NCBI GenBank assembly: GCA_963969365.1
Contig: OZ017758.1
Location: forward strand, 2,232,001 to 2,296,000
DNA: 64,000 nucleotides
Direction of reading: 5' to 3'
Source of the DNA: Asterochloris sp. CNOR1
Lineage: Eukaryota > Chlorophyta > Trebouxiophyceae > Trebouxiales > Trebouxiaceae
In this document: positions 1 to 64,000 of the stretch, in pieces
How the letters are laid out: each line of letters opens with the position of its first letter
How positions within the stretch are numbered: the first letter of the stretch is position 1
The notes under the pieces: model-generated
What the model saw: the letters and a program-made list of their open reading frames with translations, nothing else
Told to the model about the DNA's origin: nothing
Database searches by the model: none
Program-made: the position numbers and the translations under genes

Positions 1-614
1 GCATAACACGGCAGCATGGTTGCTGCACCGAGGCCCTGCTGAAGGACACAGCATAATGATTGTTATTGCACCAAGTCTGGTGGTTGCACCATCCCAAGCA
101 GAACGAGCACCAGCTTGACAGCATCAGCCATTGATGCAGACGAGCGGTAGCGCCGAGGCCGCATCATGGAAGTTGAGCTGCTGTGCAGAGTGCCATCATT
201 GGCGGACTAATCTGATTGAAACCACTTGGCTGTGTGCAGCAGGGGTCAGCCTGAGCCTGAGGCAGTTCGCAGACAGGTCTGGGGGAGCAGTGAGCTCAGC
301 CCTCAGCCCAGTGGCACACCTGTGGGGCTGAACGTGGCCTCCTTCCTGCCCCAACAGGCTGTGCTGGTGAGCCAGACAAGGCAGTGCAGCGCCCTGATGG
401 CAGCCTCAACATGACAAGGTGTCATCAACCAAGGAGTCGCAGGCTCCAGGCGGCATGCTGGAGTTTCTCCTGCATCAGCACCGTTGCAGTTTTGGACTCC
501 CTCCAGACAGACGTTGACGTGCGTGCCAGACTCCTGCTTGGAAAAGTCTCTGCATGACCATAGCACCGCAAGGGCTCCACACCCGGCTCTGAGCACGCCT
601 CCTCTGGGCGGGCT

Positions 615-2236
615 GTGAGCAGCCGTCCTCGCACAGACTGGTCTTCTGCCGTCAGATGGTGTCCATGCATGCAGCAGCACAGCGGAGAGGCCAGTGCTGA
701 CGCTGAGGACGAGGGCGCAGCTGTGGCAGCGCTGCTGGAGCAGCACAGCGCTCTGCGCAGCATCCTGGGGGCGCGCCTGTCGCACCTGCAGGTGGTGCGG
801 GGCTTCTGGGCCAGGGGGGACCTGCGGGGGGCCTGCGCAGCCCTGCAGCGGGCCTCAGGTGAGAGCACAGCAAGGGTCATGCAGAGTTGACAGGATACAT
901 GCCCAGGTAAGTTGCTGCAGGGGGGTAAGATGACAGGGGGGAGGGGGGCAGGGACTGGATGCAGCCCTGCTAACGTTGAGACACAATGCCAGCAGCTGCC
1001 ACTGCAGGCTGCCAGGCATCACTGCTCAGGCTGTTGTCATGCCAGCATGCCTCCCACACACAGTACAATGTATGCAGCAATGCTTTATTCGATGTCGAGC
1101 GCATCTCTGAGCAGCAAGGATCTTTGTCTGGGCACAGCAGCCTGCTCAGGCTGACAAGCAGGATGTCAGACCAGTCCCACTTTGTCCGAAGGAATTGCAG
1201 AGCGCCAGCCGGGGAGGACTTGCTGCTGCAAGATGCGCTGCGTGGACGTGGGATGCGAGTGGAGCAGTTGCTTGCTGCGCCACGCACAGCCGATGCGCCT
1301 CCAGTGGCTGTGCAAACGTCTTTTTGACTGTAAAGTGCCAGAGCATGGCCTGCTGCTGACATTTGATGGCTGTGCAGATGTGTTGGTAACTGTGCACTGA
1401 CTCAACGTGACCTTCTGCTGACATGCAATGGCTGTGCAGATGCGTCGGTGCCTGAGGATTGGCCGAGCATGGCCTACTGCTGACACGCAATGGCTGTGCA
1501 GATGTGTCTATGACTGTGGACTGGCTCAGCATGGCCTGCTGCTGACATGCGACAGCTGTGCAGATGCATCAGTGACTGTGGACTGGCTCAGCGTGGCCTG
1601 CCGGCGGCCAGAGGCCTTCAAGCTGGAGGCCTGCTCAGAGGTGGTGCCTCTTCTGGAGCCCCTGTTGGGCAGCCCGCACGACAAGTATGTCCTCGTGGCT
1701 CTAGGGGCGCTGCAGATGTTGCTGCAGGCGTTTGGTCAGGTAGGCTGCCTCCTGCACCGCAGTCCATTGCTTAGCTTTGGGCGGCTGGCGCTATCGGCTG
1801 TCGGGCAGGCAGTGATGCCTGTGCTCAGCTGGCCTTGTGTCTTTGGTGGCTTGTCGCCATGTTTTAGGCTGCTCCTGACAGATTAATGTGCTCATTGTGG
1901 CCATGGGCTGATGCAGCTAGCAGCTGTATGTCTGGGCAGGGGGCCAGCAGGCTAGATTGTGAGAGCATGGTAGCATGCTTGGTGCTCTGCCAATGTCAGC
2001 AGGCCTGCCCTGGCGACCCTCACAGCATCTGGTTGCAGGTGATAGCTGCCGCGTGCAGCCAGCCGCCCAGCTCTGTTGGAGTGGACCTCAGCTTTGAGGA
2101 GCGCCAGAAGCGCTGTGTTGTGGCCCAAAGCAGCCTGCTGACCCTCTCCCCCCTCCTTCAACAGTTGTGTCGGCAGCCGCACGAAATAGGAGTGCAGGCC
2201 ATGCAGGCGTACGAGTCTCTCAGTCAATTAGCTTAG
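615..2236 (+). CDS. KATNB1: Katanin p80 subunit, C-terminal con80 domain (partial, 5' part outside or unresolved)
   Basis: The regulatory p80 subunit of the microtubule-severing ATPase katanin binds the p60 catalytic subunit through its C-terminal con80 domain. Three exons are clear: one ending at 858 (its start lies somewhere in 610-675), 1564-1739 and 2039-2236, with stop TAG at 2234-2236. Phases agree (1, then 0). The first exon encodes an ALLEQHSALRSIL helix followed by LQVVRGFWARGDLRGA; the second encodes DASVTVDWLSVA and LLEPLLGSPHDKYVLVALGAL; the third contains VGVDLSFEERQKRC, close to the katanin con80 consensus of plants and animals. The N-terminal WD40 propeller is not visible in 1-600. 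The gene converges on CTPA with only 76 bp between the two stop codons. The intron before 1564 carries a five-copy 62-bp array made from the acceptor and exon head. Confidence 0.85.
1290..1612 (+). repeat. 62-bp tandem array of acceptor plus exon head
   Basis: Five tandem units with an exact 62-bp step: the anchor CTGCTGAC recurs at 1353, 1415, 1477 and 1539, and TGGCTGTGC at 1305 and 1367. Each unit contains a CTGTGCAG-type acceptor followed by sequence like the start of the exon at 1564 (protein DASVTVDWLSVA). Earlier units translate to DVSMTVDWLSMA, DASVPEDWPSMA and a more decayed version with a stop. The last unit is the functional exon head. Confidence 0.9.
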
Positions 2237-2312
2237 AGTTTCGGTTCATGCATGCATTCCAGAACAGATGACATCCAATATTGGCTTTGCATTCAGCTAC
2301 TTATTTCAGCGC

Positions 2313-5300
2313 TCAGCTTGACAACATGTGCTCAAGATGTTCTTGTGCCATTCGAATGCATGGGTCATCTTTGAGACTGCTTGTATCTGTGCTGCCTGCC
2401 TGCCAGAACTCTTCAACAACTTCATCAGGTTTGCAGGCAACATCTGGCTGCAGGCCAACCTTGTTCAAGACCTCATGTTTTGGCAGGGTAAACGTCTGGC
2501 TAGAAACAAGAACAGTGCTGCCATTGCTGAGGGGGAGCACCTTCTGCGTGGTCCCCTTTCCAAAGGTCTTCTCACCGATCAGAGTGGCATTGGTGCTGTC
2601 GTCCCGCAGTGCTCCGGCCAGCAGCTCGGATGTGCTTGCTGTTCCACCATTCACCAACACGGCCTGCAGTGCAGCTACACATGCTGGCACCCTGGGCTCC
2701 TGTGCCACCAAGGGCTGTGGTCACCTCGCAAAGCGGCTGCGCCATCTCCGACGTCTCAGCGGCGTTGGCAGTCTTGGCGGTGGTGAAGCACAGCCTTCAC
2801 AACAATGCCAGGCATCATCGCCTGTTCATTTGCCTCACCAGAGGCTGCTTTTGCTTTAGCAGGGGGTGAACCTCAGTAATGCGGACCTCTTCCTCTGTGC
2901 CAGAGGGGTCCTGGACGTAGCAGAAGATGTCCTGCCCATTTTGCAGGAGCAGCTGAGCGATGTTGTACCCTGCTCAGCAAAGTGAGGATCACTGATGAGG
3001 GGTCACCGTGGCTGGCCGCATTGTGCACCTTTGGAGGTGAGCATCGCAGAGCAGGTGGGTGTGGGACAGCAGGGGGGCACAGGGAAGCTGAAGACATCAT
3101 CTCACAATTGTTTGGCACAGGCAGGCAGGATGATACTGGTGCTGGCAATCTTGCAGCAAACGAAGGGTGCCAGGCAAGGCAGCAGCCTCACCAGAGGCTA
3201 TGACACCTCCGGCATTGGCTCGGAGATCCAGTATAACAGAAGACACGCCGTCCTGCAAGCATGCTCCACACTCAGCTGTTGAGTGGCCATGCAAACAGCC
3301 ATGGCTGACTCACGCAACTAGCATCCATCAATGGCATGCAAAACCCCCGCAGAGCTGCCAGATCGCATGCTGCAGGAGCGAGGCAGATAGTGCAGGGAGC
3401 TCCAGATGCATGTTGCCATAACACGTCACACCGGCGTTGGGAGGGGGTCAGCACAGGGCACCATAAAAGCCCACCTTCTGCAGTGATCTGAGTGCCTCCG
3501 CAACATCTGCTGGTGCATTCTGGCTGAAGACAGTCAGCCTCAGGTAGCCAGCGCTGCTGCCGTTTTCCCTGCAGTCACATAGGCAATGCTACTTCCTCCT
3601 GCAGGTCTGTAAGGTCGGTGCAGCAGCAGCTTAGCTGTGGCGTAAATGCCGCATGCTGCCAATCAGATCAGGCTCTGCATTCAGGCAGCAGAGCCCAGGC
3701 GCACACAAGCATCAGGTCTGTTATCATTAAGCGCCTCGATGTGCAGACAACACTGTCAGGCAGCGGCGGCTCACCCTTGGAGCACAGCAAACTGCACCGG
3801 GTGGTAAGAAGAGGCAGCGGCGGCTCACCTCAGGAGTACGGCAACAGGCACCAGGTGGTAAACAAGGCAGCGGCGGCTCACCCTGGGAGCACAGCATACT
3901 GCACTGGGTGGACCTCAATGGGGCCTGGCAGCAGGTGCAGGCTCAGCTCTTGTGTCTCAGGCTCCCTAGCAGCAGCAGCGGTAGAGTCCCTCGGCTCCAT
4001 CTGCTGTGTCTGGGCGTTACTAGTGGCGACAGTGGTGGAGTTGCCCATCTGTGCCTCCTGTGTCTCAGGCTGCTCAGCAGCACCAGCGCTGGAGTCCCAC
4101 AGCTGCGCAACTGAGGGGCTCTGCCTCCGCAGCAGCAGGTCTGCCTCCATCCTCAAGTCTGTGGCCAGCTGCCTGCAAGCAAAAGCCAGTGGTGTGGCTA
4201 TGAGGGACTGGGCACGAGGGGACAACACGCAAGCAGTTGGTCTGCCGGCACAATGTGAGGCAAGGATAGCACTTTGCTCTCCCACTAGTCATCTGCTGAG
4301 TTGACGCCAGGGATATGGCTGTGTGACCAGTATGCAATGAGGGGCGACGACATGTGAGCAGATGGTGCTGCAGGCACAGTGGAACCCAGGGATGGAGCTT
4401 GGTCCACGCACAAGACACCTGCTGACTGCTACACGACCTCCTGTCCTGTCTGAAGCAGCAGATCAGCTGGCAATGACTGGCATTGCCAGGGCGCTTGCTT
4501 GTTGCTAGTGGGCCCCGCGCAAATCAGTGACATAGGCGCAGCAGGCTCACTGTCTGTCCCTGGCATCCACTGCCTTGCCGTTAAGCTTCACCAGCTGGTC
4601 CCCGACGCGGACGTCAGCCTTCTCTGCTGGGCTGCTCTCAGCAACAAAGGCCACACGGGCAGTCTGCGGGTTGCTGGGGTCGGGCAGCACCTGGAAGCCC
4701 AGGCCAAAGATCTGCCCGTCTGCAGGGTTGTTTGTCAATGTGTGGGGATGCCGACAGCAGAACTGCATGGTCTGCACATCCAGAAGCCACCACAGCAGCG
4801 CTGAGGGCTGCTGTGCAGCCACATGCATCTGGGTGGTTGCCCAGGAACTAAATCGCTTTGGGACTGTCAAGTTTGACAAGGCAGGAAAGGCAGGAAAGGC
4901 AGAAGACATTCAAGGAGGAACCCAGTGTGAGTTGTGCACAAGTGCGTGCAGCAATAAGGTGTGAGCAAGGGCATGCGCTGCAGGCATGCACCCGCGAGAG
5001 CAGCTGGCGTGAGCCCACCTGTTGTATCTCTGAATAGCGCGCTCTGCTTGGGCCGCAGTTGGCGGGTGAAGGGGTCGCCTGCACGCCAGAGGGGCCTTGG
5101 CCGACATTGATGAACACAAGCACCCTCAGGCTTCAATCACAGCTGTGCTGGGGTCTCATGATGTTCAGGCAGATGAGAAGCCAGCACCTGGGAGCCGGCA
5201 CACAGCGCATGCAGGCCACTCTGTCTGTGCAGGCCACCGCCCCTTTGCCAAGCCCTGCAGGCTGCCGTCAGTCTGCGCCTGCAGGCACTCCCCTTTCGCT

Positions 5301-6005
5301 GGGCAGCGCAGTAAGGTCAAGGACTTGGGCAAGAAACACAAACATTGCTCATGCCAAGCTGGGCGCTCACGCCCTGATTCAGCTGGCTCCTTTCCAAGTG
5401 TCTGACACTTACCCAGCTTCTTCAGCATAATGTCGATCACGTCCATTGCCTCGCTTTCATTCCTGGCCTTGAAGGAGGCATCCAGGGAGTCCTGCAGCGT
5501 CTGCTTCCAGTCACTGCCACCAAAGGTGCGGTCCATGAAGGATGTCTGCACATGCCCTACAGAGTGGCCAGCATGCACTACGTGAACACAAGTAGTGCAC
5601 GCAGGTGAAATCAAGTAGTGCGGACAGGTTCAACAAAATGTGCAGCTGCACACATCAGCAAATTGGCCAGGCCTGGGGCGTCCATGTCAAAGCCTCACCC
5701 CAGGCCTCGACAAGGGCAGTCTGCTGCCTGCGAACCTCTGGATCAGCAGAAGCCATAAACTTGATTGTCAGGTCTTCCCCTGCCAGGGCAGGGCTGCTGC
5801 TGCTGAGCAGGATGGCACAGGCTGTTGCTGCTGCACGCTGCCAGGCTGCTGCAGCTGCAACTTGTATCGTGCTTGGCAATTGGTGCATGTGATTTATGCG
5901 CTTCTGCTGGGTGAGTTGGCATGTTGCTGCATTGGAAGCTCTGCTGCAGCATTGAGGGCATCTTCTGACCAATGTGGAAGGTTGTAGTCTATGCATGCCT
6001 GACAT
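2313..6005 (-). CDS. CTPA: Thylakoid-lumen C-terminal processing protease (D1 processing, CtpA type)
   Basis: Serine/lysine-dyad protease of family S41 that trims the C-terminal extension of photosystem II protein D1 in the thylakoid lumen. Nine exons on the minus strand: 6005-5699, 5556-5413, 5078-5019, 4719-4551, 4172-3882, 3556-3475, 3252-3192, 2969-2839 and 2663-2313; the total of 1596 nt gives 531 aa. The N-terminus holds a bipartite plastid/lumen leader ending in a hydrophobic stretch and an SSPALAGED cleavage-like site. Then come EAWGHVQTSFMDRTF, LGDPFTR, a PDZ domain (GQIFGLGFQV to VRVGDQLVKLNGK), GYLRLTVF, ILDLRANAGG (the LDLRxNxGG loop), GYNIAQLLLQNG, NGGTASTSELLAGAL with the catalytic Ser, and IGEKTFGKGTTQ with the catalytic Lys. 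Exon 5 adds an unusual Ala/Gln/Glu-rich insert between the PDZ and protease core. ATG at 6005 gives the full leader. The assignment is firm; which CtpA paralogue it is cannot be settled here. Confidence 0.93.
3764..3925 (-). repeat. 54-bp tandem array of exon tail plus donor (CTPA intron)
   Basis: The string CGGCGGCTCAC recurs at 3764, 3818 and 3871 (steps 54 and 53). Read on the minus strand, each unit is the end of CTPA exon 5 (CACCCAGTGCAGTATGCT region) followed by a GTGAGCC donor. The unit at 3871 is the functional junction (exon end 3882); the two lower ones sit inside the following intron and retain the donor. Confidence 0.85.
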
Positions 6006-7344
6006 GGTGGGGAGAGTGACAGGCAGAAGGAAAAGGTCTACAAACAGAAAAGATATATGGGCCTATGAAAGTCAGCAAAGCAGAAGGAGCAGAGGCAAAG
6101 TCCAACAGAGTGCAAAGTTCGATCAGTCCTTGTCGGAATGCCATCTATATATAGAAAGGCTCCCCATGCAGCCTTCAGACGGGTGGCTTCTCTGGAGCCC
6201 AGCAGCTTTAAATTGTCTAAGCCATTCATGAGCAGCTGCAGGGACAGACCCCACCGAATCTGTCACTCCATCGCCTTGATAAAACTGAGTAGGCAGGAGC
6301 TGCTGCACGTGCTGACGTGCAGCTGAGGCATGCAGGATCAGGCAGAGCTGAGCCTGGACAACATGCTCCATATGCTCATCTATCAGTAAAGAGCTGCTTG
6401 AGGCATGGCTGTGGCATGATGGCTGTCACAGGCGCCCACAGCAAGTTGTTGTGCGGTTGTTGGCAGACGTCAACTGAGTAAGCGGGCTCACAAAGGGAAC
6501 AGGTGGTTGGTACTTGTCACCACTGCGTGGCTCTCTTCATGTAGCCATCCATGAGTTTGACGTGAAGCAAGCTTACCAGATCTGACAGAGCTCATGGTCT
6601 GCTGTCAATAGATTCTACAGGGTCATGGCAAAGATGCATGTTTGTGCGCAAATGACTCCTGTCATGGCTTAGGTCTTGGGCCTCAGCTTGATCCCATGCA
6701 CAGCCTCCTCCAGATGCGCAGGCAAGTGATCAGCCTCTCACAACAGCTCCGACATGCGACTGGCTGGATGATTTCCCCTGAAAGAGGCCGTGTGCACAGT
6801 GTTGGCATCTATGCGGTGTTAGTGAAGTTGCTCTGCGCAGTTACAGGCACTGTGCAAAACTGTTTCTGCTGGAGAGGTTCCAGGCTTGCACAATAGCTTT
6901 TTCCAATACAGGCTGTTCCCAATGGGCTCCAAAGGTCATCATGGCTGGAGGCCTCCACCATTGTCTGATTAGCTACTGAACTCATGTCACTGCAACAGCT
7001 CATCTTGAATGGCTTGTTGTTTCCTCACCTACATGCAAGGGCCGACCTCCGCGCATTGATTGCTCAGATCACTGTAAGAAGGTCTGCACTGATCCCCTCA
7101 TCCGAGCTTGGTGCTTGGCCTCAGCTAAGGCAACCTGTGCTGACTTCACGTAGAACAAAGCAAATAATTCATAGGTGTTGCGCCACATTCAAACCCTAAG
7201 TCCTCCAGAGCGTCCCAAGTAGGGTCTCACCTTGTTACGGCCTCCATGTGGTCAGGCAATGGGAAACTACCACGCTGATCAAGGGCCCTGCTGTTCAGAA
7301 TCGGGGAAGTTGGCCACAATCAGTAACAGACCCTGACAGCAGCT
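6006..7344. other. Intergenic region between divergent genes
   Basis: About 1.3 kb between the CTPA start (minus) and the first ATG of the large plus-strand gene. I see no conserved coding segment in either strand, only short unconvincing ORFs. It should contain two promoters and 5' leaders, but no motif stands out enough to place them. Confidence 0.5.
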
Positions 7345-10300
7345 ATGGTGCCAGCTGATAGCCAGACACCTGCTCATGATGCACCCAGACCCGAAATGGA
7401 CATTGCTGCCATTTTGGGGAGGACTCCAAAGGCAGGAAGGCGGTCCCTTGCCCCCATCAGCAGGCTGCCCGGGCAGCGCCCAGTGCTTCAATTGGGAGGG
7501 CTTGGATCAGGAGCAGGGCAGCAGCATGGGCCTGGCGGCATGAGCCCTGCCCCTGAGCTGGGAGCTCTGCCCGCGCCAGGAAAGATGGCCCAGGTGGGCA
7601 TGCAGTTGCGCAAAGTCCCTCAGCAAGACTTTGGGGTCATACACACCAGCACATCGCCCTGTGGGATGATGTTCAAGAGCACAGAGTCCTCTCTTTCTTG
7701 TCTTCACACCAGCCGCTGCGGGGAAGGGGAGCTTGCTCAAGTGGGCAAGTACTGGCCATTTGGAGGCAAACTTCTTCCAAGAATGAGCCGAGCAAGTTGG
7801 CCTACATAATCTGCCCTGCAACATGTCCTCTCCAGTGCCTATTGTGAAGGGCCCCGTTGGGATTGTGCTCGGCCCAGAGTGGTCAAGCTTGGCTGCCTTC
7901 GCATCCTGCCTTTGCACGACCAAGGATTTGATAACACCGGCAGCTATGGCGCATGCACCGCGCCAGCGCTGCGCAGAACCCAACAATGCCTGCGCCCTCG
8001 CAAAATGGTTACAGCTTGCTCTGCCGCAATACAGGAGCACAGTTTCAGCAGTGCAGCATCGGGCTTCTCTGATCCTGGTGGTCTGAAAGCTCTGTCATTC
8101 TCAGCCACCACCCCTGGAGAGCATGGAGATCTCCACTCAACAATCAAGGCTGTCAAGCGGCCCAGCGGTCAACAGAGCAGGCCTGCCAGGGACCCCCAGC
8201 CTATGGATGCCTCTGTGCAGCTGCATGAAGCTGGCTTGAAGGAGCTCAGCCAAAGCGCAGAGCTGACTGTGGAGGAGAGCGCTGGCAGCTCTGTAAGCCC
8301 TGCCAAATGTCAATAAAAGTTGTCTGCAACTTTAGTGATGTGAGGGATCGCTGGCGTGTAAGAGGGAGATTGTCTGCTGCCACTTGGAGGGCAGACCATG
8401 CTGTTGAGGAGGGTGCCAGCTGCACATTGAGCACCGTGCTGCCTGCTGCTGTGCTGGGGCTGGGCAAGCACTGCACCGAGAGGCCCTGTGGTATAGCAGG
8501 AGTGCATTGCTACGTGGGGAGGAATGGCGCCGTTCCCAAATTGTTGCCGAGGGGCAGGCTGCAGTGTGGTGGCAATCGCACAACAAGCGTGCAGCATGCT
8601 TGCTGGTTGTGCACAGCAAGAGGTTGTTCTAGCAGAACACTTGACTGGTTGTGAGTGCCTTTCATCATTATTGCGCCACTTGTCACTTCTCAAAATAAAT
8701 GTTGCTGAGTTTGCCTGCGGGAAGGGTTGCTGTATGAATGGCATGTGAGATTGCATCAATTAATTGAGGCATGCTGCAGCATGCAGGGCAGACCTTGCCG
8801 CCGCTCTGCTGCAGGCCACCCTCATCATGCATGGCTGGCATCAGCTGGCGGGAAAAAGCGCAGGGCACCAAACGCTGCTGTCAGCCTGCTGCAGGGCAGC
8901 GTGGTGATGAAAGACGAGGGAGAGAGCCCACCCACTGCATCCTACGGGCTGGCACTATCTGATGCAGCCACTGCCTCCACATTGCTGCCCGGCCCAGTGT
9001 CAACGCCTGCAGTGACGGTCCCCGCTGCCAGTCGGCTGTCAGCTACGGCGCACCCTGCCCCAAGCCGGCTGTCGGTGGCACCTGCCATGCTGGCGGTGCC
9101 TGGGCTGTCTCAGGCTCTGATGCCAATCATCGAGTCGCCCGACAGGCAGGGGCTACCCAACGTGCTGCCCTGGGATTTGCCTCAAGCCCTAGATGTGCAG
9201 AGCAGGACAAAGGCTGGGGACAGTACAGGTGAGAGATGTGCCAGTGCAGTGACCTGGCATCCTGGCGGCCTGAGTGACGTCACGACCTGCCCTGATTGAG
9301 ACAAGTGCAGGGCCAGCAGGCGTGGTCCCTGCAAAACCGGTACTGCTGCATGTACCTGCAGTTGCCCTGGAGAAAGTCTTGGTTGCCTGCCAGGCCGCAG
9401 CTTGTGTGGCCAGGCTGGGAAGCATCATGCAGCAGCTCAAGAGGGAGTCCCTCATGCTGCTTCAGGTTGACAAGTGGGCTGCTCATGGCCGCGCTGCACT
9501 TGCTGGAGAGCAGCATCCAGGGATCATCCGCACTCTGATCTGGCAAATCCTGCAATGTGGCTCAGAACATCTCGCGATCTGGCTGGGAGATGTTGTCCAG
9601 AAAGCTTTACCCTTTTGGACATTGCAGGGCACAATCACTCCAGGAGCAGCCGTGGTGGGAGGCTGTCCCGCAGCAGCAGTGCAGGGGACCTGAGCACTGC
9701 GCCTGCAGGCAGTACTGTGGCGCCTGCAGTTCCAGCCAGAAGGCACAGGTGGGGCACTCCGCAGTCTGCACCTGGTGTCAGCACCTGCAGGCACCAGCAG
9801 GCTGCACATAGGTGCCGCTGCAGGTAGGGCATTTGGCAGGCTCTGCACAGGTGTGGCCACTGGTGGGCATGTAGCAGGCTGTACTTTAGCATCTAACAAT
9901 TTGCACATCGGTGTTGCTCGAGGTGCAGCCTTACTAGGGAGCATTGTGGCTCTGCTTACACAGATTTTTGCCTAGATGAACAGTGGAGGCCACTGATGTG
10001 CTGCAAGATTGAGGGGGAGCTGGATTCAGCATTTGTTGCGGTCGGCCATGTGATGCGCTGGCTGCACTTACCAGCCATGGGGTAGCAGAAGGTTCAGGAT
10101 CCAGATTCGACAGCCAGCTGCTGGTGGGGTGGCAGGCTTGGCCAGCTTGATTGTGACAGCATGGCTGGCAAGCTTTTGTTGTGGCCCTGCTTATACAACG
10201 AAGCTGTGGCCACCAGAGGCAGCCTGATAGGGCTGCTGTCCACTAATCAAATGCTTTGCTTGCAGCTTGTTGCTGCATGTCCCCAGACCCACCTGCAGTG

Positions 10301-13300
10301 CTCTGCCTGCCAGGCCTGCCTTGTCTGCAGTACTGTGCCTGCAGCGCTTTGCTTGCCTCACCAATCTTGGGACTCATATGCGTAAGTCTCTGGACAGACT
10401 GCCCCAATGCACCTGGACCCCTGCAGCTTTCGAGGCCTGGGAGGTGGCCGCCGCTGCAGGAGCAGCAGCGGGGGGGACCTAGACAGGGCAGGCAGCGCTG
10501 CGCAGCCAGTGGCAGTCTTGCGCAGCCACTCCAGGAGCAGCAGCACAGGGTCTGTAGAGGTGCAGCCTCTCGGGGCCTTTGGTGATGGAGCTGCTGCCTC
10601 ACAGGGCAGTGTAGCACCAGCAGCAGATGAGGAAACCCCTCAGGTGCAGGCGGGCACCCCTGCAGGTGGGCAGGGCAGCAGGAGGCCACCTGTGGCAGGA
10701 TGTGCTGTGAAGACCCCAGGCTGGTTCTGATGCCAAGCTGTTGGCCGGCAGTGATCAGGTGTTCAGTTGGAACAGCCCAGGTAGTCCATTCTCCTGCACT
10801 TGTCTCAGGCGCTGATGTATTGTGGAGATTGCCAGCCGGTCCTGGTGCTGTGCTGTCAGCCGATAGCAGCCGTGAGTTCAGAAAGCAATTGTGAGTTCAG
10901 AAAGCAGACATGACTTCAGAGAGACCAGCTCAGGCGATCCACTTCCCTGCAGTTCCTCGGACCAGCAGCACTGGGCGCCTGGGAGCAGCCCTGCGTGACG
11001 GCCTGCACAGGCTCAGCCGCGCCGGGAGCCGTCGCAGTAGCCGCCGGGCCTCTGCCAGCGAGGCGGGGGGCGGCATCGGCGTTGGCCAAGCCTTGGCCAG
11101 CACGGCAGGGCTGTCAGCTGAGGGGTCGCAGGCTGCTGCTGGGGATGGGGCGGATGCAGCAGAGGGGCGCTCTGCAGGACTGCAGGACGCTGCAGCAGGT
11201 GAGCAGAGATGCGCAGCCTGGCAGCAATATGTCAGGGCATGCCTGTGCATACATGGCCAGCCTGAGGTCAGCATGGCAGGCGCCTTCAGTGGAGGTGCTG
11301 ATACTGTCACGGAGGGGTGCAGCAAAGGGGTGCTCTCAGGACTGCAGGAAGCTGCAGCAGGTGAGCGGAGATGCGCAGCCTGGCAGCAGCTGAACCAGGC
11401 TTCCCTGCCAGGAGTCATGGCCAGCCTCTGGCTAGCTTGCCGGCGGAGGATCTGGATCCCCGTACAGGGTTTTGCAGCTGATGGTCCCATGCAGGACGGC
11501 AGGGAGCTGCAGCACTTCAGCAGAGAGGCACAGCCTGGCAGCTTGACAGGCCATTGCCTGTGAGGAATGTTTGCTGACCCTTGATCAGCATGACAGCACC
11601 TTCAGCTGAGGCGCTGCAGATACCTGCAGAGGATGCAGTAGAGGCAGCATAGGGCTGTGTACCAGCACAGCATGGTGCTCTGGCAGGTGGCTGTGCTTCA
11701 ATGTTGTCTGCCTGGGCAGCGACACGTCAGAGTGCATCTGGGCAGCCCTCAGCCAGCACAGCTGCACTCTCAGCGAGCAGGTCAAACGCCTGCATGGGGG
11801 CAGCAGCTGAGGCAGCAGGCACAGCACATATCTGCAGCAAGCTGCAGGTGCCTGTTGTGAGGCTTGCTGCCGTGCAGCTGGCAGCAGCTGGGCTGACCCT
11901 GCTTGGGATTGACTGGAGACGGGAGCCATACACAGTCATAGTGAGCTGACCCAGAGGGGCAGCTGAATGTTTGAGCAGGGGGGGTGCCCCCTTTTCCTTG
12001 CATGGTGGTCACAGCCACCTGGACGCTGCGCTCCTCAACCAGCACCTCTCTTGCTCATCAGTGCTTTGCTTGTGTGTAGGGAGTGCCCCTCCTCCCTCCA
12101 AAGGTGGCCACAGCCATCTAGATGTTGCGCTCCTTCAGGAGCGCATCCAGGTGGGCGCAAGCGGCAGCCCATGCGACCTCTGCATGCGCAGCATGTACAG
12201 CAAGCTGTGGTGCCAGGGTGATCTCTGCTGCATGATCCACACAGACGAGGCCTGTCCCTACTGCACAGGAGCCCGCTCAGCTTTTCCCAGTTGCTGAAAG
12301 GCATTCTGCCCCAGGTGTGCTTGTCCACTCACCTGTGCGTGTTGCACACCACCCGTTGCTGCATACTTGTGTTGCAAGCTCCCTGCCCAGTCACGAGGAG
12401 CAGCGGGACATGCTCATGAGAGCCTCTGCATGCCGTGCAGGAGGTGGTCGAGCAGGCGCCCCCCTCGTCCCGGCGCGCCCACAGGCGCACCCGCAGCAGA
12501 GTCCTCAGCGCTGAGGAGCAGGACATGATCATCGCCTCAGTCCTGCCAGACGGCGTGGCCCCTGCTACCGAGTCTGCAGCTGCAGCTCCTGCTGCCACCG
12601 GTGGAGGCTTGCTGGACAGCGTGCAGCCGCTGCCAACTGGCAGCAACAGTAGGCACTTGCCAGGCGAACAGGCGCCCCCGGCCGTGGCCGGCAGCAGCAC
12701 AGGGATGCGCCCTGCCGCTGCCGCTGCTGCTGCTCAGGATGGCACTGTGCTGCCGGGCAGCGCGCGGTTGGCACCGGCTGCCGGCAACAGCACAGGGCTG
12801 CCAGACAGCAGAGTCTCCACACCTGCTGCCGACAGCAGCGCAGGCCTGCCTGCTGCCGCGCCTGGGAGCGCTCTTGCCCATTCAGACAGCGTGCAGCCTG
12901 TCCCTGCTGCCGCTGGCAGCGCGGGCTTGTCTGATGCTGATGCCGATGCCAGTGTCCAGGCGGGCGCCATGCAGCCTGTGGGGTCCGTCGGCAGCATGAG
13001 AGGCTTGCCTGCCGCCACTGAGACCGCTCTGGTCATGCCACGCGGTGTGGAGCCTGTTGCGGCCGCCAGCAGCAGCGGTGACCACCCCGCTGCTGCTGAC
13101 GACTGCACAGCTACAGCTGCACATGCCAGGAACGCGGAGAGCCAGAACGCTGCAGCTGGGGACTGCGTAGGTGCAGCTCCACAAGTCAACATGGCAGAGA
13201 GCAGGGATGCTGCGGAAGGGGCAGCTGCGCAAGTCAGGAGGGCGGAGAGCAGGGGGGCTGCGGAAGGGGCAGCTGTGGGCGTGGCACAGTTGCCGGCACC

Positions 13301-16300
13301 TGCTGCTGCACAGGCAGTGCCCAAGGCAGCTGTTTGGCTGGGCGCAGCAGAGGCTGGGGTGCTTCCAATCCCACCTGCACCTGGTAGCAGCCAGCACCTC
13401 CCTGGTAGCGGTGGGGCCACACCAGCAAATCACAGCATGCACAGCGTGCAGCACAAAAGGGGCTCAGCCCCCAGCCAGGTCCCTGCAGAGAAGCACCAGG
13501 CCCTGCCATCAACTAAGGCTGAGGCTCGACCAGGGAGCGCTGCTGTTGGCAGGCCTTCGCTTGGAGGCAGGCAGAGGCTTGATGGTGAGACAGGCCATCA
13601 GGCCCTGCAGTCTGCTGAGGCTGAAACTCTGCCAGGCAGCGCTGCTGATGGCGGGCCATTGCTTGAAGGTCAGCAGGGGTGTGAAGGCCAGATGGCTGAC
13701 CACGTGCAGCAGCAGCAGCAGCCCAGTAGTGCTTCCCAAGCGCTACCCGGTGCAAGCGGCGTTGGCAAGGAAGTGGAGGGCCAGCGAGCTCGTGCTGGTG
13801 GCGCAGCAGATGAGGGGGCTCATACAGCAATAGAGGAGGTCGCAGGAGGTGGCTACAGCTCTACTGGACAGGGACACCAGGCGGATGATGGCATGGCGCC
13901 GGCAAGCCGTGATGAAGTGGCGCCACCAGCTGCGACCGGCATCCACAGAGGCTCTGGGCCCGGCAGTCGGCGTGGGAGCCGTCAGGGCAGTGCCACCTCT
14001 GGACCGAGCAGCTTTGCTGCTGCTGAGGGTGTGGTCCAGGTTGCTGCGCCCAGCGGCGGCGGCGGCGCAGTCAGCGGCCAAGGCAGCATCGCAATATCTG
14101 CCGCCAGTGAGACTGGTGCTGGAGGTTTCATTCAGAGTGTTGCTCCGAACAGCGGCTCCAGCCACCAAGACAGAGCTACCCTCAATGCCAACAGCAAGGA
14201 TGCAGCCAGCATGCAGCCCAGCCTCAACGTGGGTGTTGCTGAAGACAGCGGCAGTAGAGAGGGCAGCAGAGTGAGCAGTCGCCAGGGCTCTCATACATCG
14301 CGCACCAGGCTGGTCACAGACTTGGCCATTCAGAGCACTAGTGCCCCGGCCAGCAGAAGGATCAGCCGGAGCAGCAGTGCTGTAGAGGCCCCACCCTCCA
14401 TGGGAGCTGCTGGTTTGGAGGCATGGGCTGCAGCCGCTGCAGTGGTAGGCATGCCAGAGGCTGGGCGGAACCCAAGTGCCAGCAGGCGGACCAGCCAGAG
14501 CAGCGGGGCTGTTCAGCAGGGGCCACTTCAGGGGCCAGTGGGCTCCCAGACTGCTGCTGCTGGACCCGTGGCTGGGCAGAGCCAAAGTCCCAGCAGGCAG
14601 GTCGGCCCAAGCAGCAGTGACGTGGAGCAGGGGCCACTTGGCTCCCATACAACTGCTGTGGGGCCACAGGCTGGGACTGCTGCAGGCACAGGCGAGCCTA
14701 AGCTGGGCACGCCTATGTCTCAGGATGCTAGCAGCAGTCAGTCAGCAGTAGCTGGGCCTGAGCCCTCAGGGGCAGCCTGGCTGGAGTCAGCAGAAGGGCA
14801 ATGGGGGAGCTTTGTGCGACGTAGCCGACCCCAGGTCAGCTTCCCTGCCAGCCCTAGCACTTTATGTCTTGCTGGGGATGAACATCTCAACAAGGTGCCA
14901 GGTAGCAGTGCTATGCTGAACAGGCTGGATAGGTGATCTCCAGCAAGACAGGGCAGCGGCGCAATTGACCAAGTTGGGTGTGGAATGGTGTCGGATGCGT
15001 GAATGCCCTGCTTCTCTGAGGAGGACCAATCTGGACTGCACAGACACATGGCACAGCGTTGATAAATGGTGGTGATTGCCACGAGGAAAGGGCATTGCAT
15101 CCCCCCATCCCTCATCAACATGCAGCCTCATGGCCATCTGACAGTCATAGGCAACTTTGTCTCCTGACATCAGTGTGGGTTGGCTGACTGTAGGTGGTCA
15201 GGGCTCAGGCAACAGAGGGGTCTAAGCCAGCGCTCAGCACTGCAGGCAGGGCGGTCTCTGGTGCTGATGACTCTACAGTGGAGCGCTCCGGCCAGCCAGC
15301 AGATGCCTTGCCTGCCAGCGCAGGCTCTGCCGCAGGCAATGGCGCTCAGCCTGTAGAGCTGCAGCGGCATCAGCAGGCTGCACCCTGTGCAGATGACCAC
15401 TCTGCGACCGCAGATGCTGTTCAGACAGCTCCGCAGGGAGCCATGCCCACTGCACCTGCTCGGACAGGAGACCCTGCTGCTGCCTCAGCTGCAGAGGCAC
15501 GGCCTTCAGACCAGCGGCCTCAGTCAGAAGGCGCACCTATAGCAGAGACAGGGGGAGTCCAGCAAGAGGCCGCAGCTGCCAGACCGTTCAGGGCTGTGCC
15601 TACTGCTGCGGAGCAGCCTGCAGCCACGGGGCTGGGCCGCAGCCTGTCAGGGCTGCGCCAGCAGCAGCACCGCCTGAGCAGCAGCAGCATGCCGGACCCG
15701 GCAGCACGCGAGTCGCTGCAGGGACTGGCTCCACAGCTGAGGCATCCACAGAGCGAAGCAGGGGCACGCAGCGCGGTGCCGCCGCCTACGCCAGCGGCGG
15801 ACGCTGCTGGGGACCAGCAGGCTGCGAGTCTGTCTGACCAGCAGCAGCCGTGTGGGGCAGTGCTTCCCGATGAGCAGGAGGGTGTGGCAGGCGAGGGTCC
15901 ACAGCAGCTGCCGCAAGGAAGGCCGACGGCTGAGATGCCGCAGGTGAGCTCAGACTGATGTCATGAAGGCTGACCAGAAATTAAGTTAGCTTGTGATGAT
16001 GCTGTATGTCTGAATGATTGGTCATACTAGGAGCTATGGATCTTCTTTCAAACAAAAACTGCTGCAATGCCAGAAGGTGAGCCCAGGCTGTTGTACTGGA
16101 TTCCCACTGCTGATATGGTGGAGGTGAGACCAGGCTGCTGTTTGGAAGGCTGAGTGCTGAGATGCTGGAGGTGAGACCAGGCTGCTTGTTGGAAGGCTGA
16201 GTGCTGAGATGCAAGAGGGAATGCCAGCTTATGTTGCACTGAGCTGCCAGGGAGCCCGTCCAGACATGCCACCACATGGCTATCCCCGGACCTCTCAGTG

Positions 16301-19300
16301 CATCACACAACACTCAAACAGGGGGACAGCGTATCAAGTGACCCCAGGGGCACAATGACCTCTGAGTAAGCCCGCATAAGTCAGCAATTGTCATGCTGGC
16401 TCACTGCAGCGCCATCTCCAGCTGCTGGCCTGGACCCGCCATGACTGCGAGCTGTGCATGACGTGCAGGCGTCACCGGGACTGGGTTCATCTAAGGAGAG
16501 GCTCCGTGCAGTGCTGGTCTGCAACTGCCACTGCTTCCTCAAGTCCCTAGGACCCTTGCAAAGCTCTGCCAGGTGCGCCGACTCCCCTGTTGCAGAGGCT
16601 CACACAGCAACATTGTCAAAAGTCACATCAGTGCTGAAGCACCAGGCGCTTGGCAGGCCCCTCCGTGACTGGGCTGCATCTCTGTTGGCTGCTGCAGCAC
16701 CACTGTCTGTGAGGCTGACAGGACCACCTCTGAGGGCAACGCTTGGCTGCACAAGTGCTGCTTGCAGGGGCGCTATGTGTTGCTGTGCCTTTCATGCATT
16801 TGAGCAACAACTGCCTGCTGGAGGAGGTTGCTGCAGCTCATATGCCCTCCAGCATGTTGTACACTGTGCTGGCTGCAGGCCTTCCCTGCTACAGCGCTTG
16901 GCACAGTCCAGGCGCCACCGCCACAGCAGTCTCATGGCTCCCCCAACAGCCCTGAGCGGGCTGCCCACAGCGCTGTCTGGGACTGGTCAACCTGCGGGAG
17001 CTGTGGAGGAGTCTGGCTGCGTGGCGCTGCAGCTGCTGGCAGCCAAGGGGGTGCCATCAGCGGGTGAGCCCATGCATGTGCTTAACTTATGTGCTGCAGG
17101 TGCTGTCTTGGGCGCTTCCAGCACAGTGCTGACAGCCCAAATGTGCACCCAAGTCTGTGTCGCTTGAATCTTAGAGGCAGGCATTGCTGCGGCAGGCTGC
17201 AAACAGACTGATGTACTGGCTGCAACTGACACTTACTCACCAAAGAAGGATGTGGCGGGCCACCAAAGCATCAGGATGACAGGTTTGCATGAGAGTGCAG
17301 AAATTTTGCGGTTAGCAAAGTGAACTTAGGCTGTAGGGGCTGAACACGCTCCAGCAGGGCACATAGGCATCAAAACAGCTGAACTTTTGCGCATGATGGG
17401 TCACTGGCCTGCAAAGGGGGCCCATGCCCCACACATGTGCTGGAATGGGCGCTCAGCAGGTCATTGCGGGGCCTGCACAGGTCAATCATACCCAGCACAG
17501 GACGTGTGCTGCAAAGGACAGTCAGCAGGTCATTGCGGGGCCTGCAGAGGCCTACAATGCCCCCAGCACAGCGCATGTGCTGCAGAAGGCGCTCAGCAGG
17601 TCACTGCTGGCCCTGCAGGGGCTGACCGTGCTCCAGCGCGGCACGTGGTGCGCCTCGGTCTGACAGACGGCTTTCGCTTCCACGGGAACATCTGCTGCCT
17701 GGACCCCGCCCAGATCCGCCCAGGTGGCAGCAGCTGGGGCCTGGAGGGCAGAACGCTGTTGCTAAGGGCGTGCAGCGCGAGTGGCGGTAGCGGGGACAGG
17801 CGACCTCTGCAGGTGTGGCTTCCTGTGAGTCTCAGAGTCACCCAGATGTACAGTAGCAGAGGTGGTGGCGGTGCTGAAGGGCGCTGAATGCTGCTGCCCC
17901 AGTGCATGCAGCTGTGGGACGGGCGGCAGGGACAGGCAGCCTCTGTAGTGGGGCTCCAGGGTTCTCTTAAGCAGCCTGTAGCGCATTTCAGCCTGCCTGC
18001 TGGGAGGCTGTGTCCAACAATGCAGGCCCCTGCGACGCCAGGGCTTTCAGTTTCATCTTGTGGCTTCCGCCTGCCCCTTGTGCATCTTGTGTCGCTGCAC
18101 CTGCATGCCTGTTGCACCCAGCTTTGATCATGTATGATGGCCTGAGAACTTTCTGTGGCCTATGTTTCGCATAAGGGAGCCAGCACTGCTGTAATCTTAC
18201 CCCATAAGAGTTGAAGGGCACTCCGTGCAGCCACAGGCATCGCGACGCCTGTGCTTTGACCATCAGCATCAAATGGGGCTTCTGCTCGCCCCTCATGCAT
18301 TGCATGGCCTTGTTCCTGCATAAGGTCCTTGCATGTGTCACCCTGAGGAGCCTGTGTGGCCTGGACTCTCCACAGGGGAGCCACTGCATATAAGCAGTGC
18401 TCCATTCAGCTTGAAACTGTTTGTCCTGTTCTAGGTGAAGCCTAGGCTGCCAGGTGTTTGGGTGGCTCGTCAGACAGCGGCTTGCCTTGCAGGTGCTCAT
18501 TGAACTCAATGCGTGCTTCTATCTGACGCCCGAGCGGGCTGCCAAGCTGGCTCTGCCCCAGTGGCATGCAGCCAAGCAGGTGGACGAGGTCACCCTGGCC
18601 TGGGCATTGCTACCCTGGGACTCCTTGGTCAAGGTGCACAGGCAGACTGTGGTTGTGTTGTTTGCTACCCTGCTTCGGGGATCTGTGTGGCTGGACTGGC
18701 TCTACCGCCCTTGCTGGTGTGCACAGCTCATCTGCATGTACAGGGAGGAGGCAGACGCTACCACCTGCTGTTGCAGCTGCTTCTGGAGTTAGCTGGTCTG
18801 AGCTGTGGTGCATGAGCAGGTGCATTGCCAGATGCGCACCAGCTACTGCTGCAGCAGCCCTTGTCTGCTGTTCATGCACAGATGGCCTGATGTGAAAGAG
18901 CATGTTGATGCAGGCGCATCCAGAGCAGACCATGTCCTTGCAGATGCAGTCTGGCCCCTTTGTGTATATTACAGCACACGCAGAGCCCCAGGTCAGCCCC
19001 TGGGTGTGCAGCGTGCCAGCCAGTGTGTCGAAGGCCGCCCCATGAGCTGCACCCCATGACATGTTTATAGAGTATGCAGGCCACTGCTGCTGTTTTCCTT
19101 GGTGCTAACCCTGTGCACCTCTAATAAGCTCTGAATGGCAGGGTTGACCCACAATTGTGCTGGTCCTGTATATCAGAGCTGCTGCTGTTGTCTTCGGTGC
19201 CAACCCTGTGCACCTCTTTCAAGCTGTGAATGGCAGCATTGAGTCAGATATGTGCTGGACCTGTATCTCAGGCCTGCTGCTGTTGTCAGTGGTCCTGACT

Positions 19301-20352
19301 CTGCCCACTCCCGCAGAGGCTCGGACTGCTGGGCCGCCTGCGGAGCAGCAGCAGCAGCTCCAGTCCATTTTTGAGTTTCAGAGTAGTGGAGCGAGGTGCA
19401 GCAAGCCAGGCTGCCGCACAGGGCGGCTCCTGTGCATGCATGATAGGCAGGCCACTGCAGCACGCACTGGTGGGGCTTGCGAGGCAGCTGGTTGCCCAGA
19501 AGCTTGCCGAGGTGAGAAAGGTCGAGGTCCATCCAACTTGCAGGCAGGGTGGCAGACCACCACACTGCTCCAGCCAGGAAGACCTGTCAGGAGCACCTGG
19601 CTTGCGGCATCTCGGCAGTTTGGTTCTTTGCGTGGGCTGTGACTGACTGCTGAGGCGCATGGGCTGGCCCAGATGAGATTGTGGTCAGGACTGGCTTGCG
19701 GTGGCATGGCTCATCATGACACTGCTTGCTTGGGCTGCTGCTGATTGCCTGAGACCCCGGAAGCACTGCATCTCCTGGCAGCTGCAGTGTTTGTGCTAGC
19801 AGCATGACTTCTGGATGGTATGAGCATGCATGTTCAATTTAGGCAACAAGATCAGCGCGTGCATTGCACCACCGTTTCCTCAACACTGTGCAGGCGCCTT
19901 CAGTACAGGGGGCCTCAGCAGACCCTGCAATTGCCGCCATGCCAGCAATTTTCGACGACCCACACTTCAGTGTAGCTCTTGAGCAGCTGTGGCAGTCACA
20001 ACACGAGGCCTGCCCATATCCCCTCCCTCCACCAGAGAGACTACAGCTCTTCAGGCAGTGTGTCCTCCTGCTGTGGCCACTTGCACAGCATTCACAGGTT
20101 TGTGGCCAAGCAGAAAGTGTATCGCAGCCAGGATGTACTCTCATGCGACTCAATGCCCAGCTTTCTGCCCTGCAGGTGCTCCCGTCTCTGCAGTTGAATC
20201 ATGCAAAGTTGAGTGCCCAGCGGCAGCAGTTGATAGCCCGCTGGGTGAATGAGGAACATGACCAATTGGGCATCAGCGTCTCCTCTCAGGCAGCCAACTG
20301 GCTGCTTGCTCCTTTTTCCTCTACAGAGCTGAGAGCACATGTCCTGAGCTGA
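7345..20352 (+). CDS. Very large Ser/Arg/Ala-rich protein of unknown function
   Basis: Not recognised. Exons chained by phase: 7345-7593, one ending 8292, one ending 9228, 9628-9748, 10427-10665, 10953-11198, 12080-12150, 12441-14834 (798 codons), 15194-15943, one starting 16410, one ending 17063, 17619 to 17812 or 17824, 18493-18633, 19317-19511, 19894-20097 and 20176-20352 (TGA). The joins around 7600-9200 and 16400-17100 are uncertain. The N-terminal part has SR-type patches (HSRSSRGGRLSRSSSAGDL, SRAGSRRSSRRAS). The 798-codon exon is low-complexity Ala/Gly/Ser/Gln with internal repeats and is probably disordered. A Cys/His cluster (HDCELCMTCRRHRD) follows near 16440. The C-terminal 250 residues look folded and helical (ELNACFYLTPERAAKLAL, ARQLVAQKLAE, FSVALEQLWQSQHEA). 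A split into two genes near 8316, where AATAAA occurs, is possible. It ends 134 bp from the NOL11 stop. Confidence 0.6.
11140..11560 (+). repeat. About 161-bp tandem units of exon tail plus donor
   Basis: The functional exon ends at 11198 with a GTGAGC donor preceded by an AGGACTGCAGGACGCTGCAG context. A near copy with GTGAGCGG lies at 11361 and a third, more decayed one (GGGAGCTGCAGCACTTCAGC) at about 11500. Each is followed by the same GCGCAGCCTGGCAGC-like stretch. All copies after the first lie in the intron. Confidence 0.8.
11998..12150 (+). repeat. About 99-bp duplication of a short exon
   Basis: The exon 12080-12150 encodes SAPPPSKGGHSHLDVALLQ. A copy about 99 bp upstream (about 12000-12050) reads APFSLHGGHSHLDAALLNQ in an equivalent register and includes the acceptor side. 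Only the downstream copy fits the splice phases. Confidence 0.75.
16045..16222 (+). repeat. 47-bp tandem array of exon tail plus donor
   Basis: The functional donor GT at 15944 follows GGCTGAGATGCCGCAG. In the intron the same context recurs with donors at 16077, 16124 and 16171 and a damaged one at 16217; steps are 47, 47 and 46. The copies read like AGTGCTGAGATGCTGGAG followed by GTGAGACC. Confidence 0.9.
17325..17660 (+). repeat. About 70-bp tandem array of acceptor plus exon head
   Basis: TCAGCAGG recurs at 17453, 17522 and 17593, and two further diverged units begin near 17331 and 17407. Each contains a CTGCAG- or CTGTAG-like acceptor and sequence like the head of the exon at 17619 (GGGCTGACCGTGCTCCAGC). 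The unit at 17619 is the one whose reading frame continues into the conserved-looking exon. Confidence 0.85.
19084..19320 (+). repeat. About 96-bp tandem units ending at a 3' splice site
   Basis: CTGCTGCTGTTTTCCTTGG at about 19084 recurs with changes at about 19181 and 19275; all share a following CCCTGTGCACCTC or CTGCCCACTC stretch. The third unit runs straight into the CCCGCAG acceptor of the exon at 19317, so the array repeats the polypyrimidine/acceptor side of an intron. Confidence 0.8.
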
Positions 20353-20486
20353 TCCTGCTCACACAAATACAATCATTCATGAGCTCTGAGCGTCAAAACA
20401 AAATGCCTGATGATCTGCATCTCTCCAGGTGCTGTAACTGTTGACTGTTGAGCAGTGAGGGGTATCCCTCCTGAAACAGCGCTGTT

Positions 20487-23400
20487 CTAGAACACACGCA
20501 GGTCCAAAAGCTCAATGGAGTAGATGTCTGACTGAGTTGGAGGTGGAGGGAGGCTGTGTCCCGCCAAAAGGTGCTCAACGGGCCCGTGCAGCAAGCCAAG
20601 CTGTGTTTGGGACCTCAACTGCTGCCGCACAATACTTTGAAGCTGCTCTACTGCCTGCACACAGGAAAACAGCATTCAAAGCACTGCTGGGCAGCCTAAT
20701 GCTCGCATGCTGCTTGCAGTGAGGTGCTCACAGGTTTTGACCCAGGCAGCGGAATTTGGGGAGTACAGGTGTCACCGCATTGCTGCAAGCTGCAAGGGTG
20801 CACACCTGCTGCATACCGCTGCACCTGCACTTGGCCCGCAAGGTGCCAGATGCACAAAGCTCGCACAAGAGAGAGAGCCCACCTGCTGGGAGTTGGGCTG
20901 CAGCACCAGTGCCGTCAGATGAACGTCCAGGATGGCTGCCACCCAGGCAATGACCCTCTCAGGTTCTGGTAACTGAAGTGAGGGGTCTAGATTCAGGTGA
21001 GGCTGCTGCCCAAACCTGTCTGTCGACAGGCATCTCTCTGCAGCGGCACAAACAGGTCTCAGTGGAGAGGCCGTCATGCTGCAGCAGCCAGCTGCTGGCC
21101 ACAGTTGGACATCAGGGTGCTGCAGAGGATCACAGCCACCGCACAGACTGACGGAGCACTCCACACTGGCCGCAGCAGATTTTACAGCAACAGTCGCAGC
21201 TGGCACCAGGGCAGCCACTCCAGGCAATATGCATCAGTGCGACCTTCGAAGTGGGCACCATGGCGGCCAGACCAGGCAGAATGCATCACTACAAAATTTG
21301 AGTGGGGCAAAGGCAGCAGAGCACACATAAGTTGTCCTTGCCTGCATGCAGCTGAACCAGCTTGGCCAGATACTGCAGCAGCTGCAGGGCAGCAGCTGCG
21401 GGGAGCTGCCTGACAGCAGCCACGCGCTCAGTCTGGGGGATTGGCATCGACACCAGGGGGTGCAGGCAGACCTCCTGCAGGCAGGCAGGCAGCAGCTTCA
21501 AAGAAAGAGAAGGTTCAAAAAATGGTGATAAACAAGAAACAGGTCATCTGCAGAGCGGCAGCTGGCAGACTGTCCATTTCCCCCCCATTGGCAGACAGGC
21601 CGGCCACAGCTTCAGCTTGTTGCTGCAGGAGAGGCTTCTATCACACTGCAATCTGCATGGTGCCGGCCAAAGCACAGGTGCACCAAGCACTACATCCAGC
21701 GCGGCCATAATGCACTCAGTGCAGCCAGACTCCTCCTGGCAGGCAGACTGCTGGTCTGCAAAGGCCTGGCCTGCATGGGGCAGATGCTGCATCTGCTGCA
21801 GGCCCCAGGCTCTGGAGGCCATGAGGGGGCTCAGCCAAGCGTCCCTCTCAGAAGGACTCACCATAGGGGAGAAGCCTTCTGCCACCACAGCTGTCTGATC
21901 CAGCAGCCTCTGCTGCAGCTGCAGGGCAGCCCCCTCAGGGGCCGCAGCAGCAGCAGGAGGCCCAGACGCTGCTGCTGCTGCCGGCCCATGTGCTGCGTCT
22001 TGCATGGGCAAATCTGCAGCTGCCCCAGGCCTGCAGGCAGCAGCAGCCCTTGGCTGAGAAGGTGAGCAGGCAGCAGCAGCCCTGTCTGGGCAGCTGATGG
22101 CAGCGCTTGCTTCACACTTGCGCTGCACTCATCTTTGCAGTCAGTTGACGCACAATGCTACCCAGGTAAACAGTGTGCATGAGTTGTTGATCTGAGTGAA
22201 AGGCGGAAGGGTGCAAAAGCATGCTCCAAAGGACTTGATTGGGATTGGGGCTGTCCACCCTCCAACGAACCCCGCAATCACAGGTGGTGCCGGCGCAGGG
22301 TTCAGTGCGCAGTGCTGCCGCACAGTTGATAAGAGCTACTGCTCACCCCTCACGGGCCTCTGACTGAAGAGCATCTCGTGACTCTGTCGCGAGGCGCTGC
22401 AGCGCCTGGTGCCAGTCTCTCTGCGCAGTGTCGTTGCTGCCAGCCAGCACCCTCTGCAGCGCTGCAGCCAGCTCTGCTGGCTCGATGTGGGGCGCCTGCA
22501 ATGAGCCACATTGGAGATGGGATGAGTTGAGAGGGGTTTGGCAGCTCAGCACAGGCACTGACAGGAGCAAGTGTCTCTGCAGTGCAAATAAGGAAATTTA
22601 TGTGTCACTGGCGGCTGCTAAAGGGGCAACCTTCTGCAGCGCATTGCAGAGCAAGCAATCATGGCAGGGGAGCTGGCTGACTGACAACAACCAAGTCTCT
22701 AGTTTGAGCAAAGCTGGTATCATGCTTGTGATGGGCGCAGGAAGCAAGTGAGATGCCAGTGCAGAAGCTAGCGACTGCCCTGCCCAGCCAAACATGATCC
22801 TGACTGGTGCCTTCACCTGGGCAGCCACAAGCGGGATCAGGGCATACTGCCCTGCCTCTGCCAGCGCACAGACCAGGCCCGGACACAGCGACAGGCTGAG
22901 CAGAGGCTGCCCAGCCAGCAGCGCGCTCAGTGCCTGCCACCACTTGCGCTCCTGCAGGCAGCGGCTGGGGGTTGACTGAGTAGTCGCCATGTCAGGCAGC
23001 TGGCTGCTGGTCAACATCGGTGTTGGGCTGTTGTAACACCAGCAAAGCTTTGAGAAGGGCTTGGGCAACAGTCACTAGCACGGTGCCAGCTGAGCTGCAT
23101 GAGCCACCCAGGGATGTCAGCAGCTGTGCAGGGCCACAGCAGGAGCAGCCCCTGTGACTCTCTGCGCCTGAGGGCATATGGGTAGCGCTGCTCCCTGCTG
23201 ACCATAGGTAGCACAAGCAGGCAAAGCACAAGCTGGCATACCCGCCAGGGGCCACAACACTTGAGTGGCAGACTGCCTTTTGTGCACGTGATTCCTGTCA
23301 GGTTTTTCGCGATGTTCTGGTCTGAAGATTGTGCCTGCCTTTGCAGAACCATTGAGGGCGTGAGCATCATGCTGAACACCCTGCCTGCTTGCGCAGGGCA

Positions 23401-26400
23401 TTGCATGCACAGTCACCTGCAGCAGGGCCAGGAAGGAGCCCAGGCAGCTGTGGGGCAGGCGGTGGCCGTGGGAGCGCATCGCCGAGGCTAAGCGCCCCGC
23501 CAGCTGCGCAGCAGCGCTGCTATCCCTGAAGCCCTCACGCAGAGCGTGCTCCAGCTGACGCTGCAGGTGCTGCTCGGGGGTCAACATGTCGGCGTGCCAC
23601 CTGCAGGGCACAGTGCAACTGTCGGACAAGGTATGGACATTGCAGCTGCATGGGAACAAGCGTGCTGGACAGGGCTCCAGTGGGCCCTGCAGGTGCTGCT
23701 CATGGGAATATTGTCAGCGTGCCACCTTCAGCGTGCCATCTGCAGGACACACGAACCAGTTCGGCAAACCACAGGACCTGCAGCTGTTTGGGTGACAACA
23801 TGACAGCGCGCCGCCTGGGACGATAGGAGTCTATGACTGCAGCGACACAGGGACGAGCATGCTGCTGGGTTCAGGCTGCAGTAGGCGCTGACTGTGCTGC
23901 CTGGGGGAACAGCATGACCTGCAAGGCATGGCATGAGAATTCCATCTGAAAATAGAGAACATAGAAGCTGGACGCTCCAGTTGAAGGCCACAAATGCAGG
24001 GTTGCTCGCCTGCTGACTCCCCAGTGGTGTCCTCAAAGCAGGCAGCACACCTGACAGCGGCGGGGACGGCCACCAGGCTCCGTCCTGCAGCCTGCGCTGC
24101 CGCCTGCACTGGCCTCTCGGCCTCCGCATCCTCCAGCACAGTCCAGGGTGTCTGGGAGTACTCTGCGAAGGCCTCCTCCTGTGTGGAGTCGGGTGTGGCG
24201 GGCTGCTGGGGCAGGGCTGAGGGCAGCCGGTCCTTTGGGGTCAAGTCCCCAGCAGTCACTGACAGCTTGCTGACGAGGTCAGCCAGGGAGACCTCCTCAG
24301 CCTGCACCGGGAGGGTTGAGGGTCTTGGCTGGCAGAAATCTGCAAAGCAGCTTTTGTGCATGCAGGCAGTCAATGAGTGGCTTTACTGATTCCAACTTGC
24401 CACTGAGGCCAATCAATTCCCAATTGTGCAGACATTTTAAGGGACTCGCGCAAGGCTTCCTGCAGCTCTTGCAGACAAGCTGCCAGGGATCTGCACCAAC
24501 CACTTGGCCGTGACGTGCAGGGGACTTGCGCACTGCTTCATGTGGCTGTAACAGTCGAAGAGCTGGCGGCCTGTCTGCGCCGTGCTGTCCTGAGTCGGCC
24601 TTCCCCTGCTCCCCAGACCACAGCTGAGCAATGTGATCAGGCAGCCACCTCCCCAGACCACAGCTGAGCAATGTGATCAGGCAGCCACAAGCTCTCACCT
24701 GGAGGGAGGCAAAGAACGCCTCCCCAGCCGCCAGCACTGCGACATCTCCAGCGCCGCTGCCCAGCTGGACAGCGTGGAGGGGTGCGCATGCCCCCTGCCA
24801 CTGAGCGAGGCGTGGCAGCGGGCATCCCTCCTGGGACAGCAGGCAGCCGTAGGTGGTGTCGGCTGTCATGACCTGCAGTTGTGTGCCGAAGTCCTGCACG
24901 AGCCTGAGGCAGGCCGCGGTGCTGCCCGTGAGGGGCAGCACAGCCGCAGCGCTGGCTGCAGCGCCTGTGGCCATGCCCTGCACCAGACCGTTGACCAGCG
25001 CTGCGGGGGCAGCGCCGGGAGGGTCGTCCTCGGCGTCGCAGCTCTTCCGCTTGCGTGACTTGTGCATCTTGTCCTTTGGGGGCTTGCGCCCGTTCTGCAG
25101 TTCCCCAGGCGGGCTGGCTGCGCCCTGCAGCAGCAGACTCAGCATCAACGCTGTGCCACAAAGTGAACTGCTGGCAATGAGCACAAGCCGCAGTCAAAGG
25201 ATCTGCAGGAAAGGTGCCCCAGCGTCAGCAAGCAAGCAAAGCACTGCTGCAGCAACAGTGGCAGAGCCCCTCAAGCAAGTGACCTAGAGTGGCTGGCACT
25301 CACTCCCATCTGCTTGCTTGAGGGCTCTCAACGAGCGCAGGCCTTCACAGACCTCTCCATAATCCTGCCGTCTTGACCAAGGCAAACTCATTCACTGAAA
25401 TGTGCAGCACAACTTGAAGTGATGGTGGCGCGCAAGCAACACGGAGCCACTCTATATGACCCCATGACTCACGGCCAGCTGCTGGTGAGGTGCCTGACTC
25501 TGCTGCATGGGTTTTTTTGTGACAGGGCTCCGTGCGGGGATAACAGCGTATGCAGCACAAGCACAACATGGAGGCAGCTGACGGCATGCGCATAAAGCTC
25601 ACTGATGTGGGCACTTACCAGTGGCTGATGTTGAGTTGCCTGGACCCCGCTCTGTTGCACAGGGAGCTGTGCTGTGACCACACGGTGCAGCAGAAAGCCC
25701 CCAGGGTGGCCCCTGCGGAGCTCAAACGTCTGCAGGTGCTGGGTGGACCAGAGCAGCAGGAGGCGCTCCCCACGCAGAGCCACGCTGCTCACAGAGGCGC
25801 CCTCCTGAGGGGGTTGCACCACCTCAGTCCCCAGCCGGCACATGTGATGGGCCTACAAGACACGGCGAGCACAGGCTGGAAGCAGCACATGCTCTGCAAA
25901 AGCACGATGCTGGGATGGAGCCTGCCTTGGCCTGGTAGAGTAGGCGACAGCGCTCACGCCAGGCCGCTGCTGCGATGTGCGATGGAGGTACCTGACGCCA
26001 AGAGTGCAGGCCACAGCAGGCAGACGTCCCGATGCTGTGCAGCTGGCTGCCTCTCATTTGTGCATGAAGAGCACAGGGGCGATTCACCAGCCCAAGGAGT
26101 GCAGATCCGCAGATCTGAGGGGCCCAAACCCAGCAAATGAGAGAGAAGCACACACCTGCGCCTGGTAGACCTCCACCAGAGTGTCCCTGGCCTTGCCCAC
26201 AGAGGAAACTACAGCCAGAGTGCTGCCGTTTACTGCTGAGGCGACAGCATGGCAGTCGGCTGGGCGTGGCTCGGTGCCACCGTTGGTGTGGCTGCCGTCC
26301 AGGGACACGCTGCTGTCGCACAGCACCACAAAGACTCCAGCCTGCCATGTCTGCTGCGCGCTGCTGTCCTCGGCTTGAGGCTTTGCTGATGGCTGGGGGG

Positions 26401-27055
26401 CCTGGTCCCCAGTGCTGTGTGCAGCAGCCCGAGCAGCAGCAGACTGAGCTGCTGCGGTGCCGTCTATTGCGGCAGGGGCTGCTGCTGTGCTGGGGCCCTC
26501 TGCAGCATGCAGAGCGTGCACAGCCTGTGCCAGTGCAGTGCCGGTGGTGGCAGCAAAGTTGGCAATGCTGCCCCCGGTGCTGGCGGCTGGCCATGAGACA
26601 AGCAGCTCCTGCGCTGCGCTGGCGGCGCGGCGTGCGGAGGCATGGCGCACGACTGCATAGACTCTCTGCGTGACTGCATTGCCTACCGCGCCGACAGCAA
26701 ACTGTAGCTCTGAAGAGCCGAGGGCCCAGCTCTTCAAGCGGTTCTGCACTGGTGCGGAGATTGTCAGACGTCAGCAACAGCAGCACGCTGTGCTACTCAG
26801 ATGCACTGCATGATAGCTCAGCATCCACAATACAAAGCCACTGCAGGCCTGCGGCTGCTGCCTGTCCAAATTGGCATCAGAGATGGCGGCCTCAACTGCG
26901 CAGAAGGGACTTGTTTGGAACACTGCATTCACCTGGCCAGGACCATCGTAGCAGATCACTCCGTCGCCTTGAACGGAGATGAGAACCTCTGCCCTGCCAG
27001 TCCCCTGCCCAACATGTATTGCCTGACCAGAGAAGGAGCCCAGCTGAGCCAGCAT
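20487..27055 (-). CDS. NOL11: NOL11-like nucleolar protein (U3 snoRNP / t-UTP type)
   Basis: NOL11 is a component of the small-subunit processome needed for pre-rRNA transcription and processing. Clear exons, minus strand: 27055-26933 (starts MLAQLGSFSGQ), 26743-26156 (NRLKSWALGSSELQF), 25852-25619, 25124-24699, then pieces near 24310-23990, 23600-23418, 22970-22825, 22500-22350, 22120-21660, 21510-21310, 21000-20882 and the last, about 20670-20487. The first four are all phase 0. The N-terminal half fits a diverged beta-propeller. C-terminal landmarks match the animal protein: LCPGLVCALAEAGQYAL, LLQYLAKLVQLHAG, RVIAWVAAILDVHLTALVL and the terminal YSIELLDL motif (YSIEVLELF in vertebrates, from memory). 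A basic KRKS patch near 25060 may act in nuclear import. Internal exon joins between 24700 and 20880 were not all phase-checked. Confidence 0.75.
23590..23830 (-). repeat. About 105-bp units of acceptor plus exon head (NOL11 intron)
   Basis: On the minus strand the exon head after GGTGGCACGCCGAC (ATGTTGACCCCCGAGCAGC, around 23600) is repeated upstream in transcription order at about 23700 (GGTGGCACGCTGAC then a similar CCATGAGCAGCACCTGCAG) and again around 23815. Only the last copy continues into a long conserved reading frame. Confidence 0.75.
24611..24690 (-). repeat. Perfect 40-bp tandem duplication just inside an intron
   Basis: Two identical 40-bp units (core CCCCAGACCACAGCTGAGCA) lie back to back immediately downstream, in transcription order, of the NOL11 donor at 24698. 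The identity indicates a recent event, unlike the diverged arrays elsewhere. Confidence 0.95.
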
Positions 27056-27212
27056 GGCTCACGGCCGCTTCATGGCGTCCTGGAAGGCCACAGGTGGCTT
27101 GCAGAAAATCGAACACTCAAGCGCCAGCTTTGTGTCATTGCCAGGCAGCAAGCTCATTTTGTTGGCCACAGCAAGCCTGATGGTCTGATTCTGTCTAGAC
27201 TGGCATCTGGCT
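27056..27212. promoter_or_regulatory. Short shared promoter between NOL11 and COQ5
   Basis: Only 157 bp separate the two start codons, which point away from each other, so both core promoters and leaders must lie here or overlap the coding ends. No TATA-like box is evident to me. Confidence 0.55.
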
Positions 27213-29270
<2,058 letters not shown>

Positions 29271-29858
29271 AGGACTCTGGATTGACTGCTTGCATTTTCA
29301 CCCACTGGTTGTTGAAGTGATATAACTGATTAAGCCTCATGGCAAATGAATTCATCAGCCGGAAAATGATAATATTCCCTGCACTTTTACCTTAGACAAG
29401 AGCTCAGGAGAGAGGTGGAGAGCTCAGGAGAGGTGGAGAGCTTGTTAAGTGAGGCGTCCATTGTGAGGGGACCGCCACTCCTAAGGCGCTGCAAGATCTT
29501 GCTGTGGGATCATCGGCTGAGCCTGCTGTCTGCAAGGTCACAGCAGAGAGATCCCGGCTGGTGAGTACAAGTGTGAGTACGAGGGTCCGTAGACTGCATG
29601 CACCACTGCTATCGTGCAAAGCTCTGCTAGGCTTTCCTCTTCGGCTCAGCAGTGAACCAGCAGTGCAAAGTTGCAGCCCTGGGGTATCACACTATTGCCA
29701 TGTGCTTGGCACAGGCAGGCAATAACCTCATCACGCCCTTTCCTGCCAGAACAGGGGAGTTCAGTCTGTTAGGCAATGCTGGCCTGCCTGAGGGTCTCCT
29801 GCCTTCTGCAGTGCCCATGGATGACTACTGGAGTTGAGCGACCAGTTGCTTGGCTGGG
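29271..29858. other. Intergenic region with a small direct repeat
   Basis: Holds the COQ5 3' region and the upstream region of the SBP2-like gene. A short direct repeat of AGCTCAGGAGA / GGTGGAGAGCT elements lies at about 29401-29445. No coding segment is recognised. Confidence 0.5.
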
Positions 29859-32800
29859 ATGGAGCCAGCTCAGCTGATGCAGGAGGCTCTGAAGTCCTCA
29901 GTGGATGCCTTGTCAGGTGTGTCTCATCAGCTACCAGCCTGAGGCAGCCCACCATGGAGTCACCTTCACGTAGTAGGTTCTCTGACCGTAGATGACTGTG
30001 AGCTGTGGTTTGTTCAGTTGGTGAGGCAGAGGGGCTGCTTGCAATGGTTCGGCTGTGATATGCCCTACCTTTGCTGGCCTGTCAGCGTGACAGGCAACCA
30101 CTGGCCACGACGGCACTGTTAGGCCCCTTTTGGGGCAGGAGGAGCCCTCTTTTTTTAGATAAGTCGGCCAACCTCTGGGCCTGGGACCTCAGCAGCAGAT
30201 ATATCAGCTTGCTTTGCCTGGTGCTGCAGGGAAGCTGCGGTGCCAGGCCTGCGGCAAGGTCCTCGCGAACCATGCCACCCTGGCACAGCACCTGAAGGAC
30301 AAGCATCAGGGCCACAACCGGCTGGGTGCCCCTTCCAGTGCTGAGGCGGCACAGCAGCAGCTGCAAGGCAGGGGCTCACACACATTGGGCGATGTGTTGG
30401 CAGCGTCCATGGCAAGCAGGCAGCAGCAACAGGCGCAGCCAGGCTCCTCTGTAGGAGGGCTGCCTGCCAGGGGGCCTCGGGGTGCCGCGTCTGTGCCCCG
30501 CAACCTCAAGGAGCTGCGCGAATACCTCAAGGTGGGCTTGCCATGTCCCAATCACCGGTGCAGCCGTAGCTAATCAGCAGCTGATGAGTGATGCTGATTC
30601 ATGTTTGGATTGCCACAGTCTGTTGAGCATGAGCAGTAGGTGGGGTGAGGCAGTTGCTGCTGCTGATTGTGAGTCCAGATCAGATCAGGCCCTGCGTGCG
30701 ATCACCCTTGCCATGCCATGCATCCGCTCTCATGAGGGCCTTGCTGGCAGCCCAACTGCGCTGCTGCTGTCGTGAGCTTGCCTGAGGCTGTTTTGCAGAA
30801 CGTGCCCAACAAGGCAGCTCTGGCGGCGGCTGTGCACAAGAGGCTGGGGGGTGTACAGAAAAAGAAAAGCCTCAGCCGCTTAAAGCGCATCATTCTCCGG
30901 GAGCGTGCCAGCAAAGCTGTGGAGGCAGCCACTGCCACACTGGAGGCTGCTAGGGCACATGTGGAGCAGGCAACTGTAACCCAGGGCAGCATTCAGGCCC
31001 AGCTTCAGGTGCGCTGCGTGCCACAGCTAGGCAACTGTCTGATTGTGCAAGATAGTCCAGGATGCTGCCTTTCAACCCCAGCTTCAGGTACGGTGGTTGC
31101 CACGGGGGACAACTGCCTCATTGTGCACGGCAGCTAGGATGCAAGCCCCACGTGCTGAGCCAGTCAGGAGTCCCTGCACCCCAGGTGCCAGGCATCCAAC
31201 AGGTTCCGTGTGCATGGGGACAGGAAGTTGGCTAGCTACTGTGGTCTTCCCGGCTCTGCTGCCTCTGTCACACACTCATGGCATGAGAACGCTGTAGGCC
31301 TATGCCATCTGCATATGTGGTTGACAATGTCACCCATCATGCCAGGCCTGCCCCTTCGCAAGCCCAGGGGTGCGCTCAGCTGGTTCCCGTGAAAAGCTCA
31401 GGGTGACATATACGATCATCCCGCAGCTTACAAGATACCCCCTTTAGGGTCCCTGGCTCTGCTGCAACAAGACAGCCTCCTCAGGGTCTGTAGCTCTGCG
31501 GCCTGCAGCAGGAGGCTGAGAAGCTGCAAGCAGCGCCGGCTGACGCAGTGCCCGGAGACGTCACAACCCAGGTGCAAGTCCTCAACATGGCCTTGCTGGA
31601 GTGCCAGAGGCAATGCAGAGAGGCCGGCAGGTGAGCCTGGTCGCTCCTGCGTTGTATTACAGCGGTAAATATCTGCTTGCATTTTGTTTGTTGTTCTGGC
31701 CCTCTAGGGCCTCAGGGTTTTATCCAATTATCCAAAGCTGTTGGACACCTCTACATTTTCTGCCTCTGATGGGGAAATGCATGCAGCATACACAATCAAC
31801 CACCAAGGCACTGCTCACAGACCTCCTCTGTGGTAATTGCAGGGCAGTGACTGAGGCCGAGGCAGCACTGCAGGCCAGGGAGGATGAGCAGATGCAGCTC
31901 AGTGCCCCAGCGCATGAACCGGCGGCATCTGATACCGGTACGCACCTGCCGCCACCGGCTGACACAGTGGCAGCCAGCTCGGCGGCAGTCAGCTCGGCGG
32001 CAGCCAGCTCGGCAGCAGCTGGTCTTGCTGCATCGCGGCCTGCACGTTCAGGTGAGGGCAGCCGCCCTGCAAAGGCCATCGCAGAGGTGTTGAGCACACC
32101 TGTGGCGGGATCCGCGGCCCTTGCAAGGACACGGTAGCATAGTCATGCCAGGACGGTTGACATGAGCCTCTGCATGGTTTTGGAGCACTGAGCCAGGCAG
32201 GTTCAGCTCTTGGAGGGCATGCAAGATCTGCCAAATATGTGTGGCAGCTGCTGACAATGTAGGCAAAGGAGGCCTTGGCTTGTTGCAGAGAGATGAATGA
32301 CTGATCGAATGAAACAGGAGCAGTGGGCAGCTGCATTGCTGGTGCCCTGTTGATTACCTCTCCTGATCCATGCTGCAGCAGGCGCAAGCCAGGAATTGTG
32401 CTTGTGGGTGGAGACTGCCCTGCCACAGGCAAGTGCTACTCGTTGTCTCGCATGTGGCAGGTTGCCCACCCTGCTGGTCCCTGCTGATGCAGACGCCAGA
32501 CAGGAGCAGCAGGCGGCTGCAGATGAGGTCTTTGTGGCAGAGCAGCTGCGCCTGTTTGGCCTGGGGCCCGACGATGCCGCCAGCGACACCGACAGCTCGG
32601 ACACATTATCTGATGATGCCGGTGGGCTGGACGCCTTCGAGGATGTGCTGGCCTCCTGGATGACCTCTTCGCAGTCGCAGGCCGCCAAGGCGCTGCACAG
32701 GCGCCATATCGCAAACCCTGGGGAACATGCTGCTGCAGTCGCTCGTGACTGGACAGCTGTCGTTGCCGCCAATGAGGCTGCCACTGACGCTGCCTCTTTG

Positions 32801-35800
32801 GAAGAGGGCTCTGGAACGACAGAGGGAGACCAGGATTTCAACCTGGAGGCCTGGGACGATGTGCTGTCCAGCTGGATGACGGCAGCAGGCACCACTGAGG
32901 GGGGCAGATTCAGCCAGGCCGCCTCAACTCCCACCAGCAACCAAGACGCCTTGAAATCAGTGACCGTAGACCCAGTTCCCCAACAGGCAGGAAAGACCAG
33001 CAGCCAGGCTGATCAGGCAGCAGCCGCCATGACCATGCTGCAGGGCAGTGCGGATTTCCCACCGCCCAGCAGCCTAGAGCATCCATTGCTGCCCCCTCAC
33101 CCCGCCCTGCTGGCCCATCCCCTTACCGCAAGCAGGCCCATGCCTAATAACAGTCGGTGGTTTCAGTGTGTCATCCCCTCCAGTCAGCTGCAGTTGTCAC
33201 GCGGGCTGCCATTCCTGGGAGGCAACAGCAGTCAGCCAAATCAAGCTGCCCCGTTGGGCCAGGTGCAGTCAACCCTAGATCCTGCAACTGCATCTGGTCA
33301 GCAGCTCCCTTTCGCCCAGGTTGAGTCACGCCCCATTAAGTCACGCCCCGGCGCCCAAGCAACCCCCTCGTGGCTAGAGGGGGTGAGTTCTGACGAAGAG
33401 GGCGGCGCTGACACGCCCAAACCTGCTGCTGGGCACCAAGCAAGCTCCCGGCTCAGCTCAGACAGTGCGGTATCAAGCAGCATCCCCGCACTGGAGGCGA
33501 CGGGTGCTGGGGACGCTGCTGCTATGGCGGGCAGGCTTCATGCCGGCATGGCAGCCTCAGGCAACCTGTCCCACCCTCAGATGCGCGGATGGGGCAGCCT
33601 GGAGCCAGCTGTGCCTGGCCTCCAGATGTCAGGCATGCCCAAAAGTCCGCTGGGTGCACCCCCCCAGCAGGCACCCGGGCAGCAGTCTGTGCTGTGGCCA
33701 CGTGTCTCAGGCCAGCCTGAGGCGGCCCAGCTGCCGGTCTGGAGCCAGCAGCTGACGGGTTCCCCAGACTTTGTCCCCCAGCAGCAGCAGCACCCAGGTC
33801 CCCTGCAGAATGTAGCTGCTGCTGCCGCAGCCGGGCTACCGCTTGAGCTGCAGCAGCAACTGTTTGGGATGGAGGGGGCCTACTCGGGGGCATTCCTCAA
33901 CCCGGTGCTGTCCCCAGCTCCTGAAAGGGTGCATGACTTCCACTGTCGGGTGAGCGTGCTGAGCATTGCTGGGCTGCAGAGACAAGACAACGGTGACTGG
34001 CAGTCGGGATGGGGGTTGCTGCTTGCTCACAGGCAGCCTTTGGGTCATGGGGTAAGGGTCAGCGCTGACTGTGCACCTTCCCACGGCAAAGTGTGCTCTT
34101 TATCTGCATGCTGCATGCTTCTGGTCTCATCTAATAAATACCAGCCCACTTGGACAGCCGGTCTGCATCCCTCACATTGCAGATGATGTAGGCACCTGTG
34201 GCGCTGTTGGCACCACGTTGCCTGACCCATGCTGTGCTGCTGCTTGTCCAGCCGTGCAAGGTGACCTGCAGCTGCGTTGTGCAACTTTGAGCAGCTGCAA
34301 GGGCTATCTGCACGAGCCTGCTTTTGCACACTTAGTACTCATGTCATCTCTGCAGGTGTGCAAGGTAACCTGCTGCGGCATTGCCAACTTTGAGCAGCAC
34401 TGCAGCAGCAAGCGCCACCTGCGCAAGGCTGCCCTGGAGGCTGCCTCCATCACGGCGGCCGCTGCTGGCGCTGCGGGCGGGCGTCCTGCAGCCCCGCCAG
34501 AGCACAGGGGAACTACCTACATGGGCCGCCAAGCCCAGTGCAGGACTTACTGCAAGCAGGTGAGCTGCACAGAAGTATGCCCTTGTCCTTACCAGGCACA
34601 GCACAGCACCTGCATCAAACTCCCCCATGCAAAGGTCAGTGCCAGCAGGCAAGGCCCTTCACTGATGCGTTGCTTTTTCCAGCAGGCCACTGCATAGATT
34701 GATCTATATGCGTCATACTTCCTGTGCTGGGCCTGGCTCATGAAGGGCAGATACTGCCTGCTGGAGCTGATCGTGTACCGTAAGCGCTCGCAGGCTTTCA
34801 TTCCTCAGACTTGCGCCACTGACCCAGGCAGTGATGTCTGCACATCTGCTCAGCACAGATGCTTGCAGCTTGCTGTGCTTGCCAAGGGTCATTGCACCTT
34901 GCCACCCTGCAGTCACACTGTGGCCACCAGAAGTCAGGACTCATGGCTTACATGAGTAACCATAAAGTCTCCCTTACCCTGCAGGTCATCACAGCCGAGC
35001 TAAACCATGTGGTTGTTGAGCTCCTGCAACAGCTGCTATTCTGGCAGGAGCGTGCCAAGGCGCAAGACCCCCTGAAGGCTGCCAAGAGAAAGCGCCTGGT
35101 GTCGGGGCTCAGGTGGGTCTGGATGCCGCAGGGTTCTGACCTTCTTGGCATTCTTCAGTCTGAGCAATGGGTTGCCTGCTTCATGGAGCAGTGAGTGTCT
35201 GCTCAACGAGCTGCAGTCTTGGCTGCTGCTGAGGCACGGGCGTTTCTGGCAGATGCCACAGCACTGCAGCCAGCATCATATTGGTGCAGCAGCTCTTTGC
35301 GAGGAGCGCGGTGCGCGCGCTTCTTCTTTGGCTGTCTGCAGCGAAGCGGTCAGGGCCTCCTGGCAGGACAAGGCCAGGACGGAGTTGTGTTGCCAAATGT
35401 TGATCTGGCTGAGGCCACCCAGGCCTGCAGCACCAGTGTCTGTGCCTTGCTGCTAAGAGGATGGCAGTGGTGCCCAGCACAGACCAATCAGCCTGTCCCT
35501 GCCTGCAGGGAAGTGGCCAAGGCTGTCAAGCTTGGGAAGGCCAAGAGCGTGGTGGTAGCGCCCAACATCGACCAGATTGAGACGGAGGGTGGCCTGGACG
35601 ACCTGCTGGGCAACATTCTGGGGCAGGCAGACCAGGCAGGGCTGCCGGTGGTGTTTGCCCTCACGCGTAAAAAGATGGGCCAGGTGGGGTGCAGGGCCTC
35701 GCAGATTTGAGTCTTGAGCCGCTGGTCAACACCCTGGTGCAGGCTGAGCAGGCATGACTGCCAGTTCTGCCTGCCCTTGCATGCAAGAAGGCTGAGTGCT

Positions 35801-38011
35801 GTTGCTCCACCACGTGTGCAGAGCTGGCTTGCGGATGACACCTGCAGAGAGGTTTGCAAGGTCTCCACCCGTTGGGCGTGCTGGTTTGACACATTATGCC
35901 TCTGCTTGTGGAGGTGGGCCCAGTGAGAGCTCCGAAAAGGCTGTGCGTGTTGGAGGATGGCACTTCAGCTGCTTTGCCTCTGCTTGTGGTGTAAGAAGTG
36001 GACCCTGTGAGGGCAAGGCCATTTGCACAGCTTGCAGCCATGGGTGCAACAGCCATGCTCCTCTGGGAGCACCACGTTCACAGCAGCCCTCACGACGGTT
36101 GCAGGTCCCCGGCCCTGCTGCCTGCGGGTGCTTGGCTGCCGCAAGCACAAGAGCTTTATTAATCGACATGATTACATTTAGAGTCCGTAGCCTCCAATGA
36201 ACGCCTCCAATGAACGGGCATGGGACTCTGTAGACCAGAGAGATCAGTCGTCCATTGCAGTTCATTGCCACTGTTGGACACTGTGGGTCCCTGCAGGTGT
36301 TTGGCTGCCGCAAGAAGATGAGCTCCATCGCCATCCTGGACTATGGCGGCGCCAATGAGCTGTATGCGCGCATGCAGCAGCTGGCTCAGCAAGGCCGCCT
36401 TGACTTCCAGAGGCAGTCGTCCGACCTGGGCGGCCTTGTGCCGCAGCAGCAGCCGTCCCAGGTGCGTACCCCTTCCCAATGAGGCTGGGCTGTCTTGCAG
36501 ATAGCATTCTGCCACTTCTGTTCAGATGACCGCAGATTGGTGCCGCATTCTGAGGACGAGCAAGCAGAATTCACCTGCAATCCTCTGCTTGGCGGTCTGC
36601 AGTGCACCGTGCATAGTCCATCGCTTGGGCAGCCAAGCTGTAGCCTCAAGTGGGCTCCCACAGTTGCTGTTTTGCTTAGCGTGGATCGCAACTCTGTGTG
36701 TGCTCAATGTCTTACAGCAACACAGCATGCAGCACGCCCAAGAAACACAGCCTGCTGTCTGCTGCTGCAGGTGCCGCTGCAGCCTCAGGACATTGACTGG
36801 GGCGATGGTGCCGCCAGCCTGAGCAACAGCAGCGAGACGCGGAGCCTGGTTGAGCAGCAGGGAGCCCTGTCTGCCAGCAGTGCCAGCCGCCATGGTGGAG
36901 AGATCGCAGGCGCAGCTGCTGCCGGCATGGGTGGTGGCCAGGCAGATGTCCGATTTGCAGCAGGGGGCATGATGGGCAGCTTGGGGCCATCCCAGCCTGC
37001 AGGTGGGCTTCATGGTTTGCACTTGATTCATGACTGCATCCCTGCAGAGGCGTGCATGTGCATCCCTGTGAGGTTGCATGCAGCAGCACAGCTGTGGGGC
37101 AGCAGCAAGATCCTGTAGGGACTCTTTGGAAAGACAGGGTGGTCTGCACCGTGTCGGCATTTGGTTTGAATTGAGGGAGAGTATGTGCCCATACAAGCCT
37201 TGCAGCTGAGGATGCACTGGCGATCCACAGGTGCAACACGTATGTATGCACACATGTATATACGGCGGCTGGCCGCCACATGCTGTGTCATCCCAGGCAG
37301 GCCAATGGGCGGGGCCTTAGGCAGCGCTTCTGCATGCCTTCATCCCCGCGCTGTGCCCTGCAGGGGGGTCCAGCACCCCGGCCAGGCCGCCTGGGGCCGC
37401 CAAGGGCTCCGCATTTGAGAGGCAGCTGGCCATGAATGGCGTGGCCTGGGCCCCCAGTCGCGTGCCTGCTTTTGCCCTTCTGGGAAACCCCCAGCTGCAG
37501 CAGCAGACCGCTGGCCTGCTGCCTCCAGGATCGCTCTCGTGGGCCGGCGCTGCTGCGCGGGGCAGCGGCTGGCAGCCAGGGCTGGGGCTCCCGGCGGAGC
37601 ACCTGCAGCAGCAGCAACACCATGGCGCCGTCTGGCCGGGCCCCTACCAACCGTCTGGTGAGCGCGTGCCTGCCACCAGTTGCGCCGGGTGTCAGGCAGC
37701 CTTCTGCACTAGATGGCTTTTTGGAGGCAGGTGGTCCACGCGAGGGCCACTGGGTCTGCTGGATCCTCTATGCATGGGCAGGTTCTCCCTGAGCAATGGG
37801 CGCCTGCCTCATACAGCAATGGGTGTCCCTGGACGCTGTTAGCTGTAAATGCTGACTTTGGCGCACTGCCACAGAGGCTTGCGCATGTCACAGCAGTTGT
37901 ATGAGTCCCATTCTACACCACCCTGCAGATGGAAACCCTCCTGGACCCTCTGGCAACCTCCCATACCCTAATTTACTCCATTGGCCAGTGAACCAGCAAG
38001 GCTGGTATTGA
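29859..38011 (+). CDS. SECISBP2: SECIS-binding protein 2-like, with two N-terminal-side zinc fingers
   Basis: SBP2 binds the SECIS stem-loop in selenoprotein mRNAs and directs UGA decoding as selenocysteine. Thirteen exons: 29859-29916, 30230-30531, 30799-31008, 31509-31630, 31843-32051, 32493-33949, 34356-34559, 34985-35112, 35509-35683, 36297-36461, 36771-37002, 37364-37657 and 37929-38011; 3639 nt, 1212 aa. A C2H2 finger (CQACGKVLANHATLAQHLKDKH) lies at about residues 23-45; note CX2C-X12-HX4H. A second, U1-like finger (CRVCKVTCC with HCSSKRH) spans the junction 33949/34356. Next come YCKQVITAELNHVVVELLQ and KRKRLVSGLREVAKAVK, matching the SBP2 Sec-incorporation region, then the L7Ae RNA-binding core (VVVAPNIDQIETEGGLDD, GLPVVFALTRKKMG, SSIAILDYGGANELY). 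The rest is mostly disordered Gln/Ser/Ala sequence, including two DVLxSWMT motifs. The L7Ae match is firm; the fingers are not part of animal SBP2 as I know it. Confidence 0.88.
31005..31100 (+). repeat. Echo of exon tail plus donor (SBP2-like gene)
   Basis: The exon end AGGCCCAGCTTCAG with donor GTGCGC (31008/31009) is followed in the intron by AACCCCAGCTTCAG with GTACGG near 31089, preceded by a GGCAACTGT block that also occurs in the exon. Confidence 0.75.
34250..34430 (+). repeat. Decayed copy of the zinc-finger exon head
   Basis: The exon at 34356 begins GTGTGCAAGGTAACCTGC and includes AACTTTGAGCAGCAC. About 104 bp upstream lies CCGTGCAAGGTGACCTGC followed by CAACTTTGAGCAGCTGC. The upstream copy has lost the conserved Cys/His pattern and frame. 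A still weaker copy may lie near 34182. Confidence 0.85.
35225..35590 (+). repeat. Two decayed copies of the L7Ae exon head
   Basis: The exon at 35509 (GGAAGTGGCCAAGGCTGTC ... CCCAACATCGACCAGATTG) has a copy starting 35342, 167 bp upstream (GAAGCGGTCAGGGCCTCC ... CCAAATGTTGATCTGGCTG), behind its own CTGCAG. A weaker copy begins about 35229. Confidence 0.85.
35600..35805 (+). repeat. Decayed copy of the L7Ae exon tail
   Basis: The exon tail CTGCTGGGCAACATTCTGG (35605) to CTCACGCGTAAAAAGATG is echoed 114 bp downstream as CCGCTGGTCAACACCCTGG (35719) to CTTGCATGCAAGAAGGCTG within the intron. The copy contains an in-frame stop. Confidence 0.85.
36126..36325 (+). repeat. Copy of the exon head GTGTTTGGCTGCCGC
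   Basis: The exon starting 36297 (GTGTTTGGCTGCCGCAAGAAG) is echoed 168 bp upstream as GTGCTTGGCTGCCGCAAGCAC at 36129 inside the intron. A separate 13-bp direct repeat (CCTCCAATGAACG) lies at about 36190-36215. Confidence 0.8.
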
Positions 38012-39759
38012 ACGTGTGCCGGTGCCCCCAGCGGCTGCAACACTTGTTCAGCGCATGGCGCCGCGGGATTGGCAGACTGCTGATGCTGACAGCCCTGGGG
38101 GCATGCCAATTCTCTTTCTGAATGACAACCCTGCATGATGCTGCGTGACGAATTGGCCGACCGCTGGTGAGCGCTCTGCTCCGTGCCTTCTTTGAACAGG
38201 CACTGAGCAAGTGCTCGATTGCCCTCGTCTCTGCGGTTGGTAAAGCTTTGGGCTTATGTCAAACAGTCTGCATCCACCTCTGTCTGTGAACAACTGAGGC
38301 TCTGCAGGATGCCATGGGCTGCATGCCTCTTAGAAGTGCAGTTTGTCCCGTCAGGTCAACCTTTGAAACATTGAATGTTTTGTTGGCTGTGTGACCTCAC
38401 CTGCGTATCTAATAAAGCTGTTTGTTCTGATTAATATTTGAAGATGCACTAGCAGGGGCAGAACTTCGGGAGGCGATAGCAGACACCTTCATTGCTGCCG
38501 GCACCAGCAGACACCACTGAGAGTGAGACACAATGGTTCAAGGTACCTGCAAGCAGGAGGGAGCATTTGTTCAGGGTGATAAAGACATGCAGTGTCCAAC
38601 TGCAATTGCAAGCTGGATGCAACGCAATGGTGTGGTCCACCTGGAGTAGTATGCAGTGCTTTGTATCACATCTTTCTCAGCTTGACTGTGGCTGTTGTAG
38701 GAAATCTTCTAGCCTGCTCAAGGGCGATGCCAGCACTGGTTCCATAAGACAGCCACTTGCTCGGCTGGCATGGTGTAGTCAGGTTTTTTCGCAGCACTCA
38801 CTCCACTTGAGAGTGCACCTGATGCTTCCACATGTTGGGAAGTGGGGAGCCATCCACTTGAATTGCCACAACATGTTTCCTGCAGAGTCACAAATGGCTG
38901 AGCTCAGTGGTCACAACCAGGAGGGAACGGGGGGACCCTGTGATTAGGACTCCCATGTGCCTCTTCGCCAGCCCTGTTGCCTAGCTGGCAGCTAGAGAGC
39001 TAAGGACTAGGAGTGCCACCTCAATCAAACTAACCAACAATGCTGAACAGGGTCAATCTTCAGACCCCTGAGATCCAAAGGATCATCCTGGCAAACGCAG
39101 CAAAGAACCCTCAATGACATGGTCTTCTTGCACTTAAGCCCGTACAGACATCGGGCGGCTTCTTCTGGATACATTACCGGTTTCTGGTGAGAAAGGCGTA
39201 TCTGTTTAGTTTCAGAAGGCCCCACCTGTTCGCCATACCTCTGTCCAGAACAGGGAGGCCCACTAGCAACCCACCCCAGAAGTACGAGTCGCTGATCACC
39301 CCAGGCGGTTTTTGTGACCAGCCATCCTTTTTCTGGCCTTAAGTTCCTAGGGACAGGCTCTGCGCAGCCTGGGCAGGACCTCATTCAAGCCAGAGTCCCC
39401 TTCCAGGAGAGGTACTAGAGAGAAGTGAGGCACCACAAACGATAGGCATCTGCAAGAATATTGTGCTTTAGAGTTAGCATGCAAGCCCATCGGCACCAGT
39501 GCACAACATTTTGACCACCTGCGCAAGGCCTGTGCATGTAGGCTTGGCAACTCAGCTGTCTGTGCTCATCTGCAGGCCGATGTGCATGGGTCTGGGATGA
39601 GGAAGGGCTGCTCCCTCGCCACCTCTGAGCCAGCCAGCTCTCTGCCAGGTGCAGCGGCGCGAGGGAGCGCCACGCCACACTCAGCGCGCCAGAGGATCCC
39701 ACCCGACACAGCACCAATCTCCGCCTGCCTGGGCAGACTTCCCAAGCTTGGTAGCAGGA
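38012..39759. other. Intergenic region; atypical segment at 39000-39390
   Basis: Contains the 3' region of the SBP2-like gene (AATAAA at about 38412) and the upstream region of the receptor kinase gene. Within it, 39000-39390 has visibly lower GC and a 119-codon minus-strand reading frame (39384-39025) whose residue make-up differs from the neighbours. I do not recognise the product; a relic of a mobile element is possible but unproven. Confidence 0.35.
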
Positions 39760-42700
39760 ATGTGGGCCACCCGGTGCGTTGAGGCCTCTGGCACAACAGC
39801 ATGCAGGCAAGTGGTGCAACAGGAGCTCCCCAACCCCGCCAGGAATTGCTGCTCAGGCAAGGCCCTCGGCTCAGGCAGCAGCAGCTGCGCTGCTGCCGCA
39901 GCGCCCCGCACCAGCAGGCAGGAGCCAGCGGCAGCAGCAGGCACCTCCTGGAGCACCCAGCGGGCGTGGCAGGCCGTCGTGGTGCTGCTGCTCGCTCTGC
40001 TGCCAGCCAGCACAGCGGCAGCGGGAAACGACACCAGCCTCACCCCAGTCTCCACCTCCACATTCCCCTCCAATGCTCCCTATCTGAAGGGCAATGAGCT
40101 GCCTGCGGGGACGTACGAGGGCCTCTACACCAGCACCTGGCGCCTCATCGGCGAGAACCTAGACCCCAACAACTACTCGGTGGCCGACGCATTCATCAAC
40201 CGCACCAGGGCTAATCAGGCCTTGAGCTATGATTGGGCTTTGGCCAACTGGACTCAGGTGGCGGCTCAGTCAGCCACGGTCGAGCCTTGTCCAAGTGAGC
40301 AAACCTCAAGATCAGCTGGCTGCCTAGGGCATCGGGACCCACTGGCACTGTGGCCTGCATCTGGTTGCAATCTTGCCTGCATGCAAAGCTAGCCAGCAGC
40401 AGCATATGCGTTGCTCAGCACCTGTTTCGGGCGAGATGATGGCACTCACTGGTACTGTGCCCCTGCATCTGGCTGCCACCCTACACGTGCAAGCCCGGCT
40501 AGCCAGCAGCAGCACCTGATTGTCTCGGGCACACTTCTTGGGTCAAGACACCGCAAGCCTGGGCAAGGATGCTCTGATAGTTCCATGCACCCACTTCTGG
40601 AACCCTGGATTAGGCGGGGTTTGCTGCGCAGGAAGGCCCACTCTTACCTCTGGCGTGCACCAGCTGTGCCCTGATGACCAGGAGGGGTGTCCCTTGGCAT
40701 TTCTCCTGCCGCCTCTCAGACACCGCCACACATCACCCCAACCCTCAGCATGCATGCCCTGCAGACAAGAACCGCACAACAGACCCGGCAGCAGCCAACA
40801 TGACCCGCTTCATGGGGCTGGACCTCATCATATACATGAACTGGACTCGAGGCAGCCTGTGGCCCATCATGGGTCTCACCACGCAGACCAACCACCAGCT
40901 GGCCGTCAATGCCCTCAATTCACAAGGGTACCGAATGGTGAGCTCGCCCCTGCCTGCATGGGCAGTCCCAACCATGTGTGTCACACGTTTGCCCCCTTGC
41001 TGTGCACTTTTGCAAGCAGTTGTTCAAAGCTTGCGCATAGCATCACGACAAAGATTCACACCATCACCTTGCAAACCACCCCCGGGGCTGGAAGCACTGT
41101 TCAGGTGGGAGCCGGATCTTGCTGGCCCTGTGTCAGCTAGCTGGGCCCTAGACAGGCCCTGCTGCACTGCCGGCCTGCCTGCCTTGGCGGCATGCGCCTT
41201 CCTGGTGCCCTCATCCAGGACTCACCCAGGCTGTTCAGCAAGGCCTGCAGACCAGCAGGATCTGTCCCTTCCCAGCCTGTATGGCATAGCAATATGTGGC
41301 AGCCAGTGCCCCGTAGCGTACTCCTCAGCATGCTGCACCGAACCTCATGTGTGACCCTTTGTGCCACTTAGTCTGTCTGGCACATGCAGGTATCCTGGAT
41401 CACCCAGGAGATCAACCTGACCGCTTCAGCCGCTGCCATCATGTCCAGGATGCCCATTGCCAAGCAAGCGGCCTTCCAAGTCGGCCTCATGGTGAGACCA
41501 GCAGTGGTCTGGCTATCAACTGCACTGCATGGAAACAGGTCTTGTTGGTGGACGTAGGTCAGTTTTGTTGTTGTGGATTGCAGCAGTGACATGTCGCATC
41601 TGAAGCCAGCTGGGTCCGCCCAAGCCTGAGTGGATAGGCTTGGCAATGCGATATGCACCCTCTGCTCAGCTGCAGTGCAGCGGTCGTCAGGCAATCCTGT
41701 TGGGCTGCAGCACCAGAGCGCTGCATGCCTGAACAGCACGTCTGCTGCATCAGCCTCCTGGTGTGTGTCATGTTGTCTCCACAATGCCACCATGCCCAGT
41801 GTGCCCTGGCCTTCTGCATGTTGTCCTCTTCCTCAAGGTGCTCACCCATTGTAGTGCCATGCGTGCCCTTTCTCACATCCCACATGACCCCCTCCCTGCC
41901 TGCCTGACTCTGCAGATGACATGCCCGCCATGCTCAGTCACGATGCCCACCCAACCCCTTCCCTGTCTGCCTGCGTCTGCAGACGGCCTGCAGGTGGCGC
42001 TGGTACACAGGGTTGCCTGAGCCAGTCTCCACCCTGCAATTCAACAGCCAAAACATCCTCCTGCCTGCCTGCAGACAATGAGGCCTCCTGTGGTTCGCTT
42101 CACGGCACCAGCCTGCCTCTGCCTTCGCATCTAGCACTGCTGTGCACCTTTTCCTTCTTTGGACCTGTCCCAGCCCTGATCCCTGTGGCTGCATTGTGCT
42201 GCCGCGCTGCCCCCTTTCGCTCACCCCAGCCGCGTGTTCACACGCACCACCTGCCTGCCTGCAGATGACGGGGCCTGCCCTGGTCCCCTTCACGGTGGAA
42301 AAGCAGGACCTGATGATGGCCTCGCTGCAGAATCTGCTGATCACGGAAGCCAAAGTGGTCATGATGAAGTGCCTGTACGTCCAGGAGCAGGCCTCCGACC
42401 TGACCAGCAACCTGGACAACGCGACCATCTCTGTGATGATGACTCAGGATCTGACCGGCTCAGACCTCAGCATGGTGAGCCTGTTGTCCGGCGGTGGTGG
42501 GTGCAGCGCAGTCTCTGTGCTGAGGATCCAGGGCCTGGTCAGGCTCGGTGCGGCCCCTGACATGATGAACTTCTCACCTCAGCGAAATGACCTCTGTGTG
42601 GGCTGTTTTTGTGCAAAATGGGGCCCATGTCACGCCTGCCTGTTGGGGGCTGCAGTGACCATGTCTGTATGATTTCTTACCCGGGACCTGACTGGCGCAG

Positions 42701-45700
42701 ACTCGGACCTGGTGAGCTGTCTGATGTGCAGCATCACTTTGCTTTGGGACACATGATGCCTGCATGTCCCTGTGCACAGCAGCACACTGTGTGGCTCCTG
42801 CAGATGCTGAGCCCCACTGCTGTTCAGAGGGGTTCTGACTAGCACATTGTGTCTGCCCACCCCCTACCTCTGAGCGTTGCTTGTTACTTATGGTTGCTTC
42901 CTGCAGACGCTGTCCTCGGTGACGACCAGCTCTGGAGGACCGTCCCTGTTCAGCACCATGATGCTGTCAACTGGCGGCCTGCAAGTGAACAGCATCAACG
43001 TGACCAGCCTAGCCTACATGCCAGGCATCTCCACCTCCGACCAGGCTGCTGCAGCAGCACAGGACACAGATGATCCCAACATCGGGGTCATCGTTGGGCC
43101 TGTTGTTGGCGGCGTGGCCTTGCTGGCCGTGGTGCTAGGTGTGCCCTGTTTGCTTGGCCTCTCCCTCATGTACTGTGCGCCTGCAGTCCCTTGTCGGGTT
43201 TGTTTCCTTTCCGGTGTGCTTTTACGTCGTCCAGAGGCACCCTCATGTCCACTGCGCTTGCCCCCCCCCCCTTCGCCTGCTGCATTGCCTGTCAGGCCCC
43301 TTGCGCGCTCTGGCAGAATGTTGCCTGCTTGCCCTGGAAGCAGGCATTGTGTCGCTGTGCCATGCGACATATCTATGCGTGCCAGATCCTGCCCATTAAT
43401 AAAACCATCCCTGGCATTTCATCTCAGGCGTAAACCTCTGTCAGCTGAGTCAGGCTACAGCCAGAGGCAGCAGGCTTCCCTGGTCAACAGCACCTGAGAT
43501 TTGCATTTTGGTCTTGTCTGCAGCAGTGGTGGGCCTTGTCATAAGGAGGAAACGGAGGCAACATCCCACATCCAGCCATCTGGTACGCAAAGCTGGCCAG
43601 TGGTGGTGCAACTTGCCGCTCCTGACCAGCAGCACCCACTAAATATGCGCCTGGCATGGGGCAATGCCTGTTGTGTCTTGGTGCTGCATCTTGCGCAGTT
43701 GCCTGTGCTCTGCATGTGCTGCATGCCTAGCTTGCTGACATGCAGCAGATCAACCCACAGCACAAGCTTAAGCAGGGCTGCCCCTATGTGTGATCCATGT
43801 GCTTTCTGCCTGTACCATCAGCTGTGACTTATTGCTCTGCAGAAGGATCCAGAATCCAAGGATGGGCTGGTCATATCCAGGTCTGCTGGATCAGGGTCTG
43901 AGCCCTCTCTGCCCAATAGGTCAGCGGAGATGCGCCCCCAGGAGAGCCTGTTCACTGTCAGCAGCAAGCAGTCTGGTAAGCCTCAATTCACCTCAGCACC
44001 CCCCATCTTCCTGCAGCCCCCAAATGCAACCTGGTCAGGGCATGCAGGCCGGCAGCTCCGGCTTGCTGCAGCTGCACATCTCGACACCAGTGTGCAATGC
44101 TGTCGAGCTGCGCAATGCCAGTAGGCTCAAATGCTCACAAGAAGCCAGCAGTGTGCGTGCCCTGCATCTGTCACTTGCTCCCTTGCTTAGATCTGCTGCC
44201 GCATGCTGCCATACATGTCAGTCCAAGTCCTGCTGGCTCCCCTTGTCAGCAAGCTCTGTCCTGTTTGCAGATGCTCTTAGCGCCCGTGCCAGCACACCTC
44301 TGAGCGGGCGGGGACTGCACAATAGGTGGGACATTGACCCCGAGGACGTCGAGATCCTCAAAACGGGCGATGGCGACCTGTGGCTGCTGGGAGAAGGCAG
44401 CTTCGGCAAGGTGGGTGGGGCAAGGGCTTCACATGGGTTGAGTGGCGGAACCTTTTGAGCGACGTGCTGACCCAGGCACGTCACGATTCTCAGACGGGTA
44501 TGATGGCGAGTTGTGGCTGCTGAGCAGCTGACTGCACAGTGTTGTGCACACCCAGGGCAGTATGCTGACCCATAGGAGCTTGAACATCAAGCAGGACAGT
44601 GACAAGCTTTGACGGCTGGGGTCCAAACCCTATAAGCTTTCAAACCCTCCACCCAATCTGGGTGGGTGAGTGAGGCAAACTGTGTTTGGGCAGCACTATG
44701 TCAGACTTGAGCGACAACGGCGAGCTGGGGCTGCTGGGGTCTGGCGGCTTGTGCCAGGGGCTTGGGGCCTGAACCTGTTGGCAGGCCTTTTCAGCCATGT
44801 GCTGCTGCCACCATGCGCTGCTCCGAGGCTAGGCACTGCTCCAATCTGCCGGTGTTGGTCAGGGCACATGATCGGCACCCACCGGCCAAGTATCCAGATG
44901 TGCTCTGTGCTCTGCAGGTGTACAGGGGCATCATGCGTGGGGTGCAGGATGTTGCTATCAAGGAATTGATTGGCACCACTGAGTACCAGCATGCCAGCTT
45001 TCGCAAGGTAACCAGACTCACATATGCACACCACACACATGCACAGCCAATCCTGTGGCACCTTTTTTTGATACCCTCATTGGCTTGATGCCTACATCTG
45101 TGCACACCCATCTGTGCAGATCCATGCCGAATTCCGCAAAACACTGTTCAGGCACCTGCACCTTGGTGCTCGCATACCACACAGCCAGTGCAGTGGCACA
45201 GCGCCATACCCCTACCAGCATGATGCCTGTGCCTGCACAGGCAGCACACCATCCTGCAGCACATGTTTCTGTGGGGCTTGCTTCTGGCAGCAACCCCTGC
45301 ACATGCTGTCTGTGGTATGGCCGCACCTGCTCTTTGCATGCGCCTGCACAGATAGTGTCTGCCCGTCCCTGCAGCACCACTGCAGGGGGCTGAGACCCGC
45401 CTGTGGCACAGCCGCACCTGCTGCAACCGTGGCCTGACTATAGCTGGTGCACGTCTGCGTGCCTGCACGTGTTGCAGCTGAGAACCTCTGCAACACCTCT
45501 GCAGGAGGTTGAGATCATGAAGAGCCTGACCTTTGACAACAACGTCTGCCAATTCTATGGCACATGCCCCAAGGGCGGCAAAACGTTGCTGCTGCTGGAG
45601 TTTTTGGAGGTCCGCCTTTGCTGATGCTCGTTGTGTGGGGGGCATGCCTAAGGACTGCTAAGACTTGGCTCGCTGCCTGATAGTACAGACCTGGGTCTGG

Positions 45701-48700
45701 CAGCTGTTTGGCAGGCTCACTGCTTTTGCGGCCTCTTCCCTTGTTTGCTCAGGACACAGGTCATTGCCTGACTCTATGATTCGGGCGTCCCCTGCTTCTT
45801 TCTGACCCCTGGTCGCCCTCCCAATCTCTATCTCTGTCTGCAGGGCGGCAACCTGCGTGATGCCTGGATGAGGCATGGAGCTGACCTCAAGTGGAGCAAC
45901 AGGGGATGGTTGGTGGCACTGGATGTGGCTCGGGGGCTGCACCACCTGCACACCAACAAGGTCATTCACTGTGACCTCAAGACCTCGGTGAGTCCCGCCT
46001 GTCTTCTGGTTTGACAGCACGTTGTCGTTTTCACAATTGTAATACGTGACTGGAATGTGCCTGACTGGCTGCGATGAGTGCTCAGCAGCAGTTACACGCG
46101 TCAGCTTCTGCTCTACATGTGCCGCTGTTTTAGTCAATGGGACTGCCCAGCAAAATGCCAACGGCGGTTTGGCACCGAGCAGATTGCTTGACGATTCTGC
46201 AGTCAGTGGAGCATATCAGTGCCAGATGCAGCTGTACCCACCTCACAGGAGCCTGTTCACATCTACTGAGGGGGAGGCTTAGCCTGTGTGCTCACACCTC
46301 CTGAGGGAACACCTGAGCCCTGAGGGGGATCCTTAGCTTTATGCTCACTTTATCGAGGGGGAGCCTTAGCCTGTATGCACGCATCTGCTGAGGGGGCACT
46401 GCTGCTGCAGAACATCCTGCTCACGAAGAACTTTGAGAGCGCCAAGGTATCTGATGTTGGGCTTGCCAGGTGAGCCCTGAGGCCATAGACACAGCATGCT
46501 TGGTGACGCTTCAGTGTCCCTGAGACAGCTGAGCGTGCCGGTGACGCGCTCAGATGTCCAAGGCGGCAGCTGGGCTTGTTGCGCCCACTTGCAAAGGCAG
46601 CATGCCTCATACGATGCCAGCTGCTGGCCTTCCTCTGCCTTGTTTACTCTTCGGCAGGCTGGCAGGCCATGTCTTCGTGGGCTGAGCTGTCTGGCGGACT
46701 GCAGGATCATGGACACCAGCAGCCACTCAGCAGCCAACCAGGGCACATTCAGCTATGCTGCTCCAGAGCTCCTGCTCAACCAGAAGCTGGACGTGAAGGT
46801 GAGGGTGCAAGCTGGCATGACCTGCAACGTGTTGCGCTGCCACAGGCAGGAGCTTCAAACCCTGCTGTCAGCAAGCGTGCAGCAGGCTGTCTCTGCTGCT
46901 GTGTGCATTGTTCTCCTGAGCGTTCAGGCGACCCATGGCACAGCACCCTGGTGCTGCCTTCATCTCATCTGATTTGTCTACTGTTTGTTCAGGTAACATG
47001 GCCCACCTGGTCCTGCCTCTAGCTCCTCTTAACTTGTCCACAGGATCTTGGCTCACCTTTCAGGCAACATGCATAGCACAGCTGGTGCTGCCCTCACCTG
47101 CTCCTGTGTGTCTGCAGCTCTGACACGGTCTTGCATGAGCTGCATGCACCCCATGCCACAGCACACTAGATGTCGCTTGCATGCGCTGCTGGCTGAGCTC
47201 CACAGCTTTGGCCTGGTCCCTGCACAAGCTGCATTCAGCCTGGCGCAAACCCAGCATGCTGCATGCTTTTAGTTTTGCTGCAGGCTGACGTGTACAGCTT
47301 TGGTGTGGTCCTGCATGAGCTGGTTACCTGGGAGATCCCCATGCGCGGTCGCCTGCGCGACATCCAGCCCCACGAGTGTCCCCCCGGCATCGTTCAGCTC
47401 ATAGAGGAGTGAGCCTGGTGCTGCACCAGCTGCTGTCCTGATGTCGGCTGCGGCAGTTGCAGCCACTCTGCAGGCACCAGCTGCTGCCTGCACTGGCTGC
47501 TGTTGACACATCAGCTGCTGAGCTGCTGTGACCACGGCATGGTAGGCAGAGCCTGCTGGCTGGCATACCTGGGCCGGTCAATACCTCTGTGGCTGCCCAA
47601 TATGCTGCTGGCACAGCTGCAATAAAGCAAACTAGTTTTATTTCTGCTGCCCACAGCGCCAGATGCTTCGTGACACTGCTGCTGCAGACAATGACTCGTC
47701 TGAAGCATTGCCCTTGCGCGTGTGTGTGCAGCTGCCTGGTGGTGGATGTTCAGCTGCAGCGCACTGCTCCAGACATCTGGTGACACTGCTGCTGTGAACG
47801 TCACTTGTCTGACGCACCGCCCTCGCCTGTGTGCAGCTGCCTGAAGGTGGACGTCCACGTGCGGCCCACCGCTAGGGAGGCTTTCCAGCGCATCAAGACC
47901 ATCATGCAGGAGGCGCAGCCCCTGACAGGCGGCACCCGCCTTCAGAGCCTGGCAGACCGGCCCATGAATGATGTGAGCGGCTGGCACATGGCCAGAGCAA
48001 GCCTGGCTGCTGGGCTGCACTGCACCTGTCAGCAGCATGCTGTGTGTTTGAGCACGTCCACCTTGGTGAGGCCTCAAGCTCCCCTGGTGTGGTCAAATCC
48101 CACAGCACAGCTGGCTGTCCCACGCCTACCTGCATGCTGCATGTGGGCTACGTCATTTGCAGGTCAGGAACAAGCATCTCCCCTGCTGTCTTTGCAGAGG
48201 CTGAACTTGCCTGATGCTTGCAGGTCCTCAATGCAATGGAGGGCAAGACGCGCCTCAACCAGGCCAGCTGGCCCAGCGAGGCCTCAGGCTCGAATGCCTC
48301 AGGCCTGACCTGCTGTAGCACCAGCTCGGCAGACTTGGCGATGCCCCCCAACCCTGTGGAGGGGCAGGCAGGGTACCCCTTGATCGAGGACCAGCAGCGG
48401 GCCAATCTGCGTCTGGGGTCGCTCCATGACAGCGCCAACTCGCGCCTGATCAGCCCTCAAAGCTCCAAGAACATGGCTGCTGCATCTTCGGGGCCCCACC
48501 AGTTGGGCCCGAGCCCCCTGGCTCCGCAGCCCTTGCAGTGCCAGCCACCGGCCAACATCCAGCTGACGGGGGTGCAGCACCCCAAGTGGGTGCCCAACCA
48601 TGGGTTTGTGTCGCCTTTTGCGGCCTTTGGGACGCCACAGGCTCAGCTGCAGATAATAAACGAGGCCTCCGGTGTCATCTCCAGCACCGACAGCACAGGC

Positions 48701-48778
48701 ACTGCGGATCACGAGCGTCGCTCACTCGACCCAGGAGGCCATGTCTCAGAACCACTGCCGCACCCCAAGCAGCACTGA
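39760..48778 (+). CDS. Receptor-like protein kinase (TKL type) with glycosylation-rich ectodomain
   Basis: Sixteen exons: 39760-40294, 40765-40937, 41390-41491, 42265-42474, 42907-43138, 43524-43582, 43843-43975, 44271-44410, 44918-45007, 45505-45609, 45844-45987, 46411-46469, 46705-46798, 47284-47408, 47837-47972 and 48224-48778; 2892 nt, 963 aa. A hydrophobic segment near residue 80 (QAVVVLLLALLPASTAAAG) looks like a signal anchor or late signal peptide; an internal start may be used. The ectodomain (to about residue 410) carries about ten N-x-S/T sequons (NYS, NRT, NWT, NMT, NLT, NAT, NVT). A transmembrane helix (GVIVGPVVGGVALLAVVL) is followed by the stop-transfer RRKRRQ. The kinase domain has GEGSFGK, VAIKEL, EVEIMKSL, HCDLKTSN in place of HRDLK, SDVGLA in place of DFG, APELL and ADVYSFGVVLHELV. 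The tail is Ser/Pro-rich. The ligand is unknown. Confidence 0.85.
41910..42310 (+). repeat. Copies of acceptor plus exon head (receptor kinase exon at 42265)
   Basis: CTGCAG followed by ATGACRNGCC-like sequence recurs at 41916, 41983 and 42075 before the functional exon at 42265 (ATGACGGGGCCTGCCCTGG). The 42075 copy is followed by GTTCGCTTCACGGCA, matching CCCCTTCACGGTGG of the exon. Confidence 0.7.
42440..42725 (+). repeat. Copy of exon tail plus donor 237 bp into the intron
   Basis: The exon ends CAGGATCTGACCGGCTCAGA ... with GT at 42475. The intron contains CGGGACCTGACTGGCGCAGA ... with GTGAGC at 42712, a near match over about 40 bp. Confidence 0.85.
47640..47860 (+). repeat. 105-bp duplication of kinase exon head
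   Basis: The exon at 47837 (CTGCCTGAAGGTGGACGTCC, protein CLKVDVHVRPTA) has a copy starting 47732 (CTGCCTGGTGGTGGATGTTC, protein CLVVDVQLQRTA) with its own GTGTGCAG acceptor, and a partial older unit from about 47650. The copy reaches a stop after about 15 codons. Confidence 0.85.
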
Positions 48779-50700
48779 ATACCTCCCAGCATAACTCTGC
48801 AACTGAACCCTCTTCACCCCTCAAGCGAGCAGGGACACCCAAACCCCACCTGCCCTCCGCCATTTCATGCTGAATCCCTGCGGCCCTTCATTTTGGCTTT
48901 CCTGTCGCCGCCCAGTCCCTCTGGTGTGTCCGGTTGTTCCCAGCCTGCTGGCCAGCATCTCTCCCTCATGTGCAACAATACATGTATTGTGCCTCTAAGT
49001 CGGGCCCCACACATCTGGTCCCTCACTCAGGATGTCCGTCACAGGCCGCCCATGATGCTATGGCGCCCAGGCACAGTCAGACTTCAGCCCATCTGCTTGG
49101 CTGTGTGCTGAATTCCTGGCTGACTGAGCACACCAGTTGAAAACCCTCTGTTTGAAGATGAGCTGCATTGCTTGCCCGCTTGAATTGCTCCGCAGCTCAT
49201 GTTCAAAGCTCGTGTTACCAGTGCAACTTTACAGTTGTGTGTTGGGGCACTGCACTTGCCTCAGTCAGTGAGTCAGGACAGCAAGGTGATGCAGAGTCCC
49301 CTCTGAGCAAGTGCGGTGAAGCCATCAGTGGGGTCTGAGCGTGCTGGTGATACTGTTGTCAGCCATGATTTGCTGATCAGTGCACTAGTGGCAGCATTTC
49401 CAGCCGGGTTTACATGTGTGCAGCCATCCCAGCTGCCTCAACAGGTCTGTGCACAGATCATGCCTGCAGGAACACCTCTGATTCCATGGAGAGCCACTTT
49501 GTGACCAAAGGCCACCTGCCAATGCCAGCACAGCCTGTCATCTTGCTTCATGCAATTCCCATCCCAATCATCGTCAGCTGCATGACTCTCTTCTCATACT
49601 GCACATAGCTTGGGGGGCGTCAGAAGCAGCCGTGCGCATGCCGCAGGACATGACGTGGCTGCAGCAATCTGAAGGCAGCATTGCACAGTGCAAAACAGCA
49701 CTCTGCGATATGTGTGCGCTGTAAGGCAGGCATGCACCATGCAGCAAGGAAAGCGCCAGCCAGAGCAACAGTGCGATTGACTCAGCCGTCGGCTTACAGT
49801 ACGCTGCTCAGAAGACTCAATGGCAGACATTGCTGGAAAAACCAAGGGCCTTACTGCTGTTTTTGCACAGGAGCCCAGAAGTGCTTCTGACATCTCTGCG
49901 CTCCAGCCAGATGTAGCAGGTGTGACAGCCTCTGCTGCTTCGAGTTCTTTCCCACAGTCTACATGGCCTGCTAAGTTCTTGGGCCAAAGCCACATCTGCT
50001 TCATGTTCAGGCATCAGCCTCCACAGAAGCTGATATTGACAACATCAAGATTGACAACACCAAGAGCCTCTAGATCGAAGAGTCTCTGCTGCTCCCCATC
50101 TTGTTCGCTGTCTGCAAAACGGGTCGTTTCTGCAACACAGCACGCAGCGCCTGTAACAGCGCCTGTGGCAGCGCCTCCTGTCAGTGTACTCGCAGGACAG
50201 GTGAGAGCTGCTACTGCAACCCAAGTTTTCTTCCCGGCTGTGAGGTCTCTGACACCTGCCTGGCCACCTACCCTCCCTCCTCAGCACGGTCTTTGTGTTT
50301 TCTCAGCAATCCAGCTCCACCTGTCATGGTCGCCTGCTGGCATGCAGGTGTCACCTCCAGCTCTGTGCTGAGGTGAGCCTGAAGAAGCTTGACAAGATGC
50401 TGTCAGCATCTGCACTGAGAGACCTGTTGCACTATCTCCTATTGGATTTATCAATTTTTCCTGTTGCAGTGCAGGGCTGCTGCCAGATCTTATCAGAGGC
50501 AGGACTTGCCTGTGGCAACCTCGTGAAGCCAGAGTAGTGCCTGTCTCAGCTTGGTAAAGCTGCAGCAAGCCTGGCTGCAGCAGGCAGCCTGTAGACTGCT
50601 GACATGTTGCATGACTTCTGCTGGCCAAGCTCAACTTGTTTCATTGGGAGACAGCTTCTCGGGAGCCACAGCATCGTGACACCGTGACATTGCATGCAGG
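48779..50700. other. Intergenic region
   Basis: Downstream of the receptor kinase stop. A plus-strand reading frame at 49820-50371 is Ser/Ala/Pro-rich, but its composition alone does not support a gene and I find no family match. Nothing else stands out. Confidence 0.4.
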
Positions 50701-52348
50701 ATGGCTGCCCCAGACCGTACAGCGTTGCTGGGACGCTTGAAGCATTGTGCTGCACAGCAGGCAGGGCTCAATGAGGAGATGACACTCCTTGCTGACAGCA
50801 TCGAGGCATTGGTTGAGCATGCGGGTGGCAGAGCTGCAGAGGTGTGCTAGATATGAGTTGTTCACCACTGCAGTTTGCTTGCACGAGATGTTTATAGGGG
50901 AGTATGGCTCTCTGACGGCGCACTCGGCAGTGGGTCATCAAGGTGTGGGCACGCAACATCTATACCGTGCGTCTCACAGGCATGAGCATGGTGCTAGTTT
51001 GCAACTGAGTCTGTCGGCTCCTGTGTAGGACACTGATTGGGCACAAACCACCGGGCTGCCATGCTGGGCAAGTTGCCTCAGCAACACCCTTCCAGTTTGC
51101 ATAGTCGCCTGCAACAGCTGCAAGGCTTTGTTTGGCCTCGACAGATGATATGCTGACTGACATGCCCATGCTCCAAAGACGTGCGGTCAGCTCTCCAATG
51201 CAGGCAGCACGGGCTTTTAAGGCCGCACTCAATGCAAAAAGTGCATTATCGGCGGCTTTCAGCACCTCCTTGGCTGTTGCCGATGAAGCCTTGATCCTTG
51301 TAGAGGCTCTTGACGCCAGGCTCTTCTCTGTTGAGGGAGAGCTGACTAATGTTAAGGGACAGCCTGGAGCGCCTGAAAAACCTGGCTACCCTGTGCGACC
51401 CGGTTGGCCTCTTCCAGGACATCATTCCAGATCGCCTAGGCCATGCTAGCTGGGGCTTGATGAGCAGTGTATAATGAATCGTGAGAGGAACAAGCCCACT
51501 GCGCAGCAGCTCACCATGCAGCGGCTGGCGACTGTCCTCAAGCAAGAAGGCTTGAGCCTGGCTGTATGGGATGACCTCAAAGATGTTGCTGCAGCAAGCA
51601 ATTCAGCATCTCATCAAGGCAAAGGGGTTGCCCCTGTGCTTATGCTGCACATGGTCCAGACTGGCAAGCTGATGTCCCCTGACTTGGCACCCCAGCAGCA
51701 GTCAGTAAAGCAAGTGCTGCTGTACCTGCACACCCATGGTTACCGCTGAATGTGTCATGAGCTTTCTCCCCTTCTCCTACAATTTTGCATGTAACATTTG
51801 GAGAGTGCCACAGGTTGCCAAGACAGACCTTCTACTGTGTCTGTTTGTCACACTGCAGCTATTGGAGGATCTGAATTGCGATCACATCCATGGCTTTGTG
51901 TCAGCAGTTAGCAAGCGGGAGCCAGGCAAGGTGCTTTATGCAGAGGTGGCGTGGCAAACTGTCAATGCGTCCAGCTCGGAGCCGCCAGTGGCTCGGGAGG
52001 GGCCGGCAGTCAATATGCGCTGCATGCCAGCTGCATACCAGCCAGTGGCCGATCTGACAGGCGCACTGGTGTAGGCCGTTGTGCCTCATGACGCTGGCAG
52101 CTCACCAGGCAGGCTGCCAGTTGCGCCAGCAGCATTCACATGTCCTGCGGGGTGTACTGCATGATGCTCATGGCTTTCTGGATCGGCGAACTTTTCGCCA
52201 AACGCATCCCTCTGGACCTGGGGGCCCCCACTCCTGCAGGGCATCTGGGCCCGCAGCTGGCTTGCCCTGTCTCTGGCCAGCAACCAGCTGCTGCTGTTGA
52301 GCCTTGCTGCCTGGCCAGACATCCTTTGCTGAAGAAGCCTGCTTGATT
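50701..52348 (+). CDS. Possible small or degraded gene, product unknown
   Basis: Three segments look mildly coding on the plus strand: 50701-50841 (ATG start, helical: LLGRLKHCAAQQAGLNEEMT), about 51140-51345 (AARAFKAALNAKSALSAA, ending in a coiled-coil-like EALDARLFSVEGEL) and 51474-51749 (starts MNRERNKPTAQQL). A further segment near 52142 reads MSCGVYCMMLMAFWIG, faintly like the Cys loop of Ulp1/SENP proteases (DCGVF). I could not join the segments with consistent phases: the obvious donor at 50842 and the acceptor near 51146 disagree. The opposite strand at 51265-50960 is also open. This may be a decayed gene or element. Confidence 0.25.
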
Positions 52349-52735
52349 GCCTGCCTGTTGCCACTTCGACGTTGACTTTGTGCTCCATGTATACCCCACC
52401 CCAACCCCACACCTATCCCCTTGGCCACATATGTGCACACAGAGCGCTCAAGGTGCGGAAGGTGGAAACCGGAGAGGGGGGTTGGAGGAGGTAATCTCCT
52501 TGATTCGTGGGTATCCTCCTCCTTTTTTGCTTTTTGCAATGGCCGCCCTCGTCGATGCCACACTTTTTAGGTCTCGGTCAACGGGGCCCTCTTTTCTCGA
52601 AAGCAAGTCTCAGCACCCAGCAGGAGTCCGACACCAAATGCAGGCTGCTGATATAAAGCCAAGCCCCTACGAGCCTGGAGTATACTTTGTCAAGGATCAA
52701 TCTTGGCAGGCAAGCATGAGTGCCCCCTTGATTAC

Positions 52736-55700
52736 ATGGTGCAGCTTCGGCTGGACGAAACTCAGATTCTGCAGGTTGGGGAGAGATATAAGCTCCTCAG
52801 GCTTCTTGGCACGGGATCCTTTTCCTCTGTGTGCCTGGCGGAGGACACTGAGACATGCACGCAGGTCTGTGTAATACTCCAGTCCCACAATCTGTGTCCC
52901 CGCACAATCTTGGAGGTCCTCGGCATTGATGAGAGAAACCTCTGCAATGCGCGGTAATGTGCCACATCAGCCCTATCTTGGCCTTTATATCAGGGTGCCA
53001 GAGATGCCTGCAGCAGGCAGGAGGCAAGACCCCCTGCCAGACCTCCGCTTGTGAGTGCACCTAGCGTGAAGCATCTGACCATGCACCATTGTTGCACAGT
53101 CCCTTTGACACATGGCAGTGAAGTGCAGTCCTGCCTGTCCTGAGCAACAACCCGCTGCTTGCCGGCTGCATGTGCGGGTGGCATTCAGCAGCATCTTTGA
53201 TGTGCTGGACAGCCTCTCCTGTGCCTGGTGGTGCGAGTGCAGGCCACGGTACAGGCGCAGGCACAGGGGCCTGAGCAGCCTCCTACTTGCCTGCTGCCAG
53301 TGTAGCCAGGAGCATCTTCGACATGCTGGACAGCCTCTCATGTATGCGCTGCATGTGCAGGTGGCAGTGAGGAAATTTTCCCCTGATATGCTTGAACAGC
53401 CTTTCACAAGCTTGCAGCATCAGTGCAGTAGAATGTCCCTGTCGTGCTGAGCAGCCCCTGTCATGCCCCCAGGGTGGCTGCAAAGCGCATGTCAAATGTG
53501 CTCAGCAGCCCCTCACTTGCTTGTTGTTAGTGCCACGCTGAACAGCCTGTTGCATGCCTGCTGCAGGTGCAGGTGGCTGTGATGCGCATCCCCGTCGACA
53601 GTCAAGCGCATCCTTCTGCTTGCATGCTCGTTGAAGCCATTCCTGACATGCTGAACAGCCACTCACGTGGCCGCTGCTGCAAATGCAGGTGGCCGTGAAG
53701 CGCATTCCTGATGTGCTAAGCAGCCCTGAGCAGGTCAAGCGCGTGCTGAGGGAGGTGTGCATCCTGCGCCGCCTGTCCCACCCCTTCGTCATCAGCCTGC
53801 TGGATGCCTTCGTCAAGCCTGCAGCCCAGGGTGCGCTTTCTGCTCTGAGGTCACGTCTGGGGCTTTATGATGCTGCTGCTCGGAAGGCAACGGTCTAGCC
53901 TGCTGCTCCAGGCCCTCGCCCACAGGACTGGCCCAGCGAGGTAGCGGCACATGCGTGCCTGCTGCAATGTCAGCAGCCTGCTGTGTGCTGCAGTCAGGCC
54001 TGCTGCACACCAGCCCAGCCTGCCTGCTGGATGGCGCTGCCAAGCCTGCTGCCTCTGCACGTGTGTCCAGGGCGGCAGCAGCTCCGGCGTGGCTGCCATC
54101 TCAGACAGCTCACAGCCTTCAACAGGGTCCTGCATGGATGAGTGAGCTTTGGGAAACAGGCTGAGGACGCCGGCCATCACATCAGCTCTGGCAAGGTGGC
54201 CATGTGGCAGGCTATGCCCTGATGGGCCTGCAGATTGCCAGGCACACAATTGTGCACCGTCCAGCGCTGAGACAAGCTGACCAGCCTGACTTCGCATCAC
54301 CTGCTTCAGGGCCCTTCAAGATGCGAGGCGGAAAGATTGTGTACACCAGCCTGGACGTCTACATTGTCACTGAGTACGCAGATGGCGGAGACCTGTTCCA
54401 CCTCAGGTGGGCCACGCCACACAGCATGTGTGGATGACCCTCAGTGCAGATGGCACCTGAAGTGCTTCTAGGCTGCTGCATAAGTTGCAGTCCCTATTGG
54501 GTACAGTAACACATTTGCCTCCCGCTCATGATGCAAATAGCTGTATGTGCTTCTCATAAACCACCAGCTCCGGCAGCTGTCGGTGACTTCAAAAGCTTCT
54601 GACCAGCCAAGCCAAGCCAAGACATGGCAGCCTAGTGTGAGCAACTTACACTCAAATGTCAATTGCAGGGGCCAGCTGTCCTCAGACGATGTGCAGTTGC
54701 TGATGTGGCAGATGCTGCACGCAGTCAAGTACCTGCATGCCAACAATGTCTGGCACCGCGACCTCAAGTCGGCCAACGTTCTGACCACAGTACAGCAAGG
54801 GCACCGCATTGTCAAGGTGGGCTGGGCATCGATGCTCAAGCCCTGTGTTGACGATTGTCCCTCAAGGCAGGCAATCGGCTCCACAACAGCTGCGCAACAC
54901 TCTTGAACACCTGATTTCTCACCAAAGAACAGGGCTCAATCCTTGCAGGCTGCTGCAGCACCGGTGCTCCGCTGATGCAGGGGTGCACGCCCTGTCTTGA
55001 CGCGTTTGGCCTCCTGGCTGCTGCAGGTGGCTGACTTCGGCTCCGCCCGTTCGGCAACCCAGGAGGGGTATGCTGATGCTGCACAGGTCCCACCACAGGA
55101 GTCGGCCGCCACCACCTCAGAGCCAGGTGGAGTGCAGCGGGTCTTGGTGAGCGTTGACTTAGTCGGAAGCACCAGAATGCGCAGCTCCCTCAGTGCTGCA
55201 AGTGCATGCGCTGCAGCCGAAGTGCCGGCGGTCACCCGCAGGCACAGCGTCCTTGGGTAGTTGTGTGAGTGGCCGGTCATGTGCTGACTGGTCGAAGCCA
55301 AGCACAGCTGTTCGGCAATCTCCTTTCTGAACTGTGCGCTGTCAGCACACGTTAGTCCGATCAGCATCGCTTTGGCTGCAACATGTGGCTCCTCAGGTGC
55401 AGCACTCGCACGCAGCGCTTCCTTTGCGGCGCACAGCGCCCTCAAGGCATGCTATTGTCTGTCTGGCCTGCAGAGCAGGAAGCCGCCCATCACCCCCACC
55501 ACCTCTCGGCGACAGGTCAAGCACACAGACTCCTTCACGCAGCTGGCCAAGGGTGGGGGCAGTGAGGCGATGCAGGTGCAGGCCAGCGATCTGTTTGTGC
55601 AGACAGGTGACGCTGTGTGAGCATGCAGGGGCCACAGCTGCAGGATGACTGAAGTCATCCAGCCCAGCGACCTCACCTGGCACAGCCTCACAGTGTGGCA

Positions 55701-58632
55701 GCGCTCTGATTCCCAGTGCACATCATGCCGCAGCGACGCACTGGCGGCTGCATATTCTGCATGCAGGTGCCCACAGTATGACAGCCACCTGAGATAGTAC
55801 ACCTCGTGCCGCTGCAACTTGCTGGCGTCTTCACACTTGCATGCACCCTGCCTGGTGCAGCGCCCAGGTGTCCTGCCTCATGAATCAAATGCCACGCTGC
55901 AGCAGCCCACAAACCCATGCACAGAGATTGGTGCAGGAGCCCACCCTGCCAACACAAGCCACACTGCATGCTCATCTTTTGGTGCTGGTCTCAATCCTGC
56001 TCTCCTCTGATGAAGGCAGGTGGAACTCACGCCTTGCCACCTGGACAGGGCTGGGCGGTGCAAAGCTGAGGTTCCTGCCAGGAAGAGCTGTTTTGCGCTG
56101 CCCCAGCTCATGATGGTGCTGCTTGGGCTTCACACATCAATGTCGGTGTACAACGGCAATTGTGCAGCCCGGGGTCTGAAGGTGACAGATCTGACTGACC
56201 CTGCAGGTACGGACGGCCCGCATGGCAACACAGGTCTCCTGTCCCCCCTGACTCGGATTGTGGCCACACCCTGCTACCGTGCACCAGAGGCAAGAAGCCA
56301 GCATTGCAATTCCCCTTCAAGCTGCTGCAGGAGCTACTCTGCCCTTGACACTTATTGTGCAGCTGTGATCAAGCATTGTTCATGAGGGTCTCATGTATGC
56401 GCTCACCCCTGCCCTGCTGAGTTTGGGCCTCATTTGCAGCCAACAGGCTGCCAGTGCATACATGACACCCTTGGCAGCCTTTTCATGTTTCAAGACAGCA
56501 TGGTTCCCCCCTCATCTCCCTCAAGCATGCAACACTTGATGCGTCGCCATATTCAGGTGGTCATGTCACGGGGCGGCTACACAGACTCCATCGACATGTG
56601 GAGCCTGGGCTGCATCTTTGGGGAGCTCCTGCAGAGGGTGGCCAAGATCGGGTCAGCCAGTACGCCCCGACTACAGGTGGCTCCGCTGTTTGCCATTACT
56701 GGCAGGCCCAGGACGCCCTGTGAAGGGTGAGCAGCTGCCCCACAATGTGCTGCTCGTGATTGGCAGTGGATGAGCTGACGCCCTGTTGTTCACGTCTGCC
56801 AAGCATGCTGCCCTCAACTGGCGTCTGTTTTGTCCCGACTGGTGTCATGTCCCTGTTGCCCTGCACAAGCCCAAGAGGCCTTTTGGCAGCTTGTGGCTAG
56901 CCTGGCCTTCACGTTGTAATGGGTGCTGTATGGCTGCATTCCGCTTCAATTCGACACGGCTAATCATCCTTGCTGAGGCCAACAATGTCAACGACTGCCT
57001 GTTCCTTCTGCCATGGAGTTTCACCATGTTAGTGAGCAGCAGTGGCCAGCCAGCACCAGCAATTGCAAGGAGTTGTGCAGCGGTGCTTGGCTGCTGGCTA
57101 CCGGGGCCGCCAGGGACACGACCTGAAGCATCAGCAGGAGTGCCTTGTAAGCAAGCCTCAGCCGGCACAATGTGGCAATCACAGCAGCATATGACTGGCA
57201 GCCCCTGCTGCTGCCAGGGAGACCTACCTGGACGGAGGTCACGAACTGCCAGCCAGCAGCATCACCCGCAAGGAGCTGCAGGCCCTGTTTGACGTGATTG
57301 GGACGCCCCACTGGTCCGACGTGGAGGCAGTGCAGTCCCCTGCCTGGCGCAAGTACCTGCAGCGCCTGCCAGGGCAGGCTCCATCCCTGTACAGGCAAGC
57401 CTGTGCAGCAGTCCATGCTGAAGGGCACAGGGTGTGCCTCTGCGGAGCCTGCTTGTTGACCATGCAGTGCCTGCCAAGACAGGCTTCCTTAAGCAGCCTG
57501 CCCTCATGCAGGGAAACCACCTGCTAGCATGCTGCACGCTGCAGGCTCCTGCTGCCCTGACTGGTATGCACCCAAGCACACTCATGTCACAGTACTCTGG
57601 CTGCAGACGTCTGTGCAGGGCTGGCAAGGCCGCCATGCACTTCCTGAGCCGGCTGCTCCCAGCCAAGCATCGTGCGCTCCTGCAGATGCACCAATGTGAA
57701 TGAATAGCGATAGAAAATTTGAGAGTTTCGCCATGCGGATGCTGGTACCCCTGCCTAGTACATGGACAGCAAAGTGCTCTGTGGCTGCAGGCGGCTTGGT
57801 AGCGCAGGCGAGCCTGCGGTGCACCTCCTGAGTCGGCTGTTGTCGTTCGACCCCTCGCGGCGCTGCAGCGCGGAGGAGGCGCTGGCACACGAGTATCTGA
57901 CTGCCGTGGAGGCTCAGGCCTCTGGGAACTTTGAGGGTGGGTGCAGCATGCATGACACTGCATGTGTTGCTGCTAGTCTGCCGGGGGGAGGTGGGTGGGC
58001 CCTGATAAAATCAGCAGAGGTGGGTCTGCAGTAATTCTTGCTGTATCACGTCTACCCACATGCAGCGGTGCTATTTGGCTAGAGTTGGTGTGCTGTGCAA
58101 TGTGTCCTGGACATACCAAGATGCAGTCACCTCCATCAAAGTCAGCGTGTCTTTGACCTGCACTTTGGCAAACAGACCTGGGGAACAGGGCTGTCTGTTC
58201 ATTTGAGCAGGCACTTTGCATCCCTGCAGATGATCAACGGGCAAGATGTGGGCTGCACGCGCATGCATTGTGCATTACTTTGCGGCATACGTGACCCTGC
58301 AGCTGCAAGCCACAGGTGAAGGTGCAGACAGCAGCTGCCCACTGAACACAATGCGGGCATTTTCGCACACATTGCTGAATGCCATCATGCAGAGACATCC
58401 AAGCAGTTTCCTATGTCTGGTCTCTGCAGACGGGCTGCCTGAGGTGGAGAGGGAGGCAGCCGCACCCACTGGGGAGGATGTCGCCAATGGGAAGCGCTCC
58501 CGGCGCACGTCCGTGACCGGCCTGAAGGAAGCAGTGGAGGAGGCTGAGCAGCAGGCGGCCAAGCGGGTCAAAGCTGGGGCTGGCAGCCTGGAGGGGCCAA
58601 TGCCAATGGCGCCAGGCAAGCTGCAGTTGTGA
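52736..58632 (+). CDS. MAPK-like CMGC protein kinase with long, altered activation segment
   Basis: Eleven exons: 52736-52864, 53689-53830, 54310-54406, 54669-54816, 55027-55146, 55474-55606, 56207-56289, 56557-56726, 57218-57394, 57791-57936 and 58430-58632; 1548 nt, 515 aa. Motifs in order: glycine loop GTGSFSSV, VAVKRIPDVLSSPEQVKRVL (MAPK-like VAIKKI...AKRTLRE), YIVTEYADGGDLF, the catalytic WHRDLKSANVL, VADFGSAR, then a segment of about 105 residues up to LTRIVATPCYRAPE, SIDMWSLGCIFGELL, ELQALFDVIGTP, LLSFDPSRRCSAEEAL. The VATxxYRAPE block is MAPK-like, but the usual TxY is TRI, so the Tyr phosphosite is absent, and the activation loop has an insert of roughly 75 residues. The C-terminus has a basic KRSRRTS patch. 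Two introns (56290-56556 and 57395-57790) are GC-AG. The start at 52736 could be preceded by a further exon. Confidence 0.82.
53175..53735 (+). repeat. Array of about eight decayed exon-head copies before the VAVK exon
   Basis: The exon at 53689 starts GTGGCCGTGAAGCGCATTCC and continues GATGTGCTAAGCAGCC. Diverged versions start at 53178 (VAFSSIFDVLDS), 53302 (VARSIFDMLDS), 53361 (VAVRKFSPDMLEQ), about 53428, 53474 (VAAKRMSNVLSS), about 53530, 53573 (VAVMRIPVD) and about 53638. Most sit behind a CAG. Spacing is irregular (about 45-125 bp), suggesting repeated rounds of duplication and trimming. Confidence 0.85.
57600..57710 (+). repeat. Full decoy copy of a kinase exon (184 bp upstream)
   Basis: The exon at 57791 encodes RRLGSAGEPAVHLLSRLL. 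A copy starting 57607, directly after GGCTGCAG, encodes RRLCRAGKAAMHFLSRLL in the same splice phase and then reaches a stop after about 30 codons. It could be spliced in place of the real exon and would truncate the kinase. Confidence 0.88.
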
Positions 58633-59363
58633 AGCCGCTGTGGGCAGATTTGCGACGCAGAGATAGGGAGTTTGGCCATGCAGCAGGGCTGCACTGGGCG
58701 CAGGTGCTGTCAGCCGCATCTGCCTGGCAGGGGAGCAGCAAGAGCAGCAGGCAGCCAGACAGGTAAATGCGGATGCTGAGATCCTGACAGGAGGCTCGCA
58801 ATATAGCAACCCTTGTGGGTGTGGTCGGTGACGTGGGGGACGAGAGGCGGGCATGCTGCGGGGTTGCACTGGGCGCAGAAACTGCCCGCCACATGTGCCT
58901 GGCGCGGGTCAGGCCAAGCCAACAAGATGATTTGTGGCAGTAGCTGAGCATCGGGCAGCTTTCTGACTGCAGGCAGGGCTGGGACACTGGACAGTGGCTT
59001 ATCTGTGGTGGCAGGCAGGATGCAGCCACTGCTTGGGCCAGGCTTGTCAACTGTGATTGGCGATGCAGGGTACTGCTTCACTTGCACAAGAAACTGAGGC
59101 GGCTGTGCAGGTGGTAGCCACACAGATCATAGCACCAGGGCAGACAGCCGCTGCGAATCCGACCGTGCCTCAAGCTGTCACAATCACATTGCGGCATGCT
59201 GCCTAGCCTGGGCATGGCCCCCAGGCTGTCTGCAGCATCTGCCTGGCCATGCAGGGTCACCAGATGAACAGTGCCAGGCAGCAAGCGTCTTACGCGCTTA
59301 TATGTTGCTGGGTGCTCGGGGGTCAAGCTGGCTCAGGCCCTCCTTCTGCTGAGTCACAACTGC
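58633..59363. other. Intergenic region with imperfect duplication
   Basis: Between the MAPK-like stop and the next predicted start. Two related blocks containing TGCAGCAGGGCTGCACTGGG / TGCGGGGTTGCACTGGG followed by GCGCAG and GCCNCATCTGCCTGGC-type sequence (about 58678 and 58856) are about 180 bp apart. No coding segment is recognised. Confidence 0.45.
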
Positions 59364-61620
59364 ATGGCTGCAGCCTGGCGGACCACCTCCAGCAGCTTGG
59401 ATGCTGAGACGCAGCTTTGCGGCGCCTCAGATGCCCCCATGCCGCAGCATTACTACGAGGAGCCAAACCCTGATAGGTCAGCGTTGCACAGATGTGCAAC
59501 GCATTGCATCCTGTGACCTCTTCCGGCGTAAACCCTCAAGCATAGCTGTGAGACTTCACCCACGTCCTGCACTGCTTTCTTCTGGGGACGCCGCCAGCTG
59601 TTGAACATAGGCCGTTGTCTGCAGGGCCGCCAGCCATGCTGGAGGGCAGGCTCACTCGTGCCCAGCCCACCCAGGTTGCAGGCTGCAGTGCTCGCTGTCC
59701 AAAGTACTGAATGCAGAGCATGTGCACACAGTGCTGGAAGGCAGGCTGGCCTGTGCTTCCCCTAAGGGTGCAGTCCTACAGGACTTAGTGTGACAAGTAC
59801 TGGAAGCAAAGATTCTGAAAGCTGAAAGCAAAGAACCTTTTTGCAGGGCTCTGGCCATGCTGGAGGGGGAGATGGCCACTATCACCCTGGGCTGCGGCGA
59901 GGCAGCCGACAGGAACAGCCCCGGCGTGGACAAGCTGCGGCGCCTGCTGGAGCATGAGTGCGAGGGGCAGGTGAGCCAGGGACTGTGTACAGGTCGACAT
60001 AGGCAGGAGGGCAGGGACTGTGTTCATGTCACTTGGGAGACTGGCGTGCAGGGAGTGTGTGCAAATTGTAGGGAATTGGCTCAGGCAGGGGCACAAGTCA
60101 GAGTCGCGTCCAGAGCCACCCTTTCCCCCTTCCTGCTGCTTGTCCATTCCTGTGCAAGCACATCACTTGTTGGGGCCCAGAAACAACCACAATGCAGTGC
60201 TCTGGCCTCAGCAGTGCTTCACACAGTTGAGGGGCTCAATGTAATGCTTTGGCGCCACCAAGGTGTGGGTGATGCCCAGGGGCAGACTGTCGCATGCAAG
60301 CATGTAACACACGCTGCTGCAGCTGAGCATCGTCCCTCCTGCAGGACCTGTGCTCAGACCATTTGTCCCATCAGTCCGCCTTGACGTCTGTGAGCAGCCA
60401 CGACAACCTCAGGTTTGGGGCCACAGGCCCCATCCCGCGGGGTGGCGTCCTCACTGCCTGGGGTCGGCGGGACAGCCAGCTGGGGCTGGGGGGCGATGCA
60501 GCCTGGCAGGCGCAGTGGACAGGGCTCCAGGCAAGCCAGCCTTGTCACTTTTCAGGGCGCCAGCCTCCAGGCTTGCTCTGATGGTGGGAGGCGCCAGACA
60601 GGCAGAGTGATTGGCCTAGGCGGCAAGCCAGCCAGCTGGGGCTGGAGGTAAATGCAGCCTGGCAATGTGGCCTGGCAGGCACAGTACACAACAGCACCTT
60701 AGGGCCCAGGTAGGGAAAAAGGCGGACGGGGCGCAGCCTGGCAGGTGACTCGGCAAGATCAGCATAAGGACAGGCATCGCAGTCCGGGAGCTGGCATGCT
60801 CAGCAGCACACTGTGTGCACCGTCCGATTGTGACCACTGTTGTACCCTGTTTTGGGCCTGCAGGGAGACTTGAGTTGGAAGGCAGGCGCACATATTCCCG
60901 AAATCAGCAGCTATGACCTGAGGAGCTGCTGTCGAGTCTGCAACTTGCGTTCAGTGTCCTCCTGTCCCCTACAAGGCGCCCCGATGCCTTGCAGCACAAC
61001 GCATGATCTGCTCCCCTGGACACCACAGCTATGTTCTGCAGGAAGGCCTGAATGGCAAGCAGCACGCTGCAGGAGCAGTACCCAAATGCTCTGCCGCCAT
61101 TACGCCCCCGTGCCCTGCAGGAAGACTTGAATGCCAAGCGGGACCTGGACCCTGCAGAGTACGCCCGTGCCCGCCTCAGCAACGTGGCGGACACATGGAT
61201 GGGCACGCTGGACCCAGGTCTGTTGCAGTGCTGCATGATGCCGGGCTATGTAAGGTCGACAGGGCATCAACGGCGACATGCTTGGCCTGACAACAGAACA
61301 CGCTTCATTGCTGTCACGGCTGGCTGTCTGTTGAGCATGGCCGCCACAGCTTCCCGGCTGTCCCTTGAGCATGGCCGCCACAGCTCCCTGGCTGTGCTTG
61401 CTTACTTCAGGGCCCCTACAAGCAGATCAGAGCTGACCCCTTGCTGGCCCATGCACACCAGAAGTGCAAGCAACACTGTGCTGTGTCAGGCAATTATCTT
61501 GCTTGGGAACCTGAACAGATGCTTTGCAACGTCTTCACCAAGCCCTTTGGCATTAGCGCACTTATCCAATCGGATGCCAATGGCAGCCGCGCCTGTTTCA
61601 AGTGCCGAAAGGTCTCCTGA
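59364..61620 (+). CDS. Small uncharacterised protein, five exons
   Basis: Exons 59364-59476, 59847-59970, 60345-60530, 61121-61249 and 61411-61620 join in phase to 762 nt, 253 aa. I do not recognise the family. The protein begins MAAAWRTTSSSLDAETQL, has PQHYYEEPNPDRALAMLEGE, a helical VDKLRRLLEHECEG, a Gly/Trp-rich stretch (TAWGRRDSQLGLGG), DPAEYARARLSNVADTW and a Cys-rich C-terminus (KCKQHC, CFKCRK). The intron 60531-61120 is GC-AG. An alternative donor at 61218 would give a shorter protein ending near 61436. Several introns contain echo copies of exon edges, which is what identifies the functional copies here. Gene reality is likely; function is unknown. Confidence 0.55.
59620..59880 (+). 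repeat. Copies of acceptor plus exon head (exon at 59847)
   Basis: The exon starts GGCTCTGGCCATGCTGGAGG. Copies behind CTGCAG or ATGCAG start at 59625 (GGCCGCCAGCCATGCTGGAG) and about 59717 (…CAGTGCTGGAAGGCAGGC). Steps are about 92 and 130 bp. Confidence 0.75.
60480..60700 (+). repeat. Copy of exon tail after a GC donor
   Basis: The exon tail GACAGCCAGCTGGGGCTGG ... GATGCAGCCTGGCAGGCGCAG (to 60530) is echoed in the intron near 60625-60685 as GCCAGCCAGCTGGGGCTGG ... AATGCAGCCTGGCAATGTGG ... CCTGGCAGGCACAG. Confidence 0.75.
60860..61165 (+). repeat. Three copies of acceptor plus exon head (exon at 61121)
   Basis: CTGCAG followed by GGAGACTTGAGTTGGAAGGC at 60864, GAAGGCCTGAATGGCAAGC at about 61041, and the functional GAAGACTTGAATGCCAAGC at 61121. 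The second copy also retains the CTGCAGGAGCAGTACCC block matching CCTGCAGAGTACGCCC of the exon. Confidence 0.85.
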
Positions 61621-63261
61621 TGCAGGCTCGTATCTCAATCCTGGACGTCATGGGGAGTGGACCTCCAGCTCAGGCACGGTCCTGTTTGATCTTGGTTGCT
61701 GCTGCTGCCTCTTGCGCACCTGTGTGCCCTGATAATTGGCAGACACTGCCGCGATGTGTGCCTGGTCTCCTCAATGAGGCTGGCCCCTGCGGTGCACATC
61801 GCGCGGAGCTGGACTGCACCATCGCTGTGCATCAAGGCATCAGCCACTGCCACACCTGCAGTGCAGACTGTACGGAGCTGCATTGCTCCATTGTTGCACA
61901 CAAGGGCATTGGGCAGTCAAGCATGATAGTCTGACGCCTGCAGTCTAACGGTCGCTGCAGGCACAGGACCAGCTGCAGGCCCAGCATGGGGGGTTAACAT
62001 GCTGCCCCCTGGCATGGAAATCACAGACGAGCATATGCTTGAAGTCATTAGGCGGCAGCAGCTGCGGTGACCCTCCTACTGAGATGACTGTCAGAGTCCT
62101 GCTGCCAGAGTCCTGTTCAGGTTCCCATCAGAGGTATTGTCTGATGGTCCAGCAATCAATTTCCTGACGCATGCATTCAGGGCCATCTGTCTGCCATGTA
62201 CCACCACGGCCAGCTGTCGCCCCCCGCTTACCCTGTCCCTGTGAAACAGTGAAGTATGAATTGTGTGTCTTCTGGACTCAGGGTCATGACACTCCGTCAT
62301 GGCAGCTGCTAGGTGTAGGCTGCTCGAGCAAAATGCAAGCCCACAACCATTAGACATTGACTCTCAGGGCAGGTCATCACAGGCATAGGAGAGGGCCTGG
62401 CATGGTGATGAGAAGTGCTGCCCAGGAAGAGCTGTACTGTGTGCACAAGCCCAGATGACCTGCAGAGATGGGTCCAGTGTACAAGGTGCTCAGCAAATGG
62501 AGTTGGACTGCAACCATGGAGGTGAAGCAATTCCAGTTTCTTTGGTGTGAGCAGCTGTGCAGGTGGGAGCCAGGGCTTGTTGTCAGGGCAGCGGAGAGCC
62601 CACACTGTGAGCAGCTGCACCACTGGGTGGGACCTGTGGCTAAGGCAGACAAGGCTCTGCAATGACAGCAGCTGTGCATGTGGCGTTGGGGCCTGTCAGC
62701 GGTCTAAAGGACAGCTGTGCAGGTGGCGCAAGGGCCAATCGATACATTGTGGCCAGGTACACCTCACATGTCCTTCTAGAGAGCTGTTCCAGCTCTGTCT
62801 CAACCTTACAATGTGCAACCAGAAATCTTTTTCTGTGCACTCTGGATTGTCAGCTCCATGCACTCAGCATGCCTGATTCGGGGCTCCAGGGAGACCAGCA
62901 CCTGATTGTGGTGCCATCCTGGAGTGCACGTTTAGCTCAGACCTCCAAGTCTCACAATGTGCATTTTGACCAAACATCTGAAGCATCAAGTGCAGCTTGC
63001 TATGCACTCAGCATGCCTGCTTCAAACAAGCAAAGAGACCAGCATCTCATAAGTTGTTCTGGACAGTCAGACCTCAAAGTATGCGAAGTGACCAGACCTC
63101 TTTGCTTGAGGAGTTGGCCTCCTGTTCCTTGTGCAGCTTGTGCGTCTTGTGACCCTTGCGCACCACGCAGCGCCCACATATGTGCTGTGCTCTTGGTGAG
63201 AGTGGCTGCGATGCTGTCTGTGGTGGCCCAGGGAACAGACAGCGGAGCTGTGCAGGGCCAG
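61621..63261. other. Intergenic region with tandem and dispersed duplications
   Basis: No convincing gene. About 61775-61925 holds a roughly 70-bp tandem duplication (GGAGCTGGACTGCACCATCG / GGAGCTGCATTGCTCCATTG). About 62868-63065 holds a roughly 130-bp duplication beginning TGCACTCAGCATGCCTG. The similarity to the intronic arrays suggests that the same duplication process acts outside genes, or that an unrecognised gene lies here. Confidence 0.5.
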
Positions 63262-64000
63262 TTAGACCGTCAAAGCTAGTGTTGTGGTGGTGGCGCTCAG
63301 AGCGGTGCTGACTTGTGCAACTGAGATATGCCCAGGCTGCTTTGCAAGGTTGAGCAGGGCAGGTGCCGCCTGGCCCTGGAGCTCCAGGCGCCAGCATGCT
63401 GCAAGGGTCGCCTGCGGAGAGATAGACACTTGCAGTGAGCGTCCAGCATCGCAAAAAAGGGCGCAAGCGCTGACACGACCCATAGTGTTGCGCATGCCTA
63501 TGCTCCCTGCTGCTGGTTGTCGTGTGCTGTGAATGCTACCAAAGCATATTACACCTCAACCCAAGACAGTCCTGATGACGCTCACCTTATTGTCGAAGGT
63601 ACCAGCCACACTCCCATGACCACACCCTGCTGCTGCATTGAGCCAGGGTGCACACCGTTGCAAGACAACCTGACAGTGATGCCCACCTAATCATCGAAGA
63701 CTCCTGCCAAATGGGCAGTGGCACAGATGCGGCAGGTCGCGTCCTGTCCCCGCTTGTACAGCCTAAGCAACTTCTCAGCCTTCTTCTGCAACCTGCAGCA
63801 GGGGGAGGAGGGCCGTCGGCCAGGCCTGAGGAGCGCAGCACACAGAGGACGTAGCGTCAGCAGCCAGGGAAGGAGGGAGCTAGCTGATCACAACGAGCAC
63901 ACCCGCGAGCTGAATACCAGGGCCAAGGGCCACTGCCCAACGCAGGCGACGCTGTGTGGGCGTGCAGCACATGCCACCAACCCTGCAACGCAAGCTATGG
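63262..64000 (-). CDS. 3' end of a minus-strand gene leaving the window, product unknown
   Basis: A segment from 63792 encodes LQKKAEKLLRLYKRGQDATC followed by RICATAHLAGVFDD and meets TAG at 63689-63687. About 91 bp further on, a sister copy encodes CGHGSVAGTFDNK and ends at 63596 with a good GTGAGC donor; it can join in phase 0 to a last exon 63411-63262 (WRLELQGQAAPALLNLAK, stop at 63262). So either the gene ends at 63687 and the rest is echo, or the second copy is the functional exon tail. The family is not recognised. Confidence 0.4.

Follow-up and report, generated by a model that had tools for sequence, protein, structure and literature searches.

Genes and duplicated sequences in the window

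The window (the whole 64-kb stretch of alga-like nuclear DNA analysed) contains models for a CtpA-like protease, a UbiE protein, a low-complexity protein (10.4-16.0 kb), a minus-strand gene (20.5-27.1 kb), a fusion of an L7Ae-domain protein with a receptor-like kinase (29.9-52.1 kb), a MAPK-like protein, and genes at 59.4 kb and 61.1 kb. Exon edges are predicted: an ab initio gene finder trained on the sequence itself supplied them, together with homology in the CtpA, UbiE, L7Ae, kinase, and MAPK portions. Two sets of models were used. The earlier set (67 introns) served for direct and inverted window rates, base coverage, and boundary-touching and pair-placement counts; its edge analyses omit introns shorter than 80 bp (one kept 63 of 67), and its near/far window test omits those shorter than 150 bp. 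The later set (78 introns), in which canonical splice sites were enforced, served for the intron-birth, per-edge copy, rotation, and decoy-strength results. The edge set omits the model at 1-1774, which has stops in its translation, and exons that are shorter than 40 nt or have a low coding score, so that 71 of 89 exons and 120 edges were kept; the per-edge copy count and its rotation control also omit introns shorter than 80 bp, which leaves 113 edges. A mini-exon at 42685-42711 in the first models has a non-AG acceptor and was taken as a decoy copy.

Several edges are accompanied by a copy in the neighbouring intron. For instance, the exon tail and GTGAG donor of intron 3569-3881 in the CtpA-like protease gene (minus strand) are present three times at 3758..3911, at offsets of 53-54, and the outer copies are 93-94% identical. 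On the plus strand, the acceptor and head of a kinase-domain exon beginning at 47837, recognised by kinase homology, have an upstream intronic copy at 47670-47768 (feature 47670..47873), and the head of the kinase exon beginning at 47284 (ADVYSFGVVLHEL) has a decayed intronic copy in which the AG is lost (47185..47322). Similarly, a CTGCAG acceptor with exon head (42247-42295) is copied at 42057-42105, at an offset of 190 (42057..42295), the exon head at 34356 is copied at 34249-34295 with 83% identity (34249..34398), and the exon tail and donor at junction 31009 are copied at 31071-31142, at an offset of 79 (30981..31142). In the low-complexity gene, a tandem unit of approximately 163 bp lies across the donor of intron 11199-11477 (11083..11445, plus strand). 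Arrays to which no strand was assigned include a 62-bp array of about four copies with 77-80% inter-copy identity (1305..1601) and, outside gene models, a 47-bp array whose copies carry GGTGAG (16058..16227) and a 95-bp tandem pair with 82% identity (19084..19308), which is the same phenomenon at a distance from modelled exons. Additionally, a perfect 40-bp tandem duplication (24609..24688) within modelled intron 24302-24698 is the sole pair of 100% identity among pairs of at least 25 bp.

Extent, range and age of local direct duplications

Short-range direct repeats (offset 15-600 bp, score of at least 14.5) number 101 in the window, versus 3 at 5 kb offsets and 0-6 in each of 15 local shuffles, which were made in blocks of 100-300 bp with dinucleotides preserved. 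At a score of at least 18, 55 near pairs are present versus 0-1 per shuffle; at a score of at least 15 there are 92 near pairs, whereas five controls at far offsets gave 1-2 each. For comparison, 50 kb of E. coli contains 2 near direct repeats. Among candidate eukaryotic or algal comparison contigs, no relative was confirmed in IMG/VR, and GTDB genomes yielded two short ones. Local direct duplication thus exceeds chance by far, and its rate at exon edges is approximately its rate elsewhere. The offset spectrum has its maximum at 100-150 bp and reaches background by approximately 600 bp, with which the periods of 40-184 bp given in the original prediction agree; copies are approximately 30-180 bp long and mostly spaced by 50-300 bp. 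A dispersed repeat family or Introner within the window was rejected as the source, as far-offset similarity is at chance level (direct orientation, sampled offsets, 64 kb). An Rfam search of the window at gathering thresholds gave no match.

Some of these pairs may reflect classical minisatellite turnover by slippage, of which two-copy remnants persist. TRF reports 23 rows that merge into 21 loci (1,799 bp, or 28.1 kb per Mb), and copies abut in 31 of 87 pairs, a set that is mostly but not wholly independent since some arrays are counted more than once. In 49 of the 87, however, the copies are more than 30 bp apart, so many are either not simple tandem duplications or the unit has partly decayed past detection. 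Few pairs are young, and most have decayed considerably: among 65 pairs that are 25 bp or longer, only 2 reach 95% identity. The duplications are probably old, and the continuing activity that had been proposed is not borne out. Minisatellite turnover is a possible but less probable account, and would be a special case of generic local duplication rather than a true alternative to it.

Copies of exon edges and their placement

A copy in the edge's own intron was found for 26 of 113 confident exon edges (24 of 67 introns), versus 0-4 hits among 83-102 scorable edges when targets were displaced by 5-20 kb (ten runs). The original prediction was therefore right that near, direct, decayed copies of exon edges lie in adjacent introns. 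Its proposal that a single copy per array matches the conserved protein was examined in individual kinase and CtpA exons and stays unconfirmed. Thirteen of the 26 run across the junction, and their alignment includes the splice dinucleotide; six contain exon bases only, and seven contain only edge-adjoining intron bases; exon bases are thus copied at 19 of the 113 edges. At least one copy is present in six of the eight gene models with tested edges, namely the CtpA-like protease, the low-complexity protein, the minus-strand gene at 20.5-27.1 kb, the fused L7Ae-kinase model, the MAPK-like model, and the 59.4 kb gene, while no copies were found at the six tested edges of the UbiE model or the single tested edge of the 61.1 kb model. 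The exon side is the longer aligned side in 14 of the 26, with 591 aligned bases exon-side and 535 intron-side. Slower decay of exon copies, which might account for the uneven placement described below, found no support in these lengths and was rejected as the whole explanation.

These copies could mean that exon-edge duplication is a distinct, favoured, splice-site-carrying tandem process that drives intron growth in the lineage. The number of copied edges, many with exon bases, is as such a process would produce, and the 26 edges weakly exceed the 19.6±4.1 obtained with rotated edges on the same measure (ratio 1.3, p=0.08). However, a window-based test gave no edge excess (11.0% at edges versus 10.0±2.2% under rotation, p=0.34), and in the earlier models boundary-touching pairs showed no significant excess (16 versus 12.5±3.2 expected, or 12 versus 9.6 with the low-complexity gene removed). 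Like copies also occur deep in introns (16.6%) and outside gene models (13.7%), versus 23% at exon edges on the same measure. Because the edge rate is close to the rate elsewhere, ordinary local duplication seems the likelier source than a special intron-building route. The predicted concentration of copies on exon edges is consequently not upheld, although there may be a mild preference for them.

Placement in the earlier models gives a similar picture. Approximately 10% of windows have a near direct repeat, versus 1.2% with a near inverted and 0.3% with a far direct one (introns shorter than 150 bp omitted), and exon edges did not differ significantly in this test. Detectable pairs cover 13.9% of exon bases and 7.0% of intron bases (9.3% and 6.2%, respectively, without the low-complexity gene), as well as 8.6% of the DNA outside models. 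Exons are thus no poorer in copies than introns. The suggestion that introns are built from copies was not upheld. Intron-intron pairs number 13 versus 22.4 under random placement, and exon-exon pairs 15 versus 8.8 (5 versus 4.6 without the low-complexity gene); this deficit and surplus indicate that placement is not strictly uniform.

Splice signals and intron origin

The GT or AG is kept in 10 of the 13 junction-spanning copies. This too would suit an edge-driven process, but 8.6 are expected from identity alone, and no retention beyond general identity was found in these 13 copies. The splice-like signals of the original prediction are therefore present, some at full consensus strength, but not preferentially kept. 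Some putative decoys score as high against the splice consensus as the real site; for instance, the CtpA-like decoy donor has the same PWM score as the real donor, and splicing at the far donor copy (offset 107) would cause a frame shift. Overall, 8 of the 10 intact putative decoys would cause a frame shift or stop if used, as expected if the outer site is the one spliced. At one of the 13 junction-spanning edges, the acceptor of intron 21496-21861, the predicted real site is poor and the decoy scores better, so the gene model may have picked the wrong acceptor. Taken together, a distinct edge-driven process is unlikely.

It is less probable still that tandem duplication of exon segments carrying AGGT gave rise to the introns in the first place, a known proposal that the original prediction mentioned. 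The window is rich in local duplications and the mechanism has been documented elsewhere (PMC3443670), but when donor and acceptor flanks were compared at the intron-length offset, none of 48 introns exceeded the 99th percentile of swapped pairs in the gapped comparison and 2 of 48 did so ungapped (0.5 expected), a comparison that is blind to very old births. Least credible of all is that CAG/CTG-rich local composition produced the similarity without duplication: CTGCAG-like words are abundant and near inverted similarity is slightly raised, but the local dinucleotide shuffles yielded far fewer pairs than were observed.

Interpretation

Very probably, the copies result from generic local duplication that ignores gene structure, strikes exon edges by chance, and lengthens introns as a by-product. 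Strand-break repair, slippage, or another process of general action would have left many short direct duplications, now old and densely spread, close to their source and regardless of gene structure. Copies spanning an edge would survive, nearly neutrally, because the outermost splice site still yields the original protein; with that site in use, the inner copy would turn into intron and decay, leaving longer introns and decoy splice sites. A more speculative and rather doubtful extension is that local duplication is unusually active in this lineage and that edge copies occur a little more often than expected since a redundant splice site leaves them with almost no harmful effect, which would together produce an intron-length ratchet and a genome-wide reservoir of full-strength decoys and potential isoforms.

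The window provides a record in which short local duplication can be measured over the exons, introns, and remainder of an alga-like stretch, and a simple null for testing claims of splice-site-driven intron growth. Were the weak excess at edges (p=0.08) to hold across the genome, intron lengthening and decoy sites would be tied to a mutational process.

Comparison with known systems

On the best reading, this type of duplication is already known from vertebrates and flies. A 2014 study by Vaughn and Bennetzen, cited by Schimmel et al. 2021, reportedly concerns rice. A literature search, confined to titles and abstract openings and with subscription papers mostly outside its scope, did not find decaying exon-edge copies in algal introns. 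Chlamydomonas and Volvox introns and CDS have the highest tandem-repeat densities, and repeats are commoner near intron-exon junctions, with short units (GT/AC) as the top intron motifs (PMC3887541); exon-edge copies are not mentioned in the available portion of that study. In contrast, the copies here are decayed, tens of bp long, and without significant junction excess. In tandem genomic duplication as a mode of intron gain (reviewed in PMC3443670), the duplicate sets both splice sites of the newly formed intron. In this window, the duplication likewise bears splice signals, but an existing edge is copied, the intron is lengthened, and the birth signature is absent.

Closer parallels come from repair-mediated local duplications in vertebrates, which are closely linked and up to 619 bp long (Pace et al. 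2009, PMC2671141). There, a repeat-assisted search of the human genome detected 824 events of this closely linked type; 278 of the 824 donor sequences were intronic, and a few contained partial exon/intron junctions or whole exons. The duplications described here are also short and closely linked, but amount to 87 pairs in 64 kb and were found by plain similarity. In experiments on mouse and human cells, small tandem duplications arise at strand breaks (Schimmel et al. 2021, PMC8355091), a candidate mechanism for the tandem duplications of tens of bp seen here. Similarly, fly regulatory DNA has an excess of short-range similarity that falls with distance and is ascribed to local duplication (PMC3188502). 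The same decay with distance is observed here, although the range is approximately 50 bp between binding sites in flies and extends to approximately 300 bp in this window, irrespective of sequence type.

Gene models

The 64-kb nuclear window has a G+C content of approximately 59%. Three successive rounds of self-trained gene finding yielded 12 models (68 introns), 13 models (67 introns), and 11 models (78 introns), canonical GT/GC-AG sites being enforced in the last set; a GTGAGC/T donor and a TGCAG-like acceptor were learned for the spliceosomal genes in the window. Homology supports a CtpA-like protease (best solved relative 1fc6, the photosystem II D1 protease, which we take to be from Scenedesmus), a UbiE/COQ5 methyltransferase, an L7Ae-domain protein (presumably SECISBP2-like), a kinase, and a MAPK-like kinase. 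Such protein evidence, the CtpA-like relative included, is consistent with a green alga, though short of proof. In a Pfam scan of ten proteins, no family was found for proteins 2, 8, 9, and 10, the four that are without homology support, nor for protein 7, which yet aligns weakly to MAP kinases. A very long Ala/Ser/Gln-rich low-complexity protein (12485-14813), with repeats internal to its exons, belongs to a model at 10.4-16.0 kb that lay outside the protein scan and is without homology support. Additionally, a kinase exon start may have been missed at 46400-46430, within modelled intron 45988-46657, where NILLTK is read after CTGCAG and the sequence resembles part of the next exon (46756-46785).

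Near direct repeats

Local duplication in the window is real, strong, and general. Ungapped direct repeats at offsets of 15-600 bp number 92 at a score of at least 15, where none of five far-offset controls exceeded 2 (range 1-2), and 101 at a score of at least 14.5, versus 3 at a 5 kb offset. At the latter threshold, five order-3 Markov sequences yielded 2-5 each, 50 kb of E. coli K-12 yielded two near and two far repeats, and 0-6 pairs remained after local dinucleotide shuffling (15 shuffles, blocks of 100-300 bp); at a score of at least 18, the window holds 55 pairs and the shuffles 0-1. Offsets peak at 100-150 bp and reach background by approximately 600 bp. The pairs collapse to 87, largely independent, covering 9.3% of the window; the copies adjoin in 31 and are separated by more than 30 bp in 49. 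Spaced direct repeats with several offsets also cluster at 58531-59247, a stretch running from where the MAPK-like model ends into sequence outside any model.

Copies at exon edges

Copies of exon edges do occur in adjacent introns, as originally noticed. Nineteen of 126 edge tests (63 introns) outscored all other introns (11 acceptor, 8 donor), and under the later models an intronic copy exists for 26 of 113 confident edges, spread over 24 of 67 introns. Thirteen of these copies extend across the junction and align at the splice dinucleotide, six hold exon bases only, and seven hold only edge-adjoining intron bases. Clear examples are a donor triplet in the CtpA-like gene (3758-3911), the heads of two kinase exons (47284 and 47837), an acceptor at 42265, and an exon head at 34356. 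Copies are found in six of the eight models with tested edges.

In the deciding comparison, however, exon edges carry near copies at the background rate, or slightly above it at most. Among 50-bp windows, a near relative was found for 37/268 spanning donors and 27/263 spanning acceptors, compared to 30/238 and 21/225 exon windows more than 25 bp from an edge, 175/1588 in intron interiors, and 227/2220 outside models; controls gave 5/1440 (relative 5 kb away) and 17/1440 (near inverted). At confident edges (n=120), 11.0% of windows have near relatives, versus 10.0±2.2% when edge positions are rotated (p=0.34), and boundary-touching pairs number 16 versus 12.5±3.2 expected (p=0.19), or 12 versus 9.6 without the low-complexity gene (p=0.245). 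The most sensitive edge measure gave 26 versus 19.6±4.1 (p=0.08, 60 rotations), falling to 17 versus 12.2 (p=0.10) and 8 versus 6.1 (p=0.35) at scores of at least 18 and 25; off edges it gave 16.6% in deep intron and 13.7% outside models (904 draws each), and edges with displaced targets had copies at 0-4 of 83-102. The originally described focus on exon edges is not borne out beyond what may be a mild effect, and in all likelihood stems from where a reader's attention falls.

Copies were also said to keep splice-like signals. GT or AG is intact in 10 of the 13 junction-spanning copies, but identity alone predicts 8.6. Several candidate decoys score at least as high as the real site by position matrix; if used, eight of the ten intact candidates would cause a frame shift or stop, and two (introns 11199-11477 and 32052-32492) neither.

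Placement and age

Pair placement departs from a strictly uniform process. Repeats cover 13.9% of exons versus 7.0% of introns (9.3% versus 6.2% without the low-complexity gene). Compared to random placement, intron-intron pairs are rarer (13 versus 22.4) and exon-exon pairs commoner (15 versus 8.8), the latter becoming 5 versus 4.6 on removal of the low-complexity protein, which accounts for 10 of the 15. Slower decay of exon copies would yield this; at edges it is not clearly visible (591 exon-side versus 535 intron-side aligned bases).

Young duplications are scarce. Of the 65 pairs that reach 25 bp or more, six are at least 90% identical (two at 95% or above, four at 90-95%), eight fall at 85-90%, 28 at 80-85%, and 23 lower. 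The sole pair at 100% is a 40-bp tandem duplication inside a modelled intron and near a donor (24609-24688). A steady process would be expected to leave more young pairs, and the layer therefore looks mostly old, unless young exact copies are lost again; the shortage could reflect either a past burst or such loss. Continuing intron growth is accordingly not favoured.

Intron birth

The tandem-duplication model of intron birth makes an intron's donor flank a duplicate of its acceptor flank. Flank similarity exceeded the 99th percentile of swapped pairs in none of 48 confident introns when gaps were allowed in the alignment and in two when they were not (0.5 expected), and this origin was rejected. 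Existing introns have been lengthened by duplications, which, at detectable ages, do not appear to create introns.

Comparison with known systems

Among the papers listed in literature searches, none describes algal introns that hold decaying copies of exon edges. Intron gain via tandem duplication has been reviewed (PMC3443670). Strand breaks give rise to small tandem duplications (PMC8355091), vertebrates have repair-mediated local duplications, among them partial exon/intron copies (PMC2671141), and pervasive local duplication is inferred for fly regulatory modules and not for yeast (PMC3188502). Among algae, core-Reinhardtinia have conspicuously long introns, of a cause that the authors call unknown (PMC8226300), and tandem repeats in Chlamydomonas and Volvox are densest in introns and coding sequence and commoner by intron-exon junctions (PMC3887541).
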